Below, one piece after another: positions 1-64,000 of a stretch of DNA of 64,000 bases. This DNA comes from Hamadaea flava (lineage in GTDB: Bacteria > Actinomycetota > Actinomycetes > Mycobacteriales > Micromonosporaceae). Location of the stretch: positions 3,038,001-3,102,000 of the forward strand of contig NZ_JAMZDZ010000001.1 in NCBI RefSeq assembly GCF_024172085.1, read 5' to 3'. The position numbers and the translations under genes are program-made. The number at the start of each line of letters is the position of its first letter. The stretch's first letter is position 1. The notes under the pieces were generated by a model, which ran no database searches, was not told the origin of the DNA, and saw nothing but the letters and a program-made list of their open reading frames with translations.

Positions 1-509
1 AGATGAGTCAGCGCAGCCTTGGTCGCCCCGTAGACCGCGTAGTCCGGGAAGGTCACGTGTGCGCCGATCGAGGAGATGTTCACCAGGTCGGCCGTCCGGC
101 CGTCGGCCGCCGTGTCGATCAGATCGCCGGCGAACGCCCGGATGACCCGCAGCGCGCCGGTCACGTTGGTGTCGATCATGCGCTGCCATTCGTCCTCGCG
201 ACCGGCGGCGATCGGGTTCGGCAGCATCACTCCGGCCGCGTTGACCACCAGGTCCACTCGCCCGTACGCCCGGCGTACCGCGTCGGCGGCGGACGTGACG
301 GCGGCGCTGTCGGTGACGTCGGTGGCGACCGCGATCGCCTGTCCCCCGTCGGCCACGATCTTCTCGGCCAGCCCGGCGATCCGGTCGGCCCGGCGGGCCA
401 GCAGCGCGACGCGTACGCCGGAAGCGGCGAGCAGTTCGGCGGTGGCCGCGCCCATGCCGCTGGCGGCTCCGGTGACGACGGCGGTGCGATTTCCCAGTTC
501 GTATGTCAT
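1..509 (-). CDS. SDR-family NAD(P)-dependent oxidoreductase (3' end outside window)
   Basis: The first 169 codons of a classical short-chain dehydrogenase/reductase are visible; the C-terminus lies beyond base 1. The Rossmann glycine motif TGAASGMG is at residues 13-20, the structural NAAG motif is near residue 91, and the catalytic Ser (NISS) and YGATK (Tyr/Lys) lie near residues 145-163. These residues support NAD(P)-dependent oxidation or reduction of an alcohol or carbonyl; the substrate cannot be told. The ATG at 507-509 begins MTYELGNRTAVVTG, the usual SDR N-terminus. The gene is divergent from the XRE/MmyB-type regulator at 627, with a large palindrome in the shared promoter, so that regulator probably controls it. 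Confidence 0.93.
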   Translation of the reverse strand, partial: MTYELGNRTAVVTGAASGMGAATAELLAASGVRVALLARRADRIAGLAEKIVADGGQAIAVATDVTDSAAVTSAADAVRRAYGRVDLVVNAAGVMLPNPIAAGREDEWQRMIDTNVTGALRVIRAFAGDLIDTAADGRTADLVNISSIGAHVTFPDYAVYGATKAALTH

Positions 510-551
510 GCCGAAAGCCTGCGACGGTTCCCGGGGACTACCCAGGGGCGA

Positions 552-584
552 GCTGAACCTAGGTCTGGCAGTCCTAGGATCAGC
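552..584. promoter_or_regulatory. 33-bp near-perfect palindrome in divergent promoter
   Basis: The two 16-base arms match as reverse complements at 14 of 16 positions around one central base. The core is CCTAGG (558-563) and CCTAGG (573-578). TAGGAT (575-580) and its mirror on the other strand could be -10 elements for the regulator (627, rightward) and the SDR (509, leftward). This is a likely operator for the adjacent XRE/MmyB regulator; the regulator assignment is inferred from position. Confidence 0.75.
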
Positions 585-626
585 ACAGCCACGATGAATG
601 AGGAAGGCTGAGGCAGACTGGTCGGC

Positions 627-1460
627 GTGCAAGAGATCGGTGAGTTCCTGCGCAGCCGCCGCGCCAAGATCAGCCCAGCCGAGGCCGGGCTGCCCGACTA
701 CGGGCGGCGACGCGTACCGGGGTTGCGCCGGGAGGAGATCGCGCAGCTGGCCGGGGTGAGCGTCGACTACTACACCCGGCTGGAGCAGGGCCGGAGCGCC
801 GGTGTCTCGGACGCCGTCCTCGACGCGATCGCCCGGGTGCTGCGGCTGGACCCCACCGAGCGGGATCACCTGCGCAACCTGGTACGCCCGACCAAGCAGG
901 CCGCCCCGGTGAAGTCCGCCAAGCTACGGCCGGAACTGCGCCGGATGCTGGAGTTAATGGAGTCCGTCCCGGCCTTCGTGCTCGGCCGCCGGATGGACCT
1001 CGTCGCGTGGAACGCGCTGGCCGACGCGGTCGCCGGATTCAGCGACATGACCGGGCCACGGAATGTGGCGTACCAGACCTTCCTGGAACCGAGAGCGCGG
1101 ACCTTCTATCGCGACTGGCCCGCGGTGGCCGAGGAGACGGTGGCCTACCTGCGCCGGGACGCGGGCCTGCACCCGGGCGACCCGCAGCTGGCCGCGCTGG
1201 TCGGCAAGCTGTCCCTGCGGGACCCGGTGTTCCGGGAGTTGTGGGCGGCGCACGCGGTCCGGGAGAAGACGCACGGGCGCAAGCTGTTGCGGCACACCGT
1301 GGTCGGCGACCTCGACCTCGCCTACGAGACGTTCGCGCTGCCCGGCGACCCCGATCATCTGCTGGTCACCTACATCGCCGAGGCGGGATCGCCGACCGAG
1401 GAGCGCCTGCGGCTGCTGGGCAGCTGGGCGGCCACCCCGGTGGAGCCGACGGTCAGCTAG
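627..1460 (+). CDS. XRE-family regulator with MmyB-like ligand-binding domain
   Basis: This 277-residue protein has an N-terminal helix-turn-helix (about residues 5-75; LAGVSVDYYTRLEQGR is the recognition region). The C-terminal part, about residues 100-270, has the pattern of the MmyB-like domain (RRMDLVAWNALADA, then YLRRDAGLHPGDPQL). Family members usually repress a neighbouring, divergently transcribed SDR and are thought to sense a small hydrophobic ligand. The start is GTG at 627. The gene converges on the PadR gene with an 8-bp tail-to-tail overlap. The palindrome at 552-584 is the probable operator. Confidence 0.9.
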   Translation: MQEIGEFLRSRRAKISPAEAGLPDYGRRRVPGLRREEIAQLAGVSVDYYTRLEQGRSAGVSDAVLDAIARVLRLDPTERDHLRNLVRPTKQAAPVKSAKLRPELRRMLELMESVPAFVLGRRMDLVAWNALADAVAGFSDMTGPRNVAYQTFLEPRARTFYRDWPAVAEETVAYLRRDAGLHPGDPQLAALVGKLSLRDPVFRELWAAHAVREKTHGRKLLRHTVVGDLDLAYETFALPGDPDHLLVTYIAEAGSPTEERLRLLGSWAATPVEPTVS

Positions 1461-1983
1461 CCTTCTCCAACTCCGCGAGCACCCACCGCGCCCACTCGCT
1501 CTGCAGCTCGTAGTAGCGCCGGCCGAACTCGGCGGCGAACCGGGCGTAGCCGGGGCGGGTGCCGGGCGGGGTGAACCGCTCGATCGTCGCGATCGCCTCC
1601 GTCAGCCCGGCCACCTCGACGTCGCTGGCCTGCGCCATCTGGCCCACCAGTACACGAGTGTCGGCGAGATCCAGTGAGGACAGCAGGAAGAGCCGGAGCA
1701 CGAACTCGTTGCGCGGCGGCGTGTCGCCGAGCGGGCTGAACATCCAGCGGCGCAGCTCGGCCCGGCCCTCGGCGGTCACGCCGTACGTTTTACTCCCGCG
1801 CGAGCCCTCGCCGACGATCTCGATCAGCCCGTCGCCCAGCAGCCGCTTCAGCTCCGGATAGATCTGGCTGTGGCTGGCGTTCCAGGCGTGTCCGGACAGC
1901 GTTTCCTCGAACCGTTTGGTCAGGTCGTAGCCGGTCTGCGGGCTGTCGGCCAGCAGTCCGAGCAAGGCGTGCCTCAGTGACAT
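1453..1983 (-). CDS. PadR-family transcriptional regulator
   Basis: This 176-residue protein has a PadR winged helix at residues 1-80 (LLGLLADSPQTGYDLTKRF, then SHSQIYPELKRL and a wing with GSRGSKTYGVTAEG), followed by a helical dimerisation half (Vir_act_alpha_C-like). PadR proteins are usually autorepressors that also silence a neighbouring gene until an effector binds. The gene is divergent from the carotenoid oxygenase operon. The region between them carries an ATGT/ACAT ladder typical of PadR operators, overlapping this gene's own start. Confidence 0.93.
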   Translation of the reverse strand: MSLRHALLGLLADSPQTGYDLTKRFEETLSGHAWNASHSQIYPELKRLLGDGLIEIVGEGSRGSKTYGVTAEGRAELRRWMFSPLGDTPPRNEFVLRLFLLSSLDLADTRVLVGQMAQASDVEVAGLTEAIATIERFTPPGTRPGYARFAAEFGRRYYELQSEWARWVLAELEKAS

Positions 1984-2042
1984 GTCCGAAGCTTACATGA
2001 CGGGCCTTACATGTTGGCGTTGACATGTCGAGCCTGACATGT
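1980..2042. promoter_or_regulatory. PadR operator ladder (ATGT...ACAT repeats)
   Basis: ACAT motifs stand at 1980, 1995, 2009, 2023 and 2037, almost exactly every 14 bp. They form ATGT-N8-ACAT twice (2011-2026 and 2025-2040) and ATGT-N10-ACAT once (1981-1998). ATGT-N(8-10)-ACAT is the known consensus of PadR-family operators. The array covers the start of the padR-like gene and ends just before the carotenoid oxygenase start at 2055. Confidence 0.85.
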
Positions 2043-2054
2043 CAGCCTCTTCAT

Positions 2055-3359
2055 ATGAACGAGTTCACCGCTCCGGTCCCCGACGAGACCGACGCCACCG
2101 ACCTGGTGGTCACCGGGGCACTCCCGACCGAGCTGTCCGGCCGCTACTTCCGCAACGGCCCCAACCCCCGCCCCGGCGAATTCGCGCCGCACTGGTTCAT
2201 GGGCAGCGGCATGCTGCACGGCGTACGGCTTCGCGACGGTCGCGCCGAGTGGTACCGCAACCGCTGGGTGAAGTTCACCGACGTCGGCTTCGTCCGCCCC
2301 GACGGCACCCTCGACTATCGGGGCGGCCCGGCCAACACCTCGGTGCTCGAGCACTCCGGCCGACTGTTCGCCCTGGTCGAGCAGGCTTTCCCGTACGAGA
2401 TCGACCGCGAGCTGAACACCATCGGCTACTGCGACTTCGGCGGGCGGCTCACCACCGCGATGACCGCCCACCCCAAGACCGACCCGGTCACCGGCGAGCT
2501 GCACTTCTTCGGCTACAGCGCGCTGCCGCCGTTCCTGACCTACCACCGGCTGTCGGCCACGGGCGAACTGGTCGAAAGCCGGCCCATCGAGGTCCCCGGG
2601 CCGACGATGATGCACGACTTCGCCATCACGGAGAACTACCTCGTGTGGCTCGACCTGCCCGCCGTCTTCGACTTCGCGCTCGTCGGCAAGACCATGCCGT
2701 ACCGGTGGAGCGACAGCTACGGCGCGCGCATCGGGTTGATGCCGCGTACCGGGGGCACGGTCACCTGGCACGAGATCGGACCCTGCTACGTCTTCCACGT
2801 CGGCAACGCCCGCGAGGAGAACGGCCAGGTCGTGCTCGACGCCGTCCGCTACTCCCGGTCCGCGTTTCAGGGCCTCTGGGGAGACATCGGCGGCACCGCG
2901 GACGACACGCCTCGCGAGGCCCACCGGCTCTACCGGTGGTCCATCTCTCCCTCAGGGGTACGCGAACAGCAGCTCGACGATCGGGAGGTGGAGTTCCCGA
3001 CCCACAACGAAGCCCGCACCGGCCGCCCCAACCAGTGGCTGTACGCCGTGAGCGGCGACGCCGTGATCAAATACGACACGAGGAGCGGAGCCGCCGACGT
3101 CGACGCCCGAGGCGACGGCTGGCATGTCGGCGAGGCCGTATTCGTGGCCGCCTCTGGAGAGACGGCAGAGGACGCCGGCTGGCTCGTCTCGATCGCCACC
3201 CACGATCACCCCGAAGTACCCTCCCGGCTGCTGGTTCACGACGCCACCGAGGTGGCCGCCGGACCGGTCGCGACCGTTCACCTGCCGCGCCGCGTACCGG
3301 CCGGATTCCACGGCGCCTGGATCGCCGACGCCACCGCTCTCGAAGGAGAAGTCCGATGA
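2055..3359 (+). CDS. Carotenoid oxygenase (RPE65/CCD-family dioxygenase)
   Basis: This 434-residue beta-propeller non-haem iron enzyme presumably cleaves a polyene or stilbene double bond. Four iron-ligand histidines appear in family contexts: H139 (TAMTAHPKTDP), H187 (TMMHDFAIT), H248 (CYVFHVGNA) and H419 (AGFHGAWI). The N-terminal motif GRYFRNGPNP is also typical. ATG 2055 was chosen because the in-frame ATG at 2025 lies inside the operator ladder. The 3' end overlaps the next gene (ATGA), so the two are translationally coupled. The PadR neighbour probably represses the pair. Confidence 0.92.
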   Translation: MNEFTAPVPDETDATDLVVTGALPTELSGRYFRNGPNPRPGEFAPHWFMGSGMLHGVRLRDGRAEWYRNRWVKFTDVGFVRPDGTLDYRGGPANTSVLEHSGRLFALVEQAFPYEIDRELNTIGYCDFGGRLTTAMTAHPKTDPVTGELHFFGYSALPPFLTYHRLSATGELVESRPIEVPGPTMMHDFAITENYLVWLDLPAVFDFALVGKTMPYRWSDSYGARIGLMPRTGGTVTWHEIGPCYVFHVGNAREENGQVVLDAVRYSRSAFQGLWGDIGGTADDTPREAHRLYRWSISPSGVREQQLDDREVEFPTHNEARTGRPNQWLYAVSGDAVIKYDTRSGAADVDARGDGWHVGEAVFVAASGETAEDAGWLVSIATHDHPEVPSRLLVHDATEVAAGPVATVHLPRRVPAGFHGAWIADATALEGEVR

Positions 3360-3982
3360 GCCGCCCCACCGCCAACGGCCCCGCCGCGATCCTGCTGTCC
3401 CTGGTCTGGGACGTCGGCCTGTCGCTCGGCGCGTACTTCGTGGCCAAGTGGCTCGGCGCCGACGACTACGTCGCCCTGCTGGCCGGCTCGGTCGTCGCCC
3501 TCCTCCGCGTCATCTGGGTCGCGCTGCGTTCCCGCAAGTTCGACGTCTTCGCCACCGTGATGGTCGGGGTGTTCGGCATCGGCCTGCTGCTCTCGGTGCT
3601 CACCGGCGACGCGAAGTTCATGCTCGCCAAGGAGTCCCTGGTCACCGGCGCGGCCGGGCTGGCCTTCGTGATCAGCTGCTTCGTCGGCAAGCCGCTCATC
3701 TACCACGCCGCGCTCCGGATGCGGGAGGGCAAGCCCGAGGAGATCGCGGAGTTCGAGCAGAAGTGGGCTGATCTGCCGGGGTTCCGGCGGAACTTCCGGA
3801 TCATGTCGGCGGTCTGGGGTGCGGGCCTGCTGGCCGACGCCGTCGGGCGCATCCCGGTGATCTACTCGCTGTCCACCGACGCCGCGGTGACCGCCTCCAG
3901 CGCGATGCTCATCGCCGTGATGGTGCTGCTGTCAGTCTGGAACGGCTGGTTCGTCAAGCGAATCCAAGCCCGCACCGCCTAG
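3356..3982 (+). CDS. VC0807-like integral membrane protein
   Basis: This 208-residue protein has about five or six hydrophobic segments: residues 10-30, 37-55, 63-80, 93-110, 150-170 and 178-197. It contains a GKPLIYHAALRM segment typical of the VC0807 (septation-protein-A-like) family of unknown function. Its ATG overlaps the stop of the carotenoid oxygenase (ATGA), so it is co-translated. It may carry or localise the lipophilic substrate or product, but that is a guess from context only. Confidence 0.85.
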   Translation: MSRPTANGPAAILLSLVWDVGLSLGAYFVAKWLGADDYVALLAGSVVALLRVIWVALRSRKFDVFATVMVGVFGIGLLLSVLTGDAKFMLAKESLVTGAAGLAFVISCFVGKPLIYHAALRMREGKPEEIAEFEQKWADLPGFRRNFRIMSAVWGAGLLADAVGRIPVIYSLSTDAAVTASSAMLIAVMVLLSVWNGWFVKRIQARTA

Positions 3983-4004
3983 CTCCCCCCGCTCTGTCGG
4001 GTGC

Positions 4005-4060
4005 AGATCACGGTTATGCAGGCCTCCCCCGGCGTGGGAGGTCCTGCATAACCGTGATCT
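4005..4060. terminator. Long-stem hairpin after the VC0807-like gene
   Basis: An 18-bp perfect stem (4005-4022 with 4043-4060) continues inward as CCTCCC/GGGAGG with one bulged base. There is no U-run. It probably ends the carotenoid oxygenase operon. The outer arm contains CAGATCACGGTTATGCA, nearly identical to the arm of the hairpin at 50604-50670, so this is a repeated element. Confidence 0.75.
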
Positions 4061-4123
4061 ACCGGTTTGCGGGTCCCCTGGTGTGCATGCGGCATCCAGC
4101 CGGACCGGCTACCGTTGCGCCCC

Positions 4124-5368
4124 ATGAGTTCCTCCGCCCGACGCCGCCTGACCGTCGTGCTCACCACCGCCGCCCTCGCGGTCCCCTGGAGCACCCCGTC
4201 GGCCGCGCTGGCGGAACCGACCGCCACGCCATCGACAGCTACGACTGCCACGGCGTCAGCGAACGCCCCGATCCCGTGTCCGAAGGCCGTCGCCCCCAAG
4301 GTCTCCCGCCCGAAGCGGCCCACCCCGCCGGCGGACAACGCGGCGCAGAAGGCCCTCGGCGGCGAGCAGCTCGCCTCGCCCGGTCTGGTCGTCCCGTCCG
4401 GCGTGGCCAGCCCGCCCGCGAACACCGCAATCTCGTGGGTGGTGGCCGACCTGGACACCGGCGAGGTCCTGGGCGCGTGTGGCGCGCACGAGTACGGCAC
4501 GCCGGCGAGTGTGCAGAAGCTGCTGCTGACCGCCACGTACCTGGACAAACTCGACCCGGCGCAGATCGCCACTGTCACCGCCGACGATCTCAAGCAGGTC
4601 CCCTGGGACAGTTCCAAGGTCGGCCTGGTCACCAACGGCAAGTACAGCATCGAGACGCTCTGGCTCGGCCTGCTGCTCCAGTCCGGCAACGACGCCGCGA
4701 CCGTCCTGGCCCGGCTCGGCGGCGGCACCGTGGCGGCGGGCGTACAGGGGATGAACGCCGAGGCGGAGAAGCTCGGAGCCTTCCAGACGCACGCCGTGAC
4801 CCCGTCCGGCTACGACGGCAAAGGCCAGTTCACCAGCGCGTACGATCTGGCGCTGATCGCCCGGGTCTGCTTCGGCAACGAAACCTTCCGCAAGTACGCG
4901 CTGACACAGCGTACGCAGATCCCGGCTCAGCCGCCGAAGCACAAGGGCTTCCAAATCCAGAACGAGAACCAGCTGATCTACAACTATCCCGGCGCGCTCG
5001 GCGGGAAGACGGGGTTCACCAGTCTGGCGCGGCACACCTACGTCGGCGCGGCCGAACGCAACGGCCGCCGGCTCGTCGTGACGCTCATGGGCGCGGAGCC
5101 GAAGCCGCAGCGCGGCTGGCAACAGGGCGCGGCGCTGCTCGACTGGGGATTCAGCCTGCCGTCGGGCACCTCCGTCGGACACCTCGTGACACCGGAGGAG
5201 GCGCACCCGGCGCCGTCGGCAAGCGTCTCCTCATCCGCCCCGATCATCGCCGAGGCGGCTGCCGGCAGCCTCTGGGCACCGATCCCGATCGCGGCCGGCG
5301 TCGCGGTCGCCACCGGGCTGTCCGTCCTCATCGGACTATTCCGCATCCGACGGCGCAGGCGCGCGTAG
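4124..5368 (+). CDS. D-alanyl-D-alanine carboxypeptidase (S11 family, membrane-anchored)
   Basis: This 414-residue penicillin-binding serine peptidase trims the terminal D-Ala of peptidoglycan stem peptides outside the membrane. The catalytic motifs are intact: SVQK (S129-K132), SGN (187-189) and KTG (295-297). An N-terminal signal peptide (RRRLTVVLTTAALAVPW...) is followed by a Thr/Ala/Pro-rich linker. The C-terminus has one membrane segment (about residues 385-405) and an Arg-rich tail, so it is anchored with the catalytic domain outside. ATG 4124 was chosen; the upstream in-frame ATG at 4067 directly abuts the hairpin. Confidence 0.93.
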   Translation: MSSSARRRLTVVLTTAALAVPWSTPSAALAEPTATPSTATTATASANAPIPCPKAVAPKVSRPKRPTPPADNAAQKALGGEQLASPGLVVPSGVASPPANTAISWVVADLDTGEVLGACGAHEYGTPASVQKLLLTATYLDKLDPAQIATVTADDLKQVPWDSSKVGLVTNGKYSIETLWLGLLLQSGNDAATVLARLGGGTVAAGVQGMNAEAEKLGAFQTHAVTPSGYDGKGQFTSAYDLALIARVCFGNETFRKYALTQRTQIPAQPPKHKGFQIQNENQLIYNYPGALGGKTGFTSLARHTYVGAAERNGRRLVVTLMGAEPKPQRGWQQGAALLDWGFSLPSGTSVGHLVTPEEAHPAPSASVSSSAPIIAEAAAGSLWAPIPIAAGVAVATGLSVLIGLFRIRRRRRA

Positions 5369-5371
5369 CGG

Positions 5372-6799
5372 TTAGAGGTTGCGGAACGCCGCCGGGTTCA
5401 CCTCGAACGGCGTACGCCGCACCGGGTGCACCTGTTCCGCGGCGTACGCGATCTGGAGCAGCCGCGCGTCGCCCCACGGGCGCGCCACGAACATCATTCC
5501 CTTGGGACGACGATTGTCCTCGGCGTACGCGGCCGGGATCACGATGCTGGGCCAGCCGGCACGGGCCGCCCAGGAGCAACCGGACGCCCCGCTGAAGGCG
5601 AGGAACTCGTTGTCGCCGAGGGCGGCGTTGAGGCTCTCGACGGCGACGGCGAGGTCCCGCGACCGGGCCTGCTGGTACGCCGACCGCTGCGCCACGTGCT
5701 CGACGGCGAGCGCGGTGTCCACGTGGACCTGCCGGAACTTGAGCGCGACGTCGGCGTTCTGGACGTTGAAGGCTTGAATGTCGGCGAGCGTACGCATCGG
5801 CGCGTCCGGGCCGAGCCCGGCCAAGTACTGGTCGACGGCGGGACCGAATTCGTAGTGCAGCACGGCGAGTTCGTCGTCGTGCCCGCTCTCCGGCATCGAC
5901 ACATCCACTAGAGACGCTCCAGCCCGCCGCAAAGCCGCCAGCGCCGCTTGCGGGAACTCGGCGTCGTCGGACTGGACCACGGCGATCCGCGCGCCGCGCA
6001 GGTGGCGTACGTCGAACATGAGGTTCTGCAGGGCCTCGGCGACCCCGCCCGACGCGGCGGTCACCGAGTCGGCCACGTCCGGTCCGGCGATCGCGGCGAG
6101 CAACGCCGCCGCGTCCGCCACCGTACGCGTCATCGGCCCGGCGGTGTCCTGACTGGGCGCGATCGGCAGGATGCCCGTCCGGCTGACTAGGCCGAGCGTC
6201 GGCTTCATCCCGACCAGGCTCTGGAAGTCGGCCGGACTCGTGATCGAGCCGTCCGTCTCGGTGCCGACGGTCAAAGGCGCGTATCCGAGGGCTGCGGCGG
6301 CGCCGGAGCCGCTGCTGCTGCCGCTCGGCGTGAGCGCCGTGTCGTACGGGTTGAGTACCTGCCCGCCCAGGGAGGAGTAGCCGGACGGCATGTCCTCGGT
6401 GAGGAAGTTCGCCAGTTCGGACAGATTCGTCTTACCCAGCACCACCGCGCCGGCCGACCGCAGCTTGGCGACGATCGGGGCGTCGAGCAGGGGAACACTG
6501 TGCTCCAGCGCGAGCGCGCCACCGGTCGTCGGCAGCCCCGCGACGTCGATGTTGTCCTTGACCAGCACCGGCAGGCCCTCGAGCGGGCTGCGCGCGCCCT
6601 CCTCCCGGCGTACGCGGTCGCTGAAGTCCGCCTGCTCCAACGCGTCCGGGGCCAGGCAGCGGATCGCGCCGAAGACTCCGTCGTAGCGCCGGATCTGGTC
6701 GAGGTGCGCCGCGACGATGTCGCTGCTCGTCACCTCGCCGGAGTCGAGGAGCGTACGCAGGCCGGCGACGGTGGCGACGGCGAGGTCGGGGAGGCTCAC
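5372..6799 (-). CDS. Amidase (amidase-signature family)
   Basis: This 475-residue amidase-signature hydrolase has the Ser-cisSer-Lys triad visible. Lys81 lies in VLVKDNID, the cis-Ser lies in the SGSSSGSGAA stretch (about 159-168), and the nucleophile Ser185 lies in GTETDGSI. The family hydrolyses aliphatic or aryl amides; the substrate is not predictable here. There is no signal peptide, so it is cytoplasmic. It converges on the carboxypeptidase gene with a 3-bp gap and appears monocistronic. Confidence 0.92.
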   Translation of the reverse strand: MSLPDLAVATVAGLRTLLDSGEVTSSDIVAAHLDQIRRYDGVFGAIRCLAPDALEQADFSDRVRREEGARSPLEGLPVLVKDNIDVAGLPTTGGALALEHSVPLLDAPIVAKLRSAGAVVLGKTNLSELANFLTEDMPSGYSSLGGQVLNPYDTALTPSGSSSGSGAAAALGYAPLTVGTETDGSITSPADFQSLVGMKPTLGLVSRTGILPIAPSQDTAGPMTRTVADAAALLAAIAGPDVADSVTAASGGVAEALQNLMFDVRHLRGARIAVVQSDDAEFPQAALAALRRAGASLVDVSMPESGHDDELAVLHYEFGPAVDQYLAGLGPDAPMRTLADIQAFNVQNADVALKFRQVHVDTALAVEHVAQRSAYQQARSRDLAVAVESLNAALGDNEFLAFSGASGCSWAARAGWPSIVIPAAYAEDNRRPKGMMFVARPWGDARLLQIAYAAEQVHPVRRTPFEVNPAAFRNL

Positions 6800-6877
6800 C
6801 GCCGGAAGGTATCAACTGCTGCGGCGGCTCGTCGATCATGCCTGAGGTGCGGTGGTTTCGGCCCGGCTGAGACCGAG

Positions 6878-6912
6878 GAGCCCGGCCCACGCATGCAGGG
6901 TGGGCCGGGCTC
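6878..6912. terminator. Perfect 13-bp stem hairpin
   Basis: GAGCCCGGCCCAC (6878-6890) pairs perfectly with 6900-6912 around a 9-base loop. It lies just downstream of the small leftward ORF ending at 6922 and most likely terminates it. There is no U-tract, as is common in actinobacteria. Confidence 0.8.
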
Positions 6913-6921
6913 GTCGAAGGG

Positions 6922-7077
6922 TCAGATCGTACCTAGGTCCCGGGTCTGCCGGCGGCGCGCCTTGAGGGCGATCCGCTTGGCATGCCGGGGCTCGCCGGCC
7001 GGAGGGTTGATGCTACGGGCCTTCGCCCTCGGCTCGTCCTACAGGAACAGTTCGGTGAGGGCACGCGGGTAGGTCAC
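6922..7077 (-). pseudogene. Small basic-protein gene interrupted by an in-frame amber codon
   Basis: A textbook SD (AAGGAG, 7082-7087) sits 4 nt before GTG 7075-7077. The frame then reads MTYPRALTELFL, a TAG at 7039-7041, and continues in frame as DEPRAKARSINPP to a TGA at 6922-6924. The tail is very basic (HAKRIALKARRRQTRD). Codon bias is the same before and after the TAG. A terminator-like hairpin follows at 6878-6912. It is either a recent nonsense mutation (CAG to TAG would be one change), a sequencing error, or a read-through gene. I do not recognise the product. Confidence 0.6.
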
Positions 7078-7196
7078 AAGACTCCTTCTCTGGCCACCAG
7101 AAGTTCCGGCGGCCAGAGCAGACCTTACGACTGGCCCGTGAGCTGCGCACTCAGCAATCGACCCGATACCCCTCGGGCGAGTTCTCTGCTAACTTT

Positions 7197-8744
7197 TTAA
7201 ATGTCGCGGAAGGTCTCGATGCTCGCCCCCAGTTCGGTGAGGCGCTCGGCCAACTGCTCGTAACCGCGATTGATGACGTAGACGTGGCGCAGCACCGACG
7301 TGCCTTTCGCCGCCAGCATCGCCAGCAGGACGACGACCGCGGGTCGCAGCGCGGGCGGGCAGACCACCTCGGCGCCGGACCAGTGCGTCGGACCGGTGAT
7401 GTGCAGCCGGTGCGGGTCCATCAGCGTCACCCGCGCGCCGAGCTTGGTCAGCTCGGTCAGGTGCAGCGCCCGGTTCTCGTAGACCCAGTCGTGCAGCAGG
7501 GTCGATCCGTCGGCCACCGCCGCGATCAGGGCGAAGAACGGCAGGTTGTCGATGTTCAGGCCGGGGAACGGCATCGGGTGGATCTTGTCGATCGGGGCGC
7601 GCAGGTGCGAGGGTCGCACGGTCACGTCGACCAGACGCGTACGCCCGTTGGCGGCGAAGTATTCGTCGGTCTGGTCGTAGTCGAGTCCCATCTCCGTCAG
7701 CAGCGCCAGTTCGATCTCCATGAACTCGATCGGCACGCGGCGTACGGTGATCTCGGATTCGGTGACGACGGCGGCGGCGATGAGGCTCATCGCCTCGATC
7801 GGGTCCTCCGACGGCGCGTAGTCCACATCGGAGTCGATGATCGGCTTGCCGTGCACGGTCAGCGTCGTGGTGCCGATGCCGTCGATGCGTACGCCGAGGT
7901 CGGTGAGGAAGAAGCAGAGGTCCTGCACCATGTAGTTCGGGCTGGCGTTGCGGATGACCGTCACCGCGTCGCGCCGGGCCGCCGCCATCAGTGCGTTCTC
8001 GGTCACGGTGTCGCCGCGTTCGGTCAGCACGACCGGCCGGGACGGGTGCACGCTGGGGTCGACGTCGGCGTGGTAGAAACCGCCGGTCGCCTTCACCTCC
8101 AGGCCGAACGGGCGCAGCGCGATCAGGTGCGGCTCGACGGTTCGCGTGCCCAGGTCGCAGCCTCCGGCGTATGGCAGGGAGAACATGCCGTGGTCGTGCA
8201 TGAGCGGGGCGAGGAACATGATGATGCTGCGCGTGCGCCGCGCCGCCGCGACGTCGAGCGAGTCGAGGTCGAATCGCGCGGGCGGGGTGATCTCGAGGTC
8301 GTTGTCGTCGTTGAGCCAGCGGTGCTTGACCCCGATGCTGCCGAGGACCTCGAGGATGCGATTGACCTCCTCGATCCGCGCGACCTTGCGCAGCGTGGTA
8401 CGCCCACGGTTGAGCAGGGACGCGCACAGCAGCGCGACCCCGGCGTTTTTGCTGGTCTTGACGTTGATGCTGCCGGACAGCTTGCGCCCGCCCTCGATCC
8501 GCAGGTGCATCGGGCCGGAGTGGCCGAGCGAGACGATCTCGGAGTCGAGGACCTCGGAGATGCGGCCGAGCGTGTCGAGGCTGAGATTCTGGTTGCCCTG
8601 TTCGATCCGGTTGATCGCGCTCTGGCTGGTGCCGAGGGCCTCGGCCAGGCGGGCTTGGGACCAGCCGCGGTGGCGGCGGGCGTCGCGGATGAGGGTGCCG
8701 ATGCGGCGTAGCGTGTCACCGGAGCGGGTCAGGCTTTCAGGCAT
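7197..8744 (-). CDS. HTH (XRE)-MurA fusion: UDP-GlcNAc 1-carboxyvinyltransferase-like protein
   Basis: This 515-residue protein has an XRE helix-turn-helix at residues 10-75 (WSQARLAEALGTSQSAINRIEQG) fused to a full EPSP-synthase/MurA fold (about 80-510). MurA transfers enolpyruvate from PEP to UDP-GlcNAc. The conserved Lys-Asn (SKN, 98-100) and the active-site loop Cys196 (AGGCDLGTRTVEPH) are present, so enzyme activity is plausible. The combination suggests a regulator that reads cell-wall precursor or PEP state, or a DNA-bound enzyme. ATG 8742-8744 was chosen; the palindrome at 8755-8770 lies immediately upstream, consistent with autoregulation. Lack of a clear SD suggests a leaderless or very short leader mRNA. 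Confidence 0.85.
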   Translation of the reverse strand: MPESLTRSGDTLRRIGTLIRDARRHRGWSQARLAEALGTSQSAINRIEQGNQNLSLDTLGRISEVLDSEIVSLGHSGPMHLRIEGGRKLSGSINVKTSKNAGVALLCASLLNRGRTTLRKVARIEEVNRILEVLGSIGVKHRWLNDDNDLEITPPARFDLDSLDVAAARRTRSIIMFLAPLMHDHGMFSLPYAGGCDLGTRTVEPHLIALRPFGLEVKATGGFYHADVDPSVHPSRPVVLTERGDTVTENALMAAARRDAVTVIRNASPNYMVQDLCFFLTDLGVRIDGIGTTTLTVHGKPIIDSDVDYAPSEDPIEAMSLIAAAVVTESEITVRRVPIEFMEIELALLTEMGLDYDQTDEYFAANGRTRLVDVTVRPSHLRAPIDKIHPMPFPGLNIDNLPFFALIAAVADGSTLLHDWVYENRALHLTELTKLGARVTLMDPHRLHITGPTHWSGAEVVCPPALRPAVVVLLAMLAAKGTSVLRHVYVINRGYEQLAERLTELGASIETFRDI

Positions 8745-8754
8745 GGCGAGGACT

Positions 8755-8770
8755 ATCTCATATATGAGAT
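8755..8770. promoter_or_regulatory. 16-bp perfect palindrome between HTH-MurA and DUF2332 genes
   Basis: ATCTCATATATGAGAT is a perfect palindrome and strikingly AT-rich for this genome. It lies 11 bp upstream of the HTH-MurA start and about 22 bp upstream of the DUF2332 start. It is the probable operator of the XRE domain encoded next to it. Confidence 0.75.
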
Positions 8771-8791
8771 CGCGCATCGCGGAGGGGTCCC

Positions 8792-9706
8792 ATGGGCGTG
8801 GCGGAGATCTACGCCGAGTTCGCCGAATCCGAGGCGCGCGGCGTGTCGCCCGTCTATGAGCGGCTCGGCTCGTTCATCGCGACCGACCCCGTTCTGCTGC
8901 GACTGATTCCTGATCAGACCCAGCCCCAACTGCTCTTCGGCGTCGTACGCCTCCTTGGCGGCCCGGTCGGCGATCCGGTGGCCTTCCGCGATTTCACCGT
9001 CGGCCGGTGGCCCGCGATCGAGGCGGAAATGCGACAGCGGGCGACGCAGACCAACGAGCCCGGCCGGTGCGCGGTGCTGCTGCCGATCCTGGCCTCGCTC
9101 CCCCAGCCGTTGGCGTTGCTGGAAGTCGGCGCGTCCGCCGGGCTGTGCCTCTACCCCGATCGTTACAGCTATCGCTACGGGTCTGACACCCTCGGCGACG
9201 GCGTACCGGTGCTGGAGAGCACGCTCACCGGGATCGAGCCGCCGGCGACCCGGCCGGAGGTCGTGTGGCGAGCCGGGATCGATCTGAATCCGCTCGACGT
9301 CACCGATCCGGCCGACGTCGCCTGGCTCGACGCGCTCATCTGGCCGGACCACCTGCATCGGCGCGACCGGCTGCGCCAGGCGGCCGAGATCGCCGCGGCC
9401 GACCCGCCGCTGCTCGTCCGCGGTGACCTCGTCGAGGCGCTGCCCGCGCTCGCCGCGCAGGCCCCGGCCGGGGCGACGCTGGTCGTCTTCCACACCTCGG
9501 TGCTCTACCAGGTGCCGCCGTCGCGGTGGCCGTCGTTCCGCGCGGTCGTCCAGGACTTGCCCGGCCATTGGCTGGCCAACGACATCCCCGAACTCGTCCC
9601 GGATGCGCCGCCCGCGCCCGACGACTCCGCGTACAACCTGCTGGCGCTGGACGGCGTACCGGTCGCGTGGACGCGGTCGCACGGCCAGGCGATGATCGGC
9701 CTCTAG
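8792..9706 (+). CDS. DUF2332 family protein
   Basis: This 304-residue protein matches the DUF2332 pattern: an N-terminal RLGSFIATDPVLL segment, then LALLEVGASAGLCLYPDRYSY near residues 110-130 with a methyltransferase-like glycine loop, and VFHTSVLYQV near 230. Function is unknown. A strong SD (GGAGGGG) precedes ATG 8792. It is divergent from the HTH-MurA gene and shares its promoter palindrome, so the two may be co-regulated. Confidence 0.85.
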   Translation: MGVAEIYAEFAESEARGVSPVYERLGSFIATDPVLLRLIPDQTQPQLLFGVVRLLGGPVGDPVAFRDFTVGRWPAIEAEMRQRATQTNEPGRCAVLLPILASLPQPLALLEVGASAGLCLYPDRYSYRYGSDTLGDGVPVLESTLTGIEPPATRPEVVWRAGIDLNPLDVTDPADVAWLDALIWPDHLHRRDRLRQAAEIAAADPPLLVRGDLVEALPALAAQAPAGATLVVFHTSVLYQVPPSRWPSFRAVVQDLPGHWLANDIPELVPDAPPAPDDSAYNLLALDGVPVAWTRSHGQAMIGL

Positions 9707-9750
9707 TCACGACAGTCCACTAGAGACAGCGTTATCTTGACTGACGCCTA

Positions 9751-9764
9751 TGTGAACGTTCACA
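9751..9764. promoter_or_regulatory. Perfect 14-bp palindrome TGTGAACGTTCACA
   Basis: This perfect palindrome has the look of an operator, but it lies between the 3' ends of two convergent genes. No promoter for a recognisable gene is adjacent. It could be a remnant operator or a nucleoid-protein site. Confidence 0.4.
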
Positions 9765-9800
9765 CCACTGCCCTTGGCCCCCACCGTTCCCGGCGGCGGG

Positions 9801-9848
9801 GTCCAAGCCTCCCGGGCCTATGCCTCCCAGGGCCTATGCCTCGCGGGC
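9801..9848. repeat. 16-bp tandem repeat (3 copies)
   Basis: The units at 9801-9816, 9817-9832 and 9833-9848 resemble CCTATGCCTCCCAGGG. The array lies 12 bp beyond the stop of the quinone oxidoreductase gene (9860, leftward), like other gene-end arrays in this window. Confidence 0.7.
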
Positions 9849-9859
9849 AGCGACTCAGG

Positions 9860-10813
9860 TCAGCGGCTCGGGTCGAGCACGACCTTCCCCGTCGTACGCC
9901 GCCCCCGAAGCGCCGCATGAACCTCGCGTACCTCGGACATCGGGAACTCGCCGCCCGAGACGATCCTCAGCTCACCGCCGACGACCTGGGCCGCGAGGTC
10001 GGCGTACGCCCGAGCGAGGAGATCCGGCCGGGCGAAGGCGTGCATGAGCCAGAAGCCGCTGACCGTGGCCGACTGACGCTGCAGAGCGCGCGGGGAGACC
10101 GCGTCGGGCTCGACGAGGCTGGCCATGCCGTAGAAGGCCAGCCGCCCGAACGGGGCGAGCGCGTCGATGCTCTGCCCGGTCACCCGCCCGCCGATCATCT
10201 CCAGGACTACGTCGACGGGACGGCCTTCGTTCGCCGCCCGGAGCGCCGCGGTCAGGTCCTCCGTGGCCGGGTCCACTGTGGCATCCGCGCCGAGCGATCG
10301 GACCAGCTCACGTTTCTCCGGAGTACTCGCGGTGGCGATGACGCGGCCGGCTCCGGCGTTCCTGGCAAGTTGCACGGCGAGCGAGCCCACGCCGCCCGCC
10401 CCGGCGTGGACGACGACGCTGTCCCCCGGCGTCACCCCCGCGGTCCGATGGATCAGCCACCATGCGGTCAGGCCCTGCGCCAGCAGTGCGACCGCGGCGA
10501 CGTCGTCCAGCTCGTCCGGGACGGCGAACGCCTGGTGCTCCGGAACCACGGCCCGCTCGGCGTACCCGCCGGCGGTCATCATCGCGGCGACCCGGCGGCC
10601 GTCCTCGGTCCGGCCGACCACTTCGCCACCCGGGATCAGCGGCAGTGCGGTGGCGCCGAGGTACGCGTTCTCCCGGAGCAAGGAGTCCGCGTAGTTGACC
10701 CCAGCCCGGCTGACGTGGACGAGAAGCCGGCCGGGTCCCGGCCTCGGATCAGGCACGTCACGGACGGCGACGACCTCGGGGCCGCCGAACTCGGTGAGCT
10801 GAACTGCACGCAT
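9860..10813 (-). CDS. Zinc-free medium-chain NAD(P)H:quinone oxidoreductase
   Basis: This 317-residue quinone oxidoreductase-type MDR protein has an N-terminal GroES-like fold (MRAVQLTEFGGPEV, then GVNYADSLLR). The nucleotide-binding motif HAGAGGVGSLAVQLA lies near residues 140-155. The zinc-binding Cys/His set is absent, as in QOR/Zta-crystallin enzymes. It probably reduces quinones or enones with NADPH. The gene is divergent from a TetR gene, with a palindromic operator (10855-10869) in front of both. Confidence 0.92.
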   Translation of the reverse strand: MRAVQLTEFGGPEVVAVRDVPDPRPGPGRLLVHVSRAGVNYADSLLRENAYLGATALPLIPGGEVVGRTEDGRRVAAMMTAGGYAERAVVPEHQAFAVPDELDDVAAVALLAQGLTAWWLIHRTAGVTPGDSVVVHAGAGGVGSLAVQLARNAGAGRVIATASTPEKRELVRSLGADATVDPATEDLTAALRAANEGRPVDVVLEMIGGRVTGQSIDALAPFGRLAFYGMASLVEPDAVSPRALQRQSATVSGFWLMHAFARPDLLARAYADLAAQVVGGELRIVSGGEFPMSEVREVHAALRGRRTTGKVVLDPSR

Positions 10814-10844
10814 CACGTACTCCTGACTGAGCAGAATTGGAACG

Positions 10845-10873
10845 TTGACCCAATTGGTACTGCGTACCATAAC
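10845..10873 (+). promoter_or_regulatory. tetR promoter with embedded palindromic operator
   Basis: TTGACC (10845-10850) and CATAAC (10868-10873) are separated by 17 bp. The perfect 15-base palindrome TGGTACTGCGTACCA (10855-10869) fills the spacer, and a further GTACCA half-site follows at 10881-10886. A TetR dimer bound here would block transcription of its own gene and probably of the divergent oxidoreductase. Confidence 0.75.
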
Positions 10874-10903
10874 GGATGACGTACCACTCGCTAGACTGCG
10901 TGG

Positions 10904-11485
10904 GTGTCCGAGCTGAATCTGCGCGCGCGCAAGCAGCAACGCGCCCGGGACGAGATCATCGAGGCGGCGTACGCGCTGTTCGCCGAGCGCGGCTACCCGG
11001 TCGTGACGGTGGCCGACATCGCCGATCGGGCCGAGGTGGGGCGGACCACGTTCTTCCGGTACTTCGGCGACAAGCAGGAGGTCGTCTTCGCGAACGAGCA
11101 GGACTGGCTCGACGACGTGACGCGGCGATACCGGGACGCGAGCACCGGCCGCGAACCCACCCTGGCGCAGGCGCTGGTGTCGCTCCGGGACGTCGCCGAG
11201 GCGGTCAGCGCCGCGGCCACAAAGGATCCGCGCCGTTACCGCGTACGCGAACAGCTGATCGCCGACAACCCGGAGCTGACCGATCGGGCCGCCCGCAAAC
11301 GCCGGCGGTTCGCCGAGCTGCTCACCGAGATCCTCCGTGAACAGGGCGCAGAGCCGTCGACCGCGACGCTCGCACCCCAGGTCGCGTTGGCCTGCTTCAC
11401 GGCCGGGCACGAGATCGCCGGGACGGATCCGCGCAAACTGTGGCCGGCCGTCGCCGCCGCCTTCGACGCCCTCGGCATCGCCTGA
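10904..11485 (+). CDS. TetR/AcrR-family transcriptional regulator
   Basis: This 193-residue protein has a TetR N-terminal HTH at residues 12-60 (IIEAAYALFAERGY, then VADIADRAEVGRTTFFRYF), followed by an all-helical ligand/dimer domain. The start is GTG 10904. It is the likely repressor of itself and of the divergent quinone oxidoreductase, via the palindrome in the shared promoter. The ligand is unknown, possibly a quinone or other electrophile handled by the enzyme (inference). Confidence 0.92.
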   Translation: MSELNLRARKQQRARDEIIEAAYALFAERGYPVVTVADIADRAEVGRTTFFRYFGDKQEVVFANEQDWLDDVTRRYRDASTGREPTLAQALVSLRDVAEAVSAAATKDPRRYRVREQLIADNPELTDRAARKRRRFAELLTEILREQGAEPSTATLAPQVALACFTAGHEIAGTDPRKLWPAVAAAFDALGIA

Positions 11486-11545
11486 CCACTCCCGGCGTAC
11501 CGTCCTGCGGTGCGGCCGCGCCGCGTCCGGCGCGCGGGAGTATCG

Positions 11546-12193
11546 CTAGCGGCTGGCCGCCCTGGTCCGGGCGTACGCGACGATGTCGTCAGGTCGCGCC
11601 GAACCGTGTGCGTCGTAAGCCCCGCGCATCTCCTCGATGGCGTCGTCCAGATCGGCGGACGGGCCGCGTTCGGCCAGCAACACGACGAACGGCTCCCAGA
11701 AACCCACTTCCCGATCCGGAATGGCGCTCAGCTCTTCGAGATAGCGCCCGGGGCGGACGAGGTCGATCGCCGTCTCGGCGAGGACGGCCGCCGCGCCGGT
11801 CAGCAGTTCGATGGCGTGGTCGACTTCGTCCTGCGTGGTACAGCGGAAGCCGTTGGGCGGGAACTTCATGTGATAGAACGCGCCCTCAGGACGCCGACGA
11901 CTCTCCACGAACCCGATGTCATAGGTGACCGCGTCCGCGTCATAGGGGATCGGCGGCTCACCCCACTGGGCGAACCGATGGTTGCGATACTCCCACCAGG
12001 CCCGCGGGACAGCACCCATCGCTACTTGTGCATAGATCGTGCGCTGCGAGCTTCGGACGCTTCGGGTGGTCCCGATCGCCGCGATGCCGTCGTCGGTGAT
12101 CCGGCTCCAGACTCCGCGCGAGCCCGGGAACCCCAGCAGGCGAACGATCGCGCCCACCGCGCGATTGATCTGATTCATCGCTTGCTCGGCCAT
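11546..12193 (-). CDS. Hypothetical protein
   Basis: This 215-residue soluble protein has no family I recognise. It has good actinobacterial codon bias, no signal peptide and no membrane segment. An aromatic-rich central part (AWWEYRNHRFAQWGEPP; GAFYHMKFPPNGFRC) precedes an acidic helical C-terminus. The start is uncertain: ATG 12191-12193 was used, and ATG 12176-12178 or GTG 12197-12199 are possible. It is divergent from the small membrane protein at 12300. Confidence 0.65.
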   Translation of the reverse strand: MAEQAMNQINRAVGAIVRLLGFPGSRGVWSRITDDGIAAIGTTRSVRSSQRTIYAQVAMGAVPRAWWEYRNHRFAQWGEPPIPYDADAVTYDIGFVESRRRPEGAFYHMKFPPNGFRCTTQDEVDHAIELLTGAAAVLAETAIDLVRPGRYLEELSAIPDREVGFWEPFVVLLAERGPSADLDDAIEEMRGAYDAHGSARPDDIVAYARTRAASR

Positions 12194-12299
12194 GATCACC
12201 GCTGCACGATCTCAGGGTCACGGCTCGGGGGCAACTCGGGGTCTCAATGAGGGGTACGCCTGGAGGCGCGGTCGTCGTCCGCCGCGCAAGATCAAGCGC

Positions 12300-12869
12300 A
12301 TGAGTTTCGTGAAGCCGTCCTTTGTCGCCGCGCCGTTGTTCCTCGCCCTCTACGGCGTCCTCCGCCTCATCGGGAAGGCCGACGGCGTCTACGGTCCCGG
12401 CTGGGACTGGCAAGCGGCGCACTTCGCCGGAATCATCGGCCTGGTGCTGTTCGCGCCCGTGGTTCTCGCGTTGGGGCGGATGCTGCGTCCGTCGTGGTGG
12501 CGTACCACGATCGTCGGGGTGACCCTGGTCGGACTGGTGGCCTCGGTCGTCCAGTTCGGAGCGGACATCGTCGAGGGATTCATGGCGGCCGACAAGCCCG
12601 AGATGTCGTCGCTGAGCGACTCGTTCAGCTCGATCCCCGGCGTCACGATCGCCTTCTACAGCGTCGGCCCGCAACTGTTCTTCCTCGGCCTGATCGTGCT
12701 CGCCGTCGCGGCCGCGATCGCCCGCAAGCTGCCGTGGTGGAGCGCCGTCCTGGTGATCGTCGGCATCCTGCTGCCGCCGGTCACGCTGGACCTGATGCCG
12801 ATCGCCGGGCTGTGCCTGGCCGCCGCCTTCGCCCCGGTCGTCTTCCGGCGTACGCCGGTCGCCGCCTGA
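12300..12869 (+). CDS. Hypothetical integral membrane protein
   Basis: This 189-residue protein has about five transmembrane segments (roughly residues 8-25, 40-58, 68-90, 115-140 and 148-180). ATG 12300 starts MSFVKPSFVAAPLFLALYG. There is no recognised family or catalytic motif, and the plausible function is unknown. The end of the gene lies 31 bp from the left end of the IS element at 12901. Confidence 0.75.
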   Translation: MSFVKPSFVAAPLFLALYGVLRLIGKADGVYGPGWDWQAAHFAGIIGLVLFAPVVLALGRMLRPSWWRTTIVGVTLVGLVASVVQFGADIVEGFMAADKPEMSSLSDSFSSIPGVTIAFYSVGPQLFFLGLIVLAVAAAIARKLPWWSAVLVIVGILLPPVTLDLMPIAGLCLAAAFAPVVFRRTPVAA

Positions 12870-13027
12870 TCCTTCTCGCCGCCGCGCTGGACGCCGCCAC
12901 GCTGGATCAGGGATCTCGTTTCATCCTGAACGCTGCAGGTGGTTGTGTGTTGCGTGATTCGGGTGGTGGGCTGTGGGGGCAGCTCACCACCCGATGATCT
13001 TTGTGGAGATCTTTTGCCCGGGTGGGT

Positions 13028-13882
13028 TCATCGTGGGTTTTCGATCTGGGTGAGGATCATCAGGGCTCGCAGGAGTCTGGTGGCGTTGCGGTGGCGCATG
13101 CGCAGGCAGGTCAGGATGCGCCAGTTTTTCAGGTAGCCGAAGGGGTGCTCGTTGGCGGCGCGTTCGGCGTTGATGACCTGGTTGGTGAAGGTTTCGGTGG
13201 CGGTCAGCGGCCGGTTGGGGTGGGGCCGGCGGCCGGTGATGATGATCGGCTGGTCGGGGTCGTGGTTGGCGTCTTTGGCCAGGCCGCTGTAGGCGAGGTC
13301 GGCGATGGCGGCCAGGCCGGAGCGCTGGAGCTGGGCGGGTAGCCGGTCGGCGCGGGCGGCGGTGGCGTCGTGGGTGCGTCCAGGTCGGGCTTTGGACAGC
13401 CATAGCAGGTGTCCGGCGGGGCTGACCAGGGCCGTGAATTGCAGTCCGTGGGCGTGGTGTTTGCCGCTGTAGGTGTTGCGTCCGGCCGGGCCGTGTCGGC
13501 GGGTGGACCGGATGAGGGTGGCGTCGAGCAGTACATATTCGACGCCGGTGCGTGCGGCGCGGTGCAAGACCCGGTCCAGGCGGGGTGCTCGGGCGGCCAG
13601 GATCGTGATGACCTGCTGGACCCAGCGACGCACGGTCGACGCTGACACGTCGTTGCCACCGCCCAGGTCGGCCAGGCGTTGGTCGTGGCGCAGGTGCCCG
13701 AGCACGATCAGCGCCGCCTGATAGTCGGTCTTCTTACGCCACCGGGATCCGACCGTGGTGCGGTAGAGGGTGATCGCCCGGACGACGGCGGTGACGGTGG
13801 CGCTCGACAGGTTCAGCTTGACCTGGTAGACAGCAGGCGAGCCCTCGGCGCGGATTGGTGTTGTCTTCACAAACCACAGCAA
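13028..13882 (-). CDS. IS5-family transposase (DDE superfamily endonuclease)
   Basis: This 284-residue intact transposase has an N-terminal helical DNA-binding part (YRTTVGSRWRKKTDYQAAL, then GGNDVSASTVRRWVQ) and a DDE_Tnp_4-type catalytic domain. The acid residues lie in YVLLDATLIR, AIADLAYSG and NEHPFGYLKNW. The reading frame is uninterrupted, so the element may still be mobile. Codon composition is richer in CGG/GCC runs than the neighbours. Starts are possible at ATG 13880-13882 and further downstream. Confidence 0.9.
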   Translation of the reverse strand: MLWFVKTTPIRAEGSPAVYQVKLNLSSATVTAVVRAITLYRTTVGSRWRKKTDYQAALIVLGHLRHDQRLADLGGGNDVSASTVRRWVQQVITILAARAPRLDRVLHRAARTGVEYVLLDATLIRSTRRHGPAGRNTYSGKHHAHGLQFTALVSPAGHLLWLSKARPGRTHDATAARADRLPAQLQRSGLAAIADLAYSGLAKDANHDPDQPIIITGRRPHPNRPLTATETFTNQVINAERAANEHPFGYLKNWRILTCLRMRHRNATRLLRALMILTQIENPR

Positions 13883-14045
13883 TCTGCCGAGGGCTCGCCT
13901 TATGTGGTGACGCCACGCCGCATGTGCCGCTAACGAATCGGCGACTAAAGATCATCACGAAGATCCACAGCCGGTGAGCTGGCTGAGCACCCACCCGCAC
14001 CATCACGCAACACGGTTCCACCTGCGGCAATCAGGATGGAACGAG

Positions 14046-14098
14046 ATCAGGGATCCGGGTCGAATCATCGGTCAAGATTCGACCCTGGTCCCTGATCC
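14046..14098. terminator. Long hairpin at the IS right end / surface-protein gene end
   Basis: The arm at 14046-14067 pairs with 14077-14098, with an inner perfect 10-bp stem (GGGTCGAATC with GATTCGACCC) and an outer GATCAGGG stem. It lies between the 3' end of the LPXTG gene and the transposase gene. It either belongs to the right end of the IS or is a host terminator that the IS inserted beside. Confidence 0.6.
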
Positions 14099-14106
14099 AG
14101 CGCGGT

Positions 14107-14143
14107 ACTTGTCGGTGCGGGATTTGTCGGTGCGGGACTTGTC
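14107..14143. repeat. 15-bp tandem repeat at the end of the surface-protein gene
   Basis: ACTTGTCGGTGCGGG (14107-14121), ATTTGTCGGTGCGGG (14122-14136) and a partial third copy (14137-14143) run to within 7 bp of the stop codon of the leftward LPXTG gene (14150). Confidence 0.7.
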
Positions 14144-14149
14144 AGGATG

Positions 14150-17100
14150 TCACTCGAAGCGCCGCCGGCGCAGGGTGATCACCAGCAACACGGAGCCGAT
14201 GAGGACCGCCGCGATCCCGGTGAACACACTCGGCCACAGCCAGTCCGGCGTACCGGTGTGCGGCAGGTCGTCTCCGCTCGTCGCAGCCGACGAGCTACTC
14301 GGGTCGGTGCCGTCGGTCGTGGATCCCGTTCCGTCCGTCCCGGTGGACGAGCCGTCGGTGACCGACGGGGACGCCGGCGCCTCCATCGTGCTCACGCCGG
14401 GGTCGCCGGTGGCGCTCGCTCCGGGCGTCGCCCCGGCGGACAGGCTGCCGGCGGACGGCGTCGCCCCGGACGGGCCGCTGCCCGGAGTCGTTCCGGACGT
14501 CGGCGCGGCCACTGCGGTCGAGCTGGCTCCGACCGGGTCGACGCTGCTGCCGGTCGACGGCGTCGCCGACCCACCCGGCGCGGTCGTCGGCACCGGCGCG
14601 CCGCCGCTGGTCGCCGGGGTCGGGGTCGGGGTCGCCGCCTCGGTGATCAGGCCCGCGTCGACCGCCGGCAGGTCGCTGACGTCGTTGAGCTGCTGACCGG
14701 TCGGTGCGGCGACGAACATCCGGCGTACGGCGAGCGGGGCGGACGTGCCCGCGGCGTTCACATTGGAGTCGCGCTGCGGATCGGTCACCGCGTTCTCGGT
14801 CGTGAACTTCGACCCGGCCGGAGCGTCGAGATCCACCTCGTAGGTGCCGGGGCACAGCTCGGCGAACCGGTACCGGCCCTGCGCGTCCGTCGTCGCACGG
14901 CGGTCCACCGTCGCGCAGTTCTCCGGGCTGCCGGTCAGCTTCACCGGGATCCCGGCGAGATCGGGCTCGCTGTCGTCGCGTACGCCGTCGCGGTCCAGGT
15001 CACGCCAGACGCGACCGCTGACCGACCCGGCCAGCATGCGTACCGTCAGGTCGTTGGACCGAACCGGCAGCGCCAGCCCGTCCGCCTTGGCCCCGAAGAC
15101 CGCGCCCAGTTCCTCGGCGTCCTTGGACTGCGGCGCGTCGAGGACCACAGTGGTCACCCGGGTGCCCTTGGCCGCCAGCGGCGTGCTGGAGCTGACCCGG
15201 ATGCCGGTGACCGCCGCCATCTTCTCGGGGCACCGCTCCTGGCCGAACTCGTCCGCGAGACACCAGGCGGTCTCGCCGCCGGGCTGGTTCGTCTTGTCGT
15301 TGACGTCCAGGTCGATCCCGTCGCCGGGGACGGCGGTGTACCGGACGGTGGCCCCGGCCGGGGGCTGCACCTTCTCCAGCACGACCGGGCCGGTGACGGC
15401 GGTGTTCGCGACGTCGCCGCTGGCCGGCACCTTCATGATCAGGTCGCTGGACCGGACCGGGCTGGTCCAGGCGTTGGTCTCCTTGAGCAGGAAGGAGACG
15501 TCGTCGCCGACCGCGACGGCCGGCGCGGCGGCCTCGATGACCACCCGGTACGCCCCCTGCCCGGTGACGGTCAGCGAGCGCGACGCCGTCCGGTCCTCGG
15601 CCGGCGACACGTCGCAGGCCGTCGAGATCGTCGCGACGGCGGTCAGGTCGTGCCCGGCCGCGACGTCCTTGGCGACACTCGTCCGCAGGTCGATCGCGGG
15701 CAGCAGCTCGTTTATGTGCCGTTCGCCGAGGTCCCAGCGCAGGCTGGTCGACCCGTCGGGCAGCTTCTTCGTGGCGGTCGGGGCGAGGCTCGCGGCGGCG
15801 TCGACGACGCGTACCTGGGCCGGGATCGTCACGTCGACGCTGACCGGGCAGGCCCGGCCGACCTTGGCGGTGCTGTCGGTCAGCGTGGCCTGGACGATGA
15901 ACCGCACCGGCTGGTCCGGCTGCACCGATTGCAGATCGTCGGACGGGCGCTCGGCGCTGTCGCCGGTCTCGGCTGTTTTGACGGTGACCCGCGCGGCCGA
16001 GGCCAGCACGATCATCCGGTCCGACATCGGGCCGACCGCGCTGACGTCGTCGGGCGCCGGGCGCTCCTCCGCGCCGCCGTGCCGACCGGCCCAGCTGGCC
16101 CGGCCCCACGTCTTGACCTCGGTTCCGTCGGTGGCCGACGGCGAGATCTTCTCCTCCAGCACGAACCGGTAGTAGGAGCCGACCGGCTGCGGCTCGGTGA
16201 TGATCCACCGGGCGCGGTCGACCTCGGCGGCCCCGCCGGGCACCGCGTCCAGCGACGGGTACCAGGTGGCCTCCTCGTCGCCGCAGCCGCTCGCCGGGCC
16301 GACCGGCTCGGTCCCGACACCCCAGGACAGCTGCGCTCCTGGCACCGGCTCCTTGCCGCCGTCGGCCAGGGCGGCGACCGCGGCGTACTGGCCGGTGGGC
16401 TGCTGGACGGCGTTGTCGAAGACCGCGCACACCCGGCCGGGTTCGCCGTGCGCGACCGTGCCGAGGTTCTTGGAGACGACCTGCACCGTGTACTTCGTCC
16501 CCGGAGTGATCTTGCCCTTGCGGTCCAGCGGCGTCTCCCGGCCCGGCGCGACCATGGTGGCGTCGCCGTTGGCCATCTCCGAGCCGAACAGGGTCGCGAT
16601 CTCCCCGGCGGCGGCGTCGTTCAGCTCGGTGCTCGCCGCGTTGTTGGCCGGCAGGTCGCCCTCGTTGAGCGCGCCCGAGATGCTCTTGACCGCCAGCCGG
16701 GGCAGCTCGGTACGCAGCCGCAGGAAGTTGACGCCCTGCTTGGACTCGCCGAACTTCAGCAGGTCGTCGCCCGGAATGAAGACGATGAGCTTGCCGGCGA
16801 AGGCGTACGTGGTCTCCAAGGGCAGGGGCAGGTTGCCGTAGGTGTGCAACGGCGTCTGCTTCATGCTCGTGTCGAGCCCGTCGAGCACCACGTCCACCGT
16901 GTCGTTCGTCCGCGTACAGCCGATGGTCGCGGGCGTGCCGAAGTCTCGCGTCCCCGGCAAGGACGGGAACACCGGGTCGCCGACGCCGTTCGGGGAACAG
17001 CCGACCAGCTGCCAGTCGCCCGTCCCGGGCGCTTCGGCCTCGTACAGGTGGCTCAGGTCGACGCCGAACGACAGCGCCGGGTTGAGCGCCTCCACACCGC

Positions 17101-17779
17101 GTACGCCGGGTCCCCGGTGCAGGATCGCAAGCGGGAAGGCGATGAAGTTGCCGTAGACCCCGTCGCGCGCGCCCCCGGTGATCAGCGGCTGCGCCTCGGT
17201 CGCCGAGAGGTCCCACTCGGGCGCGGCCGAGACGACCACCGTGGACTCCCCGGCCGGCACGGCGGCCACACCCTGCCCCGAGACCGTCCCAGTGGTCTTC
17301 ACCTCGGCCCCGTTGGCGGCGTCACCGTCGACCTTGAGGCTGAACTCGACGCCGTTGGTCTGGTTCGTCTGCGCGCCGATGTCGCAGCTGATCTCCTTGC
17401 CGTCGCGGCTGATCGCGTCGTCACGGTTCGTGCACAGGGACGGCACGGTCTGGAAGCTCGCCGGCCCGGCGACGGCCAGCGTGGCGGTCGCCTCGTCCAC
17501 AGTGCCGCGGCTCGACAGGTCGACGCGGTAGGTCACGGTGTCGCTGGTCCGCACGACCTCGTCGATCGGCGAGTCGTCCTTGCCCGGTCCCGAGGCGGGG
17601 TCGAACGGCCGGCTGCCGCTGCTCACCAGGACCAACTGGCTCGTCAGGGTGCCCGAGGCACCGAACGCCACGCCCATGAAGGCGACGGTGCCGCCGATGC
17701 CGAGCCCCAGCGCGCAGGCGAGCGCGATGGTGCGCTTATGCCGGAACGGCCGTCGAGAATTCGCACCGTGCAGGCCCAT
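14150..17779 (-). CDS. LPXTG-anchored surface protein with SdrD B-like domain
   Basis: This 1209-residue secreted protein has an N-terminal membrane/signal segment after RRPFRHKR (about residues 17-40). A long extracellular region of repeated DUF11/adhesin-like beta-sandwich character follows. An SdrD B-like domain begins near residue 920 (SGRVWRDLDRDGVRDDSEPD). A Pro/Thr/Ser/Gly linker (about 1045-1165) leads to LPHTG (about 1172-1176), a hydrophobic helix and RRRRFE. This is the classic sortase-anchoring layout. No sortase gene lies in the window, so a sortase elsewhere must process it. A GGGGGGACC ribosome site precedes ATG 17779. It is probably a cell-surface adhesin or structural wall protein (inference). 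Confidence 0.9.
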   Translation of the reverse strand: MGLHGANSRRPFRHKRTIALACALGLGIGGTVAFMGVAFGASGTLTSQLVLVSSGSRPFDPASGPGKDDSPIDEVVRTSDTVTYRVDLSSRGTVDEATATLAVAGPASFQTVPSLCTNRDDAISRDGKEISCDIGAQTNQTNGVEFSLKVDGDAANGAEVKTTGTVSGQGVAAVPAGESTVVVSAAPEWDLSATEAQPLITGGARDGVYGNFIAFPLAILHRGPGVRGVEALNPALSFGVDLSHLYEAEAPGTGDWQLVGCSPNGVGDPVFPSLPGTRDFGTPATIGCTRTNDTVDVVLDGLDTSMKQTPLHTYGNLPLPLETTYAFAGKLIVFIPGDDLLKFGESKQGVNFLRLRTELPRLAVKSISGALNEGDLPANNAASTELNDAAAGEIATLFGSEMANGDATMVAPGRETPLDRKGKITPGTKYTVQVVSKNLGTVAHGEPGRVCAVFDNAVQQPTGQYAAVAALADGGKEPVPGAQLSWGVGTEPVGPASGCGDEEATWYPSLDAVPGGAAEVDRARWIITEPQPVGSYYRFVLEEKISPSATDGTEVKTWGRASWAGRHGGAEERPAPDDVSAVGPMSDRMIVLASAARVTVKTAETGDSAERPSDDLQSVQPDQPVRFIVQATLTDSTAKVGRACPVSVDVTIPAQVRVVDAAASLAPTATKKLPDGSTSLRWDLGERHINELLPAIDLRTSVAKDVAAGHDLTAVATISTACDVSPAEDRTASRSLTVTGQGAYRVVIEAAAPAVAVGDDVSFLLKETNAWTSPVRSSDLIMKVPASGDVANTAVTGPVVLEKVQPPAGATVRYTAVPGDGIDLDVNDKTNQPGGETAWCLADEFGQERCPEKMAAVTGIRVSSSTPLAAKGTRVTTVVLDAPQSKDAEELGAVFGAKADGLALPVRSNDLTVRMLAGSVSGRVWRDLDRDGVRDDSEPDLAGIPVKLTGSPENCATVDRRATTDAQGRYRFAELCPGTYEVDLDAPAGSKFTTENAVTDPQRDSNVNAAGTSAPLAVRRMFVAAPTGQQLNDVSDLPAVDAGLITEAATPTPTPATSGGAPVPTTAPGGSATPSTGSSVDPVGASSTAVAAPTSGTTPGSGPSGATPSAGSLSAGATPGASATGDPGVSTMEAPASPSVTDGSSTGTDGTGSTTDGTDPSSSSAATSGDDLPHTGTPDWLWPSVFTGIAAVLIGSVLLVITLRRRRFE

Positions 17780-17889
17780 GGTCCCCCCAGATCACGCGCA
17801 ATCACACAAAGTAGTCATTTACTAGCAGAGCGTGACATTGTGGCCGAGTCAATCACGACACGGCGGAAAACCCGTGCGATCCCGGTGGA

Positions 17890-19836
17890 TCACCCGATGG
17901 CTGCGACCAGGGCATTCAGCTCCGCGCTGATCGGGCCGAAGCCGAACAGCCCGGTGCCCGCCCCGGCGATCTCGCCGTCCGCGGGCAGCAACGCGGCGTA
18001 CGCCCGTCGCATCAGCTCCTCGTCCCGCACTGCGATCGCCGCCCGCGCGGCGAGGCACCAGAGCGCCTCCTGGACATGGTCGGCGGGCGGATCCGGCAGC
18101 CCGCGCAGCGCCGCCCGAGCGCGCTCGGGCTCCTCCTGGCCGAGCAGGACATGCGGGTACGCCCACGGCGCGTAAGGTCCCCAGCCGCCTCCGACATCGA
18201 CGAGGTCGCCGACCGGGCGCCCGTGCGTCACCCGTACGCAGAGCAGCGCCAGCGGCAGCAGCCCCACCGACAGCCCCGGCATGCCCGCGTCCGTGAGCGT
18301 CGCGGCCGCCGTCCGGTACGCGTGCTCGGCCTCGTCCGGGTCATCAGCGGCTTGACGAAGGGCCCGGAACCAGGTCGTGAAGACCCTCACGAGCGGCAGA
18401 TCATGCCGCTCGGCCAGGGCGTCGGCGGCATCGGCGTACCGGGCCGCACCGGGCAGGTCGCCCAGTGCGCTGCGCGCCTGGAGGCGTACCAGGTGCCCGA
18501 GGACCTCATAGGTCGGCAGGCCGTGCCGGGCGGACACCTCGATCAGCTCGGCTCCGATGCCGTCGCGTACCGGGGCCAGTCCGCAGCGGCCGAAGCTCTG
18601 CATGAACAGCCCGTTGAGCGCGAAGACGAGGACGCCGGGATCCTGAAGGTCGCGGGCCAGCGCCACCGACTCCCGCGCGGACTCGGCCGGCTGCGGCTCG
18701 CGTACCCCTCGTGATTCCACCGCGATGGTCGCGAGCAGCCGCGCGCGTGGACCGACCGGCGCGTCCGCGGGCAGCGCGACCAGCGTGCGCCGGGCCGCGG
18801 AGACGATTCGCGCGGCCTGGTCCGGGTCGTCGACCCGGCTCCACACGGCCGGCACGTCGTACGCGCCGATGACCCGCGCGGTCAGCTCCGGGTCGCCGAG
18901 CTGCTCGGCGGCGGCGACCGCGGCCAGGCGATGTTCCCGCGCCGTCTGCAAGCCTTCGCCGCCGGTGACCGCCAGCCCCCGCAGAATGCCCACAGTGGAT
19001 TCCAGTCGGAGCCGCGCGTCGGCTGCCAGCGCGCGGTCGAACGCGGTGGTGGCGGCACTCCACACTTGACCGGCGAGCGGCCGCAGCCCCGAGTCGTGGC
19101 GCAGAATGCCTTCCTCCAGCCGGGCCAGCTCCGGACCCGGGTCGAGCCCGAGCTGATCGGCCAGCATCGCGCGAGCGCGCCGCAACACGGCAAGCGCCTC
19201 GGCCTGCCGCCCGTCCCGATAGAGCGCCAGTGCCAGCAGCCGCCACGCGTTCTCCCGCCACGGATGCTCGGCGGTATGCGTGTCGAGGTCCCCGAGCACC
19301 GCCGCCGCCTGCCCGAGATCCAGCCGCGCCTCGGCCAGCCCTTCGACCGCCTGCGACCGCAGCTCGTTGAGCCTCGTCCGGTCGGGCCCGGTCCACGGCT
19401 CGTCCGGGAAGTCCGCGTACGCCGGGCCGCGCCACCAGGTCAGCGCCCGTTCCAGCTGCTCGGCCGCGATCGCCGGGGCGCTCTTGACCGCCGTCGTCAC
19501 CGCGTCCTCGAATCGCCAGGCGTCCACGGTGTCCCGGCCGGTTCGCAAGGCGTACCCGGGGCCCTCGGTGACCAGCAGCTTCGCCGGCGTACGCGGTGGC
19601 CGGTCCGGTTCCAGCGCCCGGCGCAGGTCGGCGACGAAGGTCCGGATCGAGGCGGCGGCGTTCTCCGGCGGCACCGGCCAGAGATCGTCGATGAGCACGT
19701 CGAGGGGGACCATCCGGGTCCGCGCCACGATCAGCCGCGCCAGCACCGCCCGATGCCGGGGACCTCGCAGGGCCACCGGGTCGTGCTCGCCGGACCAGGC
19801 CGCCACCGGCCCGAGCACCCCGAAATCGACCCGCAC
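17890..19836 (-). CDS. AfsR/SARP-type regulator with BTAD and TPR-like C-terminus
   Basis: This 648-residue protein has an OmpR/PhoB-type winged helix at residues 1-95 (VDFGVLGPVAAW, then LRGPRHRAVLARL and FVADLRRALEPDR). A bacterial transcriptional activation domain follows to about 250 (DLGQAAAVLGDLDTHTAEHPWRENAW). The C-terminus, of about 400 residues, is helical and TPR-like with no NB-ARC P-loop. SARPs activate secondary-metabolite or nearby genes. The start is GTG 19834-19836. It is divergent from the alpha/beta hydrolase (19894), its most likely local target. Confidence 0.9.
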   Translation of the reverse strand: MRVDFGVLGPVAAWSGEHDPVALRGPRHRAVLARLIVARTRMVPLDVLIDDLWPVPPENAAASIRTFVADLRRALEPDRPPRTPAKLLVTEGPGYALRTGRDTVDAWRFEDAVTTAVKSAPAIAAEQLERALTWWRGPAYADFPDEPWTGPDRTRLNELRSQAVEGLAEARLDLGQAAAVLGDLDTHTAEHPWRENAWRLLALALYRDGRQAEALAVLRRARAMLADQLGLDPGPELARLEEGILRHDSGLRPLAGQVWSAATTAFDRALAADARLRLESTVGILRGLAVTGGEGLQTAREHRLAAVAAAEQLGDPELTARVIGAYDVPAVWSRVDDPDQAARIVSAARRTLVALPADAPVGPRARLLATIAVESRGVREPQPAESARESVALARDLQDPGVLVFALNGLFMQSFGRCGLAPVRDGIGAELIEVSARHGLPTYEVLGHLVRLQARSALGDLPGAARYADAADALAERHDLPLVRVFTTWFRALRQAADDPDEAEHAYRTAAATLTDAGMPGLSVGLLPLALLCVRVTHGRPVGDLVDVGGGWGPYAPWAYPHVLLGQEEPERARAALRGLPDPPADHVQEALWCLAARAAIAVRDEELMRRAYAALLPADGEIAGAGTGLFGFGPISAELNALVAAIG

Positions 19837-19893
19837 CCGGCGCAGCGTAGCGCTGCTTATCCGTTGCTGATCGGCGCGCCGCACCGTGGAGCC

Positions 19894-20802
19894 ATGAACG
19901 AACTGCTTCCTGTTTTCCAGTACGCCAAGCTCCCGGGCTCCGGCGACGTCCGGCTGAATGTCGCGTACGCCGGATCGGGGCCGCCGATCGTCCTGCTGCA
20001 CGGCTTCCCGCAGACCCACCTGATGTGGCGGCACGTCGCTGCCGACCTCGTGGCCGACCACACCGTGATCGTGCCCGACCTGCGCGGCTACGGAGCCAGC
20101 GACAAGCCCACCGCCGATCCGGCCGCCGATCGCACCGGCGGTCCAGCCGCCGAGACCGTGTACGCCAAGCGCACCATGGCCGCCGACGTCGTCGCCGTCG
20201 CACACGCCCTCGGGCACGACCGGTTCGCCCTGGCCGGGCACGATCGCGGCGCGCTGGTCGCCTTTCGTGCCGGGCTGGACCATCCGGCCACGATCACCCA
20301 CCTGGCCTGCCTCGACGTGCTGCCCACCCTCGACATGTGGGACGTCATGCACGGCACGACCGCCGCGATCGGGTTCCATCTGTATCTCATGGCGCAGCCG
20401 CCGGGCCTGCCCGAGCAGATGATCGAGGCGAGCGCCGACGCCTTCTTCGGCCACTTCCTCGACAGCTGGGCCGGTCGGCCCGACGCCATCCCGGCTCCGG
20501 TACGCCAGGCGTACCTGGACGCCAGCCGGGCGGCCGTCCCGTCGATCGTCGCCGACTACCGCGCCTCCGCGACCGTCGACGTCCGGGACGACCTGGCCGA
20601 CCGCGACTCGGACAACCAGCTGCGGATGCCGGTGACCGTCCTCCAGCAGGACTTCGGTGCCGCGCTCGGCTTCGACGCCGCCGCCCGGTGGCGGGCCTGG
20701 GCGCCCGACCTCGACCACCGGACCGTCTCGTACGGGCACTTCATGCCGGAGGAGGCCCCGGCCGAGATCGCCGAGGTGCTCCGCGAGCTGCTCAAGCGCT
20801 GA
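19894..20802 (+). CDS. Alpha/beta hydrolase (haloacetate dehalogenase/epoxide hydrolase type)
   Basis: This 302-residue alpha/beta hydrolase has the oxyanion motif HGFPQT (36-41), an aspartate nucleophile D117 in AGHDRGA, and the catalytic His at about 282 (YGHFMPEE). The Asp nucleophile (not Ser) and the HDRG signature point to the fluoroacetate dehalogenase / soluble epoxide hydrolase branch. It is cytoplasmic. ATG 19894 follows GTGGAGCC. It lies 57 bp from the divergent SARP gene. Confidence 0.92.
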   Translation: MNELLPVFQYAKLPGSGDVRLNVAYAGSGPPIVLLHGFPQTHLMWRHVAADLVADHTVIVPDLRGYGASDKPTADPAADRTGGPAAETVYAKRTMAADVVAVAHALGHDRFALAGHDRGALVAFRAGLDHPATITHLACLDVLPTLDMWDVMHGTTAAIGFHLYLMAQPPGLPEQMIEASADAFFGHFLDSWAGRPDAIPAPVRQAYLDASRAAVPSIVADYRASATVDVRDDLADRDSDNQLRMPVTVLQQDFGAALGFDAAARWRAWAPDLDHRTVSYGHFMPEEAPAEIAEVLRELLKR

Positions 20803-20813
20803 GCAGTTCGTCG

Positions 20814-21164
20814 CTACTGCGGGAGGATCGTCGCGCCCGACCGCGCGACGATCTCCTGCAATGCCGCGACGTGCCGGTCAAAGGCGGTCCGGCCAGCCCG
20901 GGTGAGCCTCGCCGAGGTACGCGGCCACTTGCCGACGAAGCCCTTCCGGATCTCGACGTACCCGGCGTCCTCCAGGGTGGACAGCTGCTTGGACAACGCC
21001 GAGTCGGACAGGTTCACGGTGTCCCGGATGAACTTGAAGTCCGCCCACTCCGACGCCGCGAGCAACGACACGATCGCGAGCCGGGTCGGCGCGTGGATCA
21101 GCTCGTCGAATCTGGCTGACCGCACTCCTGGCGGCTCACCCGAGGGGCTCCCCGGCTTGGTCAT
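20814..21164 (-). CDS. Winged-helix transcriptional regulator (MarR/ArsR-like)
   Basis: This 116-residue winged helix (PF13601-like) has IHAPTRLAIVSLLAASEWADFKFIRDTVNLSDSALSKQLSTLE, then a wing with VEIRKGFVGKWPRTSARLT. Such small regulators often accompany and repress a membrane protein encoded just upstream. Its ATG overlaps the stop of that membrane protein (ATGA at 21161-21164). The inverted repeat at 21656-21713 in front of the pair is the likely operator. Confidence 0.9.
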   Translation of the reverse strand: MTKPGSPSGEPPGVRSARFDELIHAPTRLAIVSLLAASEWADFKFIRDTVNLSDSALSKQLSTLEDAGYVEIRKGFVGKWPRTSARLTRAGRTAFDRHVAALQEIVARSGATILPQ

Positions 21165-21637
21165 CGGCCGCCGCCCGACCGCTCGATCATGATCCGCCGC
21201 AGCGCCCGGTTGAGCCAGGGACCGCCGAACCCGAGGATCATCGCCGTCACCACTTCTCCCCAGGTCGCCGGATGAGCGACGTCGGCCGCCTCCAGCGCGA
21301 AGCCGGCCGCGAGCGACACCGCGACGGTCCCGAGGACGAAACCGGCGATGAGCCCGGCTCCGCGGAGCCCGAGCAGATCGTTGCGCACCTGTACGCGCAA
21401 AGCCTTCCGCACCACCCAGCCGACGCTGGCCGTCAGACCGACGACGAAGACCACGACGCCGATCCCGATGATCGTGTCGTCGCCGGATTCTATCGCCGCC
21501 GCGAACCCCACCATCAGCGCGCCGATCGCCCACCAGAACCAGATCGGGATCATCGACATCCCGATCACCTGCTCCTGCGTGGCGCGTACCTGGGCGAGCG
21601 CTTGCGCGGCCTCGTCCGGTCGCATGTGCTCGGTCAT
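21161..21637 (-). CDS. Small integral membrane protein, co-expressed with winged-helix regulator
   Basis: This 158-residue protein has four predicted membrane helices (about residues 30-47, 55-75, 92-115 and 125-140) after a helical soluble N-terminus (RPDEAAQALAQVRATQEQV). The family is unknown. GGGGGAGGG provides the ribosome site for ATG 21635-21637. It is first in a two-gene operon with the winged-helix regulator. Confidence 0.85.
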   Translation of the reverse strand: MTEHMRPDEAAQALAQVRATQEQVIGMSMIPIWFWWAIGALMVGFAAAIESGDDTIIGIGVVVFVVGLTASVGWVVRKALRVQVRNDLLGLRGAGLIAGFVLGTVAVSLAAGFALEAADVAHPATWGEVVTAMILGFGGPWLNRALRRIMIERSGGGR

Positions 21638-21655
21638 GCTGCCCTCCCCCTGAAA

Positions 21656-21713
21656 GAAAGTACTTGCCTAAGGGGAAAATAGCCCTGCCGTTTCCTCCTA
21701 GGCAAGTACTTTC
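21656..21713. promoter_or_regulatory. 15-bp inverted repeat pair flanking the promoter
   Basis: GAAAGTACTTGCCTA (21656-21670) recurs in perfect inverse at 21699-21713, with 43 bp between equivalent points. Each half contains the small palindrome AAGTACTT. The AT-rich sequence between the two arms is probably the promoter for the leftward membrane-protein/winged-helix operon. It is a likely operator pair for the regulator at 20814-21164. Confidence 0.75.
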
Positions 21714-21744
21714 CGCCAATGTGGCACGAGGAGTGCCAGTGCCC

Positions 21745-22377
21745 TCAGGCGTCCTCAGGCTGGTCCGCGGCGTCGAGCGCTGACCGAGATGCGGATTGGG
21801 ACTCGGACTGGAGTTCGGCGAGCATCGCGAGCGCCCGCTCCCGATCCACGGCGGGCGCCGTGTCGCCGAACCGGCGCAGCCCGGTCTCGATCACCCGGAT
21901 GGCGTTCCCATCGTCGTTCTTGTAATCCCGGAAGATCCGCGCGTTGTCGAGGACCTTGGCCAGCCCGGTCAACTCCTTCGAGCCGCCGTACTCCAAGTCG
22001 GGTTCGCCTTGCTGGATGTAGATCACCGAGTTGCCGACCGGGTCCACCACGGTGAACCGCGTCTGCCCCGGGCGGAACCGCGTGATCCGCGGCGTACCCC
22101 GGGCCGGGATGCGGCCGTAATGCCCACGCAGCGCCGTCTTGAACTCGGCATGCCAGGCCGCCACCTCGTCCACCATGATCAGGCAGCCGACGTACGCCTC
22201 CTCGGCGGTCACCCCCTTCGGGGTCGGTCCGAAGTGCAGCTGAAAGCCGTCGCGCTCCACCACTCCGTACGCGTACGGGCGGGTCATCTCGTAGGTGACC
22301 GTGTAGCCCAGCACCTGGTAGAAGGCCAGGGTCTCGGGCAGATTTCCGCTCCATAGAACCGGTATCGAGATCGCCAT
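21745..22377 (-). CDS. VOC-family (glyoxalase/bleomycin-resistance-like) protein
   Basis: This 210-residue protein has a single VOC beta-alpha-beta-beta-beta fold in residues 1-125 (IPVLWSGNLPETLAFYQVLGY, DGFQLHFGPT, FTVVDPVGNSVIYIQ). The C-terminal extension of about 85 residues is helical and rich in Arg/Glu (NDDGNAIRVIETGLRRFGD). Antibiotic-sequestering or dioxygenase-like roles are possible for the fold. The helical tail with TPR-like spacing is unusual and its role is unknown. Confidence 0.85.
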   Translation of the reverse strand: MAISIPVLWSGNLPETLAFYQVLGYTVTYEMTRPYAYGVVERDGFQLHFGPTPKGVTAEEAYVGCLIMVDEVAAWHAEFKTALRGHYGRIPARGTPRITRFRPGQTRFTVVDPVGNSVIYIQQGEPDLEYGGSKELTGLAKVLDNARIFRDYKNDDGNAIRVIETGLRRFGDTAPAVDRERALAMLAELQSESQSASRSALDAADQPEDA

Positions 22378-22419
22378 CCGACCACCGTACGGAGCCGGAC
22401 CCGACTGCCGCCTATGGAA

Positions 22420-22926
22420 TTACTGGCCGGTCTGGCCGTCGATGCTCTCCCGCAGCAGATCGAGATGGCCGCAATGCCGGGCGGTCTCCTCGATCATGTG
22501 CGCGAACGCGTAGCGCAGCGTGAAGGAGTTGCCGTCGGCGTGCGCCCGTTCGTCGAGGTCGGCGTCGGCGACCGCGGCGTTGGACCGCGCGCACTCCGCC
22601 CGGTACGCCGCGACGAGGTCGGCCAGCGTGTCGCCCGGCTCGACGGCGAACGCTCCAGAGTTCTCCGCCGACCAGGGCTCGGGCAGGTCGTGCCCGGCGA
22701 AGTCGATGCTGAACCAGTAGCGCTCCACCCCGGTCAGGTGCTTGACCAGCCCGGCCGGGGTCAACGCGGACGCAGCCACCGAACGGCTCGCCGCCTGCTC
22801 GTCGGTCAGCCCGCTGACCTTCAGAACCACCGTCGCGCGCAGGAAGTCGAGCATGCTGATCAGGGTCTCGCGCTCACCGGCGTCCTCCCGGGGGCGCTCA
22901 CGGTTCAATTCCGCAGTCTCGGTCAC
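22420..22926 (-). CDS. DinB/DUF664-family protein
   Basis: This 168-residue four-helix-bundle protein matches DUF664/DinB: LISMLDFLRATVVLKVSGLTD, SLTPAGLVKHLTGVERYWF-like residues around 60-80, and a C-terminal HMIEETARHCGHLDLLRE with the metal-ligand His set. Such proteins are metal-dependent thiol (mycothiol/bacillithiol) transferases or hydrolases. GTG 22924-22926 overlaps the TGA of the AraC/GlxA gene (GTGA), so the two are coupled. Confidence 0.92.
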   Translation of the reverse strand: MTETAELNRERPREDAGERETLISMLDFLRATVVLKVSGLTDEQAASRSVAASALTPAGLVKHLTGVERYWFSIDFAGHDLPEPWSAENSGAFAVEPGDTLADLVAAYRAECARSNAAVADADLDERAHADGNSFTLRYAFAHMIEETARHCGHLDLLRESIDGQTGQ

Positions 22927-23939
22927 GGGCGCACAGTATCGGCACCCACCGACACGTCGTGATGCGCCGAATCCCTCGCCCGGAAGGTTCGCCGGTAGTC
23001 GGCCGGCGACACCCCGGCCGCGGCTCGCAGATGCTGACGCAGCGAGAGCGCGGTGCCGAAGCCGGACCGCCGGGCGACGAGTTCGACCGGCAGATCGGTG
23101 CTCTCCAGCAGACCCCGGGCGTGGTCGACCCGCTGCCGGATGAGCCACTGCCCCGGGGTCAGCCCGACCTCGTCCCGGAACCGGCGGGTGAAGGTGCGTA
23201 CGCTCATCCGCGCATGCACGGCCAATTGCTGCAACGACAACGGTTCCGCCAACCGGCGAAGCGCCCATTCCCGGGTCGCCGCCGTGCCGGATCCCGACTC
23301 CGCGGGCACCGGGCGTTCGACGTACTGGGCCTGCCCACCGTCGCGCCACGGCGGCACCACACACCGCCGGGCCGCCTGCGCGGCGACGTCGCTGCCGTGA
23401 TCGCGCCGGACGATGTGCAGGCAGAGGTCCACACCGGACGCCACGCCGGCCGAGGTCAGGACGTCGCCGTCGTCCACGAACAACACTCCGGCATCCACTT
23501 TCACCAGTGGATGACGCCGCTGGAACTCGGCCGCCTCATGCCAATGGGTCGTCGCCGGGCGGCCGTCGAGCAGCCCGCACTCGGCCAACGCGTACGCCGC
23601 GGTGCAGATCGCGACTTTGCGCGTACCAGCCGGAAGGGAAGCGAGCGCAGACGCGAGGCCGGCGGCCACCGGCGAACCCGGGGCGACAGCGTCGAGCGGG
23701 TGAAAGGGCGGCAGGACCACGGTGTCCGCCGAGGCGAGCAGCTCGAGCCCGTGGTCGACGGTGATGCCGAAGCCGGCCTCGGTCTGAACCGGGCCGCCGT
23801 CGAGCGTGCAGACGGCCACCTCATAGCGAGGCGGCGCGCCCTCGTCGTTCGCCGCGCCGAAGATCCGGGACGGTATGCCCAGCTCGAACGGGATGACACC
23901 GGGCAACGCGAGGACGGCGACACGATGCGGAGCAGCCAT
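22923..23939 (-). CDS. GlxA-type AraC-family regulator with DJ-1/PfpI domain
   Basis: This 338-residue protein has an N-terminal DJ-1/PfpI class I glutamine amidotransferase-like domain (residues 5-175; VAVLALPGVIPFELGIPSRIF, then AICTAAYALAECGLLDGR). A C-terminal double HTH of the AraC family (about 225-325; LQQLAVHARMSVRTFTRRFR, GFGTALSLRQHL) follows. ATG 23937-23939 was chosen. It is translationally coupled to the DinB-like gene and divergent from the oxidoreductase at 24011, which it may activate. Confidence 0.92.
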   Translation of the reverse strand: MAAPHRVAVLALPGVIPFELGIPSRIFGAANDEGAPPRYEVAVCTLDGGPVQTEAGFGITVDHGLELLASADTVVLPPFHPLDAVAPGSPVAAGLASALASLPAGTRKVAICTAAYALAECGLLDGRPATTHWHEAAEFQRRHPLVKVDAGVLFVDDGDVLTSAGVASGVDLCLHIVRRDHGSDVAAQAARRCVVPPWRDGGQAQYVERPVPAESGSGTAATREWALRRLAEPLSLQQLAVHARMSVRTFTRRFRDEVGLTPGQWLIRQRVDHARGLLESTDLPVELVARRSGFGTALSLRQHLRAAAGVSPADYRRTFRARDSAHHDVSVGADTVRP

Positions 23940-24010
23940 GGCCGGATCATATCGGAAGGTGACCATCTGGCCACTCGTGACGCCGTCCCTCGCTGGCCAA
24001 GCTGGACCGC

Positions 24011-24910
24011 ATGAAGATGCGTGCGGTGAGCGCCCGGACCTGGGGCGGCCCCGAAGTGCTGGAAATGATCGAGGTAGAGCGGCCGGCGCCGATCGCGACG
24101 GAGATCCTGGTCCGGGTCCACGCGGCGGGAGTGAACCCGACCGACTGGAAGTCGCGTACATCGGGGGCCGGCTATTGGAGCGACCCGGTGATCCTCGGCT
24201 ACGACGTCTCCGGCGTCGTCGAGGAGGTCGGCCTGGGCGTCACCCTCTACCGGCCCGGCGACGAGGTCTTCGGGATGCCGTGGTTCCCCCGGCAGGCCGG
24301 GGCGTACGCCGAATTCGTGACCGCGCCCGCCCGGCAGTTCGCCCGCAAACCGGCCGGGCTCAGCCACATCGAGGCGGCCGCTTTGCCACTGGCGGCGCTG
24401 ACCGCTTGGCAGACGCTGATCGAGACCGGCGGACTGCGTACGGGGGATCGGGTGCTCGTGCACGCGGCGGCGGGCGGCGTCGGCCACCTCGCGGTGCAGA
24501 TCGCCAAGGCGCGCGGGGCGTACGTCATCGGGACGGCCAGCGCCGCGAAGCACGACCTGGTGAAGCGGCTCGGCGCTGACGAGGTGATCGACTACCGCGC
24601 GGTCGACTTCGCCGACGTCGTCCGCGATATCGACATCGTCCTCGACACCGTCGGCGGCGACTACGGTTCGCGATCGCAGCGCGTACTGCGGGCCGGTGGA
24701 CGGCTGATCCGGTTGACCGAGCCCGACGAGCACTTCACCCTCGTCGAGCCGGACTACGCCGGGCTGCGCGAAATCGTCGCGCTGGTCGAGGCGGGCGCAC
24801 TCCGGCCGGAGGTCTCCTCGGTGCTGCCGCTGGCATCGGCGGCTGAGGCGCACCGGCTCAGCGAGAGCGGCCGAGTGACGGGGAAGATCGTCCTCACCGT
24901 CCACTCTTGA
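24011..24910 (+). CDS. NADP-dependent zinc-free alcohol dehydrogenase/quinone reductase
   Basis: This 299-residue MDR-superfamily protein has an N-terminal GroES fold (GVNPTDWKSRTS, GYDVSGVVEEVG) and the Rossmann motif HAAAGGVGHLAVQIA near residues 153-167. No zinc ligands are seen, so it is of the quinone reductase/enone reductase type. The C-terminus ends with the usual RVTGKIVL. Starts at ATG 24011 and 24017 are both possible. It is divergent from the GlxA-type regulator. Confidence 0.92.
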   Translation: MKMRAVSARTWGGPEVLEMIEVERPAPIATEILVRVHAAGVNPTDWKSRTSGAGYWSDPVILGYDVSGVVEEVGLGVTLYRPGDEVFGMPWFPRQAGAYAEFVTAPARQFARKPAGLSHIEAAALPLAALTAWQTLIETGGLRTGDRVLVHAAAGGVGHLAVQIAKARGAYVIGTASAAKHDLVKRLGADEVIDYRAVDFADVVRDIDIVLDTVGGDYGSRSQRVLRAGGRLIRLTEPDEHFTLVEPDYAGLREIVALVEAGALRPEVSSVLPLASAAEAHRLSESGRVTGKIVLTVHS

Positions 24911-24918
24911 CGCTCTAT

Positions 24919-24974
24919 CATGATCAGCGGAGTTCTCGTGGGGCTATGACACCGCGCAAACTCCGCTGATCATG
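24919..24974. terminator. Bidirectional hairpin terminator
   Basis: CATGATCAGCGGAGTT (24919-24934) pairs perfectly with 24959-24974 around a 24-base loop. It lies between the convergent oxidoreductase and LysE genes and should terminate both. Confidence 0.8.
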
Positions 24975-24987
24975 GGGAGACGCCGGG

Positions 24988-25632
24988 CTACGCGGGCACC
25001 GGACGGCTCGTGTCCGTCGCCAGCTTCACCGCGATCGCGCCCAGCAGCGTCCCCGTGACATACCGCTGGATCCGCAGCCAGCTCGGCCGGCGCGCCAGGT
25101 AGGCGGCGATCGTGCCGGCGGCGAGGATCAGCGCGGCGTTGACCGCGATGCTGACGCAGAACTGCACGGCGCCCAACTGGACGCTCTGCCAGAACAGGTG
25201 GCCCGCCGGCACGTCGAGGAACTGGGGGATCATCGACGCGTACATGATGGCGGCCTTGGGGTTGAGCAGGTTCGTGACCAGCCCCATCAGGAAGAGCTTG
25301 TGCGGCGGGTGGGCTTGCACCTCGACCGGCGTGAACACCGAGACTCCCCCGGGACGCAGCGCCTTCCAGGCGAGCCAGCCGATGTAGAGCGCACCGGCGA
25401 TCTTCACCGCGAGGTACAACTCGGGAACGGCGGCGAACAGCGCCGACAGCCCGAGCGCGGTCGCCACGATGTAGACGATGAAGCCCACGGCCACGCCGCC
25501 GAGCGAGATCAGCCCGGCTTTGCGGCCCTGGCCGATGCTGCGCGAGACGACGTACATCATGTTCGGGCCGGGGGTGAGCACCATGCCGAGCGCCACCGTC
25601 GCCACGCCCAGCAGCGCGCCAAAGCTGATCAT
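24988..25632 (-). CDS. LysE/RhtB-family amino-acid exporter
   Basis: This 214-residue inner-membrane protein has about six membrane helices and the LysE N-terminal signature GMVLTPGPNMMYVVSRSIGQGRK-like (residues 17-40), followed by GLVTNLLNPKAAIMY near 120. It probably exports an amino acid or a related metabolite. ATG 25630-25632 was chosen because the upstream extension lacks hydrophobic or family character. Confidence 0.93.
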   Translation of the reverse strand: MISFGALLGVATVALGMVLTPGPNMMYVVSRSIGQGRKAGLISLGGVAVGFIVYIVATALGLSALFAAVPELYLAVKIAGALYIGWLAWKALRPGGVSVFTPVEVQAHPPHKLFLMGLVTNLLNPKAAIMYASMIPQFLDVPAGHLFWQSVQLGAVQFCVSIAVNAALILAAGTIAAYLARRPSWLRIQRYVTGTLLGAIAVKLATDTSRPVPA

Positions 25633-25689
25633 GGCTTCACGATGGCAGCCCTGGCCGTCCGCGTCGAAGTCCAATCGGCGGCCGGTGGC

Positions 25690-28005
25690 TCACCGCGGCG
25701 TGGCCTTGGTCACCTCCACCGCGATGTGTTTCATCAGTGGCTGGCGGCTCTGCGTACTGAAGTCGCCGATCGCGCACAGCACGTTCAGCTCCGGCATGTA
25801 GCCGACGGCACAGCCGGGCGGAAGGTCGTACGCGACCGCGAGATACCCGTACGCCGTCCGGCGGGAGCCGTCGCGGGCGATGCTGGTGATGTCGATCCGG
25901 TCGAACTCCGCCAGTTCCCGGTCGGCCATGTCGGCCCGGTTCATGAACAGCAGCGTACGCAGGTTCTTGACGCCCCGATAACGGTCGTCCGCGGAGTAGA
26001 TCGTGGTGTTGAACTGGTCGTGCGAGCGGACGGTGCTCAGCATCAGCCGCCCGTCGGCCGGGATCACGTCGGTCAGCGGCGCGACGGAGAACTCGGCCCG
26101 GCCGCTGCCGGTGAGGAAGACCCGTTCGCGGGCGGGCTGGCGGATGCGGAAGCCGAGCGGCTGGCGTACCTGGCGGTTGAAGTCCTCGAAGCCGTCGAGG
26201 GTGTGCGCCATGTAGTCCCGGATCAGGTCGTAGTCGCCGACCAGGTCGGCCCAGGGCGTACCGGAGTCCGGCAGGCTGGCCCGTGCCATCCCGGCGATGA
26301 TCGCGGGCTCGGACAGCAACGTCGACGCGGCGGGTTCCTTCAGGCCGATCGACAGGTGCACCATGCTCATCGAGTCCTCGACCGTGATGGCCTGTACGCC
26401 GGTCGCCTGGTAGTCCTTCTCCGTCCGCGACACGCACGGCAGGATCAGCGCCTGCGCGCCGTGCACGAGATGACTGCGGTTGAGCTTCGTCGAGACCTGC
26501 ACGGTCAGGTCGCAGCGGCGCAGGGCTTCGAAGGCGTACGCCCTGTCCGGGGTGGCCAGCGCGAAGTTGCCGCCCATGCCGACGAAGACGCGTACGCCCC
26601 CGTCGTGCATCGCGTCGAGCGTGCCCACCACGTCGAGCCCGGGTTCCCGGGGAGGTGTGAAGTGGCAGGCCGCGGCGAGCCGGTCGAGAAACGCCTCCGT
26701 CGGATGATGGTCGATGCCGCAGGTGCGGTTGCCCTGAACGTTGCTGTGCCCCCGGATCGGGCAGGGTCCGGCGCCTTCGCGGCCGATGTTGCCCCGCAAC
26801 AGCAGCACGTTCATGATCTCGCGGATGGTGTCGACGCCGTGCTCCTGCTGGGTCACGCCGAGACACCAGCCGATAATGGCGGCCCGCGCCCGTCGGTAGA
26901 TCTTGGCGACCAGCCGGATCTGCCGCTCCGGTACGCCGGACTGCCGCACGATCTCGTCCCACGGCGTCGCCTCGCAGGCCGCCCGGTACTCGTCGAAGCC
27001 CTGGGTGTGCCGTTCGAGGAACAGCCGGTCGATCGCGGCCGGATCGGTGCGCTCGGCCTCCAGCAGCGCCTTGGCCACGCCCCGGAGCAGCGCGGCGTCC
27101 CCGCCGATGCGGGGCTGGACGTTGAGCGTGCTCGTCCGGGTCGTCTGGAACAGCGCCATGTCGACGATCTCGTGCGGCACGATCGTCCGCGTCGCGGCGG
27201 CCTCGATCATCGGGTTGACATGCACGATCATCGCACCCCGCCGGTACGCCTTGGCCAGGTAGGTGAGCATGCGGGGGGCGTTGGAGGCGGCGTTGACCCC
27301 GAGCAGGATCAGCGCCTCCGTGGACTCCCAGTCGGTCAGGTCCACCGTGCCCTTGTTGGTGCCGATCGAGGCGTGCAGCGCGACCCCGCTCGCCTCGTGG
27401 CACATGTTCGAGCAGTCCGGGAAGTTGTTGGTGCCGTACTCCCGGACGAACCACTGGTAGAGGAAGCTCGCCTCGTTGCCGAGCCGGCCGGAGGTGTAGA
27501 AGGCCGCCCGGTTCGGCGAGTCCAGCCCGCGCAGCGTACGCCCGACCAGCGCGAACGCGTCCGCCCAGCTGATCGGGACGTAGTGGTCGGTGGCCGGGTC
27601 GTAGACCATCGGCTCGGTCAGCCGGCCCGCGTCCTCCAGCGCGAAGTCGCTCCAGCCGGACAGCTCGGCGACCGAGTGCGCGGCGAAGAACTCCCGGCCC
27701 ACCCGCTTCGGGGTCATCTCCCAGGTGGAGTGTTTGATCCCGTTCTCGCAGATGTCCATGCGCAGGCCCTTGCGGTCGTCGGGCCACGCGCAGCCGGGAC
27801 AGTCGAAGCCGCCGTCCTCGTGGTTCATCTTCAGGATGATCTTCGGGCCGTTCGGGATCTCGTGCTGGTGCGCCAGCACCTTCGCCACGCTCACCGCCGC
27901 GCCCCAGCCCGCGGCCGGGTGGTGATAATCCCGCTGCGACGGTTCCCTCGCCGGCTCGTCCACCGGCGAAGACTCCAGAGACGGCGAAGACTCCGGACCA
28001 CTCAT
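25690..28005 (-). CDS. FdhF/YdeP-family molybdopterin oxidoreductase
   Basis: This 771-residue protein (E. coli YdeP is about 760) has an N-terminal segment with FDCPGCAWPD (about 65-75). A molybdopterin oxidoreductase fold (about 110-620; AFYTSGRLGNEASFLYQWF, NNFPDCSNMCHEASG, CLGVTQQEHGVDT, PIRGHSNVQGNRTCG) and a C-terminal molydopterin dinucleotide-binding domain (about 640-770) follow. The family is related to formate dehydrogenase H; in enterobacteria YdeP is linked to acid resistance, but the substrate is unknown. No FdhD or partner subunits are adjacent. GGGGGA precedes ATG 28003-28005. A tandem repeat separates it from the DUF1345 gene upstream. Confidence 0.92.
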   Translation of the reverse strand: MSGPESSPSLESSPVDEPAREPSQRDYHHPAAGWGAAVSVAKVLAHQHEIPNGPKIILKMNHEDGGFDCPGCAWPDDRKGLRMDICENGIKHSTWEMTPKRVGREFFAAHSVAELSGWSDFALEDAGRLTEPMVYDPATDHYVPISWADAFALVGRTLRGLDSPNRAAFYTSGRLGNEASFLYQWFVREYGTNNFPDCSNMCHEASGVALHASIGTNKGTVDLTDWESTEALILLGVNAASNAPRMLTYLAKAYRRGAMIVHVNPMIEAAATRTIVPHEIVDMALFQTTRTSTLNVQPRIGGDAALLRGVAKALLEAERTDPAAIDRLFLERHTQGFDEYRAACEATPWDEIVRQSGVPERQIRLVAKIYRRARAAIIGWCLGVTQQEHGVDTIREIMNVLLLRGNIGREGAGPCPIRGHSNVQGNRTCGIDHHPTEAFLDRLAAACHFTPPREPGLDVVGTLDAMHDGGVRVFVGMGGNFALATPDRAYAFEALRRCDLTVQVSTKLNRSHLVHGAQALILPCVSRTEKDYQATGVQAITVEDSMSMVHLSIGLKEPAASTLLSEPAIIAGMARASLPDSGTPWADLVGDYDLIRDYMAHTLDGFEDFNRQVRQPLGFRIRQPARERVFLTGSGRAEFSVAPLTDVIPADGRLMLSTVRSHDQFNTTIYSADDRYRGVKNLRTLLFMNRADMADRELAEFDRIDITSIARDGSRRTAYGYLAVAYDLPPGCAVGYMPELNVLCAIGDFSTQSRQPLMKHIAVEVTKATPR

Positions 28006-28028
28006 CTCGATCCCCCGTTCGATGTGAC

Positions 28029-28100
28029 TGACCAACTCGTGAAACCGGATCAGCTCGTGAAGCCTGACCGACTCATGAAGCCGGATCAGCTCGTGAAGCC
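28029..28100. repeat. 18-bp tandem repeat (4 copies) starting at a stop codon
   Basis: The units at 28029, 28047, 28065 and 28083 alternate between two subtypes (copies 2 and 4 are identical: GGATCAGCTCGTGAAGCC). Read leftward, the last copy contains the final codons and the TGA (28086-28088) of the DUF1345 gene. The array therefore looks like serial duplication of that gene's 3' end into the spacer. Confidence 0.9.
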
Positions 28101-28730
28101 GGACGCCACGAGGTTGATCGTGGTCGCCAGGATGACCGTGCCGAACACGTAGGACAGCAGCGTGTGCCGCAACACGACGGCCCGGATGCGGGGGCTCGCC
28201 ACGTCGGTGTCGGAGACCTGGTAGGTCATCCCGAGGTTGTAACTGAAGTACAGGAAGTCGCGGAACGTCGGCTCGGCCGCGGAGTTGAAGTCGATCCCGC
28301 GCGCGTTCCGCGTGTAGTAGAGGTGCGCGTACCGCGCGCTGTACATGAGATGCAGGCTGGCCCAGGCCATGAACACCCCGGCGAGCGCCACCGCGGCGGC
28401 CGCGTGCCGGTCGGTGCTCCGCGACTCGCCGATCATCAGCAGCACGACGATCGCGGCGAGCCCGCCCAGCGCGGCCAGCACGACGACGAGTTCGTCCGGC
28501 ACGGGCTTGAAGTCCTCCCGGGCCATGTTGCGGCGGGTGGTCGCGGCGTCCATCGGCCACAGCACCAGCCAGCCCGCCACGACGAACAGCGCACCGGCGA
28601 CGGCGACGCCGGCCAGCACGCCCATCGACGCGGTGGTGAGCACGCCGACGACGACCCCGGCCACCGCTCCGAGCACGACCGCCACGAGCAGTCGCCTGGT
28701 CGCGGCCAGCGGGAGCAGCCGCGAGGCCAT
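28086..28730 (-). CDS. DUF1345 membrane protein
   Basis: This 214-residue protein has five to six membrane helices and the DUF1345 signature [13 protein letters not shown] followed by [17 protein letters not shown] (about residues 130-175). Function is unknown. ATG 28728-28730 was chosen since the upstream extension is Pro-rich and not family-like. It lies upstream of and co-oriented with the FdhF/YdeP-type gene, with a tandem repeat that includes its stop codon between them. Confidence 0.9.
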
Positions 28731-28855
28731 GATTCGTACGGTACCGCCGGGCGGCCTCGCCGGGGCCGGGAACGACACCCTATGGCTGGCCATACCACCG
28801 AAGACGCCTGGTGGCCGTGTCGGTTACGGGCCCCGGCCCTGACAAGATCATGATC

Positions 28856-29587
28856 ATGACAACAACCCCCGTCGTCGAGCTGACCGACGTACGCCGCACC
28901 TACCGAAGCGGCGACACCACCACCCGCGCCCTCGACGGCGTGTCCCTGTCCTTCGCGGCCGCCACGTTCACCGCGGTCATGGGCCCGTCCGGCTCCGGCA
29001 AGTCGACGCTGCTGCAATGCGCGGCCGGGCTCGATCGAGCCGACGCCGGCCGGGTACGCCTGGCCGGACAGGAACTGGGTGCGCTCCGTGAGCCGCGGCT
29101 CACCGTGATCCGCCGTCAGCACACCGGGTTCGTCTTCCAGGCGTACAACTTGATCGATGCTTTGACGGTCGAGCAGAATGTGCTGCTCCCGCAGCGGTTG
29201 TGCGGCGTGCGCCCGGATCGCGCGTGGGCGCGCGAGGTGCTGGCCAAGGTCGGTCTGGCCGGCCGGGAGGACGCGCGGCCGGCGCAGCTGTCGGGCGGGC
29301 AGCGGCAGCGCGTGGCGTTGGCCCGCGCGCTGGCCGGGCGGCCCGCGGTGATCTTCGCCGACGAGCCGACCGGCGCCCTGGACCTGCAGTCGGGCCGCGA
29401 GGTGCTGGCGCTGCTGCGCTCGGTGGTCGACGAGTACGCCACCGCGGTGATCATGGTGACCCACGATCCCGCCGCCGCGGCGTGGGCTGACCGGGCCGTG
29501 ATCCTGGCCGACGGCCGGATCGTCCGCGACCTGCCGGAGCCGACCGCCGAGCTGATCGCGACCGAGATGATGGCGGTGACCAAGTGA
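28856..29587 (+). CDS. ABC transporter ATP-binding protein (MacB/LolD type)
   Basis: This 243-residue ATPase has Walker A GPSGSGKST (near residue 42), a Q-loop FVFQAYNLID, the signature LSGGQRQRV, Walker B AVIFADEPTGALD and H-loop MVTHD. The NLID/ALT pattern and TGALD belong to the MacB/LolD/FtsE-like group that energises FtsX-type permeases. It is coupled to the following permease by a GTGA overlap. A second ATG at 28850 is possible. Confidence 0.95.
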   Translation: MTTTPVVELTDVRRTYRSGDTTTRALDGVSLSFAAATFTAVMGPSGSGKSTLLQCAAGLDRADAGRVRLAGQELGALREPRLTVIRRQHTGFVFQAYNLIDALTVEQNVLLPQRLCGVRPDRAWAREVLAKVGLAGREDARPAQLSGGQRQRVALARALAGRPAVIFADEPTGALDLQSGREVLALLRSVVDEYATAVIMVTHDPAAAAWADRAVILADGRIVRDLPEPTAELIATEMMAVTK

Positions 29588-32073
29588 TCCGGCTCGCGCT
29601 CGCCGGGCTGCGCAGCCGCCTGGCCGCCTTCCTCGGCACGTTCGTGGCCGCCGTCCTCGCGGTGGCCCTCATCGGCGGCGCGGCGTTGCTGCTGTTCTCC
29701 GTGCTGACCGCCAGCCCCACGACGCACCGGTTCGACGCGGCCGATCTCATGGTCGGCGGCGACCGCCAGGTCAGCCTGACCACCGTCAAGGACAAGGGAA
29801 AGGGCAAGCAGAAGACGAAGACCAAGACCGAGCGGCTCGCCGGTGCGCCCGCCCTACCCGCCGACTGGGCCGGCAAGGTGGCCGCGCTGCAGGGAGTCAC
29901 GAAGGTGTCGGCCGATTACGCCTTCCCGATCGCACTGACCACAATGGATGGAAAGCCGGCCGGTGACGCCGTAGGGCACGGCTGGGCCAGCGCCGCTCTC
30001 ATGCCGTTCACCCTCCAGACCGGCACGGCGCCCGCGTCCGGGCAGATCGCCGTCGACCCGTCGCTCGGCCTGCACCCCGGCGACCAGCTCCTGATGGTCA
30101 GCCGGACCGGGTCGCACCGAGTGGTCGTGTCGGGTGTGCTGGCCCAGCGGCTCGACGAGCAGCGGGCCGTGTTCGTCGCGGACTCCCAGGTCTCGGCGGT
30201 CTCCGGGCTGACCGGCCCGACGGCGTACGCGGTCACCGGCTCGGCGACCGCGGACTCGGTCGAGGCGGCGCTGGGCGTCGACACCGTCTACGAAGGACAG
30301 GACAAGGTCCGGGCGGACCTGCCCACCGCGCTGCCCGACTACATCGGGGCGATCTCCATCTTCGGCTTCGTCATCGGCATCACCTCGTTCGCCACGGTGT
30401 TCGTGCTCACCGGCACGGTCGCCCTCACGGTGCGGCAGCGGCTGCGCGAGCTGGCGTTGCTGCGGGCGACCGGTGCGACGCCGCGCCAGTTGTGGCGGTT
30501 GCTGAGTGCCGAGACTCTGTTCGTCACGCTCGTCGCGGCACTCGTCGGCGGTCCGCTCAGCGTCGTGGCCGCCGAGGTCATCGCCGCCCGGTTCCGGACG
30601 CTGGGTGCGGTGCCGCCACAGTTCACGGTGAGCGTCAACGTCGGCGTCCTGCTGGCCGCGATCGCGGTCACCGTCCTGGTCGCTCAGCTCAGCGCCCGGG
30701 TGGCGGCCCGCCGGGCGATCCGGATCGCCCCCGCCCAGGCTCTGCAGGAGACCCTCGTCGAAGGCCGGACCGGCTGGGTGTTCCGTACGCTGACCGCCGT
30801 GGTCTGCGCCACGGGCGCGCTCGTCATCCTCGCGGTCGTGCCGCTGGACGGCCCGTTCGGCATGGGCATGACGTTCATCTCCAGCGCCCTGCTGCTGAGC
30901 GCGGTCGGCGCGGCCGGTCCGCTGCTGGTCGGGCTGCTCGGGGGGCTGCTGTCCCGGCTGGCCGGGCTGACCGGCATCGCGGGCTGGCTGGCCGGCGCGT
31001 TCACCCGGGCCGAGAACCGCCGCGTCACCTCGGTCGCGGTCCCGCTGGCCCTGATGGTCGCCGTCAACGCCCCGATGCTGCTCAACAGCGCACTGTCGGC
31101 CGATCTCGCGGCCGCTCAGGAAGCGCGGCGTACGGCGTCGGCCTCGGTCGCGACCGGCGTGCTGCCGCTGTCGGCCTTGCCCGACGACGGCGACTACGCG
31201 GCACTGCTTCCGTCGCGGCTGATCGTCGACGAGGGCGGCAAGCCTGAGGACTACGCGGCTTATGGCATCCAGCAGCACGGAAAGCCGGTCCTGGACCTGG
31301 GCTTCACTGCTGGCACTCTGCCCGATGGCGCCGGTCCGACCGGCAGCGTCGCTTCGAACGGGCTGGCGTCGGCTTCGAACGGGCTGGCGTCGGCTTCGAA
31401 CGGCTTGGCGTCGGCTTCGAACGGCTTGGCGGCCAGCGAGTATCTGGCGCGGGCCAACGGGTGGCAGGTCGGCGACACCGTCCGGGTCTGGCTGCCCGAC
31501 GGGTACGCGACCGAGCTGAAGCTGACCGGCGTCTTCGCGAACAACCGTGGCTTCGGCGAGCTGCTCGCCCCGGCCGATCTCGTCGCGGCGCACGATCCTC
31601 GCGGGGTGGTGACCTCGGTCGTCTTCCACGGTTCGCTGGCGCTCGATGGCATGCACGTCGTCCCGCCGCAGGCGGAGGCGTCGGGTGACGCCGACGAACG
31701 GCAGGGCGCCTGGGAGATCATGATCGCGGTCTCCCTCGGCTTCACCGCGATCGCGGTGGTCAACACGTTCGCGGTGGCCGCGGCGGCTCGCCGCGCGCAG
31801 CTGGCCCAACTGCGGCTGCTCGGCGCGACTCCCGGGCAGATCCGCCGGATGACCGCCCGCGAAGCCGTCCTGACCGTAGCCGTCGGGCTCACGCTGGGCA
31901 TCGCGGTCACCACCGTCGTGGTCGCGGCGTTCAGCTCCGCCCAGGACGGGACGCTGCGGCTGATCGTCGACCCGGCCGCGTACGGGGGTCTGCTCGCCGT
32001 GGTCGGCCTGCTCGGCCTAGCCGCCGGCACCCTACCCGCACGTCTAGTCCTCCGCTCCGTCCGCCCCATCTGA
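29584..32073 (+). CDS. FtsX-like ABC transporter permease
   Basis: This 829-residue permease has an N-terminal helix, an extracellular domain with a Lys-rich KGKGKQKTKTKTER segment, and two FtsX-type four-helix units (about residues 255-385 and 715-825). The RELALLRATGATPRQLWRLL and QLAQLRLLGATPGQIRRM coupling motifs are clear. Periplasmic-side residues 589-616 contain four tandem copies of ASNGLAS encoded by 21-bp repeats. Together with the ATPase it likely exports or extracts a lipid or peptide (for example antimicrobial peptides). The downstream two-component system probably controls it. Confidence 0.93.
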   Translation: MIRLALAGLRSRLAAFLGTFVAAVLAVALIGGAALLLFSVLTASPTTHRFDAADLMVGGDRQVSLTTVKDKGKGKQKTKTKTERLAGAPALPADWAGKVAALQGVTKVSADYAFPIALTTMDGKPAGDAVGHGWASAALMPFTLQTGTAPASGQIAVDPSLGLHPGDQLLMVSRTGSHRVVVSGVLAQRLDEQRAVFVADSQVSAVSGLTGPTAYAVTGSATADSVEAALGVDTVYEGQDKVRADLPTALPDYIGAISIFGFVIGITSFATVFVLTGTVALTVRQRLRELALLRATGATPRQLWRLLSAETLFVTLVAALVGGPLSVVAAEVIAARFRTLGAVPPQFTVSVNVGVLLAAIAVTVLVAQLSARVAARRAIRIAPAQALQETLVEGRTGWVFRTLTAVVCATGALVILAVVPLDGPFGMGMTFISSALLLSAVGAAGPLLVGLLGGLLSRLAGLTGIAGWLAGAFTRAENRRVTSVAVPLALMVAVNAPMLLNSALSADLAAAQEARRTASASVATGVLPLSALPDDGDYAALLPSRLIVDEGGKPEDYAAYGIQQHGKPVLDLGFTAGTLPDGAGPTGSVASNGLASASNGLASASNGLASASNGLAASEYLARANGWQVGDTVRVWLPDGYATELKLTGVFANNRGFGELLAPADLVAAHDPRGVVTSVVFHGSLALDGMHVVPPQAEASGDADERQGAWEIMIAVSLGFTAIAVVNTFAVAAAARRAQLAQLRLLGATPGQIRRMTAREAVLTVAVGLTLGIAVTTVVVAAFSSAQDGTLRLIVDPAAYGGLLAVVGLLGLAAGTLPARLVLRSVRPI
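31351..31434 (+). repeat. 21-bp in-frame coding repeat (4 copies)
   Basis: Four consecutive copies of GCTTCGAACGGGCTGGCGTC(G), at 31351, 31372, 31393 and 31414, encode the ASNGLAS heptad repeat in the permease. The copies differ at only a few positions, implying recent expansion. Confidence 0.9.
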
Positions 32074-32080
32074 GAGAGGT

Positions 32081-32156
32081 GTGATCAAATGCGCCGGCCA
32101 CGTCGTTTCGACGGACGATTCGCCGCCCGAAGCAACATGGCCGGCGCAATGATCAC
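32081..32156. promoter_or_regulatory. Long hairpin covering the histidine-kinase start
   Basis: The arm at 32081-32100 pairs with 32138-32156 (19 pairs, one bulge), and an inner CGTCG-TTT-CGACG hairpin lies at 32101-32113. Both candidate ATGs for the histidine kinase (32089 and 32149) fall inside the arms. It may act as a transcription terminator or attenuator after the ABC genes, or as a structure that hides the kinase start. Confidence 0.7.
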
Positions 32157-33426
32157 CCGCATTACACTCCACCCGGTGCGTACCGCCCGATCCTTCGCCT
32201 ATCTCGTGACCAGTCTGGTCGCCGGGCCGGCCGGGTTCGTCTGGACGCTCGCCACGACCCTGCTGATGGCGGTCGGGGCGGTCACCGCGCTGGGCGCGCC
32301 GGTCTTCCTGGCCGTCACCTGGCTCGACCGCCACCTGGCCGACCTCGAACGCCGCCGGGCCGCGTGGGTCCTCGGCGCCCCGATCACCCCGCCGTACCTC
32401 CCGGTCACCGCCACCGGCCGAGCCCGTGTCCGCCAGGTCGCGGCCCAACCCGCGACCTGGCGCGACATGGTCTGGTTCGCGGTACTCCTCCCGGTCGGCC
32501 TGACCCTCGGCATCATCGCGGTGGTCACGACCGTGGTGACGGCGGCGGCCGTGATCGCCCCAGCGTGGGCCTGGTCGGTCCCGGAGCGTCGTGCGCATCC
32601 ACTGATCCAGCAAGCCATGGGTACGCACAGCGGCCGTCTCCTGATCTCGGCGGTCGGCATCGCCCTGATCCCGATCGCGATGTGGCTGGTGCGGCAGTTG
32701 GCGTCGGCGCAGGCCCGGGTGGCGGTCGCGTTGCTCGCCCCGGGTGAGCACGGCCGGCTCGTCCGGCGGGCCCAGGAGCTGGCCGCGTCCCGGGCCCGGG
32801 TGGTCGACGCCCAAGCCGCCGAACTACGCCGGATCGAGCGGGACCTGCACGACGGAGCCCAGGCGCGCATCGTCGCGGCCGGGATGACGCTCGCCCTGGC
32901 CGAACGCCGGGCGCGCACGCTTCCCGCCGCCCCGGCTCCGGACGGCGCCGGTGTCTTGGACGGGATCGCGACCGCTCGCCGTCAGCTCGACGAGGCGCTG
33001 GCCGAGCTGCGCCGACTCGTCCGCGGCATCCACCCGCCGATCCTCACCGACCGGGGACTGGCTGCCGCGGTGAGCGCGCTCGCCGGGGACTGCCCGATCC
33101 CGGTCGCCGTCACGATCGAGACGCCCGAGCGGCTGTCTCCGGCGGTCGAGTCGGCGGCGTACTTCGTGGTCGCGGAAGGCTTGGCGAACGCGGTCAAGCA
33201 CGCGGCAGCGACCTCTTGCTCGGTCCTCGCCCGCCACGTCGCCGCGAGCGGTCGCGAACACCTGACCGTCGAGGTCGCCGACGACGGGACCGGCGGCGCC
33301 GAGCCGGCCGGCTCCGGGCTCGACGGCCTGCGCCGCCGGATCGAGGCCCTTGATGGCACGTTCATCGTCACCAGTCCACCCGGCGGGCCGACCCGCCTGA
33401 GAGCGGAGATCCCATGCGCATCGTGA
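32149..33426 (+). CDS. Sensor histidine kinase (NarL/DesK type, membrane-bound)
   Basis: This 425-residue kinase has an N-terminal sensor domain with about four membrane helices (residues 15-65 and 120-195). A HisKA_3 dimerisation helix follows, with the phosphoryl-accepting His in RIERDLHDGAQARIV, and an HATPase_c domain (GLANAVKHAAA; VADDGTGG; GLDGLRRRIEALDG). It phosphorylates the overlapping LuxR-type regulator. ATG 32149 was used; ATG 32089 would add 20 residues, and GTG 32176 is also possible. Context suggests control of the upstream ABC transporter. Confidence 0.9.
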   Translation: MITRITLHPVRTARSFAYLVTSLVAGPAGFVWTLATTLLMAVGAVTALGAPVFLAVTWLDRHLADLERRRAAWVLGAPITPPYLPVTATGRARVRQVAAQPATWRDMVWFAVLLPVGLTLGIIAVVTTVVTAAAVIAPAWAWSVPERRAHPLIQQAMGTHSGRLLISAVGIALIPIAMWLVRQLASAQARVAVALLAPGEHGRLVRRAQELAASRARVVDAQAAELRRIERDLHDGAQARIVAAGMTLALAERRARTLPAAPAPDGAGVLDGIATARRQLDEALAELRRLVRGIHPPILTDRGLAAAVSALAGDCPIPVAVTIETPERLSPAVESAAYFVVAEGLANAVKHAAATSCSVLARHVAASGREHLTVEVADDGTGGAEPAGSGLDGLRRRIEALDGTFIVTSPPGGPTRLRAEIPCAS

Positions 33427-34046
33427 TCGCCGAAGACCTCGTGCTGCTCCGCGACGGCCTGGTCAGCATCCTCACCGGCACGGGCCACGAGGTGGTGGCC
33501 GCGGTGGACACCGCCGACGCGCTGCTCGAAGCGGTGGCCGAGCACCAACCGGATCTATCCATCGTGGACGTCCGCCTGCCACCGTCCTATCGTGACGAAG
33601 GCATCCGGGCGGCGTTGCGGCTGCGCCCGGCACCGGTGCTGATCCTGTCCCAATACGTCGAGCGCACGTACGCCGCCGAACTGCTCGCCGACGGCAAGGG
33701 CGCGGTGGGTTACCTGCTCAAGGATCGGGTGACCGCGCTCGACGACTTCCTCGACGCGGTGGAACGGGTGGCCGCGGGCGGCACCGCGATGGACCCCGAG
33801 GTGGTCCGCCAGTTGTTCGCCCGCAACGCCCAGAACCAGGGCGTCACCGCGCTCACACCACGCGAGCGAGAGGTGCTCGACCTCGTGGCGCAGGGTATGT
33901 CGAACTCCGCGATCTGCGCCGCCCTCGTGCTCGCCCCGGTGTCGGTGGAGAAGCACATCGGCAACATCTTCGCCAAACTGGGCCTGCCTCCCTCGGACGA
34001 CTCGCATCGCCGGGTGCTGGCCGTGCTCGCGTACCTGAACGCCTAG
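33414..34046 (+). CDS. NarL/LuxR-type response regulator
   Basis: This 210-residue protein has a receiver domain (residues 1-120, with acidic pocket ED at 7-8, phospho-Asp in SIVDVRLPP near residue 52, and Lys in YLLKDRV) followed by a LuxR HTH (TPREREVLDLVAQGMSNSAIC, VEKHIGNIFAKL). It overlaps the kinase gene by 13 bp. It is the partner of the adjacent kinase and likely activates the ABC exporter at 28856-32073. Confidence 0.94.
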   Translation: MRIVIAEDLVLLRDGLVSILTGTGHEVVAAVDTADALLEAVAEHQPDLSIVDVRLPPSYRDEGIRAALRLRPAPVLILSQYVERTYAAELLADGKGAVGYLLKDRVTALDDFLDAVERVAAGGTAMDPEVVRQLFARNAQNQGVTALTPREREVLDLVAQGMSNSAICAALVLAPVSVEKHIGNIFAKLGLPPSDDSHRRVLAVLAYLNA

Positions 34047-34089
34047 GGCCTGGCCTGGGCTGGCCGGCTCGGGCCGGTCATGGGCCGTG

Positions 34090-34392
34090 TCACGGCCTGT
34101 TGCGGTTACCCGTGGGCGGCATCGCGGCGCGGGAGGTGACTACTCGGACGTCGCCGGTCCGGGCGCACACCTCGACGACGTGGACCGCACGGCGTTCCTC
34201 CAGGACGACCAGCCACCAACCGTGCGCCTGTGTGGCGTCGGCGAACGTCCATTCGCGTACGCCGCCACCCGGATGCGGCACGGCGGCGATCGCTCGGGCG
34301 ATCGCGAGTTCCTTGGGCAGCGATTCGTCCGGAGCGTACGGAAGCATCACCGACCCTACCCCGGCGAGCAGCCGCCACATCACCGCGCGCAC
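34090..34392 (-). CDS. Hypothetical protein coupled to GT20 gene
   Basis: This 100-residue protein has strong actinobacterial codon bias throughout and no recognised family. Its start overlaps the end of the GT20-like gene by 13 bp, so it is the third cistron of the STAS-GT20 operon. It has a short hydrophobic start (MWRLLAGVGSVML) and a beta-rich centre (WWLVVLEERRAVHVVEV). Function is unknown. Confidence 0.65.
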   Translation of the reverse strand: MRAVMWRLLAGVGSVMLPYAPDESLPKELAIARAIAAVPHPGGGVREWTFADATQAHGWWLVVLEERRAVHVVEVCARTGDVRVVTSRAAMPPTGNRNRP

Positions 34393-35795
34393 GTCGCCCG
34401 AGCCTTGTCCGGCACCCGATACGCGGTCACAGCGTCCAATGTGTCCAAAAACGCGGTCGTCGCCTTCGGCGCGTCGTGCTCGCGTACGCGCCGGCGCATC
34501 GCCGCCATCCCGTCGTCCGGCTTGGCCCGGAGCTCGATCGCGGCACAGATGGCGTCCTTCACCTCGATCAGGTCTTCGGGATTGACGATCGCCGCCTCCG
34601 GCAGTTCAGCCGCCGTCCCGGAGAACTCCGACAGCACGATCCGTCCCGTGTCGTCGAGCCGGGTGGCGGCGTACTCCTTGGCGGCCAGCGTTGCGCCCTG
34701 CCGCAACGGCAGCGCCAGCAGCACGTCGGCCGCCAGGTACAACGAGGTCAGCTCGGCCGTGTCCAGCTCGTGCCGGACGTAGTGGACCACGGGGTGCCCC
34801 AGCCGGGAGAACATCCCGTTGATCTGCGCTACCTGCCGATCCACCCGCTCCTGCACGGCCGCCGGGTGCGCCGCCTCGGAACCGGCCGCCGCCACATGCA
34901 CCAGCACCGTCGTCAGTGGATCGACCCGGCCCTCCGCGATCAGCTGGGCGTACGCGTCGAGGCGTCGCTCGACTCCTTCGTGCTCGTCGAGCGCGCCGAC
35001 CGACAGCAGCACCGTCCGTGGATCGCCCAGGCTCTCGCGGAGGTCCCGGGCACGGTCGCGAACGCCCGGATCGGCGGCGTACGCGGCGAACCGGGCGGCG
35101 TCGATCGACGGGGGGAACGCGGTCGCGACCACCATGCGCCCGTCGGCCAGCAGCAGCCGGTCGCCCCGGCGCAGCCCGGTCACCTCGTGCGCCGCGTCGA
35201 GGAAGTTCGCGGCCGACCGCGCGTCCGGCAGACCGAGCAGATCCGCGCCGAGCAGCCCACGCATGACCTTGTCCCGCATGGGCATCCGCAGGAACCGTTC
35301 CACCGGCGGGAACGGCGCCTGCAGGTGTACGCCGATCCGCAGATCCGGCCGCGCCCGGCGAAGATAGCCCGCCACCAGCAGGAGGTGATAGTCGTGGATC
35401 CAGACGACCGCGCCCGGGGCGGCAAGCCGGGCGGCGACGACGGCGTACCGATGATTGACCCGCCGGTACGCGGCCTGCCACGGCTGGTGGAACTGCGGCG
35501 GCGGACCGTACTCGTGCATCAGCGGCAGCAACGTCTCCCGGCACTGTCCCAGGTAGTACTCCTCGATGTCCGAGCTCGGCGCGAACAGCCCGGTCAGCCA
35601 GGCACCCGCGACCTGAGCATCGCGGGGCAGCACGTCGTGCAGCGCGACCCAGACTCCGTCGCGCTCGCCGGTCGCCGCCGCGAAACCTGCCGCGGGATCG
35701 GCGGCCCGCCGCCGGAGTAGCCAGCCGGCGGCAACCACCTCGGCGGGCAGCGCGTGCGCCAGCGTGACCAGGTCGAACGTCTCAGGCCGCGGCAT
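34380..35795 (-). CDS. Degenerate GT20 (trehalose-6-phosphate synthase-like) protein
   Basis: This 471-residue protein is clearly of the OtsA fold: WIHDYHLLLVAGYLRR, GVHLQAPFPPVERF, VGALDEHEGVERRLDAY, AAKEYAATRLDDTGRIVLSEF. Key residues are changed compared with OtsA. The GxDRLDYxKG phosphate-binding loop reads VGALDEHEG, losing Arg and Lys. LRDGMNLVAKE reads LRQGATLAAKE, losing Asp. LWPLFH reads LLPLMH. The acceptor or UDP-phosphate binding is therefore probably altered or lost. ATG 35793-35795 was chosen and overlaps the STAS gene end by 14 bp. It may be a regulatory pseudoenzyme or have a different glycosyl substrate. Confidence 0.85.
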   Translation of the reverse strand: MPRPETFDLVTLAHALPAEVVAAGWLLRRRAADPAAGFAAATGERDGVWVALHDVLPRDAQVAGAWLTGLFAPSSDIEEYYLGQCRETLLPLMHEYGPPPQFHQPWQAAYRRVNHRYAVVAARLAAPGAVVWIHDYHLLLVAGYLRRARPDLRIGVHLQAPFPPVERFLRMPMRDKVMRGLLGADLLGLPDARSAANFLDAAHEVTGLRRGDRLLLADGRMVVATAFPPSIDAARFAAYAADPGVRDRARDLRESLGDPRTVLLSVGALDEHEGVERRLDAYAQLIAEGRVDPLTTVLVHVAAAGSEAAHPAAVQERVDRQVAQINGMFSRLGHPVVHYVRHELDTAELTSLYLAADVLLALPLRQGATLAAKEYAATRLDDTGRIVLSEFSGTAAELPEAAIVNPEDLIEVKDAICAAIELRAKPDDGMAAMRRRVREHDAPKATTAFLDTLDAVTAYRVPDKARATCAR

Positions 35796-36138
35796 CTGGC
35801 GCCTCCCCCGGCGGGACGGCGCCGTCCGGTTCAGCTGGAGTGACATGCAGGACCCGATCCGCCCGTGCCAGCCGCAGGTTGCGCCGAAGCCGTTCCGACG
35901 GGGCGCGCAGCGTCAGCACCCCGCCGTCGAGGCGGGCCCGCCGATGCGCTTCCAGCAGCACCCCGATGGCGGCGGCGTCGAGATACGGGCACTGCTCCAG
36001 GTCGAGCACGATCTCCACCGGCGAAACGGCCAGTGCGTCGTCGAGCAGCCTCGTCAGCCGCGACAACGCCCACAGGTCCAGTTCCTCCGTGACGACCAGC
36101 TCGACGACGGGAATCCGGCTCACCGAACCACGCACCAT
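35782..36138 (-). CDS. STAS-domain protein (anti-sigma factor antagonist-like)
   Basis: This 118-residue STAS domain has VELVVTEELDLWALSRLTRLLDDA, then VEIVLDLEQCPYLDAAAIGVLLEAHRRA. The usual phospho-Ser of antagonists (D-S at the position of CPYLDAAAIG) is replaced by Asp-Ala, so it may be non-phosphorylated. ATG 36136-36138 has GGAGG eight bases upstream. It is first gene of an operon with the GT20-like and hypothetical genes. Confidence 0.88.
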   Translation of the reverse strand: MVRGSVSRIPVVELVVTEELDLWALSRLTRLLDDALAVSPVEIVLDLEQCPYLDAAAIGVLLEAHRRARLDGGVLTLRAPSERLRRNLRLARADRVLHVTPAEPDGAVPPGEAPDAAA

Positions 36139-36160
36139 CGTCCCCACCTCCGGCTATCGG

Positions 36161-36208
36161 CCTCTGCCTCTGCTGACCTCTGCCTCTTCTGACCTCTGCC
36201 TCTTCTGA
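36161..36208. repeat. 16-bp tandem repeat (3 copies) in divergent spacer
   Basis: CCTCTGCCTCTTCTGA (36177 and 36193) and CCTCTGCCTCTGCTGA (36161) are exact 16-bp tandem units. They lie between the divergent STAS gene and the OmpR-type regulator and begin 22 bp upstream of the STAS start. Confidence 0.85.
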
Positions 36209-36342
36209 CGCTCCGACCTTGGGAAACGGATGTGGCGACCCCGGCCCCAAACCATGACAGTCTCGTGACAAACCGCCGATCAGGTCTCATACGCCCGCTT
36301 CGGCGTTGGTCAGCGGCGCGACCGGTGGGCATGATGGCCCGC

Positions 36343-37017
36343 ATGGCCTCGGTGCTGGTGATTGAAGACGACGACCGGATCCGGCTGTCGCTGGTGCTGG
36401 CCCTCGAAGACGAGGGCTACGCCGCCGAGGGCGCCCCGACCGCCGAGGAGGGCCTGGCCCGGCAACGCAAGAACCCGGCCGACACCGTCCTCGTCGACCT
36501 GATGCTGCCCGGCTTGGACGGGTTCGACACGATCCGGGAGCTTCGCCGAGCCGACGACGTCCCCATCGTCGTCGTGTCCGCCCGCAGCGACACCCACGAC
36601 ATCGTCGCCGCGTTGGAGGCCGGTGCAGACGATTACCTGGTCAAACCGGTCGCCGTCAAGGAGTTGACCGCTCGGCTGCGCGCGCTGCGCCGCCGGGCGC
36701 GGGCCGCCGCCACGGCGATGCCGACGCTGATCTTCGGCGAGCTGACCATCCTGCCGCTGGCCGGCGAAGTCACGCTGCACGGCGAACCGGTCGCGCTGAC
36801 GCGCACGGAGTTCCGGCTGCTGTGCGAGCTGGCCGAGCATCCCGGCATGGTCTTGTCCCGCCAGCAGCTGCTCGAACGGGTCTGGGAGTACGACTTCGGC
36901 GACGAACGCCTGGTGGACGTCCACGTCGGGCGCCTGCGGCAGAAGATCGAGGTCGAGCCGTCGGCGCCGAAGCACCTCGTCACCGTGCGCGGTCTGGGCT
37001 ACAAGTTGCAGCGATGA
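36343..37017 (+). CDS. OmpR/PhoB-type response regulator
   Basis: This 224-residue protein has a receiver domain (IEDDD acidic pocket at 6-10, phospho-Asp in VDLMLPGLDG near residue 52, Lys in YLVKPVAVKE) and a C-terminal winged helix (LTRTEFRLLCELAEHPG; VDVHVGRLRQKIE; VRGLGYKL). ATG 36343 begins MASVLVIEDDD. It overlaps the kinase gene (ATGA at 37014-37017), forming a three-gene operon ending in a lipoprotein. Confidence 0.95.
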   Translation: MASVLVIEDDDRIRLSLVLALEDEGYAAEGAPTAEEGLARQRKNPADTVLVDLMLPGLDGFDTIRELRRADDVPIVVVSARSDTHDIVAALEAGADDYLVKPVAVKELTARLRALRRRARAAATAMPTLIFGELTILPLAGEVTLHGEPVALTRTEFRLLCELAEHPGMVLSRQQLLERVWEYDFGDERLVDVHVGRLRQKIEVEPSAPKHLVTVRGLGYKLQR

Positions 37018-38405
37018 GGCGGCTCCGGCAGCCCGGCCTGCGGGTACGCGTGACGGCGGCGTTCGCCTTGGGCGCGCTCGTCATCTCGGCGACGATCGCG
37101 ATCGCGTCGTTCCAGATCACCCGGCAGACGCTGCTGAGCGGACGGGAGCGGTCGGCGCTGCGGGCGGCGTACTTCGACGCCAACGTGGTCAACGCCGGGC
37201 TGGCCGCCGACGACGACCCCGACGTCCAGGAAGTGCTGCGTACGCTCGACACCGGCAGCAGCCGCCACGCGATCATCTACCGGAACGGCCGGTTCTACTC
37301 GCGTACCGCCGACACCGGGTACACCAAGGCACTGCCCGCCGACCTGCAATCCCTGGTCGGCTCCGGGCACACCGCCGTGCAACGCGTACGCGTCGAGAGC
37401 GGCCCGGCTTGGGCGATCGGCATTCCATTGCCCGACGGCAGCCGCTTCTACATGATCGACTCGATGAAGGAGCTCGACCGGACGCTGCGCGTCATGTCGC
37501 TGGTGCTGGCGTTGGTGGCGGCAGCGACGACGGCGGCCGGCGCGGCCTTGGGCGCGTACGCGAGCCGCCGCGTGTTGCGGCCGATGCGAGTGGTGGCCGA
37601 CGCCGCGCGCGACATCGCCGGAGGCGACCTCACAGCCCGGCTGGATCCGGCGACCGAACCCGACCTCGAACGGCTCACCACGTCGTTCAACCGCATGGTC
37701 GACCAGCTCGCCGCCCGACTGGAACGGGATCGCCGGTTCGCCGCCGACGTGAGCCACGAGCTGCGCTCGCCGCTGCAGACGCTGGCCGCCGCCGCGAGCG
37801 TGCTGGCCCGCCGCCGCGACCAGCTCGATCCGCGGTCCGCCCAGGCCGCCTCGTTGGTGGCCGACGAAGTCGAACGGTTCCAGACGCTCGTCACCGATCT
37901 GCTCGAACTCGCCCGCGCCGATCAGCCCGCCGACCGGCGGCTCACCGAGGTCGCTGAGCTGGCCCGCCAAGTCGTCGCCCGCAAGGGCTTCGATCCCGGC
38001 ATCGTCTCCGTCGCCGAACCCGGTTTCACCCCGGTCTGGCCGGTCGACTCGCGCCGCTTCGAGCAGATCATCGCCAACCTCCTCGACAACGCCGTACGCC
38101 ACGGCGGCGGCCCGACCGCGGTACGCCTCGGCGGCACGGCCGGCACCGGCTGGCTGGAGGTCGACGACGAGGGTCCGGGCGTACCGCCTGCCGACCGGAT
38201 CTCGATCTTCGACCGCTTCGTCCGCGGCCGGGCGGCGAACGCCCGCGCCGACTCCGACGGCACCGGCCTCGGGCTGGCCCTGGTCCGACAGCACGCCCTG
38301 GCTCACGGCGGCGACGCGACCGTCACCGACCGGCCCGGCGGCGGCGCCCGGTTCCATGTGGAGATAGACCTGTCCCCCGAAGAGCCCGACGGGAGGCTGG
38401 CGTGA
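37014..38405 (+). CDS. Sensor histidine kinase (HisKA type)
   Basis: This 463-residue kinase has an N-terminal membrane helix (about 15-35), an extracytoplasmic sensor loop (about 36-155), a second helix (about 160-185), a HAMP domain (YASRRVLRPMRVVADAARDIAGG) and a HisKA H-box FAADVSHELRSPL. The ATPase domain has N-box NLLDNAVRHG, G1 DDEGPGVP and G2 GTGLGLALV. It is the partner of the preceding OmpR-type regulator and is followed by a coupled lipoprotein gene that may feed back on the sensor. Confidence 0.95.
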   Translation: MRRLRQPGLRVRVTAAFALGALVISATIAIASFQITRQTLLSGRERSALRAAYFDANVVNAGLAADDDPDVQEVLRTLDTGSSRHAIIYRNGRFYSRTADTGYTKALPADLQSLVGSGHTAVQRVRVESGPAWAIGIPLPDGSRFYMIDSMKELDRTLRVMSLVLALVAAATTAAGAALGAYASRRVLRPMRVVADAARDIAGGDLTARLDPATEPDLERLTTSFNRMVDQLAARLERDRRFAADVSHELRSPLQTLAAAASVLARRRDQLDPRSAQAASLVADEVERFQTLVTDLLELARADQPADRRLTEVAELARQVVARKGFDPGIVSVAEPGFTPVWPVDSRRFEQIIANLLDNAVRHGGGPTAVRLGGTAGTGWLEVDDEGPGVPPADRISIFDRFVRGRAANARADSDGTGLGLALVRQHALAHGGDATVTDRPGGGARFHVEIDLSPEEPDGRLA

Positions 38406-38983
38406 GCAGACGAGCCTCAGCCCTCCTCGCCGTCCTGCTGGTCGCCGGAGTCGGTGTCACCGGATGCGGCGTGCCCGCCGAGTCCGAACCGCGCAGTGTG
38501 TCGCCGCCGCCCGGACCGTTCGCCGGGCTCAGCTCGCCCGTGCCGTCGACTCCGGCGACGACGGCGACCGGTCGCCTCACCGAGATGCTGTACTTCGTCC
38601 TGGACGGCAAACTGGTCTCGGTCACCCGGCGAGTGGACGCCCAGCCGACAGTCGACGAGCTGATCAACGCCCTGCAGGTCGGCCCGACGCAGACCGAACG
38701 CGACACCGGTCTGTCCACCGCGCTCGGCGGCACCAACGTGGTGGCGGCGTTCTCCGTCGCCGGCGACCGCGTGGAGCTGACCCTGACCGCCCCGGTCGAC
38801 GGCAACGGCCGCGCCGACGAAGCGCTCGGATACGCCCAGCTCGTCTGCACGCTGACCGCGCGCGGAGACATCCACGGTGTCGTGTTCACCCGGGACGGGC
38901 ATCCGGTCGGCGTACCGCGCGGGGACGGGTCCCTGTCGGAAGGCCCGCTGACCGCCGCCGACTACAGCATGCTGCTCGGCTAG
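38402..38983 (+). CDS. GerMN-domain lipoprotein
   Basis: This 193-residue protein has a signal peptide with lipobox VTGC (Cys about 22), so it is lipid-anchored outside the membrane. A GerMN fold follows (about 55-175; LYFVLDGKLVSVTRRV, PTVDELINALQVGPT, VELTLTAPVDG). GTG 38402 overlaps the kinase TGA. Layout RR-HK-lipoprotein recalls MtrA-MtrB-LpqB of actinobacteria, where the lipoprotein modulates the kinase. It overlaps the convergent TetR gene by 4 bp. Confidence 0.92.
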   Translation: MSRRASALLAVLLVAGVGVTGCGVPAESEPRSVSPPPGPFAGLSSPVPSTPATTATGRLTEMLYFVLDGKLVSVTRRVDAQPTVDELINALQVGPTQTERDTGLSTALGGTNVVAAFSVAGDRVELTLTAPVDGNGRADEALGYAQLVCTLTARGDIHGVVFTRDGHPVGVPRGDGSLSEGPLTAADYSMLLG

Positions 38984-39576
38984 CGGATCAGCGGTCGGTC
39001 CCGCGGCTTCAGACCCTCGAACACCAGCTTCAGCACATCCGACATGTACGCCTTGGGCAGCGGCCGAGTTCGGAGGAGCCAAGCGTGGTACAGCGGGCCG
39101 AAAATGATCTCGACAACCATGTCGAGGTCGGCGTCGGACCGCAGTTCATCGGTTCCCTGCGCCTTCGTCAGGCGCTGCTTCGCCTCGACGATCGCCTGTT
39201 CCAGCAGTGCGCGTACGCCATCGGCGGCGACGTCGTCGGACTGCGCGGCGATCAGCAACCCACGCCAGACCGCGCCGGCGTCGGAGTCGAAGAGCCGCTG
39301 CAGCGCCGTCGTCTGCGTGAGCAGATCGGCCGCCAGATCGCCGGTGTCCGGGAAGCCGGCCGCCCGCTCGCGTTCGCGCTCCATGTACTCCAGGAGCACC
39401 GCCGCCTTCGACGGCCACCAGCGATAGATCGTCTGCTTGCCGACGCCGGCTCGGGCGGCGATCGCCTCGACGGTGACGGCGGCGAAGCCGACTTCGGCGC
39501 ATAGGTCAGCAGCGGCGGTCACGATGGCTTGCCGCGACTGCTCGTTGCGCCGGTTCGGATCGGGTTGACGGCTCAC
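38980..39576 (-). CDS. TetR-family regulator
   Basis: This 198-residue protein has a TetR HTH (AIVTAAADLCAEVGFAAVTVEAIAARAGVGKQTIYRWW) and a TetR_C-type helical domain (VWRGLLIAAQSD, then VVEIIFGPLYHAWLLR). The start codon is GTG 39574-39576. It is divergent from the cupin/PPOX operon. Two CGAG-N9-CTCG operators lie in the shared promoter, so it likely represses both directions. Confidence 0.94.
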   Translation of the reverse strand: MSRQPDPNRRNEQSRQAIVTAAADLCAEVGFAAVTVEAIAARAGVGKQTIYRWWPSKAAVLLEYMERERERAAGFPDTGDLAADLLTQTTALQRLFDSDAGAVWRGLLIAAQSDDVAADGVRALLEQAIVEAKQRLTKAQGTDELRSDADLDMVVEIIFGPLYHAWLLRTRPLPKAYMSDVLKLVFEGLKPRDRPLIR

Positions 39577-39597
39577 GGACCATCACTCTACCGCTCG

Positions 39598-39668
39598 CGA
39601 GGCGATACGTCTCGTCTTGACAACTCGGATCGTCCCAGGCACAGTTCAACGCGAGACAGAACGTCTCG
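39598..39668. promoter_or_regulatory. Twin TetR operators and cupin promoter
   Basis: Two 17-bp palindromes of the form CGAGnC-N5-GTCTCG stand at 39598-39614 and 39652-39668 (the second has perfect arms: CGAGAC..GTCTCG). They flank TTGACA (39617-39622) and a -10-like CACAGT (39640-39645). They cover the promoter for the cupin operon and probably that of the TetR gene. Confidence 0.8.
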
Positions 39669-39696
39669 TCTCCTGTTTTCGTCCCCGGAGGCCCTC

Positions 39697-40200
39697 GTGT
39701 CCGATTTCACCCAGCTCAGCAGTGCGTTCGCGTTGCTCCGCGGCGGCGTGCTCGTCCGCGACACCGACGCCGAGATCCTCAGAAGCGACCCGTCCAGCGT
39801 CATCACGCTGCTCGCCGACGCTGAAGCGACCGGCGGCGTCCTCACCAGCCACCGCACCACCCTGCGGGACGGCACACCGGGCACCCCGCCGCACTTCCAC
39901 GCCAACTGCGACGAGCTGTTCTTCGTCATCGACGGCCGGCTGCGCGTCCTGCTCGGCCAGGAGATCCTCACGCTGGACGAGGGCGATCTCCTGCTCGTGC
40001 CGCCCTACATGCCCCATGCGTACGCACCGGCGCCCGGCCACGACGCCGACTTCCTGTGCGTCTTCACCCCCGGTACGCCGCGCGCCGACTACTTCCGCCT
40101 GCTCGACCGAGTCCACGCCGGCGAGGCGAGCTGGGACGATCTGCTCCAAGCCCAGGAGCTGTACGACACCCATTACGTACCCACGGAACTCTGGCCATGA
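39697..40200 (+). CDS. Cupin-domain protein (quercetin dioxygenase-like)
   Basis: This 167-residue single cupin has motif 1 G(T)PPHFHANCDELFFVIDG (metal-ligand His-His-Glu) and motif 2 LDEGDLLLVPPYMPHAY (His). Such proteins are dioxygenases, isomerases or simple binders; the substrate is unknown. GTG 39697 has GGAGG 6 bases upstream. It is first in a two-gene operon under the divergent TetR, and its stop overlaps the next gene (ATGA). Confidence 0.9.
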   Translation: MSDFTQLSSAFALLRGGVLVRDTDAEILRSDPSSVITLLADAEATGGVLTSHRTTLRDGTPGTPPHFHANCDELFFVIDGRLRVLLGQEILTLDEGDLLLVPPYMPHAYAPAPGHDADFLCVFTPGTPRADYFRLLDRVHAGEASWDDLLQAQELYDTHYVPTELWP

Positions 40201-40652
40201 GCGGAGCGCCGCCGGCCCCGTTGAGCGACGAGCAGGCCGCTCAGCTCCTCGACGGCCAACGGTTCGGCATCCTGGCCAGCGTCAAGCGGGACGGCCACCC
40301 GCATCTGTCCACAGTGCTCTACCGATGGAGCGCCCCTGAACGGATGATCCGCGTGTCGTCCACCGCCGACCGCCTCAAAGTCCGCCAACTCCGGCGCGAT
40401 CCGCGGACCGCCCTGCACGTCACCGGCCCCACCGTCTGGTCGTACGCCGTCGCCGAAGGCGAAGCAGAAGTCTCCCCACCCTCCGCCGAACCCGGCGACG
40501 CGGTCGGACGGGAACTGCTGGCGATGACGCCTGGCTTCGCCGATCCCGCCGCCGAGCAGCAATTCCTCCAGCAGCTCGTGGCCGACCGGCGAGTCGTCAT
40601 CCGCATCCGAGTGTCCCGCCTCTACGGAGCCGCCCTAGACATCGCCTCCTGA
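40197..40652 (+). CDS. PPOX-class flavin/F420-dependent oxidoreductase
   Basis: This 151-residue split-barrel protein has LLDGQRFGILASVKRDGHPHLSTVLYRW, then KVRQLRRDPRTALHV and VVIRIRVSRLYG. This is the pattern of actinobacterial PPOX-class (Rv1155-like) F420- or FMN-dependent reductases. It probably reduces an enone or an electrophile handled by the same operon. ATG 40197 is coupled to the cupin. Its 3' end is duplicated in a tandem array. Confidence 0.9.
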   Translation: MSGAPPAPLSDEQAAQLLDGQRFGILASVKRDGHPHLSTVLYRWSAPERMIRVSSTADRLKVRQLRRDPRTALHVTGPTVWSYAVAEGEAEVSPPSAEPGDAVGRELLAMTPGFADPAAEQQFLQQLVADRRVVIRIRVSRLYGAALDIAS

Positions 40653-40702
40653 TCACACCGCCTCCTGATCACACCGCCTCCTGATCACATCGCCTCCTGA
40701 TC
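40643..40702. repeat. 16-bp tandem repeat (3.75 copies) including PPOX stop codon
   Basis: The units start at 40643, 40659, 40675 and 40691 (CGCCTCCTGATCACAC). The TGA of the PPOX gene (40650-40652) lies in the first unit. Copies 1 and 2 are identical. Confidence 0.9.
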
Positions 40703-40746
40703 GCGATGTGGCACACCCGTCGGTGAGCGGCGGACCCTCGCCGAGG

Positions 40747-40872
40747 CGCAAATCTTCGCAGCCACGCAAATGTTCGCAGCCACGCAAATGTTCGCAGCGA
40801 CGCAAATGTTCGCAGCGACGCAAATGTTCGCAGCCACGCAAATGCTGGCAGCGACGCAAATGCTGGCAGCGA
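40747..40872. repeat. 18-bp tandem repeat (7 copies)
   Basis: Seven exact-period units (40747, 40765, 40783, 40801, 40819, 40837, 40855) follow the consensus CGCAAATGTTCGCAGCCA, with variants at a few positions. They lie between the PPOX gene end and the 3' end of the DUF222-HNH gene (40993). The period keeps a six-codon phase, but I see no convincing gene through it. Confidence 0.9.
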
Positions 40873-40992
40873 TGCAAGCCGTCGCGGGAACGGCGACGAA
40901 TACGCGGTAGGACCCTGTCGTCGTACCGCGATCACGCTGCGGCGGCCGGAGCAGGGCGGGCCGGCGCAGGCCCGCCCGCAACAACACCGATC

Positions 40993-42534
40993 TCAGCATC
41001 TTCGGCGGAGGGTGTTCCGCACCGGTCTTCGAAGCGGGTCGACGAAGGCGGGCGGGAGGAACTCGGGAAAGCCATCGGGTCTCATCCGGACTTCCCAATG
41101 CCCGTGGTGGATCTCGCGATGGTGGAAGCCACAAAGCAGGACGCTGTTGGCGAGGCAGGTGGTTCCGCCGTCTGCCCAAGCCTTGAGGTGGTGGCCGTGG
41201 CACCACTGGGGTGGCCGGTCGCAACCGGGGAACGCGCATCCCTTGTCCCGCAACACCAGCGCACGCCGAAGCGGGCCGTCGATCAGCCTGCGGGCGCGGC
41301 CGACGTCGAGCACTTGCCCGTCACCGCCGAGCACGGCCGGGATGATCATCGCGTCGCACGCGAGCCGTCGCACGGTCTCCGGGGTGAGCAGGTCGCCGGT
41401 GTCGAGCAAGCCCGCGCCGACCTTGGCTTGGAGGGCGTCCCAGGGCAGGGTGATCGTCAGGTGAGGTTTCTCGCCGCCGTTGTCGGGCAGCTCGCCAGCG
41501 TTCATGATCCGCTGGCACACCTCGACCAGGGCGTCAGCCCGCCGGGCGCCGGCCGAACGCAGATCCGGCTCACCCGGCAGCACCCGACCCGACGCACGAT
41601 CGCCCTCTACCGCATCCGCACCGCCGGCACCCGCACCGCCCCCAATGCGCGCAGCCTCCGCCAGCACAGCCCGCAACACCGCCACTAGCACAGCCGGCAA
41701 CACCGCCTCGTGTATCCGCGCCGACGTCAGCGCAGCCCGCACGGCCGCAAGCGCAGCCCGCAACACCGCTGCCGCCAGCGCCGGGGCCATCGTTAGGGGA
41801 GCAAGCGGCACAATTGCCCGTGGCATCGGGCAGTGCGGCAGCCGCAGCGGTGGGTGCGGGCTTGCGTGGTCCGGACAACGGATCCAACGCGGTCCGCACG
41901 ATCGCAGCCATCTCGGAATCGAGGACACCGCGCACCGGTATTCCCCCTCCCCATAGGGAACGAGGGTGAAGTCACGCCGGTCGTAGGCGGATCGTTCGGC
42001 GCGTTCCAGATCGCGGCGCAGGCGTTCCAAGGCGATCTCCGGTGCGACCAGTTCCAGGATCTGCGACCGATGATTCTCCAGCGTCTCCGGTCGCAGCCGA
42101 TCCTCGACCGCCAGCTTCGTCAACGCCTGGTCGGCTTTCGCCTTACCCACCTCACCCACGGCTGAGGGCAGGTCGTGCACGGTTTTGGTGATCACCCGCG
42201 CCTGCTCGACAGTGACCCGCCCGGCGGCGAGCGCTTCCTCGACCACGGGCGTCTCGGGCAGCAGCTTGGCCAGCTTGGTCCACACGACGGCATCGCGATG
42301 CCGCATGGCCAGCAGATAGGTCAGCCAGTTCGCGGTGCCGGTCGCACCTGCGGTGTAGGGGATCTCGCGACTGTCCGCCGCGCCGATCAACGTGAGTAGC
42401 CGGGCCGACAGCTGCTGGATCGTCGCATGAACTCGGCGGACTTCGTCGGTGATCTCGGTGTCCGAAAGTGTCCACAGGGGACCGGCGACCAGCTCGGCGA
42501 CATCCGCCTCCACCTGCGCCAACAGCCCGCCCAT
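40993..42534 (-). CDS. DUF222/HNH endonuclease protein with internally shifted frame
   Basis: This 513-residue ORF has a typical DUF222 N-terminal half (residues 1-175) and a C-terminal HNH nuclease (GCDRPPQWCHGHHLKAWADGG, LLCGFHHREIHHG). From about 41936 the homologous sequence (VRGVLDSEMAAIVRTALDPLSGPR) lies in another frame. A one-base deletion at CG-GTG (41935-41938) seems to shift the main frame into a non-homologous Cys/Ala-rich segment until about 41600, where normal sequence resumes. The intervening DNA is repetitive. The gene may be non-functional. Such proteins are abundant in actinobacteria and often linked to mobile DNA. ATG 42532-42534 was used. Confidence 0.75.
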   Translation of the reverse strand: MGGLLAQVEADVAELVAGPLWTLSDTEITDEVRRVHATIQQLSARLLTLIGAADSREIPYTAGATGTANWLTYLLAMRHRDAVVWTKLAKLLPETPVVEEALAAGRVTVEQARVITKTVHDLPSAVGEVGKAKADQALTKLAVEDRLRPETLENHRSQILELVAPEIALERLRRDLERAERSAYDRRDFTLVPYGEGEYRCAVSSIPRWLRSCGPRWIRCPDHASPHPPLRLPHCPMPRAIVPLAPLTMAPALAAAVLRAALAAVRAALTSARIHEAVLPAVLVAVLRAVLAEAARIGGGAGAGGADAVEGDRASGRVLPGEPDLRSAGARRADALVEVCQRIMNAGELPDNGGEKPHLTITLPWDALQAKVGAGLLDTGDLLTPETVRRLACDAMIIPAVLGGDGQVLDVGRARRLIDGPLRRALVLRDKGCAFPGCDRPPQWCHGHHLKAWADGGTTCLANSVLLCGFHHREIHHGHWEVRMRPDGFPEFLPPAFVDPLRRPVRNTLRRRC

Positions 42535-42791
42535 GGGATCAACGTTAGAACGAAGGTACGACACCTTCCAGGGGGTCAAGGTCACCAGAATGTGCCACGT
42601 TCACCACCCAGTCAGTCCACAAGCGACAAACGCCGTAGTGCGCCCATGATCTGCGGTTTCGTGTCGGACTCCGTGATCATGCGCCTGTCGTATACGCGAA
42701 ACGGCCCTTGAGCGCACACCATCGGAGCATGATCTTGCTACTCGGCCGGAAATCACACACCACGGGTGCACAGACCACCAAAGAGCTGGAC

Positions 42792-42908
42792 CTGCGAGCA
42801 GCGGGCGATAACGAACAGCCGGTCCGCGTGAGCAGCCGGATCCAGCGAGCAGCACGACTCAGCGAGCAGCAACGCTCGGCAAAACACAGGAATCAGCGAG
42901 CGGCTGGC
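42792..42908. repeat. 17-bp degenerate tandem repeat (about 7 units) at the amidohydrolase 3' end
   Basis: Units of exactly 17 bp start at 42792, 42809, 42826, 42843, 42860, 42877 and 42894, with a shared CGAGCAGC core in most. The amidohydrolase stop codon (TGA, 42893-42895, leftward) lies at the junction of the last two units. The rest of the spacer to 42534 shows no gene I can support. Confidence 0.75.
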
Positions 42909-44104
42909 GCGCCGAGGGCGCGGCGTCCCAGGTCGGCGGCGGAGGCGCGGAGGGCGGCGAGGTCGACGTCGACGAGCCGGCCGGAACGCTTCACGACGCG
43001 GCCGTCGACGATGACCGTGTCCACGTCGGAGGGCCGTAGGGACGTTACCGCCGCACCGGCGCAGTCGGCGCTTCCGGCGAGGTGGGTGAGCCCCTCAAGG
43101 AGAACCAGGTCGGCTCGTTTGCCGACGGCGATCGTGCCGATCCGGTCGCTCAGGCCGAGCGCCCGTGCCCCGTCTACCGTGGCCGCTTCGAGCATGCGCG
43201 CAGCCGGAAGCATCGGCGCGGACGCGCTCGGGACGGCGCGCGTACGCTCGGCTCGTAGGGTCGCCCGCATGACCTCGAAGAGGTCCGGCACGGAGTTGAC
43301 CACCACGTCGACGCCGAGTGCGGGTCGGCAGCCCGCGTCGGCGAGCCGGCCGTACGCCGAGACCCCGTGGCCCATGAGCTCTTCGACCAGCGGCGTCACG
43401 GTGACTCCGGCACCGGTGTCGGCGAGGAGCTTGGCCTCGTCGGCGGTCACGGAGTTCAGGTGGACCAGATGCACACCGGGGCCGAGCAGGCCAGCTTCGT
43501 CCATTCGCGACACTGCTGACGGCGTACGCCCGCCGCCGATGTGCATCGTCACGAGGATGCCCAGGTCCCGCGCCCGGCGCAGGAGTGCCTCGGCTTCGTC
43601 GGCTGGGCCGTATTCCGGGCCGAGGATGGCGAGCGCTGCGCTGAGCGTACCCGTGAGATCTGCGCGGGGCTGGTCGCTCGCGATGACCGCGCGCATCCCC
43701 AGGCTTTGGTACGCGTCAGCCACCGCCTCGGCGTGACTGGTGTTGTTCCAGTCCAGGACGGTCGTGATGCCCGCGTCGAGCGCCTCCGCGGCGCCGAGCC
43801 GGACGGCGAGGTGCGTGTCCTCCGGCCGGTACGCGGACAGTGCACGGCCGAGGACGACCTCGAAGTAGCCGGGCAGGGTCAGGTCGGGGCCGATGCCGCG
43901 CAGGGGCGCCTGCCAGACGTGGCGGTGCGTGTCGACGAATCCAGGGATGAGCACCTGGCCCGTGGCGTCGATGACCTCAGCGCCCGGCGCGGCTAAGTTC
44001 GGGGCGACGGCGGCGATCTCGCCGTCGCGGACGAGGACGTCGGTGGCGAGCAGTTCGGGCGCGCCGTCACCGGGCACCACGTGGGCGTTCTTGAGAAGCA
44101 GCAC
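42893..44104 (-). CDS. Amidohydrolase (ATZ/TRZ, cytosine-deaminase-like)
   Basis: This 403-residue metal-dependent hydrolase has the metal motif HxH in [11 protein letters not shown], a further His in [11 protein letters not shown] and VHLVHLNS, and Asp in [10 protein letters not shown]. The N-terminal composite beta domain and C-terminal [14 protein letters not shown] are typical of the AtzB/TrzF/deaminase group. The substrate is likely an N-heterocycle (inference). The start codon lies 81 bp from the divergent MarR gene, with an inverted-repeat operator between. Confidence 0.92.
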
Positions 44105-44112
44105 GATAATAC

Positions 44113-44136
44113 CTTTCGAGAAAGCTTTTCTGAAAG
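44113..44136. promoter_or_regulatory. MarR operator candidate
   Basis: Two adjacent elements, CTTTCGAGAAAG (44113-44124) and CTTTTCTGAAAG (44125-44136), together form a 24-bp imperfect palindrome centred on AAGCTT (18 of 24 positions symmetric). It lies between the divergent amidohydrolase and MarR genes. Confidence 0.7.
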
Positions 44137-44184
44137 ATACTTCATGATCGGACCGGGCCGCAACCCTCCACTACCATCGAGGGC

Positions 44185-44682
44185 GTGAGCAGGGACTCCA
44201 CGGACGAGATCGCCGCGGCCTGGGCGCAGGAGCTGCCCGGCGTCGTCGGCGAAGAGCTGGAGCTGGCCAAGCGGGCCGCCCGGCTCGCGGCGATCCTCGG
44301 CGACAAGGTCAACGCCGAACTGGCCCGGCTCGGCCTGACCAAAGCCGAGTACGAGATCCTCGCGGTGCTGCGTGCGTCCGGCTCCCCCTATCGGCTGCGA
44401 CCGTCCGATCTGGCCACTCGGCTCATGCTGTCCTCGGGCGGCACGAGCAACCTGGTACGCCGGCTCACCGAGGCGAAACTGCTCGACCGCGAAGCCGACC
44501 CGGCCGACGCCCGCAGCTCCTGGGTACGCCTGACGAAACCGGGCGTCCAGCTTTCGGAGGAAGCCGTACGCGCGGCGACCGCCGCCCAGGCGACAGCACT
44601 GGCGGCCGTGCCGGAGCCCGATCGGAAAGCGGCGATCGCTGCGCTTCGGCAGGTGCTGCTGGCGCTCGGCGACCGGCCATAA
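44185..44682 (+). CDS. MarR-family transcriptional regulator
   Basis: This 165-residue protein has a winged helix at about 55-130 (LTKAEYEILAVLRASG, LRPSDLATRLMLSSGGTSNLVRRLTEAKLL, READPADARSSWVRLT), with helical dimerisation ends. The start is GTG 44185. It is divergent from the amidohydrolase and probably represses it, sensing its substrate. The stop codon region is duplicated 30 bp downstream (44669-44689 and 44699-44719). Confidence 0.93.
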   Translation: MSRDSTDEIAAAWAQELPGVVGEELELAKRAARLAAILGDKVNAELARLGLTKAEYEILAVLRASGSPYRLRPSDLATRLMLSSGGTSNLVRRLTEAKLLDREADPADARSSWVRLTKPGVQLSEEAVRAATAAQATALAAVPEPDRKAAIAALRQVLLALGDRP

Positions 44683-44719
44683 GCCGCCGCCAGGAGCAGG
44701 CGACCGGCCTTATGCCGCC
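44669..44719. repeat. 30-bp tandem duplication spanning a stop codon
   Basis: GGCGACCGGCC(A/T)TA(A/T)GCCGCC occurs at 44669-44689 and 44699-44719. The first copy contains the MarR gene's TAA (44680-44682). A further related CCAGGAGC word occurs at 44690-44697 and 44731-44738. Confidence 0.75.
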
Positions 44720-44746
44720 AGCGCCACCTGCCAGGAGCGGCCGGCA

Positions 44747-45304
44747 CTAGGCCGTGGGCGCCACTTGCCGGTAGAGCATGTTGCCCGGCGACGCGGGGTC
44801 GTCGCTGGTGTAGAAGTCGCGGATGGCGTCCAGCACTTCGAGGACGGAGAGCCGGCCGTCGCCGTCGGCGTCGACGGCGGTGAACGCGCCGGTGATGTCG
44901 TCGACCGACGACCCGATGGCGTGCCACAGCCGGGCCAGCTCGGCCGGGACGAGGTAGCCGTCGTTGTCGGTGTCGGCGAGCCGGATCGTGGCGAGCGCCA
45001 TCGGCGTGTAGACGGCGGCGAACTTCTCGCCGTCGATGAACGCGCCTTGGAAGGCCGCGCCGAACTCCTCTCGCGTCATGCGCCCGTCACTGGGTACGCC
45101 CGCGTGTGCGGACAGGCAGTCCCAGTACCAGCCGTAGAGGGCGACGGTCTCCCGCCCACGGGCGGTGGAGGTCTCCTGGCCGAACGCGCTGAGGACGCGC
45201 CCGGCCTGGTGCAGGATCGCGGTGCGGTCGATCGCGCCGCGCCGGGCGAGGTCGATCTGGTCGAAAGCGGCATCCAATTTGGGGGATAGCGGCGTTTTCT
45301 CCAT
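44747..45304 (-). CDS. EF-hand calcium-binding protein (calerythrin-like)
   Basis: This 185-residue protein has four EF-hand positions. Two loops are canonical: DTDNDGYLVPAEL and DADGDGRLSVLEV (about residues 110-122 and 142-154). The first (DLARRGAIDRTAIL) and second (PSDGRMTREEF) are weak. It is similar in size and layout to actinomycete calerythrin/sarcoplasmic-type calcium-binding proteins, which act as cytoplasmic Ca2+ buffers or sensors. It seems monocistronic. Confidence 0.9.
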   Translation of the reverse strand: MEKTPLSPKLDAAFDQIDLARRGAIDRTAILHQAGRVLSAFGQETSTARGRETVALYGWYWDCLSAHAGVPSDGRMTREEFGAAFQGAFIDGEKFAAVYTPMALATIRLADTDNDGYLVPAELARLWHAIGSSVDDITGAFTAVDADGDGRLSVLEVLDAIRDFYTSDDPASPGNMLYRQVAPTA

Positions 45305-45378
45305 GAATGCACGGTAGAGCGGTCATACAGCGGATACAACGGGACTAACCCGACAAGGCGACGGGTCAATGCTGATCA

Positions 45379-46518
45379 TCAACGCGGATCGTCGAGGTCG
45401 CTGACGCGTACCTGGTCGGTCAGGAGCCGCCGGAACCTCGCGAGGTCACCGTTCACATAGCCCCGGCACAGCTCCCGACCGGCGGGATAGACCGCCAGAT
45501 ATGTCCGATTGCCGGGCGCGCTCATGAACCGCAGCACGTGTTCGGCCTGCTCCTCGTCCAGCAGACCCCAGCGGCGTACGTAGGCGCGGATCTCATCGTC
45601 GGACCGACCTTCGTCCGACCGCATGATGGCGGCGTTGACGTCGGCCCAGCGCAACGGCTGGATGGCCCGTTCCACTGCCAGCGCGTGGCGCACGTCGACG
45701 CCGAGGGCAGCCGTGAACTCCGCCCCACCCGGCCCGTCGACGACCAGGTCCAGCGCCAGCTCGGCCAGGCCCTCACTGATGAGCGACTGGGGGGTCGGCA
45801 CCAGGACGAGCGTCTCCGCGAGGTCAGCCTGGCCGCGTACGAGAAGGTGGTCCTTGAGCACTCGCTCGGCCTGATGCCCCGGGTAGGTCTCGTGCAACAC
45901 CAGATGCAGCGTGTCCAGCGCGGTCCGCGGATGATCCAGGTTGATCGAGGTCAGCCCGCGCAGGTCGCCCTGATACTCGTTGAACCCCGACCAGGCCACG
46001 TCGCGTACCAGCGCCAGCTCGACGCCCTCGCCCGGCGGCAGCTCCACCAGCCGCTCGGTCCAAGCCCGGCCCAGCTCGATCGCCGCCCGCGCCAACGCCT
46101 CGACGCGGTCCGGCTCCAGCACCTGACTGGTACGCCAGGCGCGGAACCGATCGCCGAGCGGGCCGGATCCCGGCAGCAACTCCGACAGCTGCTCGTGTGC
46201 GGTCGCGAAGACGGACTCGTCGGTGAACTCCGTGCGTACGCCGTAACAGGCCGCGACCTCCTCGGCGAAGGTCAGCCGCTCGCCGGCCAGCACTCCCGTG
46301 TACGCCCGAACGCCGCTGACCTGGTCACGCAGCCAGCCGTCCGGCAGGTCGGCGAGCAGCTCGGCGGCCTGGACGGCGAGCCGGCCCGCAGTGGGCGCCG
46401 GTTCGGCGGCGACGGCCTCGGCCAGCTCGGGCGGCCCGAAATAGACGTCGACCAGCCCTTCCTCCACCCGGCCGAGCCGCAGGCCGAGCTGAAGATACCG
46501 GGTTACCAGGTCAGTCAT
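45379..46518 (-). CDS. DUF885-like metallopeptidase-type protein
   Basis: This 379-residue protein has the zinc-type motif HETYPGHQ (near residue 215), followed by an Asp/Glu-rich helix and ISEGLAELALDLV as in DUF885/M32-like proteins. It lacks a signal peptide, so it is likely cytosolic. The length is shorter than typical DUF885 proteins (about 550). It could be a carboxypeptidase or an amidase of unknown substrate. ATG 46516-46518 was chosen. Confidence 0.8.
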   Translation of the reverse strand: MTDLVTRYLQLGLRLGRVEEGLVDVYFGPPELAEAVAAEPAPTAGRLAVQAAELLADLPDGWLRDQVSGVRAYTGVLAGERLTFAEEVAACYGVRTEFTDESVFATAHEQLSELLPGSGPLGDRFRAWRTSQVLEPDRVEALARAAIELGRAWTERLVELPPGEGVELALVRDVAWSGFNEYQGDLRGLTSINLDHPRTALDTLHLVLHETYPGHQAERVLKDHLLVRGQADLAETLVLVPTPQSLISEGLAELALDLVVDGPGGAEFTAALGVDVRHALAVERAIQPLRWADVNAAIMRSDEGRSDDEIRAYVRRWGLLDEEQAEHVLRFMSAPGNRTYLAVYPAGRELCRGYVNGDLARFRRLLTDQVRVSDLDDPR

Positions 46519-46631
46519 GCCGCGCAGCGTACGCGGCCGGGGCACGCCCAGCCGCCAGGTGGGCCACTGCGTGTGGACGGGCCGGTGTCACGGGTTTCGT
46601 CGGACCGGGGCGGCCGGGCATTATCTGCGAC

Positions 46632-47213
46632 ATGGCGTACGACCAGGATCCGCCGACGCAGATGCTGCCGACCACCCAACCGGGACGGCACGCCGCCGAA
46701 GGCTCGTCCAACCGGTGGCTCTTCGGCGTGATCGGCGGGGCCGCCGTCCTGGCGATCGTCCTGGGCATCCTCACCGGGCTGCTGCTGTCGGGCGGCACAC
46801 CGGAGCCGAAGCAGCCGGTCGCCGGGCCGACCGTCGCCGCCGAGCCCACCGAAGAGGAAGTGCTGGAGCCGACTCCGGAGGCCACGGAGATCTCGCCGTC
46901 GCCGACCCGCAAGCCGTCGCCGACCCCGGCCAAGAAGACGGCCGCGCAGCTCATCGCGGCCGCCCGCGACCTGGTCGCGTCGTATGACCGGGCCGATCGC
47001 ATCGACGGCGAGGCGGCGGACACCCTCGACGGCGATCTGCGTGACCTGGCCCGGGACGCGGCCAGCGGCCGAAACCGGCGGGCGTGGAGCGACCTGACCG
47101 ACGCGGCCCGGCATCTGACGCGCTTCCACCAAGAGGATCAGATCGGCGACCGCGAATATCAGGCGCTCAACGCGGCGCTCTCCGAGATCGCCAAGGTCCT
47201 CCCCCGCAACTGA
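46632..47213 (+). CDS. Single-pass membrane protein with Pro/Thr linker and helical extracellular domain
   Basis: This 193-residue protein has a cytoplasmic N-terminus of about 27 residues, one membrane helix (WLFGVIGGAAVLAIVLGILT) and a Pro/Glu/Thr-rich linker (about 55-100). A helical C-terminal domain (TAAQLIAAARDLVASYDRADRIDGEAADTLDGDL) resembles FIMAH/FIVAR-like bundles. Function is unknown. Its stop codon lies in a 13-bp tandem array. Confidence 0.8.
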   Translation: MAYDQDPPTQMLPTTQPGRHAAEGSSNRWLFGVIGGAAVLAIVLGILTGLLLSGGTPEPKQPVAGPTVAAEPTEEEVLEPTPEATEISPSPTRKPSPTPAKKTAAQLIAAARDLVASYDRADRIDGEAADTLDGDLRDLARDAASGRNRRAWSDLTDAARHLTRFHQEDQIGDREYQALNAALSEIAKVLPRN

Positions 47214-47296
47214 CGCAGGCGACTGAGACAGGCGACTGAGACAGGCAACTGAGACAGGCAACTGAGACAGGCAATGGGGCAGGCGAGTGAGGCAGG
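47207..47296. repeat. 13-bp tandem repeat (7 units) starting at a stop codon
   Basis: The units CAACTGACGCAGG (47207), CGACTGAGACAGG (47220, 47233), CAACTGAGACAGG (47246, 47259) and two degenerate copies to 47296 follow one another directly. The TGA of the preceding gene (47211-47213) lies in the first unit. The array ends 12 bp before the stop of the convergent ankyrin gene. Confidence 0.9.
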
Positions 47297-47308
47297 CCGA
47301 CCGGCAGC

Positions 47309-47989
47309 TCAGTCGCGGGGCCGGAGCAGCGCGGCGAGATCGGTGTAGCCGCGCTCCGTGGCGTGCTGCAACGGCGTGACGCCGTCCTTGTCGGCGATGG
47401 CCGGATCGGCTCCGGCATCCAGCAGGATGCCGACGATCTCGACGTAGGGCCGGGTGCCGTCGCCGAGGATCACGGCTTCCAGCATCGCCGTCCAGCCGAG
47501 ATCGTTGACGTGGTTCACGTTGATGCCGGTCTGGACGACTCGGCGTACGTAGTCGACGTGGCCGCGTTCGCTGGCCGGGATCACCGAGATCCCGCCGAAC
47601 CGGTTGCGCAGGTTCAGATCCGGTCCGGCCGGAAGCAGGGTCTCCAGCATCGCCACGCTGCCGGTGACGCCGGTGACCAGCCATGCGCTGTCGTTGCGGT
47701 CGTCTTGGGCGTCGACGTCGGCCCCCGCGTCCAGCAGCGCCTTCGCGGTGTCGACGTGATCGTTCAACGCCGCGAGCAGCAACGGCGTACGCCGATGGCC
47801 GTCGCGTACGTCGACCGGCACGCCGGCCGCCAGCTCTCGGCGTACCGTCGCGGTGTCACCGGAGGCGGCTGCGGACAGCAGGTTTTCGGCAGAGGGGGGC
47901 ATCTCGGTCTTCTCCTTCTGCAGGGCGACGACGGTGAGGGACAGCACTGCCGCGAGGACCGCGAACAGGATGATCAGACGGCGCTTCAT
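47309..47989 (-). CDS. Secreted or membrane-anchored ankyrin-repeat protein
   Basis: This 226-residue protein has an N-terminal hydrophobic segment (RRLIILFAVLAAVLSLTVVA, likely an uncleaved anchor or signal). Four to five ankyrin repeats follow (RRTPLLLAALNDHVDTAKALLDAGADVDAQD; GDTATVRRELAAGVPV; GWTAMLEAVILG..., GVTPLQHATERGYTDLAALL). Its ATG overlaps the stop of the LuxR-type regulator (ATGA), so it is the third cistron of the two-component operon. Extracytoplasmic ankyrin proteins are uncommon and may interact with the sensor side. Confidence 0.88.
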   Translation of the reverse strand: MKRRLIILFAVLAAVLSLTVVALQKEKTEMPPSAENLLSAAASGDTATVRRELAAGVPVDVRDGHRRTPLLLAALNDHVDTAKALLDAGADVDAQDDRNDSAWLVTGVTGSVAMLETLLPAGPDLNLRNRFGGISVIPASERGHVDYVRRVVQTGINVNHVNDLGWTAMLEAVILGDGTRPYVEIVGILLDAGADPAIADKDGVTPLQHATERGYTDLAALLRPRD

Positions 47990-48618
47990 GGGCGGCCTCG
48001 CAGGGTGATCAGGCGGCGGTTGACCGCTTCCGTGACCGCCGCGGTACGCGAGTCGACGCCGAGCTTGCTGAAGATGTGGACCAGGTGGGTCTTGACCGTG
48101 GCCTCGCTGATCAGCAGGCGGCGGGCGAGCTGCTGGTTGGTCAGGCCCTCGGCGAGCAGAGTGACGATCTCGGTCTCCCGGGCGGACAACGCGACACCCG
48201 GCTGGTGCACCTGACGGGCGAGCCGACCGGCCACGGCGGCCGACAGCGCGGTACGCCCAGCGGCCGCGTCGCCGATCGCGCGGAACAGGTCGTCGGGCGC
48301 GATGTCCTTGAGGATGTAGCCGACCGCCCCGGCGGCCATCGCACGGACGACGTCGGCGTCACTGTCGTATGTGGTCAGGACCAGGACCCGGGGCGCGGGT
48401 TCGAGGGCGAGCAGCCGCCGGGTCGCCTCGACGCCGTCGATGCCCGAGCCGAGCTGGAGGTCCATCAGGACGACCTGCGGATGCAGCGCGGCGGCCAGCG
48501 AGACCGCCTGCTCGCCGGTGCCCGTCTCGGCGACGACCTCGACGCCCGGCTGGGATTCGAGCAGCGCGCGCAGGCCCGCCCGGACGACCACATGATCGTC
48601 GACCAGCATCAGTCTCAT
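47986..48618 (-). CDS. NarL/LuxR-type response regulator
   Basis: This 210-residue protein has a receiver domain (VDDHVVVRAGLRALL, phospho-Asp in VLMDLQLGSGIDG, Lys in YILKDIAPDD) and a LuxR HTH (LSARETEIVTLLAEGLTNQQLARRL, VKTHLVHIFSKLGV). It is translationally coupled to the kinase gene (48615, 4-bp overlap) and to the ankyrin gene. It is the partner of the adjacent kinase; the arrangement beside an HbpS-like protein recalls SenR of streptomycetes. Confidence 0.94.
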   Translation of the reverse strand: MRLMLVDDHVVVRAGLRALLESQPGVEVVAETGTGEQAVSLAAALHPQVVLMDLQLGSGIDGVEATRRLLALEPAPRVLVLTTYDSDADVVRAMAAGAVGYILKDIAPDDLFRAIGDAAAGRTALSAAVAGRLARQVHQPGVALSARETEIVTLLAEGLTNQQLARRLLISEATVKTHLVHIFSKLGVDSRTAAVTEAVNRRLITLRGRP

Positions 48619-49697
48619 GAGGAGGCTCCCTCCGCCGGGATCGCCACCGCGATCGCCGTGCCCCGGCCCGGCTCGGACTCGATGGTCACCCGGCCGCCGG
48701 CCAGCTCGGCCCGGCGCGCGATCGCCTCGAGCCCGAACCCTCGGCCCGGACCGGCCGGCGGCCTGGCACCGGAATGAGCGCTGTTGAAGCCGACCCCGTC
48801 GTCCACGACGTCGAGCCGCACCTCGTTGGGCAGGTAGCTCAAGGTGACCGCGGCTGTCTGCGCGTGGGCGTGCTCGACGACGTTGGCCAGGGCGCCTTGG
48901 GCGATCCGCAGCAAGGTCATGGCGGTGGACTCCGGCAGCGCGTACCGGTCGCCGTCGACGGCGAACCGGACCCCGGGGCCGCGAACGCCGGCGCAGACGT
49001 CGGCGATCGCCTGTTCCAGGGAACGGCCCTGGAGCGAGTTGAGATCCATCACGACCGTCCGGATGTCGCCGAGGGTCTCCCGGTTCACGGTCATCGCCTG
49101 CCGCAGGTTCGCCTGCGCGGCGTCCGCGGGCCAGGCCCGGTCGGCCGCCTGGAGCAGCAGATTCACGCTGGACATCCCCTGAGCCACGGTGTCGTGCAGG
49201 TCACGGGCCAGCCGGGCGCGCTCTTCCAGCGCGCCCGCCCGGCGTCGGCTCTCGGCCAGCGCTTGACTGGTCCGGGCCAACTGGAGGTACGCGGCCGTGG
49301 TGATGATCGCGACCCCGGCCGGGCCGGCGATGAGCCCGACGTCGGGATGCCAGCCGTTGAGCCGGACGAACGAGAGCACCACCACGGCGGTGAGCACGGC
49401 GATGATCGTCACCGCGGTCCGGGGCGAGTAGTCGTCCAACGCGACGAAGACGAGTGGCACGGCACACAACGCGAAGCTGGGCGCGACCAGGACGATCGCC
49501 AGCCAGACGGCGGCCACCACGAGCAGACCTACTCGCCGGGGCCGCCAGACCGGCCGCCACACCATAGCGACGGCGTACGCGACCGCCAGCAACGCGGCGA
49601 GCCCGAGCACCGGCGCGTTCCAGCCATGCCGAGCCACGTACCTGGCCGCCGACGAGGCGAGCAACAGGTAGAAGCCGGCATGCATCCAGACGCGCAT
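48615..49697 (-). CDS. Sensor histidine kinase (NarL-type; SenS-like by context)
   Basis: This 360-residue kinase has about five membrane helices in residues 5-135. A HisKA_3 helix follows with the His in LARDLHDTVAQGMSSVNLLLQ, and HATPase_c with GALANVVEHAHA, VDDGVGFN and GFGLEAIARRAELAGG. Five N-terminal helices, a NarL-type core and an HbpS-like neighbour match the redox/haem sensor SenS. Coupled to its regulator. GTG/ATG starts near 49697 are possible. Confidence 0.92.
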   Translation of the reverse strand: MRVWMHAGFYLLLASSAARYVARHGWNAPVLGLAALLAVAYAVAMVWRPVWRPRRVGLLVVAAVWLAIVLVAPSFALCAVPLVFVALDDYSPRTAVTIIAVLTAVVVLSFVRLNGWHPDVGLIAGPAGVAIITTAAYLQLARTSQALAESRRRAGALEERARLARDLHDTVAQGMSSVNLLLQAADRAWPADAAQANLRQAMTVNRETLGDIRTVVMDLNSLQGRSLEQAIADVCAGVRGPGVRFAVDGDRYALPESTAMTLLRIAQGALANVVEHAHAQTAAVTLSYLPNEVRLDVVDDGVGFNSAHSGARPPAGPGRGFGLEAIARRAELAGGRVTIESEPGRGTAIAVAIPAEGASS

Positions 49698-49740
49698 GAT
49701 CCAACCCTACGGCCGCGCCGAACGCCGCCATCAACCATTC

Positions 49741-49760
49741 GATGGATGCCGCGATCCATC
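49741..49760. promoter_or_regulatory. Inverted repeat upstream of the kinase operon
   Basis: GATGGAT (49741-49747) and ATCCATC (49754-49760) form a perfect 7-bp inverted repeat with a 6-bp spacer. It lies 44 bp upstream of the leftward kinase gene and is a possible binding site for the LuxR-type regulator. Confidence 0.55.
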
Positions 49761-49856
49761 TACCGCCGCAGGTGGGGCCGCCCTTTCCCGGCAAGACTCG
49801 AATCCGTCGGCCGGACGTTCCGCCGGACCGGCCGCTCGAAACAGGCACTGGAAAGC

Positions 49857-49970
49857 CAGCCCGAAGTCAGCCGCTGCGAAGTCAGTCGCTCGGAGTCAGT
49901 CGCTCGGAGTCAGCCGCTCGGAGTCAGCCGCTCGGAGTCAGCCGCTCGGAGTCAGTCGCTCGGAGTCAGT
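49857..49970. repeat. 14-bp tandem repeat (8 units) upstream of the HbpS-like gene
   Basis: Six near-identical 14-bp units CGCTCGGAGTCAG(C/T) start at 49887, 49901, 49915, 49929, 49943 and 49957, preceded by two degenerate copies (about 49857-49886). The array ends 20 bp before the ATG of the secreted haem-binding protein gene, so it lies in its leader or promoter. Confidence 0.9.
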
Positions 49971-49990
49971 CGTTCGAAAGGAATGGGATC

Positions 49991-50527
49991 ATGCAGATTA
50001 GCCGTCGTCTCGCCCTCACCGTCGGAGCAGGCGCGCTGACCGCCGCCGGAGCCCTCGGCATCGCACTGCCGGCCAGCACCGCCGCGGCCGTCACCGCCGT
50101 CCCCGCCGTGTCCGTCCGGTCCACCGTCGAAGTGCGTACGCTGACCGACGACGCCGTCCTGCGCGCCGCGCAGGCCGCTCTCTCCGCCGCGACGAAGGAC
50201 GGCCAGAAGGTCTCCGTAGTCGTGATGGACCGCTCCGGCGTCGTCCGGCTGGCCCTCCACAGCACCGGCGCCGGCCCGCAGACCGACGAGTCAGCCGAGC
50301 GCAAGGCGTTCACCGCCGTGTCGTTCGGTCAGCCCACCTCGGCGCTCGCCGGCCGAGCCGGGGGCACCGGACCGTCCATCCGCGACATCCCCGGCACGTT
50401 GTTCCTGGGTGGCGGGGTTCCCGTGGTCGTCGACGGTACGCCGATCGCCGCCATCGGCGTGGGCGGGGCGCCCAGTGGCGACCTGGACGAGAAGTACGCC
50501 GCCGCCGGCGCCGCCGCGCTCCGCTGA
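49991..50527 (+). CDS. HbpS/GlcG-like secreted haem-binding protein (DUF336)
   Basis: This 178-residue protein has a signal peptide with a twin Arg (MQISRRLALTVGAGALTAAG..ALPASTAAA). A full HbpS/GlcG fold follows (ALSAATKDGQKVSVVVMDRSGVVRLALHSTGA, KAFTAVSF, LFLGGGVPVVVDGTPIAAIGVGGAPSG). Streptomyces HbpS is an extracellular haem-degrading octamer that signals iron or redox stress to SenS-SenR. Here the kinase-regulator operon is divergent. A GAAAGGAA ribosome site precedes ATG 49991. Confidence 0.92.
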   Translation: MQISRRLALTVGAGALTAAGALGIALPASTAAAVTAVPAVSVRSTVEVRTLTDDAVLRAAQAALSAATKDGQKVSVVVMDRSGVVRLALHSTGAGPQTDESAERKAFTAVSFGQPTSALAGRAGGTGPSIRDIPGTLFLGGGVPVVVDGTPIAAIGVGGAPSGDLDEKYAAAGAAALR

Positions 50528-50603
50528 CCCCCTCACCCCCGCCGCGCGCTTCGCTAGGCGCTGACCCCCGCTCCCCGCTCGGCGCTGGCGCTGGCGCGCT
50601 GAA

Positions 50604-50670
50604 GGCAGCAGATCACGGATATGCATGCGATCTTGGCCAAAGATTCCATGCATATCCGTGATCTGCCGCC
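50604..50670. terminator. Bidirectional long-stem hairpin
   Basis: The arm at 50604-50627 pairs with 50647-50670 (24 pairs, one mismatch), with a 19-base loop. It lies between the convergent haem-binding protein and deformylase genes. The arm CAGATCACGGATATGCA differs by one base from that of the hairpin at 4005-4060. Confidence 0.85.
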
Positions 50671-50679
50671 AAAACCCTG

Positions 50680-50747
50680 CCGCGAAAGCCGGGCCGCGAG
50701 CCGGGCCGCGAAAGCCGGGCCGCGAAAGCCGGGCCGCGAGAGCCCGA
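50680..50747. repeat. 14-bp tandem repeat (5 units) at the deformylase 3' end
   Basis: The units CCGCGAAAGCCGGG (50680, 50706, 50720), a 12-bp variant (50694) and a degenerate last copy (50734) end 7 bp before the deformylase stop (50754, leftward). Confidence 0.85.
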
Positions 50748-50753
50748 CAGGGG

Positions 50754-51332
50754 TCAAGCAGTGAGCCAGGAGGGGTCGTCGCGGCGATGGTCCAGGTAGT
50801 TCTGGACGGTCGTGAGGCTCGCCATCGATCTCATCCGGTCGACGAACTCGTGCCCGTCGAGGTGGTCGACCTCGTGCTGGACGACGCGGGCGGCGTACCC
50901 GGTGAATTCCTGGTTCACGACCGTGCCGTCTCGTCCGGCGAAGGTGACCACGACCGAGAACGACCGGGGCACCACCCCCATGATCCCCGGTACGCTGAAG
51001 CACCCTTCCCAGCCCAGCACGTCGGCCGGGGTGCGCTGCACGATCACGGGGTTGATCATCTCGACGAGCGGCGTCTCGGGCCGGTCGGGGAAGACGTCGG
51101 TCTTGCGTACTTCGACGATGACGGCGCGGGCGGAGACGCCGACCTGCGGGGCGGCCAGGCCGGCGCCGTTCAGCGATCGCAGTCGCGTGACCATCGCGTC
51201 CAGCAGGTCGTGGGCCTCCGACGGCGGGTCGATCGCCGCGACGGGCACCTTCAGCCGGGGGTCGCCGATGGTGACCAGTCCTTCGCCGGCGAGGCCGGAC
51301 ATCCAGGCACGGTCACTCTTGGCCAAGCTCAT
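50754..51332 (-). CDS. def: Peptide deformylase
   Basis: This 192-residue metalloenzyme removes the formyl group from nascent proteins. All three motifs are intact: I GAGLAAPQVG, II EGCFSVPG (Cys ligand), III QHEVDHLDG (HExxH). ATG 51330-51332 was chosen because it overlaps the TGA of the upstream HTH-TPR gene (ATGA), implying coupling. Actinobacteria often have several deformylase paralogues; control of one by a dedicated regulator is unusual. Confidence 0.94.
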   Translation of the reverse strand: MSLAKSDRAWMSGLAGEGLVTIGDPRLKVPVAAIDPPSEAHDLLDAMVTRLRSLNGAGLAAPQVGVSARAVIVEVRKTDVFPDRPETPLVEMINPVIVQRTPADVLGWEGCFSVPGIMGVVPRSFSVVVTFAGRDGTVVNQEFTGYAARVVQHEVDHLDGHEFVDRMRSMASLTTVQNYLDHRRDDPSWLTA

Positions 51333-52669
51333 CTCGCGGCTCCCCAAGGTACGTACTGCCGTCGGCATCGCTCCACATTGTCGTCGAGCTGTCGGATGAG
51401 CGTCTCATAGTCGGGTATTCCCCGCAGCGAGGCGAGGCCGAAGTCCGCTTCGCGGCGAAGCAGCTGCACGGACAGGAAACCCAGGTCGATCGCGGCGCGC
51501 AGGCACGACAGCGCCGGCTCGGTCTGCCCCAGTTCCGCGTACACGTGGGCCAGTCGATAGATGATGTAGCCGTTCGTGGGGTGGGCGGCCCGCAGGTCGT
51601 CGGCCAGGCGGCGGGCCGTCTCCCGCTGTCCGGCGGCCGCGTGGATGTTCGCGAGCCACGCGGCGGTCCGGCTGTTCGGCTCGGTCGCGCCGAGCCGGTC
51701 CAGTGCTTCCGCCCAGGTCCCGGGGCTCAGGTAACCCAGGAGCGTCCACACTGTCACGTCCTCGGGATCGGCCGCCACGGCTTCGCGGGCCACTCGCGCC
51801 GCGAGGTCCCCGCTGCCTTCCCAGTGGTACGCCGCCAGCGCGACCGCCCAGCGTGTGTTCGCGTCGGTGGGGTGACCGGGCAGGTACGCGCTCGCGGTCT
51901 CGACCGCGTCGGCGGAGCGGCCGAGCAGCATCAGGCACCAGATCCGCAGCTTCTGGGCGGCGAGGTCGGTGGGGTCGGCCGCGAGCACCGAGTCGACCAG
52001 CGGAAGCGCGACGTCGGCGAGCCCGGCGTTGGTCAGCGCGCGGGCAAACGCGACCGAGGCGTCGAGGCTGTCGGGGTGCCGGGTGTAGACCGAGCGGCCG
52101 GCCCGCAGGGCGTGCTCGTGCCAGCCCATGTCCCAGCAGGCGCGGATGAAGGTGATCTGGGCGATGACCGAACCGGGGTCCGCTTCGAGGGCCGCCTCGA
52201 CGTCCCGGAGTGCGCGTTGCAGGGCCTCGCCGGAGTCCGACCAGCCCGCGAAGTACTTCCGCCATCGGGTGTAGCCGCGGGCCGCGATGGCCCCCGCGAA
52301 CGTCGGATCGTGATGGACCGCCCGTTCGAGCAGCGCCTCGGCCGCCCCGATGCCCTCCCGGTCGCCGTGCGCCAGCAAGCCGTACCCACGCCGGTACAAC
52401 TCCCGTGACGGTTCGTCCTCGAAGGACAGCGTTCGGGCCGGCGGCAGGCCCGGGGCGTACGCCGAAGGCGGGCCGCTGAGCAGGTCGGCGAGGTCCTCGA
52501 CGGGCAGCTGCAGCGCCTTGGCCAGCCGGGGCCGATGCCACGGCTGGGGTTCGGTCTCGCCGGACTCCCACCGGAGGACGGTGGTCCGGTCGACGCCGAG
52601 TTCTGCGGCCAGATCCTCCTGACTGAACCCCATCATCTTGCGACGTTCGGCCAACGCGCGGCGCTTCAC
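51329..52669 (-). CDS. XRE-family HTH regulator with TPR domain
   Basis: This 446-residue protein has an N-terminal HTH (residues 5-60; RRKMMGFSQEDLAAELGVDRTTVLRWESGE) and at least seven TPR-like helical repeats (about 95-410; for example AIAARGYTRWRKYF, DVEAALEADPGSV, ALAAYHWEGSGDLA, RLAHVYAELGQTEPALSCLRAAIDLGF). XRE-TPR proteins typically bind a peptide or partner through the TPR groove to control DNA binding. It is the first gene of an operon with a peptide deformylase. The gene begins at ATG 52667-52669. Confidence 0.92.
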   Translation of the reverse strand: MKRRALAERRKMMGFSQEDLAAELGVDRTTVLRWESGETEPQPWHRPRLAKALQLPVEDLADLLSGPPSAYAPGLPPARTLSFEDEPSRELYRRGYGLLAHGDREGIGAAEALLERAVHHDPTFAGAIAARGYTRWRKYFAGWSDSGEALQRALRDVEAALEADPGSVIAQITFIRACWDMGWHEHALRAGRSVYTRHPDSLDASVAFARALTNAGLADVALPLVDSVLAADPTDLAAQKLRIWCLMLLGRSADAVETASAYLPGHPTDANTRWAVALAAYHWEGSGDLAARVAREAVAADPEDVTVWTLLGYLSPGTWAEALDRLGATEPNSRTAAWLANIHAAAGQRETARRLADDLRAAHPTNGYIIYRLAHVYAELGQTEPALSCLRAAIDLGFLSVQLLRREADFGLASLRGIPDYETLIRQLDDNVERCRRQYVPWGAAR

Positions 52670-52800
52670 CCCTCACCCCCAACCGTCTTGCATATTTACG
52701 CAGATCAGGACACCCCGTGCAACGGGGATGCCACCTTTCTGCCACGTTGTCACCGTGTCGGTGGGCCGGCGTACCTGGTTGGCTGGTCACCGTGACACCG

Positions 52801-52848
52801 GGCAAGACGACTGGCAAGACGACTGGCAACACGACTGGCAGGACACCG
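52801..52848 (+). repeat. 12-bp tandem repeat (4 copies) upstream of hypothetical gene
   Basis: GGCAAGACGACT occurs twice (52801, 52813), followed by GGCAACACGACT (52825) and GGCAGGACACCG (52837). It directly precedes the ribosome site of the gene at 52858. If translation began at the upstream GTG 52792 the array would encode GKTT repeats. Confidence 0.8.
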
Positions 52849-52857
52849 GAGGACGTC

Positions 52858-53172
52858 GTGCGGGAGCCCTCGGCCTTGGAGGTTGTGGTCCGCCTCGGCT
52901 CGGAGGCGATCATCCGGACCGACACCGAGGACGGCGGCCCGCCGATGCTGTGGGTCAGATCCGGGCTGATGGAGATCATGTTGACCCCGTTCGCCGCCAG
53001 CGAAGGCGGCGAGCTCACGAAGGCGGATCTCGAACTGGCCTCCGACCTGGTCGTGGCGGTCGTCGCGTACCGGGACGCGATCTACGACCACCTCGTGAGC
53101 ACGGGCGCCGTCCAGAAGCCGGTGACCCGCCGGATGCGCCGCCCGCGCGGTCACCCGACCCCCGACGCTTGA
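52858..53172 (+). CDS. Hypothetical protein
   Basis: This 104-residue protein (REPSALEVVVRLGSEAIIRTDTEDGG..) has an alpha/beta pattern and a helical C-terminal half (LELASDLVVAVVAYRDAIYDHL). GTG 52858 was chosen since GGAGGA lies 4 bases upstream and all upstream starts run through a tandem repeat. It is divergent from the HTH-TPR regulator by about 190 bp. The family is not recognised. Confidence 0.7.
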   Translation: MREPSALEVVVRLGSEAIIRTDTEDGGPPMLWVRSGLMEIMLTPFAASEGGELTKADLELASDLVVAVVAYRDAIYDHLVSTGAVQKPVTRRMRRPRGHPTPDA

Positions 53173-53231
53173 CGTCACCCGTAGGGCCCGATCGCACTCC
53201 ACGTGCGGGTGATCTCCCCCTCACTGGCCGT

Positions 53232-53247
53232 CCGAACCGCGGTTCGG
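53232..53247. promoter_or_regulatory. 16-bp perfect palindrome CCGAACCGCGGTTCGG
   Basis: A perfect palindrome in the 260-bp spacer between the hypothetical gene (end 53172) and the metallophosphoesterase (end 53433). It could be an operator or the hairpin of the preceding transcript. It heads a small non-coding cassette (hairpin at 53264-53281, mini-ORF at 53305, terminator at 53328). Confidence 0.5.
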
Positions 53248-53289
53248 GGTCGTTGGCCTCGCGGGACGGAACCGGCCGTCCGTCGCATC

Positions 53290-53316
53290 AGGAGGAGGTT
53301 GACGATGCCGGCCTAA
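53290..53316 (+). other. Three-codon mini-ORF with strong Shine-Dalgarno
   Basis: AGGAGGAGG (53290-53298) lies 6 bases before ATG CCG GCC TAA (53305-53316), which encodes only Met-Pro-Ala. A hairpin terminator follows at once. The spacing is ideal for ribosome binding, but the product would be a tripeptide. It may be a ribosome-binding decoy or a leader element. It is recorded as seen; no function is claimed. Confidence 0.5.
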
Positions 53317-53327
53317 GGCTGACTCGC

Positions 53328-53355
53328 CCGGGCGCCCCACGGACAGGGCGCCCGG
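53328..53355. terminator. 10-bp GC-rich hairpin terminator
   Basis: CCGGGCGCCC (53328-53337) pairs perfectly with GGGCGCCCGG (53346-53355) around an 8-base loop, just downstream of the mini-ORF. Confidence 0.7.
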
Positions 53356-53384
53356 CTCTCCCGCCCGACGGGCCGGATCTCCCG

Positions 53385-53448
53385 TCAGGCCGGCGCTCCA
53401 TCAGGTCGGCGTTCCGTCAGGCCGGCGTTCCGTCAGGCCGGCTCTGGT
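53385..53448. repeat. 16-bp tandem repeat (4 copies) anchored on a stop codon
   Basis: The units at 53385, 53401, 53417 and 53433 follow TCAGGCCGGCGTTCCG. The fourth unit contains the end of the metallophosphoesterase gene, its TGA (TCA on this strand) being the first three bases (53433-53435). Confidence 0.9.
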
Positions 53449-54209
53449 GCGATGCGGAAGTGGGTCGCCAGGCGACCGTCGTCGTCGAGCACGTGGAACG
53501 ACACCCCCGGCGGATCCGTCCGGTCGACGGTGTTCGCCCAGGTCAGCTCGCCCGGCGTGGCCCACGGCAGCCGGGTCGTCGAGACGACCCCCGGGGCGAG
53601 GAGCAACGGTCGTCCGCCGAACGTCGAGGCCACCGCGGAATGTGCGTGACCGGCGAGCACCCCCACGACGCCGGGTGAGCGCCGGATCAGCTCCTCGAAC
53701 TCGTCGGGCTCGCCGAGCATGATGGAGTCGAGCAGCGGATGCCGCAGCCGGATCGGCGGATGGTGCAGCCCGACGAACACGGGCCGGTCGGCACCGGCGA
53801 GCACCTCGCGCAGCCAGGCCAGCGTCTCCGGCGCGAGGAGCCCGTCGTCCCGGCCCGGGATGCTGGAGTCGCACAGCGCGAACAAGACCCGGCCCACGCG
53901 GTGCACGCTGTTGATCGGCTCACCGCCAGCTCCTTGGTCGACCCCATCGCCCGCCCCATTACCGCCCAGCACCTTGCGGTACGCCGCGCGTACGTCATGA
54001 TTGCCGGGCAGGAGCAGCACGGGAACCTCGGCGACCAGTTCGGACCGGGCTTCCTCGTACTCCGCCTCCGTGCCGTGATCGGCGATGTCCCCGCTGACCA
54101 GGATCGCGTCCAGCGGCATCCCCCGCAGCCAGGTCATCACCCGCCGCGCACGCAGCCGGGCCCGTTCGCCGCCGTCGAAGTGAGTGTCGCTGATGTGCGC
54201 GAAGATCAT
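53433..54209 (-). CDS. Calcineurin-like metallophosphoesterase (CpdA/Icc-like)
   Basis: This 258-residue binuclear metallophosphoesterase has motifs HISDTHFDGG (DxH), SGDIADHG (GD), LLPGNHDVR (GNHD), and GHAHSA near residue 190. The CpdA/Icc family hydrolyses cyclic nucleotides or related phosphodiesters in the cytosol. ATG 54207-54209 begins MIFAHISDTH, at the usual family position. It is divergent from the DyP/encapsulin operon. Confidence 0.93.
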   Translation of the reverse strand: MIFAHISDTHFDGGERARLRARRVMTWLRGMPLDAILVSGDIADHGTEAEYEEARSELVAEVPVLLLPGNHDVRAAYRKVLGGNGAGDGVDQGAGGEPINSVHRVGRVLFALCDSSIPGRDDGLLAPETLAWLREVLAGADRPVFVGLHHPPIRLRHPLLDSIMLGEPDEFEELIRRSPGVVGVLAGHAHSAVASTFGGRPLLLAPGVVSTTRLPWATPGELTWANTVDRTDPPGVSFHVLDDDGRLATHFRIAPEPA

Positions 54210-54357
54210 GACTTCACAGTCTGCCCCGCCGTCCGGCCGGGCAAGCGCCAATCCCCGCACAGTGGCCCGCCGAATGGGATGGATCTCGTCCGGCATTCCC
54301 CGGCTGAACCGCCGCCGCGCCGATAGGCTGGCCGGGGATGATCCGAAGGGTGATCCG

Positions 54358-55401
54358 ATGACGATTCTCGAACCACAGACAGTGCTGATGCCACCGGCGA
54401 AGGCGGCGATCTTCCTCGTCGTCACGGTGCGGGCCGGCGTCGAAGACGAGATGCGCGACGTGCTCGCCGACGTCGCCGGGCTGACGCGTGCGGTCGGGTT
54501 CCGCGCGCCGGAGGCCGGCCTGAGCTGCGTCGTCGGGATCGGCGCGGACTTCTGGGACCGGGCGTATGGGCTGACCCGGCCGGCCGGGCTGCACCCGTTC
54601 GTCGCCTTGACGGGCAGCGTCCACACCGCGGTCTCGACGCCGGGCGACCTGCTGTTCCATCTGCGAGCCAAACGTCTTGACCTGTGCTTCGAGCTGGCCC
54701 GGCAGATCATGGCGCGCCTCACCGGGTACGCCGACGTCGTGGACGAGGTCCACGGGTTCCGCTACTTCGACGAGCGGGACCTGCTCGGTTTCGTCGACGG
54801 CACCGAGAATCCCGCCGGCTCGGCGGCGGTCGCCGCGGTGACCATCGGCGACGAGGACCCCGAGTACGCGGGCGGCAGCTACGTCGTCGTGCAGAAGTAC
54901 CTGCACGACCTGGAGACCTGGGACCGCCTGCCGGTCGAGGAGCAGGAACGGGTGATCGGCCGCCGCAAGCTCAGCGACATCGAGCTGCCCGACGAGGTGA
55001 AGCCGGCCAACTCGCATGTCGCGCTGAACACCATCACCGACGCCGACGGCACCGAGCGGCAGATCGTCCGCGACAACATGCCGTTCGGCTCGGTGGGCAA
55101 GGGCGAGTTCGGCACCTACTTCATCGGGTACGCCGCCACGCCGGACGTGATCGAGCAGATGCTGCGCAACATGTTCCTCGGCAACCCGCCCGGCAACCAC
55201 GACCGGATCCTGGACTTCTCCACCGCGGTCACCGGCAACCTCTTCTTCGTGCCCACGGCCGAGTTCCTCGAAGATCCGCCCGCCGAGAGCACCGCCCGGC
55301 TGGCCTTGCGGACGACGATCAGCGAGCCCGCCGAGCCGAGTCCCGGCGCGACCGCCGGGTCGCTGGCGATCGGGAGCCTGAAAGGGAGCGGACAGTCATG
55401 A
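54358..55401 (+). CDS. DyP-type peroxidase, encapsulin cargo
   Basis: This 347-residue haem peroxidase (class B DyP) has GFVDGTENP (the DyP GxxDG motif, near residue 150), the proximal His in NSHVALNT and the Arg in RDNMPFGS. The C-terminus GSLAIGSLKGSGQS matches the encapsulation peptide that docks cargo inside encapsulin shells. It overlaps the encapsulin gene (ATGA). It probably detoxifies peroxides or oxidises dyes/phenolics within the compartment. Confidence 0.95.
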   Translation: MTILEPQTVLMPPAKAAIFLVVTVRAGVEDEMRDVLADVAGLTRAVGFRAPEAGLSCVVGIGADFWDRAYGLTRPAGLHPFVALTGSVHTAVSTPGDLLFHLRAKRLDLCFELARQIMARLTGYADVVDEVHGFRYFDERDLLGFVDGTENPAGSAAVAAVTIGDEDPEYAGGSYVVVQKYLHDLETWDRLPVEEQERVIGRRKLSDIELPDEVKPANSHVALNTITDADGTERQIVRDNMPFGSVGKGEFGTYFIGYAATPDVIEQMLRNMFLGNPPGNHDRILDFSTAVTGNLFFVPTAEFLEDPPAESTARLALRTTISEPAEPSPGATAGSLAIGSLKGSGQS

Positions 55402-56195
55402 ACAACCTGCACCGGGAACTCGCCCCGATCTCCGAGGCCGCGTGGGCGGAGATCGAGGCGGAGGCACGCCGCACGTTCACCCGTAACGTCGGCGGACGGC
55501 GGGTGGTCGACGTCGTCGGCCCCACCGGCGTGACGTTGTCCGCCGTCGGCACCGGTCATCTCCGTGACCTCGACGCCCAGCTCGACGGGGTGATCGCCCG
55601 GCAGCGACTGGCGCAGCCGGTCGTGGAGCTGCGCGTACCGTTCACCGTCACGCGGCAGGCGGTCGACGACGTCGAACGCGGCGCGAAGGACTCCGACTGG
55701 CAGCCGGTCAAGGACGCCGCCAAGCGCATCGGATTCGCCGAGGACCGCACGATCTTCGACGGCTCGTCGGCGGCCGGGATCGTCGGGATCGGCCCGTTCA
55801 GCTCGAACGCGCCGCTGCCGATGCCCGCCGACGTCAAGGAGTTCCCCGACACGGTCGCCCGCGCGATGAGCGCGCTGCGGCTCGCCGGTGTCGCCGGGCC
55901 CTACAGCCTGCTGTTGTCGGCCGAGGCGTACACGGCGGTCGCGGAGACGACCGATCACGGGTATCCCATCCATCAGCACCTCGCCCGGCTGCTGAAGGAC
56001 GGCGAGATCATCTGGGCGCCGGCGTTGGCGGGCGCGTTGCTCGTGTCCACCCGCGGCGGCGACTACGAGCTGCATCTCGGCCAGGACCTGTCCATCGGAT
56101 ACCTGGCCCACGACGGCAACGTGATCGAGCTGTACCTCCAGGAGTCGCTGACGTTCCTGGCGCTCACCGCGGAAGCCGCCGTCTCCGTGCACTAG
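55398..56195 (+). CDS. Family 1 encapsulin nanocompartment shell protein
   Basis: This 265-residue linocin/Cfp29-type shell protein of the HK97 fold has NNLHRELAPISEAAWAEIE (N-terminal helix forming the cargo-binding site), then ARTFTRNVGGRRVVDVVG-like residues and LSIGYLAHDGNVIELYLQES. It assembles into a closed shell of about 24 nm (60 subunits, T=1, known for the family) around the DyP cargo. ATG 55398 is coupled to the cargo gene. Confidence 0.96.
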   Translation: MNNLHRELAPISEAAWAEIEAEARRTFTRNVGGRRVVDVVGPTGVTLSAVGTGHLRDLDAQLDGVIARQRLAQPVVELRVPFTVTRQAVDDVERGAKDSDWQPVKDAAKRIGFAEDRTIFDGSSAAGIVGIGPFSSNAPLPMPADVKEFPDTVARAMSALRLAGVAGPYSLLLSAEAYTAVAETTDHGYPIHQHLARLLKDGEIIWAPALAGALLVSTRGGDYELHLGQDLSIGYLAHDGNVIELYLQESLTFLALTAEAAVSVH

Positions 56196-56218
56196 CGACC
56201 ATCATCCACCGGCGACGG

Positions 56219-57376
56219 CTAGCGGCGTTTGTCGCGGATCGCCACGGTGGCGACGACCACTGTCGCGAGCCCGGCGAGCACGATCGGCGGCAGCTGCGGC
56301 GCGATCGGCATCACCGCGATCAGCACGGCGGACGCGACCAGCTGTATGCGCGAGAGCTGCCGCGACAGCGCCCATTTGTAGAGCGCGTGCCCGGCGAGGA
56401 ACAGCGCCGCGCCGCCGAGGATCGTCGCGATCGCGGGCCAGCTGGAGTGGCCGAGCGGATGCGCGATGACCAGTTCGTCGCCGACCGCGCTGACGATGAC
56501 GCCCGCCACGATGGGCAGGTGGAAGTAGGTGAAGGCGTTGCGCCCCAACGCGCCAGGGTCCGTCGAGTGGGCGATGACGTCGCTGCCGATCTCGGCGTTG
56601 CGGTCGAAGTAGACCCACCAGAAGGCGACCGCGCCGAGGAAAGCGATGACCAGCGCCAGCAGCCGGTCCCAGGTGAACGGCAGGGAGCTGAAGGTCGCCC
56701 CGGTCACGAGGATCGACTCGCCCAGCGCGATGATCAGGAAGAGTTGGCAGCGCTCGGCGAAATGCGTACCGGAGATGTCCCATTCGGTGGTGCGCGATCG
56801 GCCCAGGCTGGGCGTCGGGAACAGCAGCGGCGGCCCCGCGAGGTCGAGCACGATCGCGGTCAGCCAGAGGGCGTACCGGGCGGGGCCGTGCGCGAAGCCG
56901 CCCGCGATCCACACCGACGCGGCCAGCGCGTTCCAGAACAGGATGCGCAGGAAGTTGGCGCGCTGCACCGGCATGTCGCGGAAGAAGTACACCGCTGCCC
57001 CGGTGCGGCCGATCTGGATCACGGCGTACGCCACGGCGAAGGCCAGTCCCCGATCCGCGCCGTGCCCGCCGAACGCGTCCGGCAGCATCGCCGCCATGAC
57101 CAGCCCGGCCAGCATCACCGCGAACAGCACAACGCGTACTGGGCGGCGGTCGGGGTGGAAGAAGTTGGTGAACCACGTCGTGTACTGCCAGGCCCACCAG
57201 ACCGCCACGAGCAGCATCGCCGTCTGCACGGCGCCGGCCCAGCTCAGGTTGCTCAGCAGCAGATGCGACAGCTGCGTCACCGCGAAGACGTAGACCAGGT
57301 CGAAGAACAGCTCGGTGAAGGTCACCCGGTCCTGTTCGCGGGTGCGCTCCCGCAGCGGCGTCGCGTTGATCGTCAC
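56219..57376 (-). CDS. LtrA (low-temperature-requirement A) family membrane protein
   Basis: This 385-residue protein has about 11-12 membrane helices and the LtrA signature VTFTELFFDLVYVFAVTQLSHLL (residues 18-40), then WWAWQYTTWFTNFF and CQLFLIIALGESI. Function is unresolved in most bacteria (named from a Listeria cold-growth mutant). The start is GTG 57374-57376. Confidence 0.92.
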   Translation of the reverse strand: MTINATPLRERTREQDRVTFTELFFDLVYVFAVTQLSHLLLSNLSWAGAVQTAMLLVAVWWAWQYTTWFTNFFHPDRRPVRVVLFAVMLAGLVMAAMLPDAFGGHGADRGLAFAVAYAVIQIGRTGAAVYFFRDMPVQRANFLRILFWNALAASVWIAGGFAHGPARYALWLTAIVLDLAGPPLLFPTPSLGRSRTTEWDISGTHFAERCQLFLIIALGESILVTGATFSSLPFTWDRLLALVIAFLGAVAFWWVYFDRNAEIGSDVIAHSTDPGALGRNAFTYFHLPIVAGVIVSAVGDELVIAHPLGHSSWPAIATILGGAALFLAGHALYKWALSRQLSRIQLVASAVLIAVMPIAPQLPPIVLAGLATVVVATVAIRDKRR

Positions 57377-57398
57377 CCGGCAAGTATGCCGGAGCGCT

Positions 57399-57454
57399 GA
57401 TCATCGCCAGAGCGTCATCCTTTGCCGGCGGATCATCATCGGCAGAGCGTCATC
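57399..57454. repeat. About 32-bp imperfect tandem duplication
   Basis: GATCATCGCCAGAGCGTCATC (57399-57419) recurs as GATCATCATCGGCAGAGCGTCATC (57431-57454). It lies between the methyltransferase stop (57476) and the LtrA start (57376). Confidence 0.7.
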
Positions 57455-57475
57455 ACCAGCCCAGGGGCGGCGGGC

Positions 57476-58552
57476 TCAGGCGAGCGTGTAGAACCGGAAG
57501 AACGGGTGCTCGATCGGCGCGACCTCGACCTCGGCGAACCCCGCGCCGGTGGCCAGTTCCCGCAGCCGATCCGGGCGAATGACCGTGCCGATGGGATCCA
57601 TGTCGGACTCGTCGCGGCCCTGCGGCAGGCACCACAGCGGACTGATGTTGGCGAAGAACCGTTGCACCGGGTCTTCGGTCGGGGCGACCAGCACGTCGTC
57701 GGCCGCCTCGTCCATCACCACGACCACGCCCTCCGGCGTCGCCGCCCGGACCGTTCGCAGCACCCGGTCGGGGTAGCCGAAGTCGTGCAGGCATTCGAAG
57801 AGGAAGGCCACATCGTACTGCCCGTCCACCGGCTGCGCCAGATCCCGCAGCTGGAAGGTGACTCGGTCGGCCACTCCGGCGTCGTCGGCCGATTTGATCG
57901 CCGCGTCGATCGACGTCGGGTCGGCGTCGAACCCGGTCACGGTGATGTGCGGGTACGCCTTGGCCAGCTCGATCGACGACCAGCCGCTGCCGCAGCCGAA
58001 GTCGGCGACGGCAGCCGGCCGGGACCGGTCGGCGAGCCGGTCAGCTACCCCGGGCAACGCCGGCAGCCACGACGCGACGAGCTCGTTGACGAACGCCGGC
58101 CGGTTGAGCGCCGCCTGCGCCCCGATCGCGTCCGGGCCATAGTCGGCGTACGCGACGCCCGTGCCCGATGGGAAGGCATCGACCAGCCGCGACATCATCC
58201 GGCCGGCGGTGACGGCGGCCTGCGACAGTGGCGCGACGTAAGCCGGGGACAGCTCGTCCACGAGCACTTCCCGGCCGCCTTCGACGAGGGCGAACTCGGC
58301 GGTCCGCAGATCCTGACCGGACACCGTGACCAGGCCGCTGACCGCTTGCGCTTGCAGCCATTCGCGTACGTTGCGCTCGTCCGCGCCGATCAGGGCGGCG
58401 AGCCCGGCGCTGGTCTGCGGCCCGTGATCGGCCAGCGCGCGATAGAGGCCGGTCTTGTGACCCAGGTAGACGTTGCAGATCTCGGTCGCCCCGAGCGCCG
58501 CGAAGAAGATCTTCCCCGACAGTTCCTCGATCGCCTGTTCACTAGCGGCCAT
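57476..58552 (-). CDS. Class I SAM-dependent methyltransferase with N-terminal winged helix
   Basis: This 358-residue protein has an N-terminal winged-helix dimerisation domain (about 20-100; NVYLGHKTGLYRALADHG, TSAGLAALIGADERNVREWLQAQ). The SAM-binding Rossmann domain follows, with motif I VADFGCGSGWSSIELAKAY near residue 185 and FDADPTSIDAAI. This is the Methyltransf_25/O-methyltransferase-like layout; the substrate is unknown. ATG 58550-58552 was chosen for its GAGGTG ribosome site; a TTG start at 58612 would add 20 residues. Confidence 0.9.
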   Translation of the reverse strand: MAASEQAIEELSGKIFFAALGATEICNVYLGHKTGLYRALADHGPQTSAGLAALIGADERNVREWLQAQAVSGLVTVSGQDLRTAEFALVEGGREVLVDELSPAYVAPLSQAAVTAGRMMSRLVDAFPSGTGVAYADYGPDAIGAQAALNRPAFVNELVASWLPALPGVADRLADRSRPAAVADFGCGSGWSSIELAKAYPHITVTGFDADPTSIDAAIKSADDAGVADRVTFQLRDLAQPVDGQYDVAFLFECLHDFGYPDRVLRTVRAATPEGVVVVMDEAADDVLVAPTEDPVQRFFANISPLWCLPQGRDESDMDPIGTVIRPDRLRELATGAGFAEVEVAPIEHPFFRFYTLA

Positions 58553-58660
58553 CGTGCTCACCTCGCTGATCGCGTACGCGTCCTCGTCCTCAGCGTAGTC
58601 CAACTCCGACAATTCAGACCTTACGGATCTGTTACCGGGCCAGGGAAATCAGCCGGCGGC

Positions 58661-60622
58661 CTAGACGTCGACGTGCGAGCCCATGATGACGGTGCGATCC
58701 AACGGCAGACTGAAGTGCTCGGCGGCGTCCGCGGTGATGTAGGAGGTCGCGATGAACAGCCGCTTGCGCCACGGCGCCATGGTGGGTTTCTTGCCGATCC
58801 GCAGCTCGATCTTCGACAGGAAGTACGACGCTTCTTTCATCTTGAGTTCGCCCTCGGACTGGGCCGGCTTCAGTTTGCGCAGCAGCGCCGGGATGTCCGT
58901 CGGCTCCATGTAGCCGTAGCGGGCCGTCACGTGGATGATGCCGTCGTCGGCGTACCCGAGGTCGTCGACGGTGATCCGCTGATCGTCCGGTACGCGGGGC
59001 ACCGGCTCCGTCTCGATCGCCAGAATCACGATGTGCTCATGCCGTACATGATTGTGCTGGTAGTTGGCACGGAGCGCGAGGGGCGTGGTCTGCTTGCCCC
59101 GGTTGAGGAAGATCGCGGTGCCCGGAACCCGGCGCGTGAACGGTTTGCCGCTGCGGACGAAGTCGACGAAGGCCTGGAGCGGGCCTTCGAGCCGTTCGCG
59201 TTCGGTGGTGACGATCTGGCGGCCACGTTGCCAGGTGGTCATGATGGTGAACGCGGTCAGGCCGATGAGCAGCGGCAGCCACGCGCCGTGGACGAGCTTG
59301 GTCAGGTTCGCCCCGACGAACAGCAGGTCGACCGTCAGCAGGATCGCCGCACCGGTGGCCAGCAACCAGGTCGGCGTACGCCACCGCAGCTTCGCGACGT
59401 AGAAGAACAGCAACGTGGTGATCGTGATGGTGCCCGTCACCGCCATGCCGAAGGCGAACGCGAGGGCGGCCGAACTGCGGAAGGCGAAGACGAGGGTGAG
59501 CACCGAGACCATCAGCAGCCAGTTGATCCACGGCACGTAGATCTGCCCCATGGTGGATTCGGAGGTGTGCGCGATCCGCAGCCGGGGCAGGTAGCCCAGC
59601 CGCGCCGCCTGCGACGCCACCGAGAACGCGCCGGTGATCACCGACTGCGAGGCGATCACGGTCGCGGCGGTGGCGAGGACGACCAGCGGCAACCGCGCCC
59701 ACCCCGGCGCGAGCAGGAAGAACGGGCTGCTGATGTTGCTCTGGTCTTGCAGGATCAGCGCGCCCTGCCCCATATAGCTCAGTACGCACGCCGGGAACAC
59801 CAGGAACAGCCAGCCCCGGGTGATCGCCCGGCGGCCGAAGTGACCCATGTCCGCGTACAGCGCCTCGGCGCCGGTCACCGACAGCACGACCGCGGCTAGT
59901 GCGAAGAACGCAATGTGGAAGTGGCCGGCCAGGAAGCCGATCGCGTACGTGGGCGACAGTGCCCGCAGGATGTCCGGGTGGTGGGTGATCCCGGCGATGC
60001 CGAGCACCGAGATCGCCACGAACCACACGATCATCACCGGGCCGAACAGCCGGCCGACCGCGCCCGAACCCCGGCGCTGCACCAGGAACAACGCGATGAT
60101 GATGACCGCCGTGATCGGCACGACGAGGTTCTCCATCGACGGGGAGACCGTCTTGACGCCCTCGATCGCCGACAATACCGAGATCGCCGGCGTGATCATG
60201 CTGTCGCCGAAGAACAGCGCCGCGCCGAAGATGCCGAGCCCGGCCAGGATCGCGGCGGTACGCCCGCCGACCCCTGAACTCCACCGGCGCAACTGCGTGA
60301 TCAGCGCCATGATGCCGCCCTCGCCGCCGTTGTCGGCGCGCAGGGCCAGCAGCACGTACGTGACGGTCACGATGGTCATCACCGACCAGAAGACCAGCGA
60401 GACGACGCCGAACACGTTGTCGGTGCTGACCGGCACCGGATGCGGGTCCGAGGGGTTGAACACGGTCTGCAGGGTGTAGATCGGGCTCGTGCCGATGTCG
60501 CCGAAGACGACGCCGAGCGCGCCGACCACGAGCCCGAGCCGGACGACGTCTCCCGCGCCGGGACCGTGCCCGCCAGCACTGTGCCCGCCGGAATCGTGGC
60601 CCGCCGCCTGCTGCTCGCTCAC
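58661..60622 (-). CDS. kup: Kup-type K+/H+ symporter
   Basis: This 653-residue protein has 12 membrane helices and the KUP signature LGVVFGDIGTSPIYTLQTVF near residue 40, then ALRADNGGEGGIMAL and FFGDSMITPAISVLSAIEG. A C-terminal cytosolic domain of about 170 residues follows. It takes up potassium with protons. GTG 60620-60622 was chosen because GAGGAG lies 9 bases upstream; ATG 60659-60661 or 60683-60685 would lengthen it by 13 to 21 residues. A His/Gly-rich N-terminus is present. Confidence 0.94.
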   Translation of the reverse strand: MSEQQAAGHDSGGHSAGGHGPGAGDVVRLGLVVGALGVVFGDIGTSPIYTLQTVFNPSDPHPVPVSTDNVFGVVSLVFWSVMTIVTVTYVLLALRADNGGEGGIMALITQLRRWSSGVGGRTAAILAGLGIFGAALFFGDSMITPAISVLSAIEGVKTVSPSMENLVVPITAVIIIALFLVQRRGSGAVGRLFGPVMIVWFVAISVLGIAGITHHPDILRALSPTYAIGFLAGHFHIAFFALAAVVLSVTGAEALYADMGHFGRRAITRGWLFLVFPACVLSYMGQGALILQDQSNISSPFFLLAPGWARLPLVVLATAATVIASQSVITGAFSVASQAARLGYLPRLRIAHTSESTMGQIYVPWINWLLMVSVLTLVFAFRSSAALAFAFGMAVTGTITITTLLFFYVAKLRWRTPTWLLATGAAILLTVDLLFVGANLTKLVHGAWLPLLIGLTAFTIMTTWQRGRQIVTTERERLEGPLQAFVDFVRSGKPFTRRVPGTAIFLNRGKQTTPLALRANYQHNHVRHEHIVILAIETEPVPRVPDDQRITVDDLGYADDGIIHVTARYGYMEPTDIPALLRKLKPAQSEGELKMKEASYFLSKIELRIGKKPTMAPWRKRLFIATSYITADAAEHFSLPLDRTVIMGSHVDV

Positions 60623-60740
60623 GCGCGTCGTCTCCTCGACCCTCGACGTCCGGCTCGCCATGATCGGCGACGCCTGGCCGGACAATACCGCCAGGCGTAC
60701 CGATGAACCCGGCTCGTCGCCGGAGGAGGCGTCAAGAAAT

Positions 60741-60757
60741 CGTCAAGAATCTTGACG
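60741..60757. promoter_or_regulatory. 17-bp palindromic operator CGTCAAGAATCTTGACG
   Basis: Perfect 8-base arms around one central base, with an extra half-site CGTCAAGA at 60730-60737. It lies between the kup start (leftward) and the hypothetical gene at 60840. It is likely the regulatory site of kup; the regulator is unknown. Confidence 0.6.
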
Positions 60758-60839
60758 CGGCCGTCACCCGCGAGATCATCACGAGCGGGTCGTCACCCGG
60801 CGGCCAGAATTCTGTGCCACGTTCCACGCGATCGGCGCT

Positions 60840-61160
60840 ATGCGGGCATACGCTCACGTCGTGGTCGCCCTGTGGCACACCTACGCACTGCACGCCGTCG
60901 TGCTGCGCGCAGCGGACTGCGTACCGGTTCCGGCTCAGCGGCAGCCGCCCGACGGAACCGAGGCGACCCCCGACGACCTGCGAACACGCCTGCCGAACCA
61001 GGCCCGGGATCAGCTCGCGCACCTGCCCGCCTCCACCGCCTTCATCGCCTGGACGATGGCGCGGGACGGGCACACACCGGCCTGGCTGACCCGTCACCTC
61101 GACATCTCCCCCACCGACGCGGCCGCCGTCTGCGCGCTGGCCGCGACGGAACCGCACTGA
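60840..61160 (+). CDS. Hypothetical protein
   Basis: This 106-residue protein has strong codon bias, an N-terminal helical start (VVVALWHTYALHAVVLRAAD) and a C-terminal WLTRHLDISPTDAAAVCALA that looks like a small helix-turn-helix. The start could be ATG 60840 or GTG 60861. It lies 52 bp upstream of the antiporter gene and may be co-transcribed with it. The family is unknown. Confidence 0.6.
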   Translation: MRAYAHVVVALWHTYALHAVVLRAADCVPVPAQRQPPDGTEATPDDLRTRLPNQARDQLAHLPASTAFIAWTMARDGHTPAWLTRHLDISPTDAAAVCALAATEPH

Positions 61161-61212
61161 CACGAGTGTCGCGGCGCGTGCCCGGCCGAGATCACCCGCA
61201 CAATCAGGACCG

Positions 61213-62928
61213 ATGGAACTCACCCTGGTCGCGGTCGCGGGGATCGTCAGCATCGTCGTGGTGGCGGCGCTCTCCCACCGCATCGGCGTCGCCGCGCCGC
61301 TGAGCCAGGTCGTCGTCGGCACGGCGCTGAGCTTCCTGCCGGGTGTGCCGCACATCGTCATCGAGCCGGAGCTCGTCCTCGCCGGGGTCCTGCCTCCCTT
61401 GTTGTACGCAGCCGCCGTGCGCATGCCCGCCCAGGACTTCCGGCGGGACTTCAAGGCGATCGCCGGGCTGGCCGTCGTCCTCGTGGTGCTGACGACGCTG
61501 GGCGCGGGTTTCCTGTTCAACGCGCTGCTGCCGGGGCTCGGACTCGCGTACGCCTTCGCCCTGGGCGCCATCGTCAGCCCCACCGACGCGGTGGCGGCGA
61601 CCTCGGTCGGCCGGCGACTCGGGTTGCCCTCCCGGCTGCTGACCATCCTCGAAGGCGAGGGCCTGGTCAACGACGCGACCTCGTTGGTACTGCTCAGCTC
61701 GGCGATCGCGGCGACGACGGCGGCGGTCAGCTTCTGGACGATCGGCCTGGACTTCCTGTACGCCGTCGTCGCGGCGACCGTCGTCGGGGTCGTGATCGGC
61801 CAGCTCAACGTCCGCGTCCGCGCCTTACTGAAGGACTCGATCCTCAATACGGCGATCTCCTTCGTCCTGCCCTTCGTCGCGTTCATACCCGCTGAGGCGA
61901 TCCACGCCTCGGGCGTCCTGGCCGTCGTCGTGGCCGGCGTGGTCACCGGCCACCAGAGCCCGCGCTATCTGCGCGCCACCGACCGGGTGACGGAGGCGAT
62001 CAACTGGAGCACGGTGTCGTTCCTGCTGGAGAGTGGCCTGTTCCTCCTCATGGGTCTGCAACTGAAGACCGTGCTGGACGACGCCCACGCCTCCGGTCCC
62101 GGCATCGCGACGACCGTCGGCATCGGCCTGCTCGCCTCCGTGCTCGCCATCGGCGCGCGCATGGTCTACGTCGTGCCGCTGGTCGCCGGGCAGCATCGAG
62201 ACGCGAGCCGGGCCGAGGCCGCCCAGCCCCGGGTCGACGCGGTGCAGGCCCGGCTCGACGAGATGATCCAGAACGACGAGTTGTCCGAGCGGCAGAAGAA
62301 GCGGTTCAGCGTCCGGTTCGCCCAGCGCAAGAGCGACCTGAAGTTCCAGGTGGCGGAGAACTTCGGCTGGCGCGGCGGCGTCGTGCTCGCCTGGTCGGGT
62401 ATGCGTGGCGCGGTGACCGTCGCGGCCGCGCAGACCCTCCCGGCCGATACGCCGTTCCGGCCGCAGTTACAGCTCATCGCCTTCATCGTGGCGATCACGA
62501 CGCTGCTGCTCCAGGGCCTGACACTGCCCTGGGTGATCCGCAAGGCGCAGGTGCCCGGCGACGACCGGGCGGCCGACCGGGAGGAGTTCGGCGATCTGCT
62601 GACCCAGATGTCGGCGGCGGCCCTGGCCCACGTCGACGACCCCGATCTGCGCATGCCGGACGGCACGCCGTACTCCCCCGAGATCCTCGACCGGGCCCGG
62701 CAGGAACTCGCCGTACGCCAGACCCGCCCGGCCGCCCGCGCGACGGCTTCGATGGTCGGCCTCCGCGAGCAGTACGTCCAGCTGCGGACCGACATCCTCG
62801 GCATCGAGCGCCGGGAGCTGCTGACCGCCCGAACCCTGGGCATCTACAGCTCGCGGGTGTTGACCCGGGCGCAGGACGCGCTCGACTCCGAAGAAGCCAG
62901 GGTCTCCCGTTTCGTCGAGGAGAGCTGA
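61213..62928 (+). CDS. CPA1-family Na+/H+ antiporter (NhaP-like)
   Basis: This 571-residue protein has about 12 membrane helices in residues 1-410, with SPTDAVAATSV and EGEGLVNDATSLVLL (the ND of the transport site). A C-terminal cytosolic helical domain (about 430-571) rich in Arg/Glu is likely regulatory. It exchanges protons for Na+ or K+. ATG 61213 follows the small hypothetical gene. It is convergent with the erythromycin-esterase-like gene. Confidence 0.94.
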   Translation: MELTLVAVAGIVSIVVVAALSHRIGVAAPLSQVVVGTALSFLPGVPHIVIEPELVLAGVLPPLLYAAAVRMPAQDFRRDFKAIAGLAVVLVVLTTLGAGFLFNALLPGLGLAYAFALGAIVSPTDAVAATSVGRRLGLPSRLLTILEGEGLVNDATSLVLLSSAIAATTAAVSFWTIGLDFLYAVVAATVVGVVIGQLNVRVRALLKDSILNTAISFVLPFVAFIPAEAIHASGVLAVVVAGVVTGHQSPRYLRATDRVTEAINWSTVSFLLESGLFLLMGLQLKTVLDDAHASGPGIATTVGIGLLASVLAIGARMVYVVPLVAGQHRDASRAEAAQPRVDAVQARLDEMIQNDELSERQKKRFSVRFAQRKSDLKFQVAENFGWRGGVVLAWSGMRGAVTVAAAQTLPADTPFRPQLQLIAFIVAITTLLLQGLTLPWVIRKAQVPGDDRAADREEFGDLLTQMSAAALAHVDDPDLRMPDGTPYSPEILDRARQELAVRQTRPAARATASMVGLREQYVQLRTDILGIERRELLTARTLGIYSSRVLTRAQDALDSEEARVSRFVEES

Positions 62929-62957
62929 GAGCCGGCCCGCCCAGCCTGAGCAGCGGC

Positions 62958-64000
62958 CTACTGAGCGGCGGCTTGCCGGGCCGCCCAGGCCGCGAAGACC
63001 TGCTGGACCTCGTCCGGCGACGCGGCCACCGCCTCCGGGTCGGGCACCGCCGCCGTCACCTTCGGCAGGTGCACGAGCACGTCATACGCCGCCAGCGGGT
63101 CCAGGTCCTCGTAGAACGCGCCGAACCGCTGCCGCGCAGCGGCTCGGATCGCCGATTCCTCCGCAGTGGACAGCCGGCGCAGGTCGACGGCGTAGGGGGA
63201 GTCGGTGTACCGGGTGTCGGCGCGCGCGTCGAGGACGGCGTCGAGGCTGCCCGGCTCCGGCGGACCCTGCTCGACGAACAGCCGGCCGGCATAGAAGTCC
63301 AGTTCGGTGTTGAGCGTCTCGCCCACCCCGGTGGTCGTCGCGATCACCCGGTAGTCCTCGCCGAGCCGGTCGGCGAGATGCTGCCCGAGCGAGGTGGTCG
63401 GCGGCAAGCCCGGCATCACCATGGGCCAGCGCTGTACGTGCCCGTTGTGCGCGGCCAGCACGATCCGCTCCTCGCGCCGCAGGATCCACTCGACCGTGTC
63501 CGCCTGCGCGGCTTCGCGGGCGTACATCACCGACTGCTGGTCGCCCCGGGTCAGGGCACGCGCCGCACTGTCGATCGCCACGGTCAGGCGCATCGTCTGG
63601 AGCACCCGCTCGTACGCCTCGACGCCGGTGCGTTCGGCGTACGCGAGACGGCGGCCGACCAGCCGAGCCGTCAGGTCGGCGAGCCCGGCGGTCATCGCGT
63701 CCCTCGTCGTGACCGGCAGGCTGAGCAGCGCCCCGACGGCCTGCTGCAGGGAGAACGGCGACGCGGCCCCGAACGCCGCCGCGGTCTGGCGGAGCTGCGG
63801 GTCCACCTGATACTCGGGATCCGCCACGCCCAGGTACGCGGTCACGGCGTCCAGCCCGGGAACCAGGGAGGCGTTGGAGCCGCCGAGGTCGACGCCGTAG
63901 AAGCCGACGGGCCGCTCCGCTGCCGCGTTGTGCTGCCGCATCCACTCCAGGTGCGCCCGCATCGGTTGCCACAGGCCCATCAGCGAGGTGGTGCCGGTCG
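62958..64000 (-). CDS. Erythromycin esterase-family protein (5' end outside window)
   Basis: At least 347 codons of an erythromycin-esterase family (EreA/EreB-like) protein are visible, open to the right edge. GFYGVDLGGSNAS, YAREAAQADTVEWILRREERIVLAAHNGHVQRWPMVM and the C-terminal YDVLVHLPKVTAA are typical. Family members hydrolyse macrolide lactones or related esters in the cytosol or outside. The N-terminal catalytic region and possible signal peptide are beyond base 64000. Confidence 0.92.
   Translation of the reverse strand, partial: TGTTSLMGLWQPMRAHLEWMRQHNAAAERPVGFYGVDLGGSNASLVPGLDAVTAYLGVADPEYQVDPQLRQTAAAFGAASPFSLQQAVGALLSLPVTTRDAMTAGLADLTARLVGRRLAYAERTGVEAYERVLQTMRLTVAIDSAARALTRGDQQSVMYAREAAQADTVEWILRREERIVLAAHNGHVQRWPMVMPGLPPTTSLGQHLADRLGEDYRVIATTTGVGETLNTELDFYAGRLFVEQGPPEPGSLDAVLDARADTRYTDSPYAVDLRRLSTAEESAIRAAARQRFGAFYEDLDPLAAYDVLVHLPKVTAAVPDPEAVAASPDEVQQVFAAWAARQAAAQ

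Follow-up and report, generated by a model that had tools for sequence, protein, structure and literature searches.

Tandem repeats that reach into stop codons have been described in other bacteria. Among the VNTRs of Yersinia pestis, 84% of units are 7–21 bp long, 48 of the 88 loci are intergenic, and 24 of the 88 lie in ORFs and have units divisible by three (PMC3689786). In the same survey, 10 of the 88 loci contain a stop codon and 6 a start codon, one of these being a CRISPR. It also reports lower VNTR diversity near 5' ends, ascribed to purifying selection, and a low diversity of the stop-overlapping VNTRs, interpreted by its authors as a possible sign of constraint (PMC3689786). For the TAACTGA repeat of Beggiatoaceae, 13 sets are recorded as overlapping an upstream stop codon (PMC4679880). 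In Mycobacterium tuberculosis, a repeat region starts 40 bp after the rnc stop, and its length is correlated with how strongly the following gene, Mtb-fpg1, is expressed (PMC2734929). Satellites of prokaryotes have been surveyed more generally (PMC6749651). The DNA analyzed here, a window of 64,000 nucleotides (G000:C1:3038001-3102000, within a single 8.86 Mb contig; array coordinates are given in window numbering), carries a series of short tandem arrays at gene 3' ends, which the initial annotation did not recognize as a described system. In kind, however, such loci have a precedent in the Y. pestis VNTRs tabulated with a stop codon in the unit (PMC3689786). We consider it probable that the arrays are ordinary, locus-specific, VNTR-like minisatellites, made by slippage and retained at the sites of weakest selection.

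Arrays were detected by TRF, with periods up to 500 in the window and up to 60 in the genome scans, and those with a score of at least 60 formed the main set. According to TRF, reading of the sequence and gene calls, four of the arrays that had been placed on gene 3' ends indeed lie over stop codons. An 18/36-bp array at 28028-28104 (TRF score 126) covers the stop (28086-28088) of a DUF1345 gene (28086-28730, minus strand; Pfam PF07077), and a 16-bp array of 4.0 copies at 40639-40702 (score 114) holds in its first unit the stop of a PNPOx gene (40197-40652, plus strand; PF01243). The 13/39-bp array at 47206-47297 (scores 108/119) lies over the stop of gene 46632-47213 (plus strand) in a convergent gap, and the 16-bp array of 3.8 copies at 53382-53442 (score 101) over that of a metallophosphoesterase gene (53433-54209, minus strand; Pfam). 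Two further loci were weak: at 42792-42908 there is a degenerate 17-bp array beside the stop of an amidohydrolase gene (42893-44104, minus strand; PF01979), seen by sequence reading and reported by TRF at 42830-42871 with a score of 56, and at 44669-44719 sequence reading gave an imperfect repeat pair of about 30 bp that covers the stop of a MarR gene (44185-44682, plus strand; PF12802), with no TRF report at score 40. The five gene names given for these loci were all backed by Pfam.

Three arrays said to begin close to a stop were confirmed by TRF and gene calls at distances of about 6-13 bp. The first, of 15 bp and 2.8 copies at 14102-14143 (score 70), lies 6 bp from the stop of gene 14150-17779 (minus strand). 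The second, of 15-16 bp at 9807-9848 (score 68), lies in a convergent gap, with the stop of gene 9860-10813 (minus strand) 11 bp away; a weak 13-bp array (score 41) comes next and covers that stop, and together the two span 9807-9874. The third, a 14/40-bp array at 50665-50744 (scores 111-124), lies about 10 bp from the stop of a peptide deformylase gene (50754-51332, minus strand; Pfam). It stands on the opposite side of a palindrome of about 65 bp from a 37-bp array of 2.2 copies (50522-50602, score 97), which adjoins the palindrome and covers the stop of gene 49991-50527 (plus strand). An 18-bp array of 7.3 copies at 40747-40877 (score 199) shares the convergent gap of the 40639-40702 array, and its nearest stop is 94 bp away.

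The view that one 3' architecture holds throughout was borne out only insofar as 3' ends are favored; it had passed over four arrays of the window, three strong ones at gene starts and one within a gene. The former lie in divergent gaps: 14 bp x 7.4 at 49865-49969 (score 173), 21 bp before a start codon; 12 bp x 3.7 at 52801-52844 (score 74), 13 bp before a start codon; and 16 bp x 3.1 at 36161-36209 (score 91), 22 bp from a start codon. The latter, a 21-bp array of 4.1 copies at 31346-31431 (plus strand; score 137), lies within the called gene 29584-32073. At a TRF score of at least 60 the window holds 12 intergenic arrays, of which 5 cover a stop and 8, these 5 included, come no farther than 15 bp from one; the remainder are the one 94 bp from its nearest stop and the three in divergent gaps, each with a start codon 13-22 bp away. 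The window is unusually rich and thus a favorable sample for arrays, with 12 as compared to about 4 per 64 kb across the rest of the surrounding 1.16 Mb. Array density is locally high at G000:C1:3022001-3214000, where the 64-kb bins overlapping or adjoining the window hold 9, 11 and 8 arrays, as against 1 to 7 in each of the 16 bins that make up the rest of the 1.16 Mb.

The analysis was extended to 1.56 Mb of G000 (the window and further stretches), with genes called by a codon model, and to seven stretches from six other genomes (G001, G003 twice, G004, G006, G013 and G036). An array was assigned to a gap when at least 10 of its bases were intergenic. On an annotated 50-kb stretch of a Streptomyces plasmid with 49 annotated features, from which two cut genes, three IS3 transposases and one 126-bp ORF were left out, the caller recovered 42 of 43 stops; it predicted 54 genes there, against an annotation table that is incomplete. 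The arrays occur far above chance, because a Markov shuffle of G000 intergenic DNA yields at most 0.003 arrays per kb. We also considered that they could be an artefact of assembly or sequencing. No point in support of this was found, and such an origin is extremely improbable: the window lies within one large contig, the arrays listed in 864 kb of G000 are only about 30-275 bp long, arrays inside genes obey a frame rule (see below), and other genomes display a similar distribution of arrays.

The bias of arrays toward 3' ends is real beyond the window, and their density declines in the order of expected constraint, from convergent through tandem to divergent gaps. In the 1.56 Mb of G000, convergent gaps held 37 arrays in 28.9 kb (1.28/kb), tandem gaps 61 in 85.9 kb (0.71/kb) and divergent gaps 11 in 49.4 kb (0.22/kb), with P values of 2e-8 for convergent versus divergent, 0.007 for convergent versus tandem and 1e-4 for tandem versus divergent. 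The six other genomes, when pooled, gave 31 arrays (1.33/kb), 49 (0.58/kb) and 11 (0.25/kb), respectively. Individual stretches showed exceptions: tandem and convergent densities were equal in G036 and in G000 at 6.0-6.4 Mb, and in G013 the divergent density slightly exceeded the tandem one. The ranking held under stricter thresholds (1.17/0.64/0.21 and 0.82/0.62/0.19 per kb), with a smaller contrast between convergent and tandem gaps. The ratio of about 6:3:1, alike in G000 and in the pooled genomes, could serve to gauge how much each kind of gap tolerates.

The initial annotation had attributed the arrays to a process acting at stop codons. We therefore slid each array at random over the room in which no protein is altered (the "harmless" space), and compared observed with expected placements in 1.56 Mb of G000 and in the six other genomes. 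The frequency of arrays over a stop in G000 was that of random harmless placement, both in convergent gaps (16 of 37 against 14.4 expected, P 0.32) and in tandem gaps (13 of 60 against 11.7, P 0.39). A mild excess appeared at score 60 for arrays no more than 15 bp from a stop: 28 of 37 against 21.1 expected (P 0.003) in convergent gaps of G000, 26 of 60 against 19.1 (P 0.02) in its tandem gaps, and 23 of 31 against 17.5 (P 0.005) in convergent gaps of the other genomes, where arrays over stops in tandem gaps also numbered 9 of 45 against 4.9 expected (P 0.04). None of these near-stop or over-stop excesses was significant with arrays of score 80 or more only, where numbers are smaller. Within tandem gaps of G000, 24 of 61 arrays covered the stop or came within 10 bp of it, as compared with 2 for the start; the corresponding numbers in the other genomes were 13 and 4 of 49, and overall nearness there was even, with 23 arrays nearer the stop and 26 nearer the start. 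The stop codon is thus not clearly an anchor of the arrays, and the occurrence of similarly built arrays within genes and ahead of starts likewise speaks against the proposed process. Stop-spanning arrays need a harmless-placement control of this kind before any mechanism is put forward.

One alternative reading is that the mutational process itself is hotter at gene 3' ends, through transcription termination or converging polymerases, so that duplications start there more often and selection merely trims them. The mild excess near stops favors this reading, as does a similar number of arrays per stop in G000, with 37 for the 412 stops of convergent gaps and 61 for the 602 of tandem gaps. Against it stand the random over-stop placement and the same-build arrays within genes and before starts, and we regard it as unlikely. 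Hairpins, a rough proxy for terminators, also argue against it, being no commoner in gaps with arrays: among gaps of at least 25 bp, they were present in 13 of 33 array-holding versus 87 of 151 array-free convergent gaps, 16 of 54 versus 143 of 479 tandem gaps, and 3 of 11 versus 50 of 247 divergent gaps. Duplication provoked by hairpins was for the same reason not supported as a main driver, at the hairpin threshold used.

Arrays inside genes were about as numerous as those between them (101 and 109, respectively, in the 1.56 Mb of G000). Their period was divisible by 3 in 96 of 101 cases in G000 and in 139 of 147 in the other genomes. The mutation therefore occurs inside genes too, with selection keeping the frame. 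Between genes of G000, 50 of 109 periods were divisible by 3, as compared to 36 expected from one third; one possibility is that this surplus reflects unrecognized coding sequence. Crowding of in-gene arrays toward the 3' end was considered and dropped, as the trend was inconsistent: successive fifths of the gene from 5' to 3' held 11, 18, 10, 18 and 24 arrays (n=81) in one stretch and 6, 5, 5, 2 and 2 (n=20) in the other.

We next compared G000 with a syntenic 65-kb contig of a different species (G003), whose blocks are mostly 80-88% identical and in a few cases near 75%. The comparable stretch has 15 arrays; five (at 40639, 40747, 66269, 74820 and 87236) were dropped for want of both mapped flanks, leaving 10 arrays in nine gaps, in which presence or absence was scored by eye on the gap sequences. 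G003 had none of the 10. A different array was present at two of the nine gaps (31 bp x 3.1 in the 53382 gap and 44 bp x 2.2 in the 78720 gap), and a single unit was left, by eye, at 49865 and 64910. The gap of the 47206-47297 array had no array in G003, the in-gene array 31346-31431 was lacking there as well, and the gap 50527-50753 retained a palindrome and neither of its two arrays. In a further genome, G002, about one unit-like copy was seen by eye at array 36161-36209. These data indicate a fast turnover of arrays between species.

The turnover bears on a further alternative, namely that the arrays are functional elements tuning mRNA 3' ends or the neighboring gene. Their 3'-end location would suit such a role, and so would the correlation of the repeat after rnc with Mtb-fpg1 expression (PMC2734929). 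Nevertheless, we think it very unlikely, given that none of the 10 arrays is shared with G003, that the gap 50527-50753 has there kept a palindrome without either array, and that the units share little sequence outside one separate 40-bp family. A conserved 3' regulatory element was rejected on the same absence and on the different arrays at two of the nine gaps.

Two side observations concern positions 40200-44749 of the window. The PNPOx gene, a DUF222 gene, the amidohydrolase gene and the MarR gene form a block that is absent from the syntenic place in G003, where the alignment jumps from 40200 to 44749; three arrays listed in the initial annotation and the array 40747-40877 fall inside this block. 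The DUF222 gene (40993-42770; PF02720) is multi-copy, with at least nine more full or partial copies in G000 at 79-92% identity.

Divergence of the gaps themselves was examined between G000 and G003. In 30 alignable gaps, array-holding ones included (25 more were unmappable or broken), identity in convergent, tandem and divergent gaps was 0.67, 0.73 and 0.81, and indel events numbered 2.33, 1.39 and 0.94 per 100 bp, respectively. This order of divergence is the one predicted by relaxed constraint. In the 20 gaps free of arrays (5 convergent, 8 tandem and 7 divergent), median identity was 0.76, 0.83 and 0.82, with 2.59, 1.19 and 1.08 indel events per 100 bp; convergent gaps stood apart, and tandem and divergent gaps were alike. 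The skew across convergent, tandem and divergent gaps was steeper for arrays (about 6:3:1) than for indels (about 2.5:1.5:1), so that tolerance may not account for the size of the 3' bias. Since, in addition, tandem and divergent gaps free of arrays diverge alike in spite of a threefold difference in array density between the two classes, 3' ends may be a modest true hotspot, in so far as this small sample can tell. Stated in full, gene 3' ends in these actinobacteria would be true hotspots for tandem duplication of 10-60 bp beyond relaxed selection, tied to transcription termination or head-on transcription, with arrays surviving there also because a stop-holding unit leaves the protein intact. 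We hold this to be doubtful, and prefer the explanation by ordinary slippage and selection, which does without a special process.

The statement that unit sequence differs from locus to locus was upheld. Among the 109 array units of G000, 13 pairs matched at E<=0.01, as compared with 1 in a shuffled control. Eight of the 13 pairs fall within one family of five 40-41 bp arrays, none of which lies in the window; the other five matches are short, and one of them involves the window array 50522-50602. A shared unit motif was accordingly rejected, as those five short matches are all that remains outside the 40-bp family. MIRUs share one sequence, and a MIRU-like dispersed repeat was discarded as well, since only the five arrays of the 109 form a family. 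The units of the window arrays are contiguous, with no unique spacers between them, and a CRISPR array was likewise rejected.

Several palindromes were noticed as well. A dispersed 21-bp palindrome, GATCGTCGGCNGCCGACGATC (L056; G000:C1:3364370 and 3373647-3373829), is often arrayed at 40-41 bp or multiples thereof with variable DNA between. Allowing up to one mismatch, it has 57 sites in G000, 29 in G002 and 43 in G003; a search of G001 and 27 other genomes gave no site, and a backwards control gave none. These arrays could be REP-like or protein-binding arrays. In addition, two palindrome families with members about 65 bp long are represented in the window (50600-50672, and 14060-14104 by eye). 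The 1.56 Mb contain 19 sites of one and 17 of the other; 34 of the 36 sites lie between genes, and 1 of the 36 in a divergent gap. In the gap 50527-50753, G000 carries one of these families and G003 the other, between the same flanking genes.

The origin of the arrays was approached through their junctions, using clean two-copy arrays (period at least 15, fewer than 2.8 copies) from all sampled genomes. Junction homology of at least 3 bp was found in 7 of 14 such intergenic arrays, as compared with 7% of simulated blunt duplications (P 2.5e-5), the simulation being built from G000 intergenic DNA with the periods of a first, looser set, and in 5 of 11 clean two-copy arrays inside genes. Three of the 14, too small a number for a comparison, extend over a stop; their homologies are 0, 1 and 4. 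An initial count of 33 of 44 with at least 3 bp is superseded, as it held short periods favored by the TRF threshold and parts of longer arrays. For about half of the arrays the homology is consistent with strand slippage involving short direct repeats; the other half could be blunt.

We suggest that a short stretch would be duplicated in place through misalignment of the copying strand, partly between short direct repeats, and that the array would then grow by more slippage. Such duplication may be possible anywhere in the genome, and selection would set the visible pattern of period-3 arrays in genes, few arrays before starts and many after stops. A unit containing a stop would be nearly harmless, as translation of the unchanged protein still terminates at the first stop. 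The data themselves show the array distribution, the frame rule, the near-random placement with respect to stops, the fast turnover and junction homology in half of the 14 clean two-copy arrays; that slippage is the enzymatic route and that the 3' arrays are neutral is what we infer. More generally, a recurrent and striking pattern can stem from ordinary mutation filtered by selection.

In comparison with known systems, the arrays have the properties of minisatellites or VNTRs. By TRF and sequence reading, they consist of contiguous head-to-tail units of about 7-60 bp; the unit is specific to its locus and derived from local sequence, as seen in the 13 matching pairs among 109 units and, by eye, in the single units of G003 at 49865 and 64910; their copy number varies between close relatives, as none of the 10 comparable arrays is present in G003, a different species; and inside genes they keep the frame. 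The tandem repeats of archaeal Borg elements have perfect, A-enriched units (PMC9879509), whereas many units here are degenerate. The Beggiatoaceae TAACTGA repeat is a single 7-bp sequence genome-wide and lies mostly upstream of starts (PMC4679880); here the unit varies by locus and arrays favor 3' ends. Like mycobacterial MIRU-VNTRs, the present loci are tandem arrays between actinobacterial genes, but in contrast to MIRUs, a named 40-100 bp repeat scattered at 41 places (PMC2734929), most of them are mutually unrelated. Among the literature matches listed, from a search that most subscription journals fall outside, no paper ranked array density by convergent, tandem and divergent gaps. The closest likeness is to the Y. 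pestis VNTRs, which have short units, stop-overlapping loci and in-ORF units divisible by three as the arrays here do (PMC3689786). That survey typed copy number across strains, whereas species are compared here, and the present analysis adds to it a comparison of gap classes and a test of array placement.
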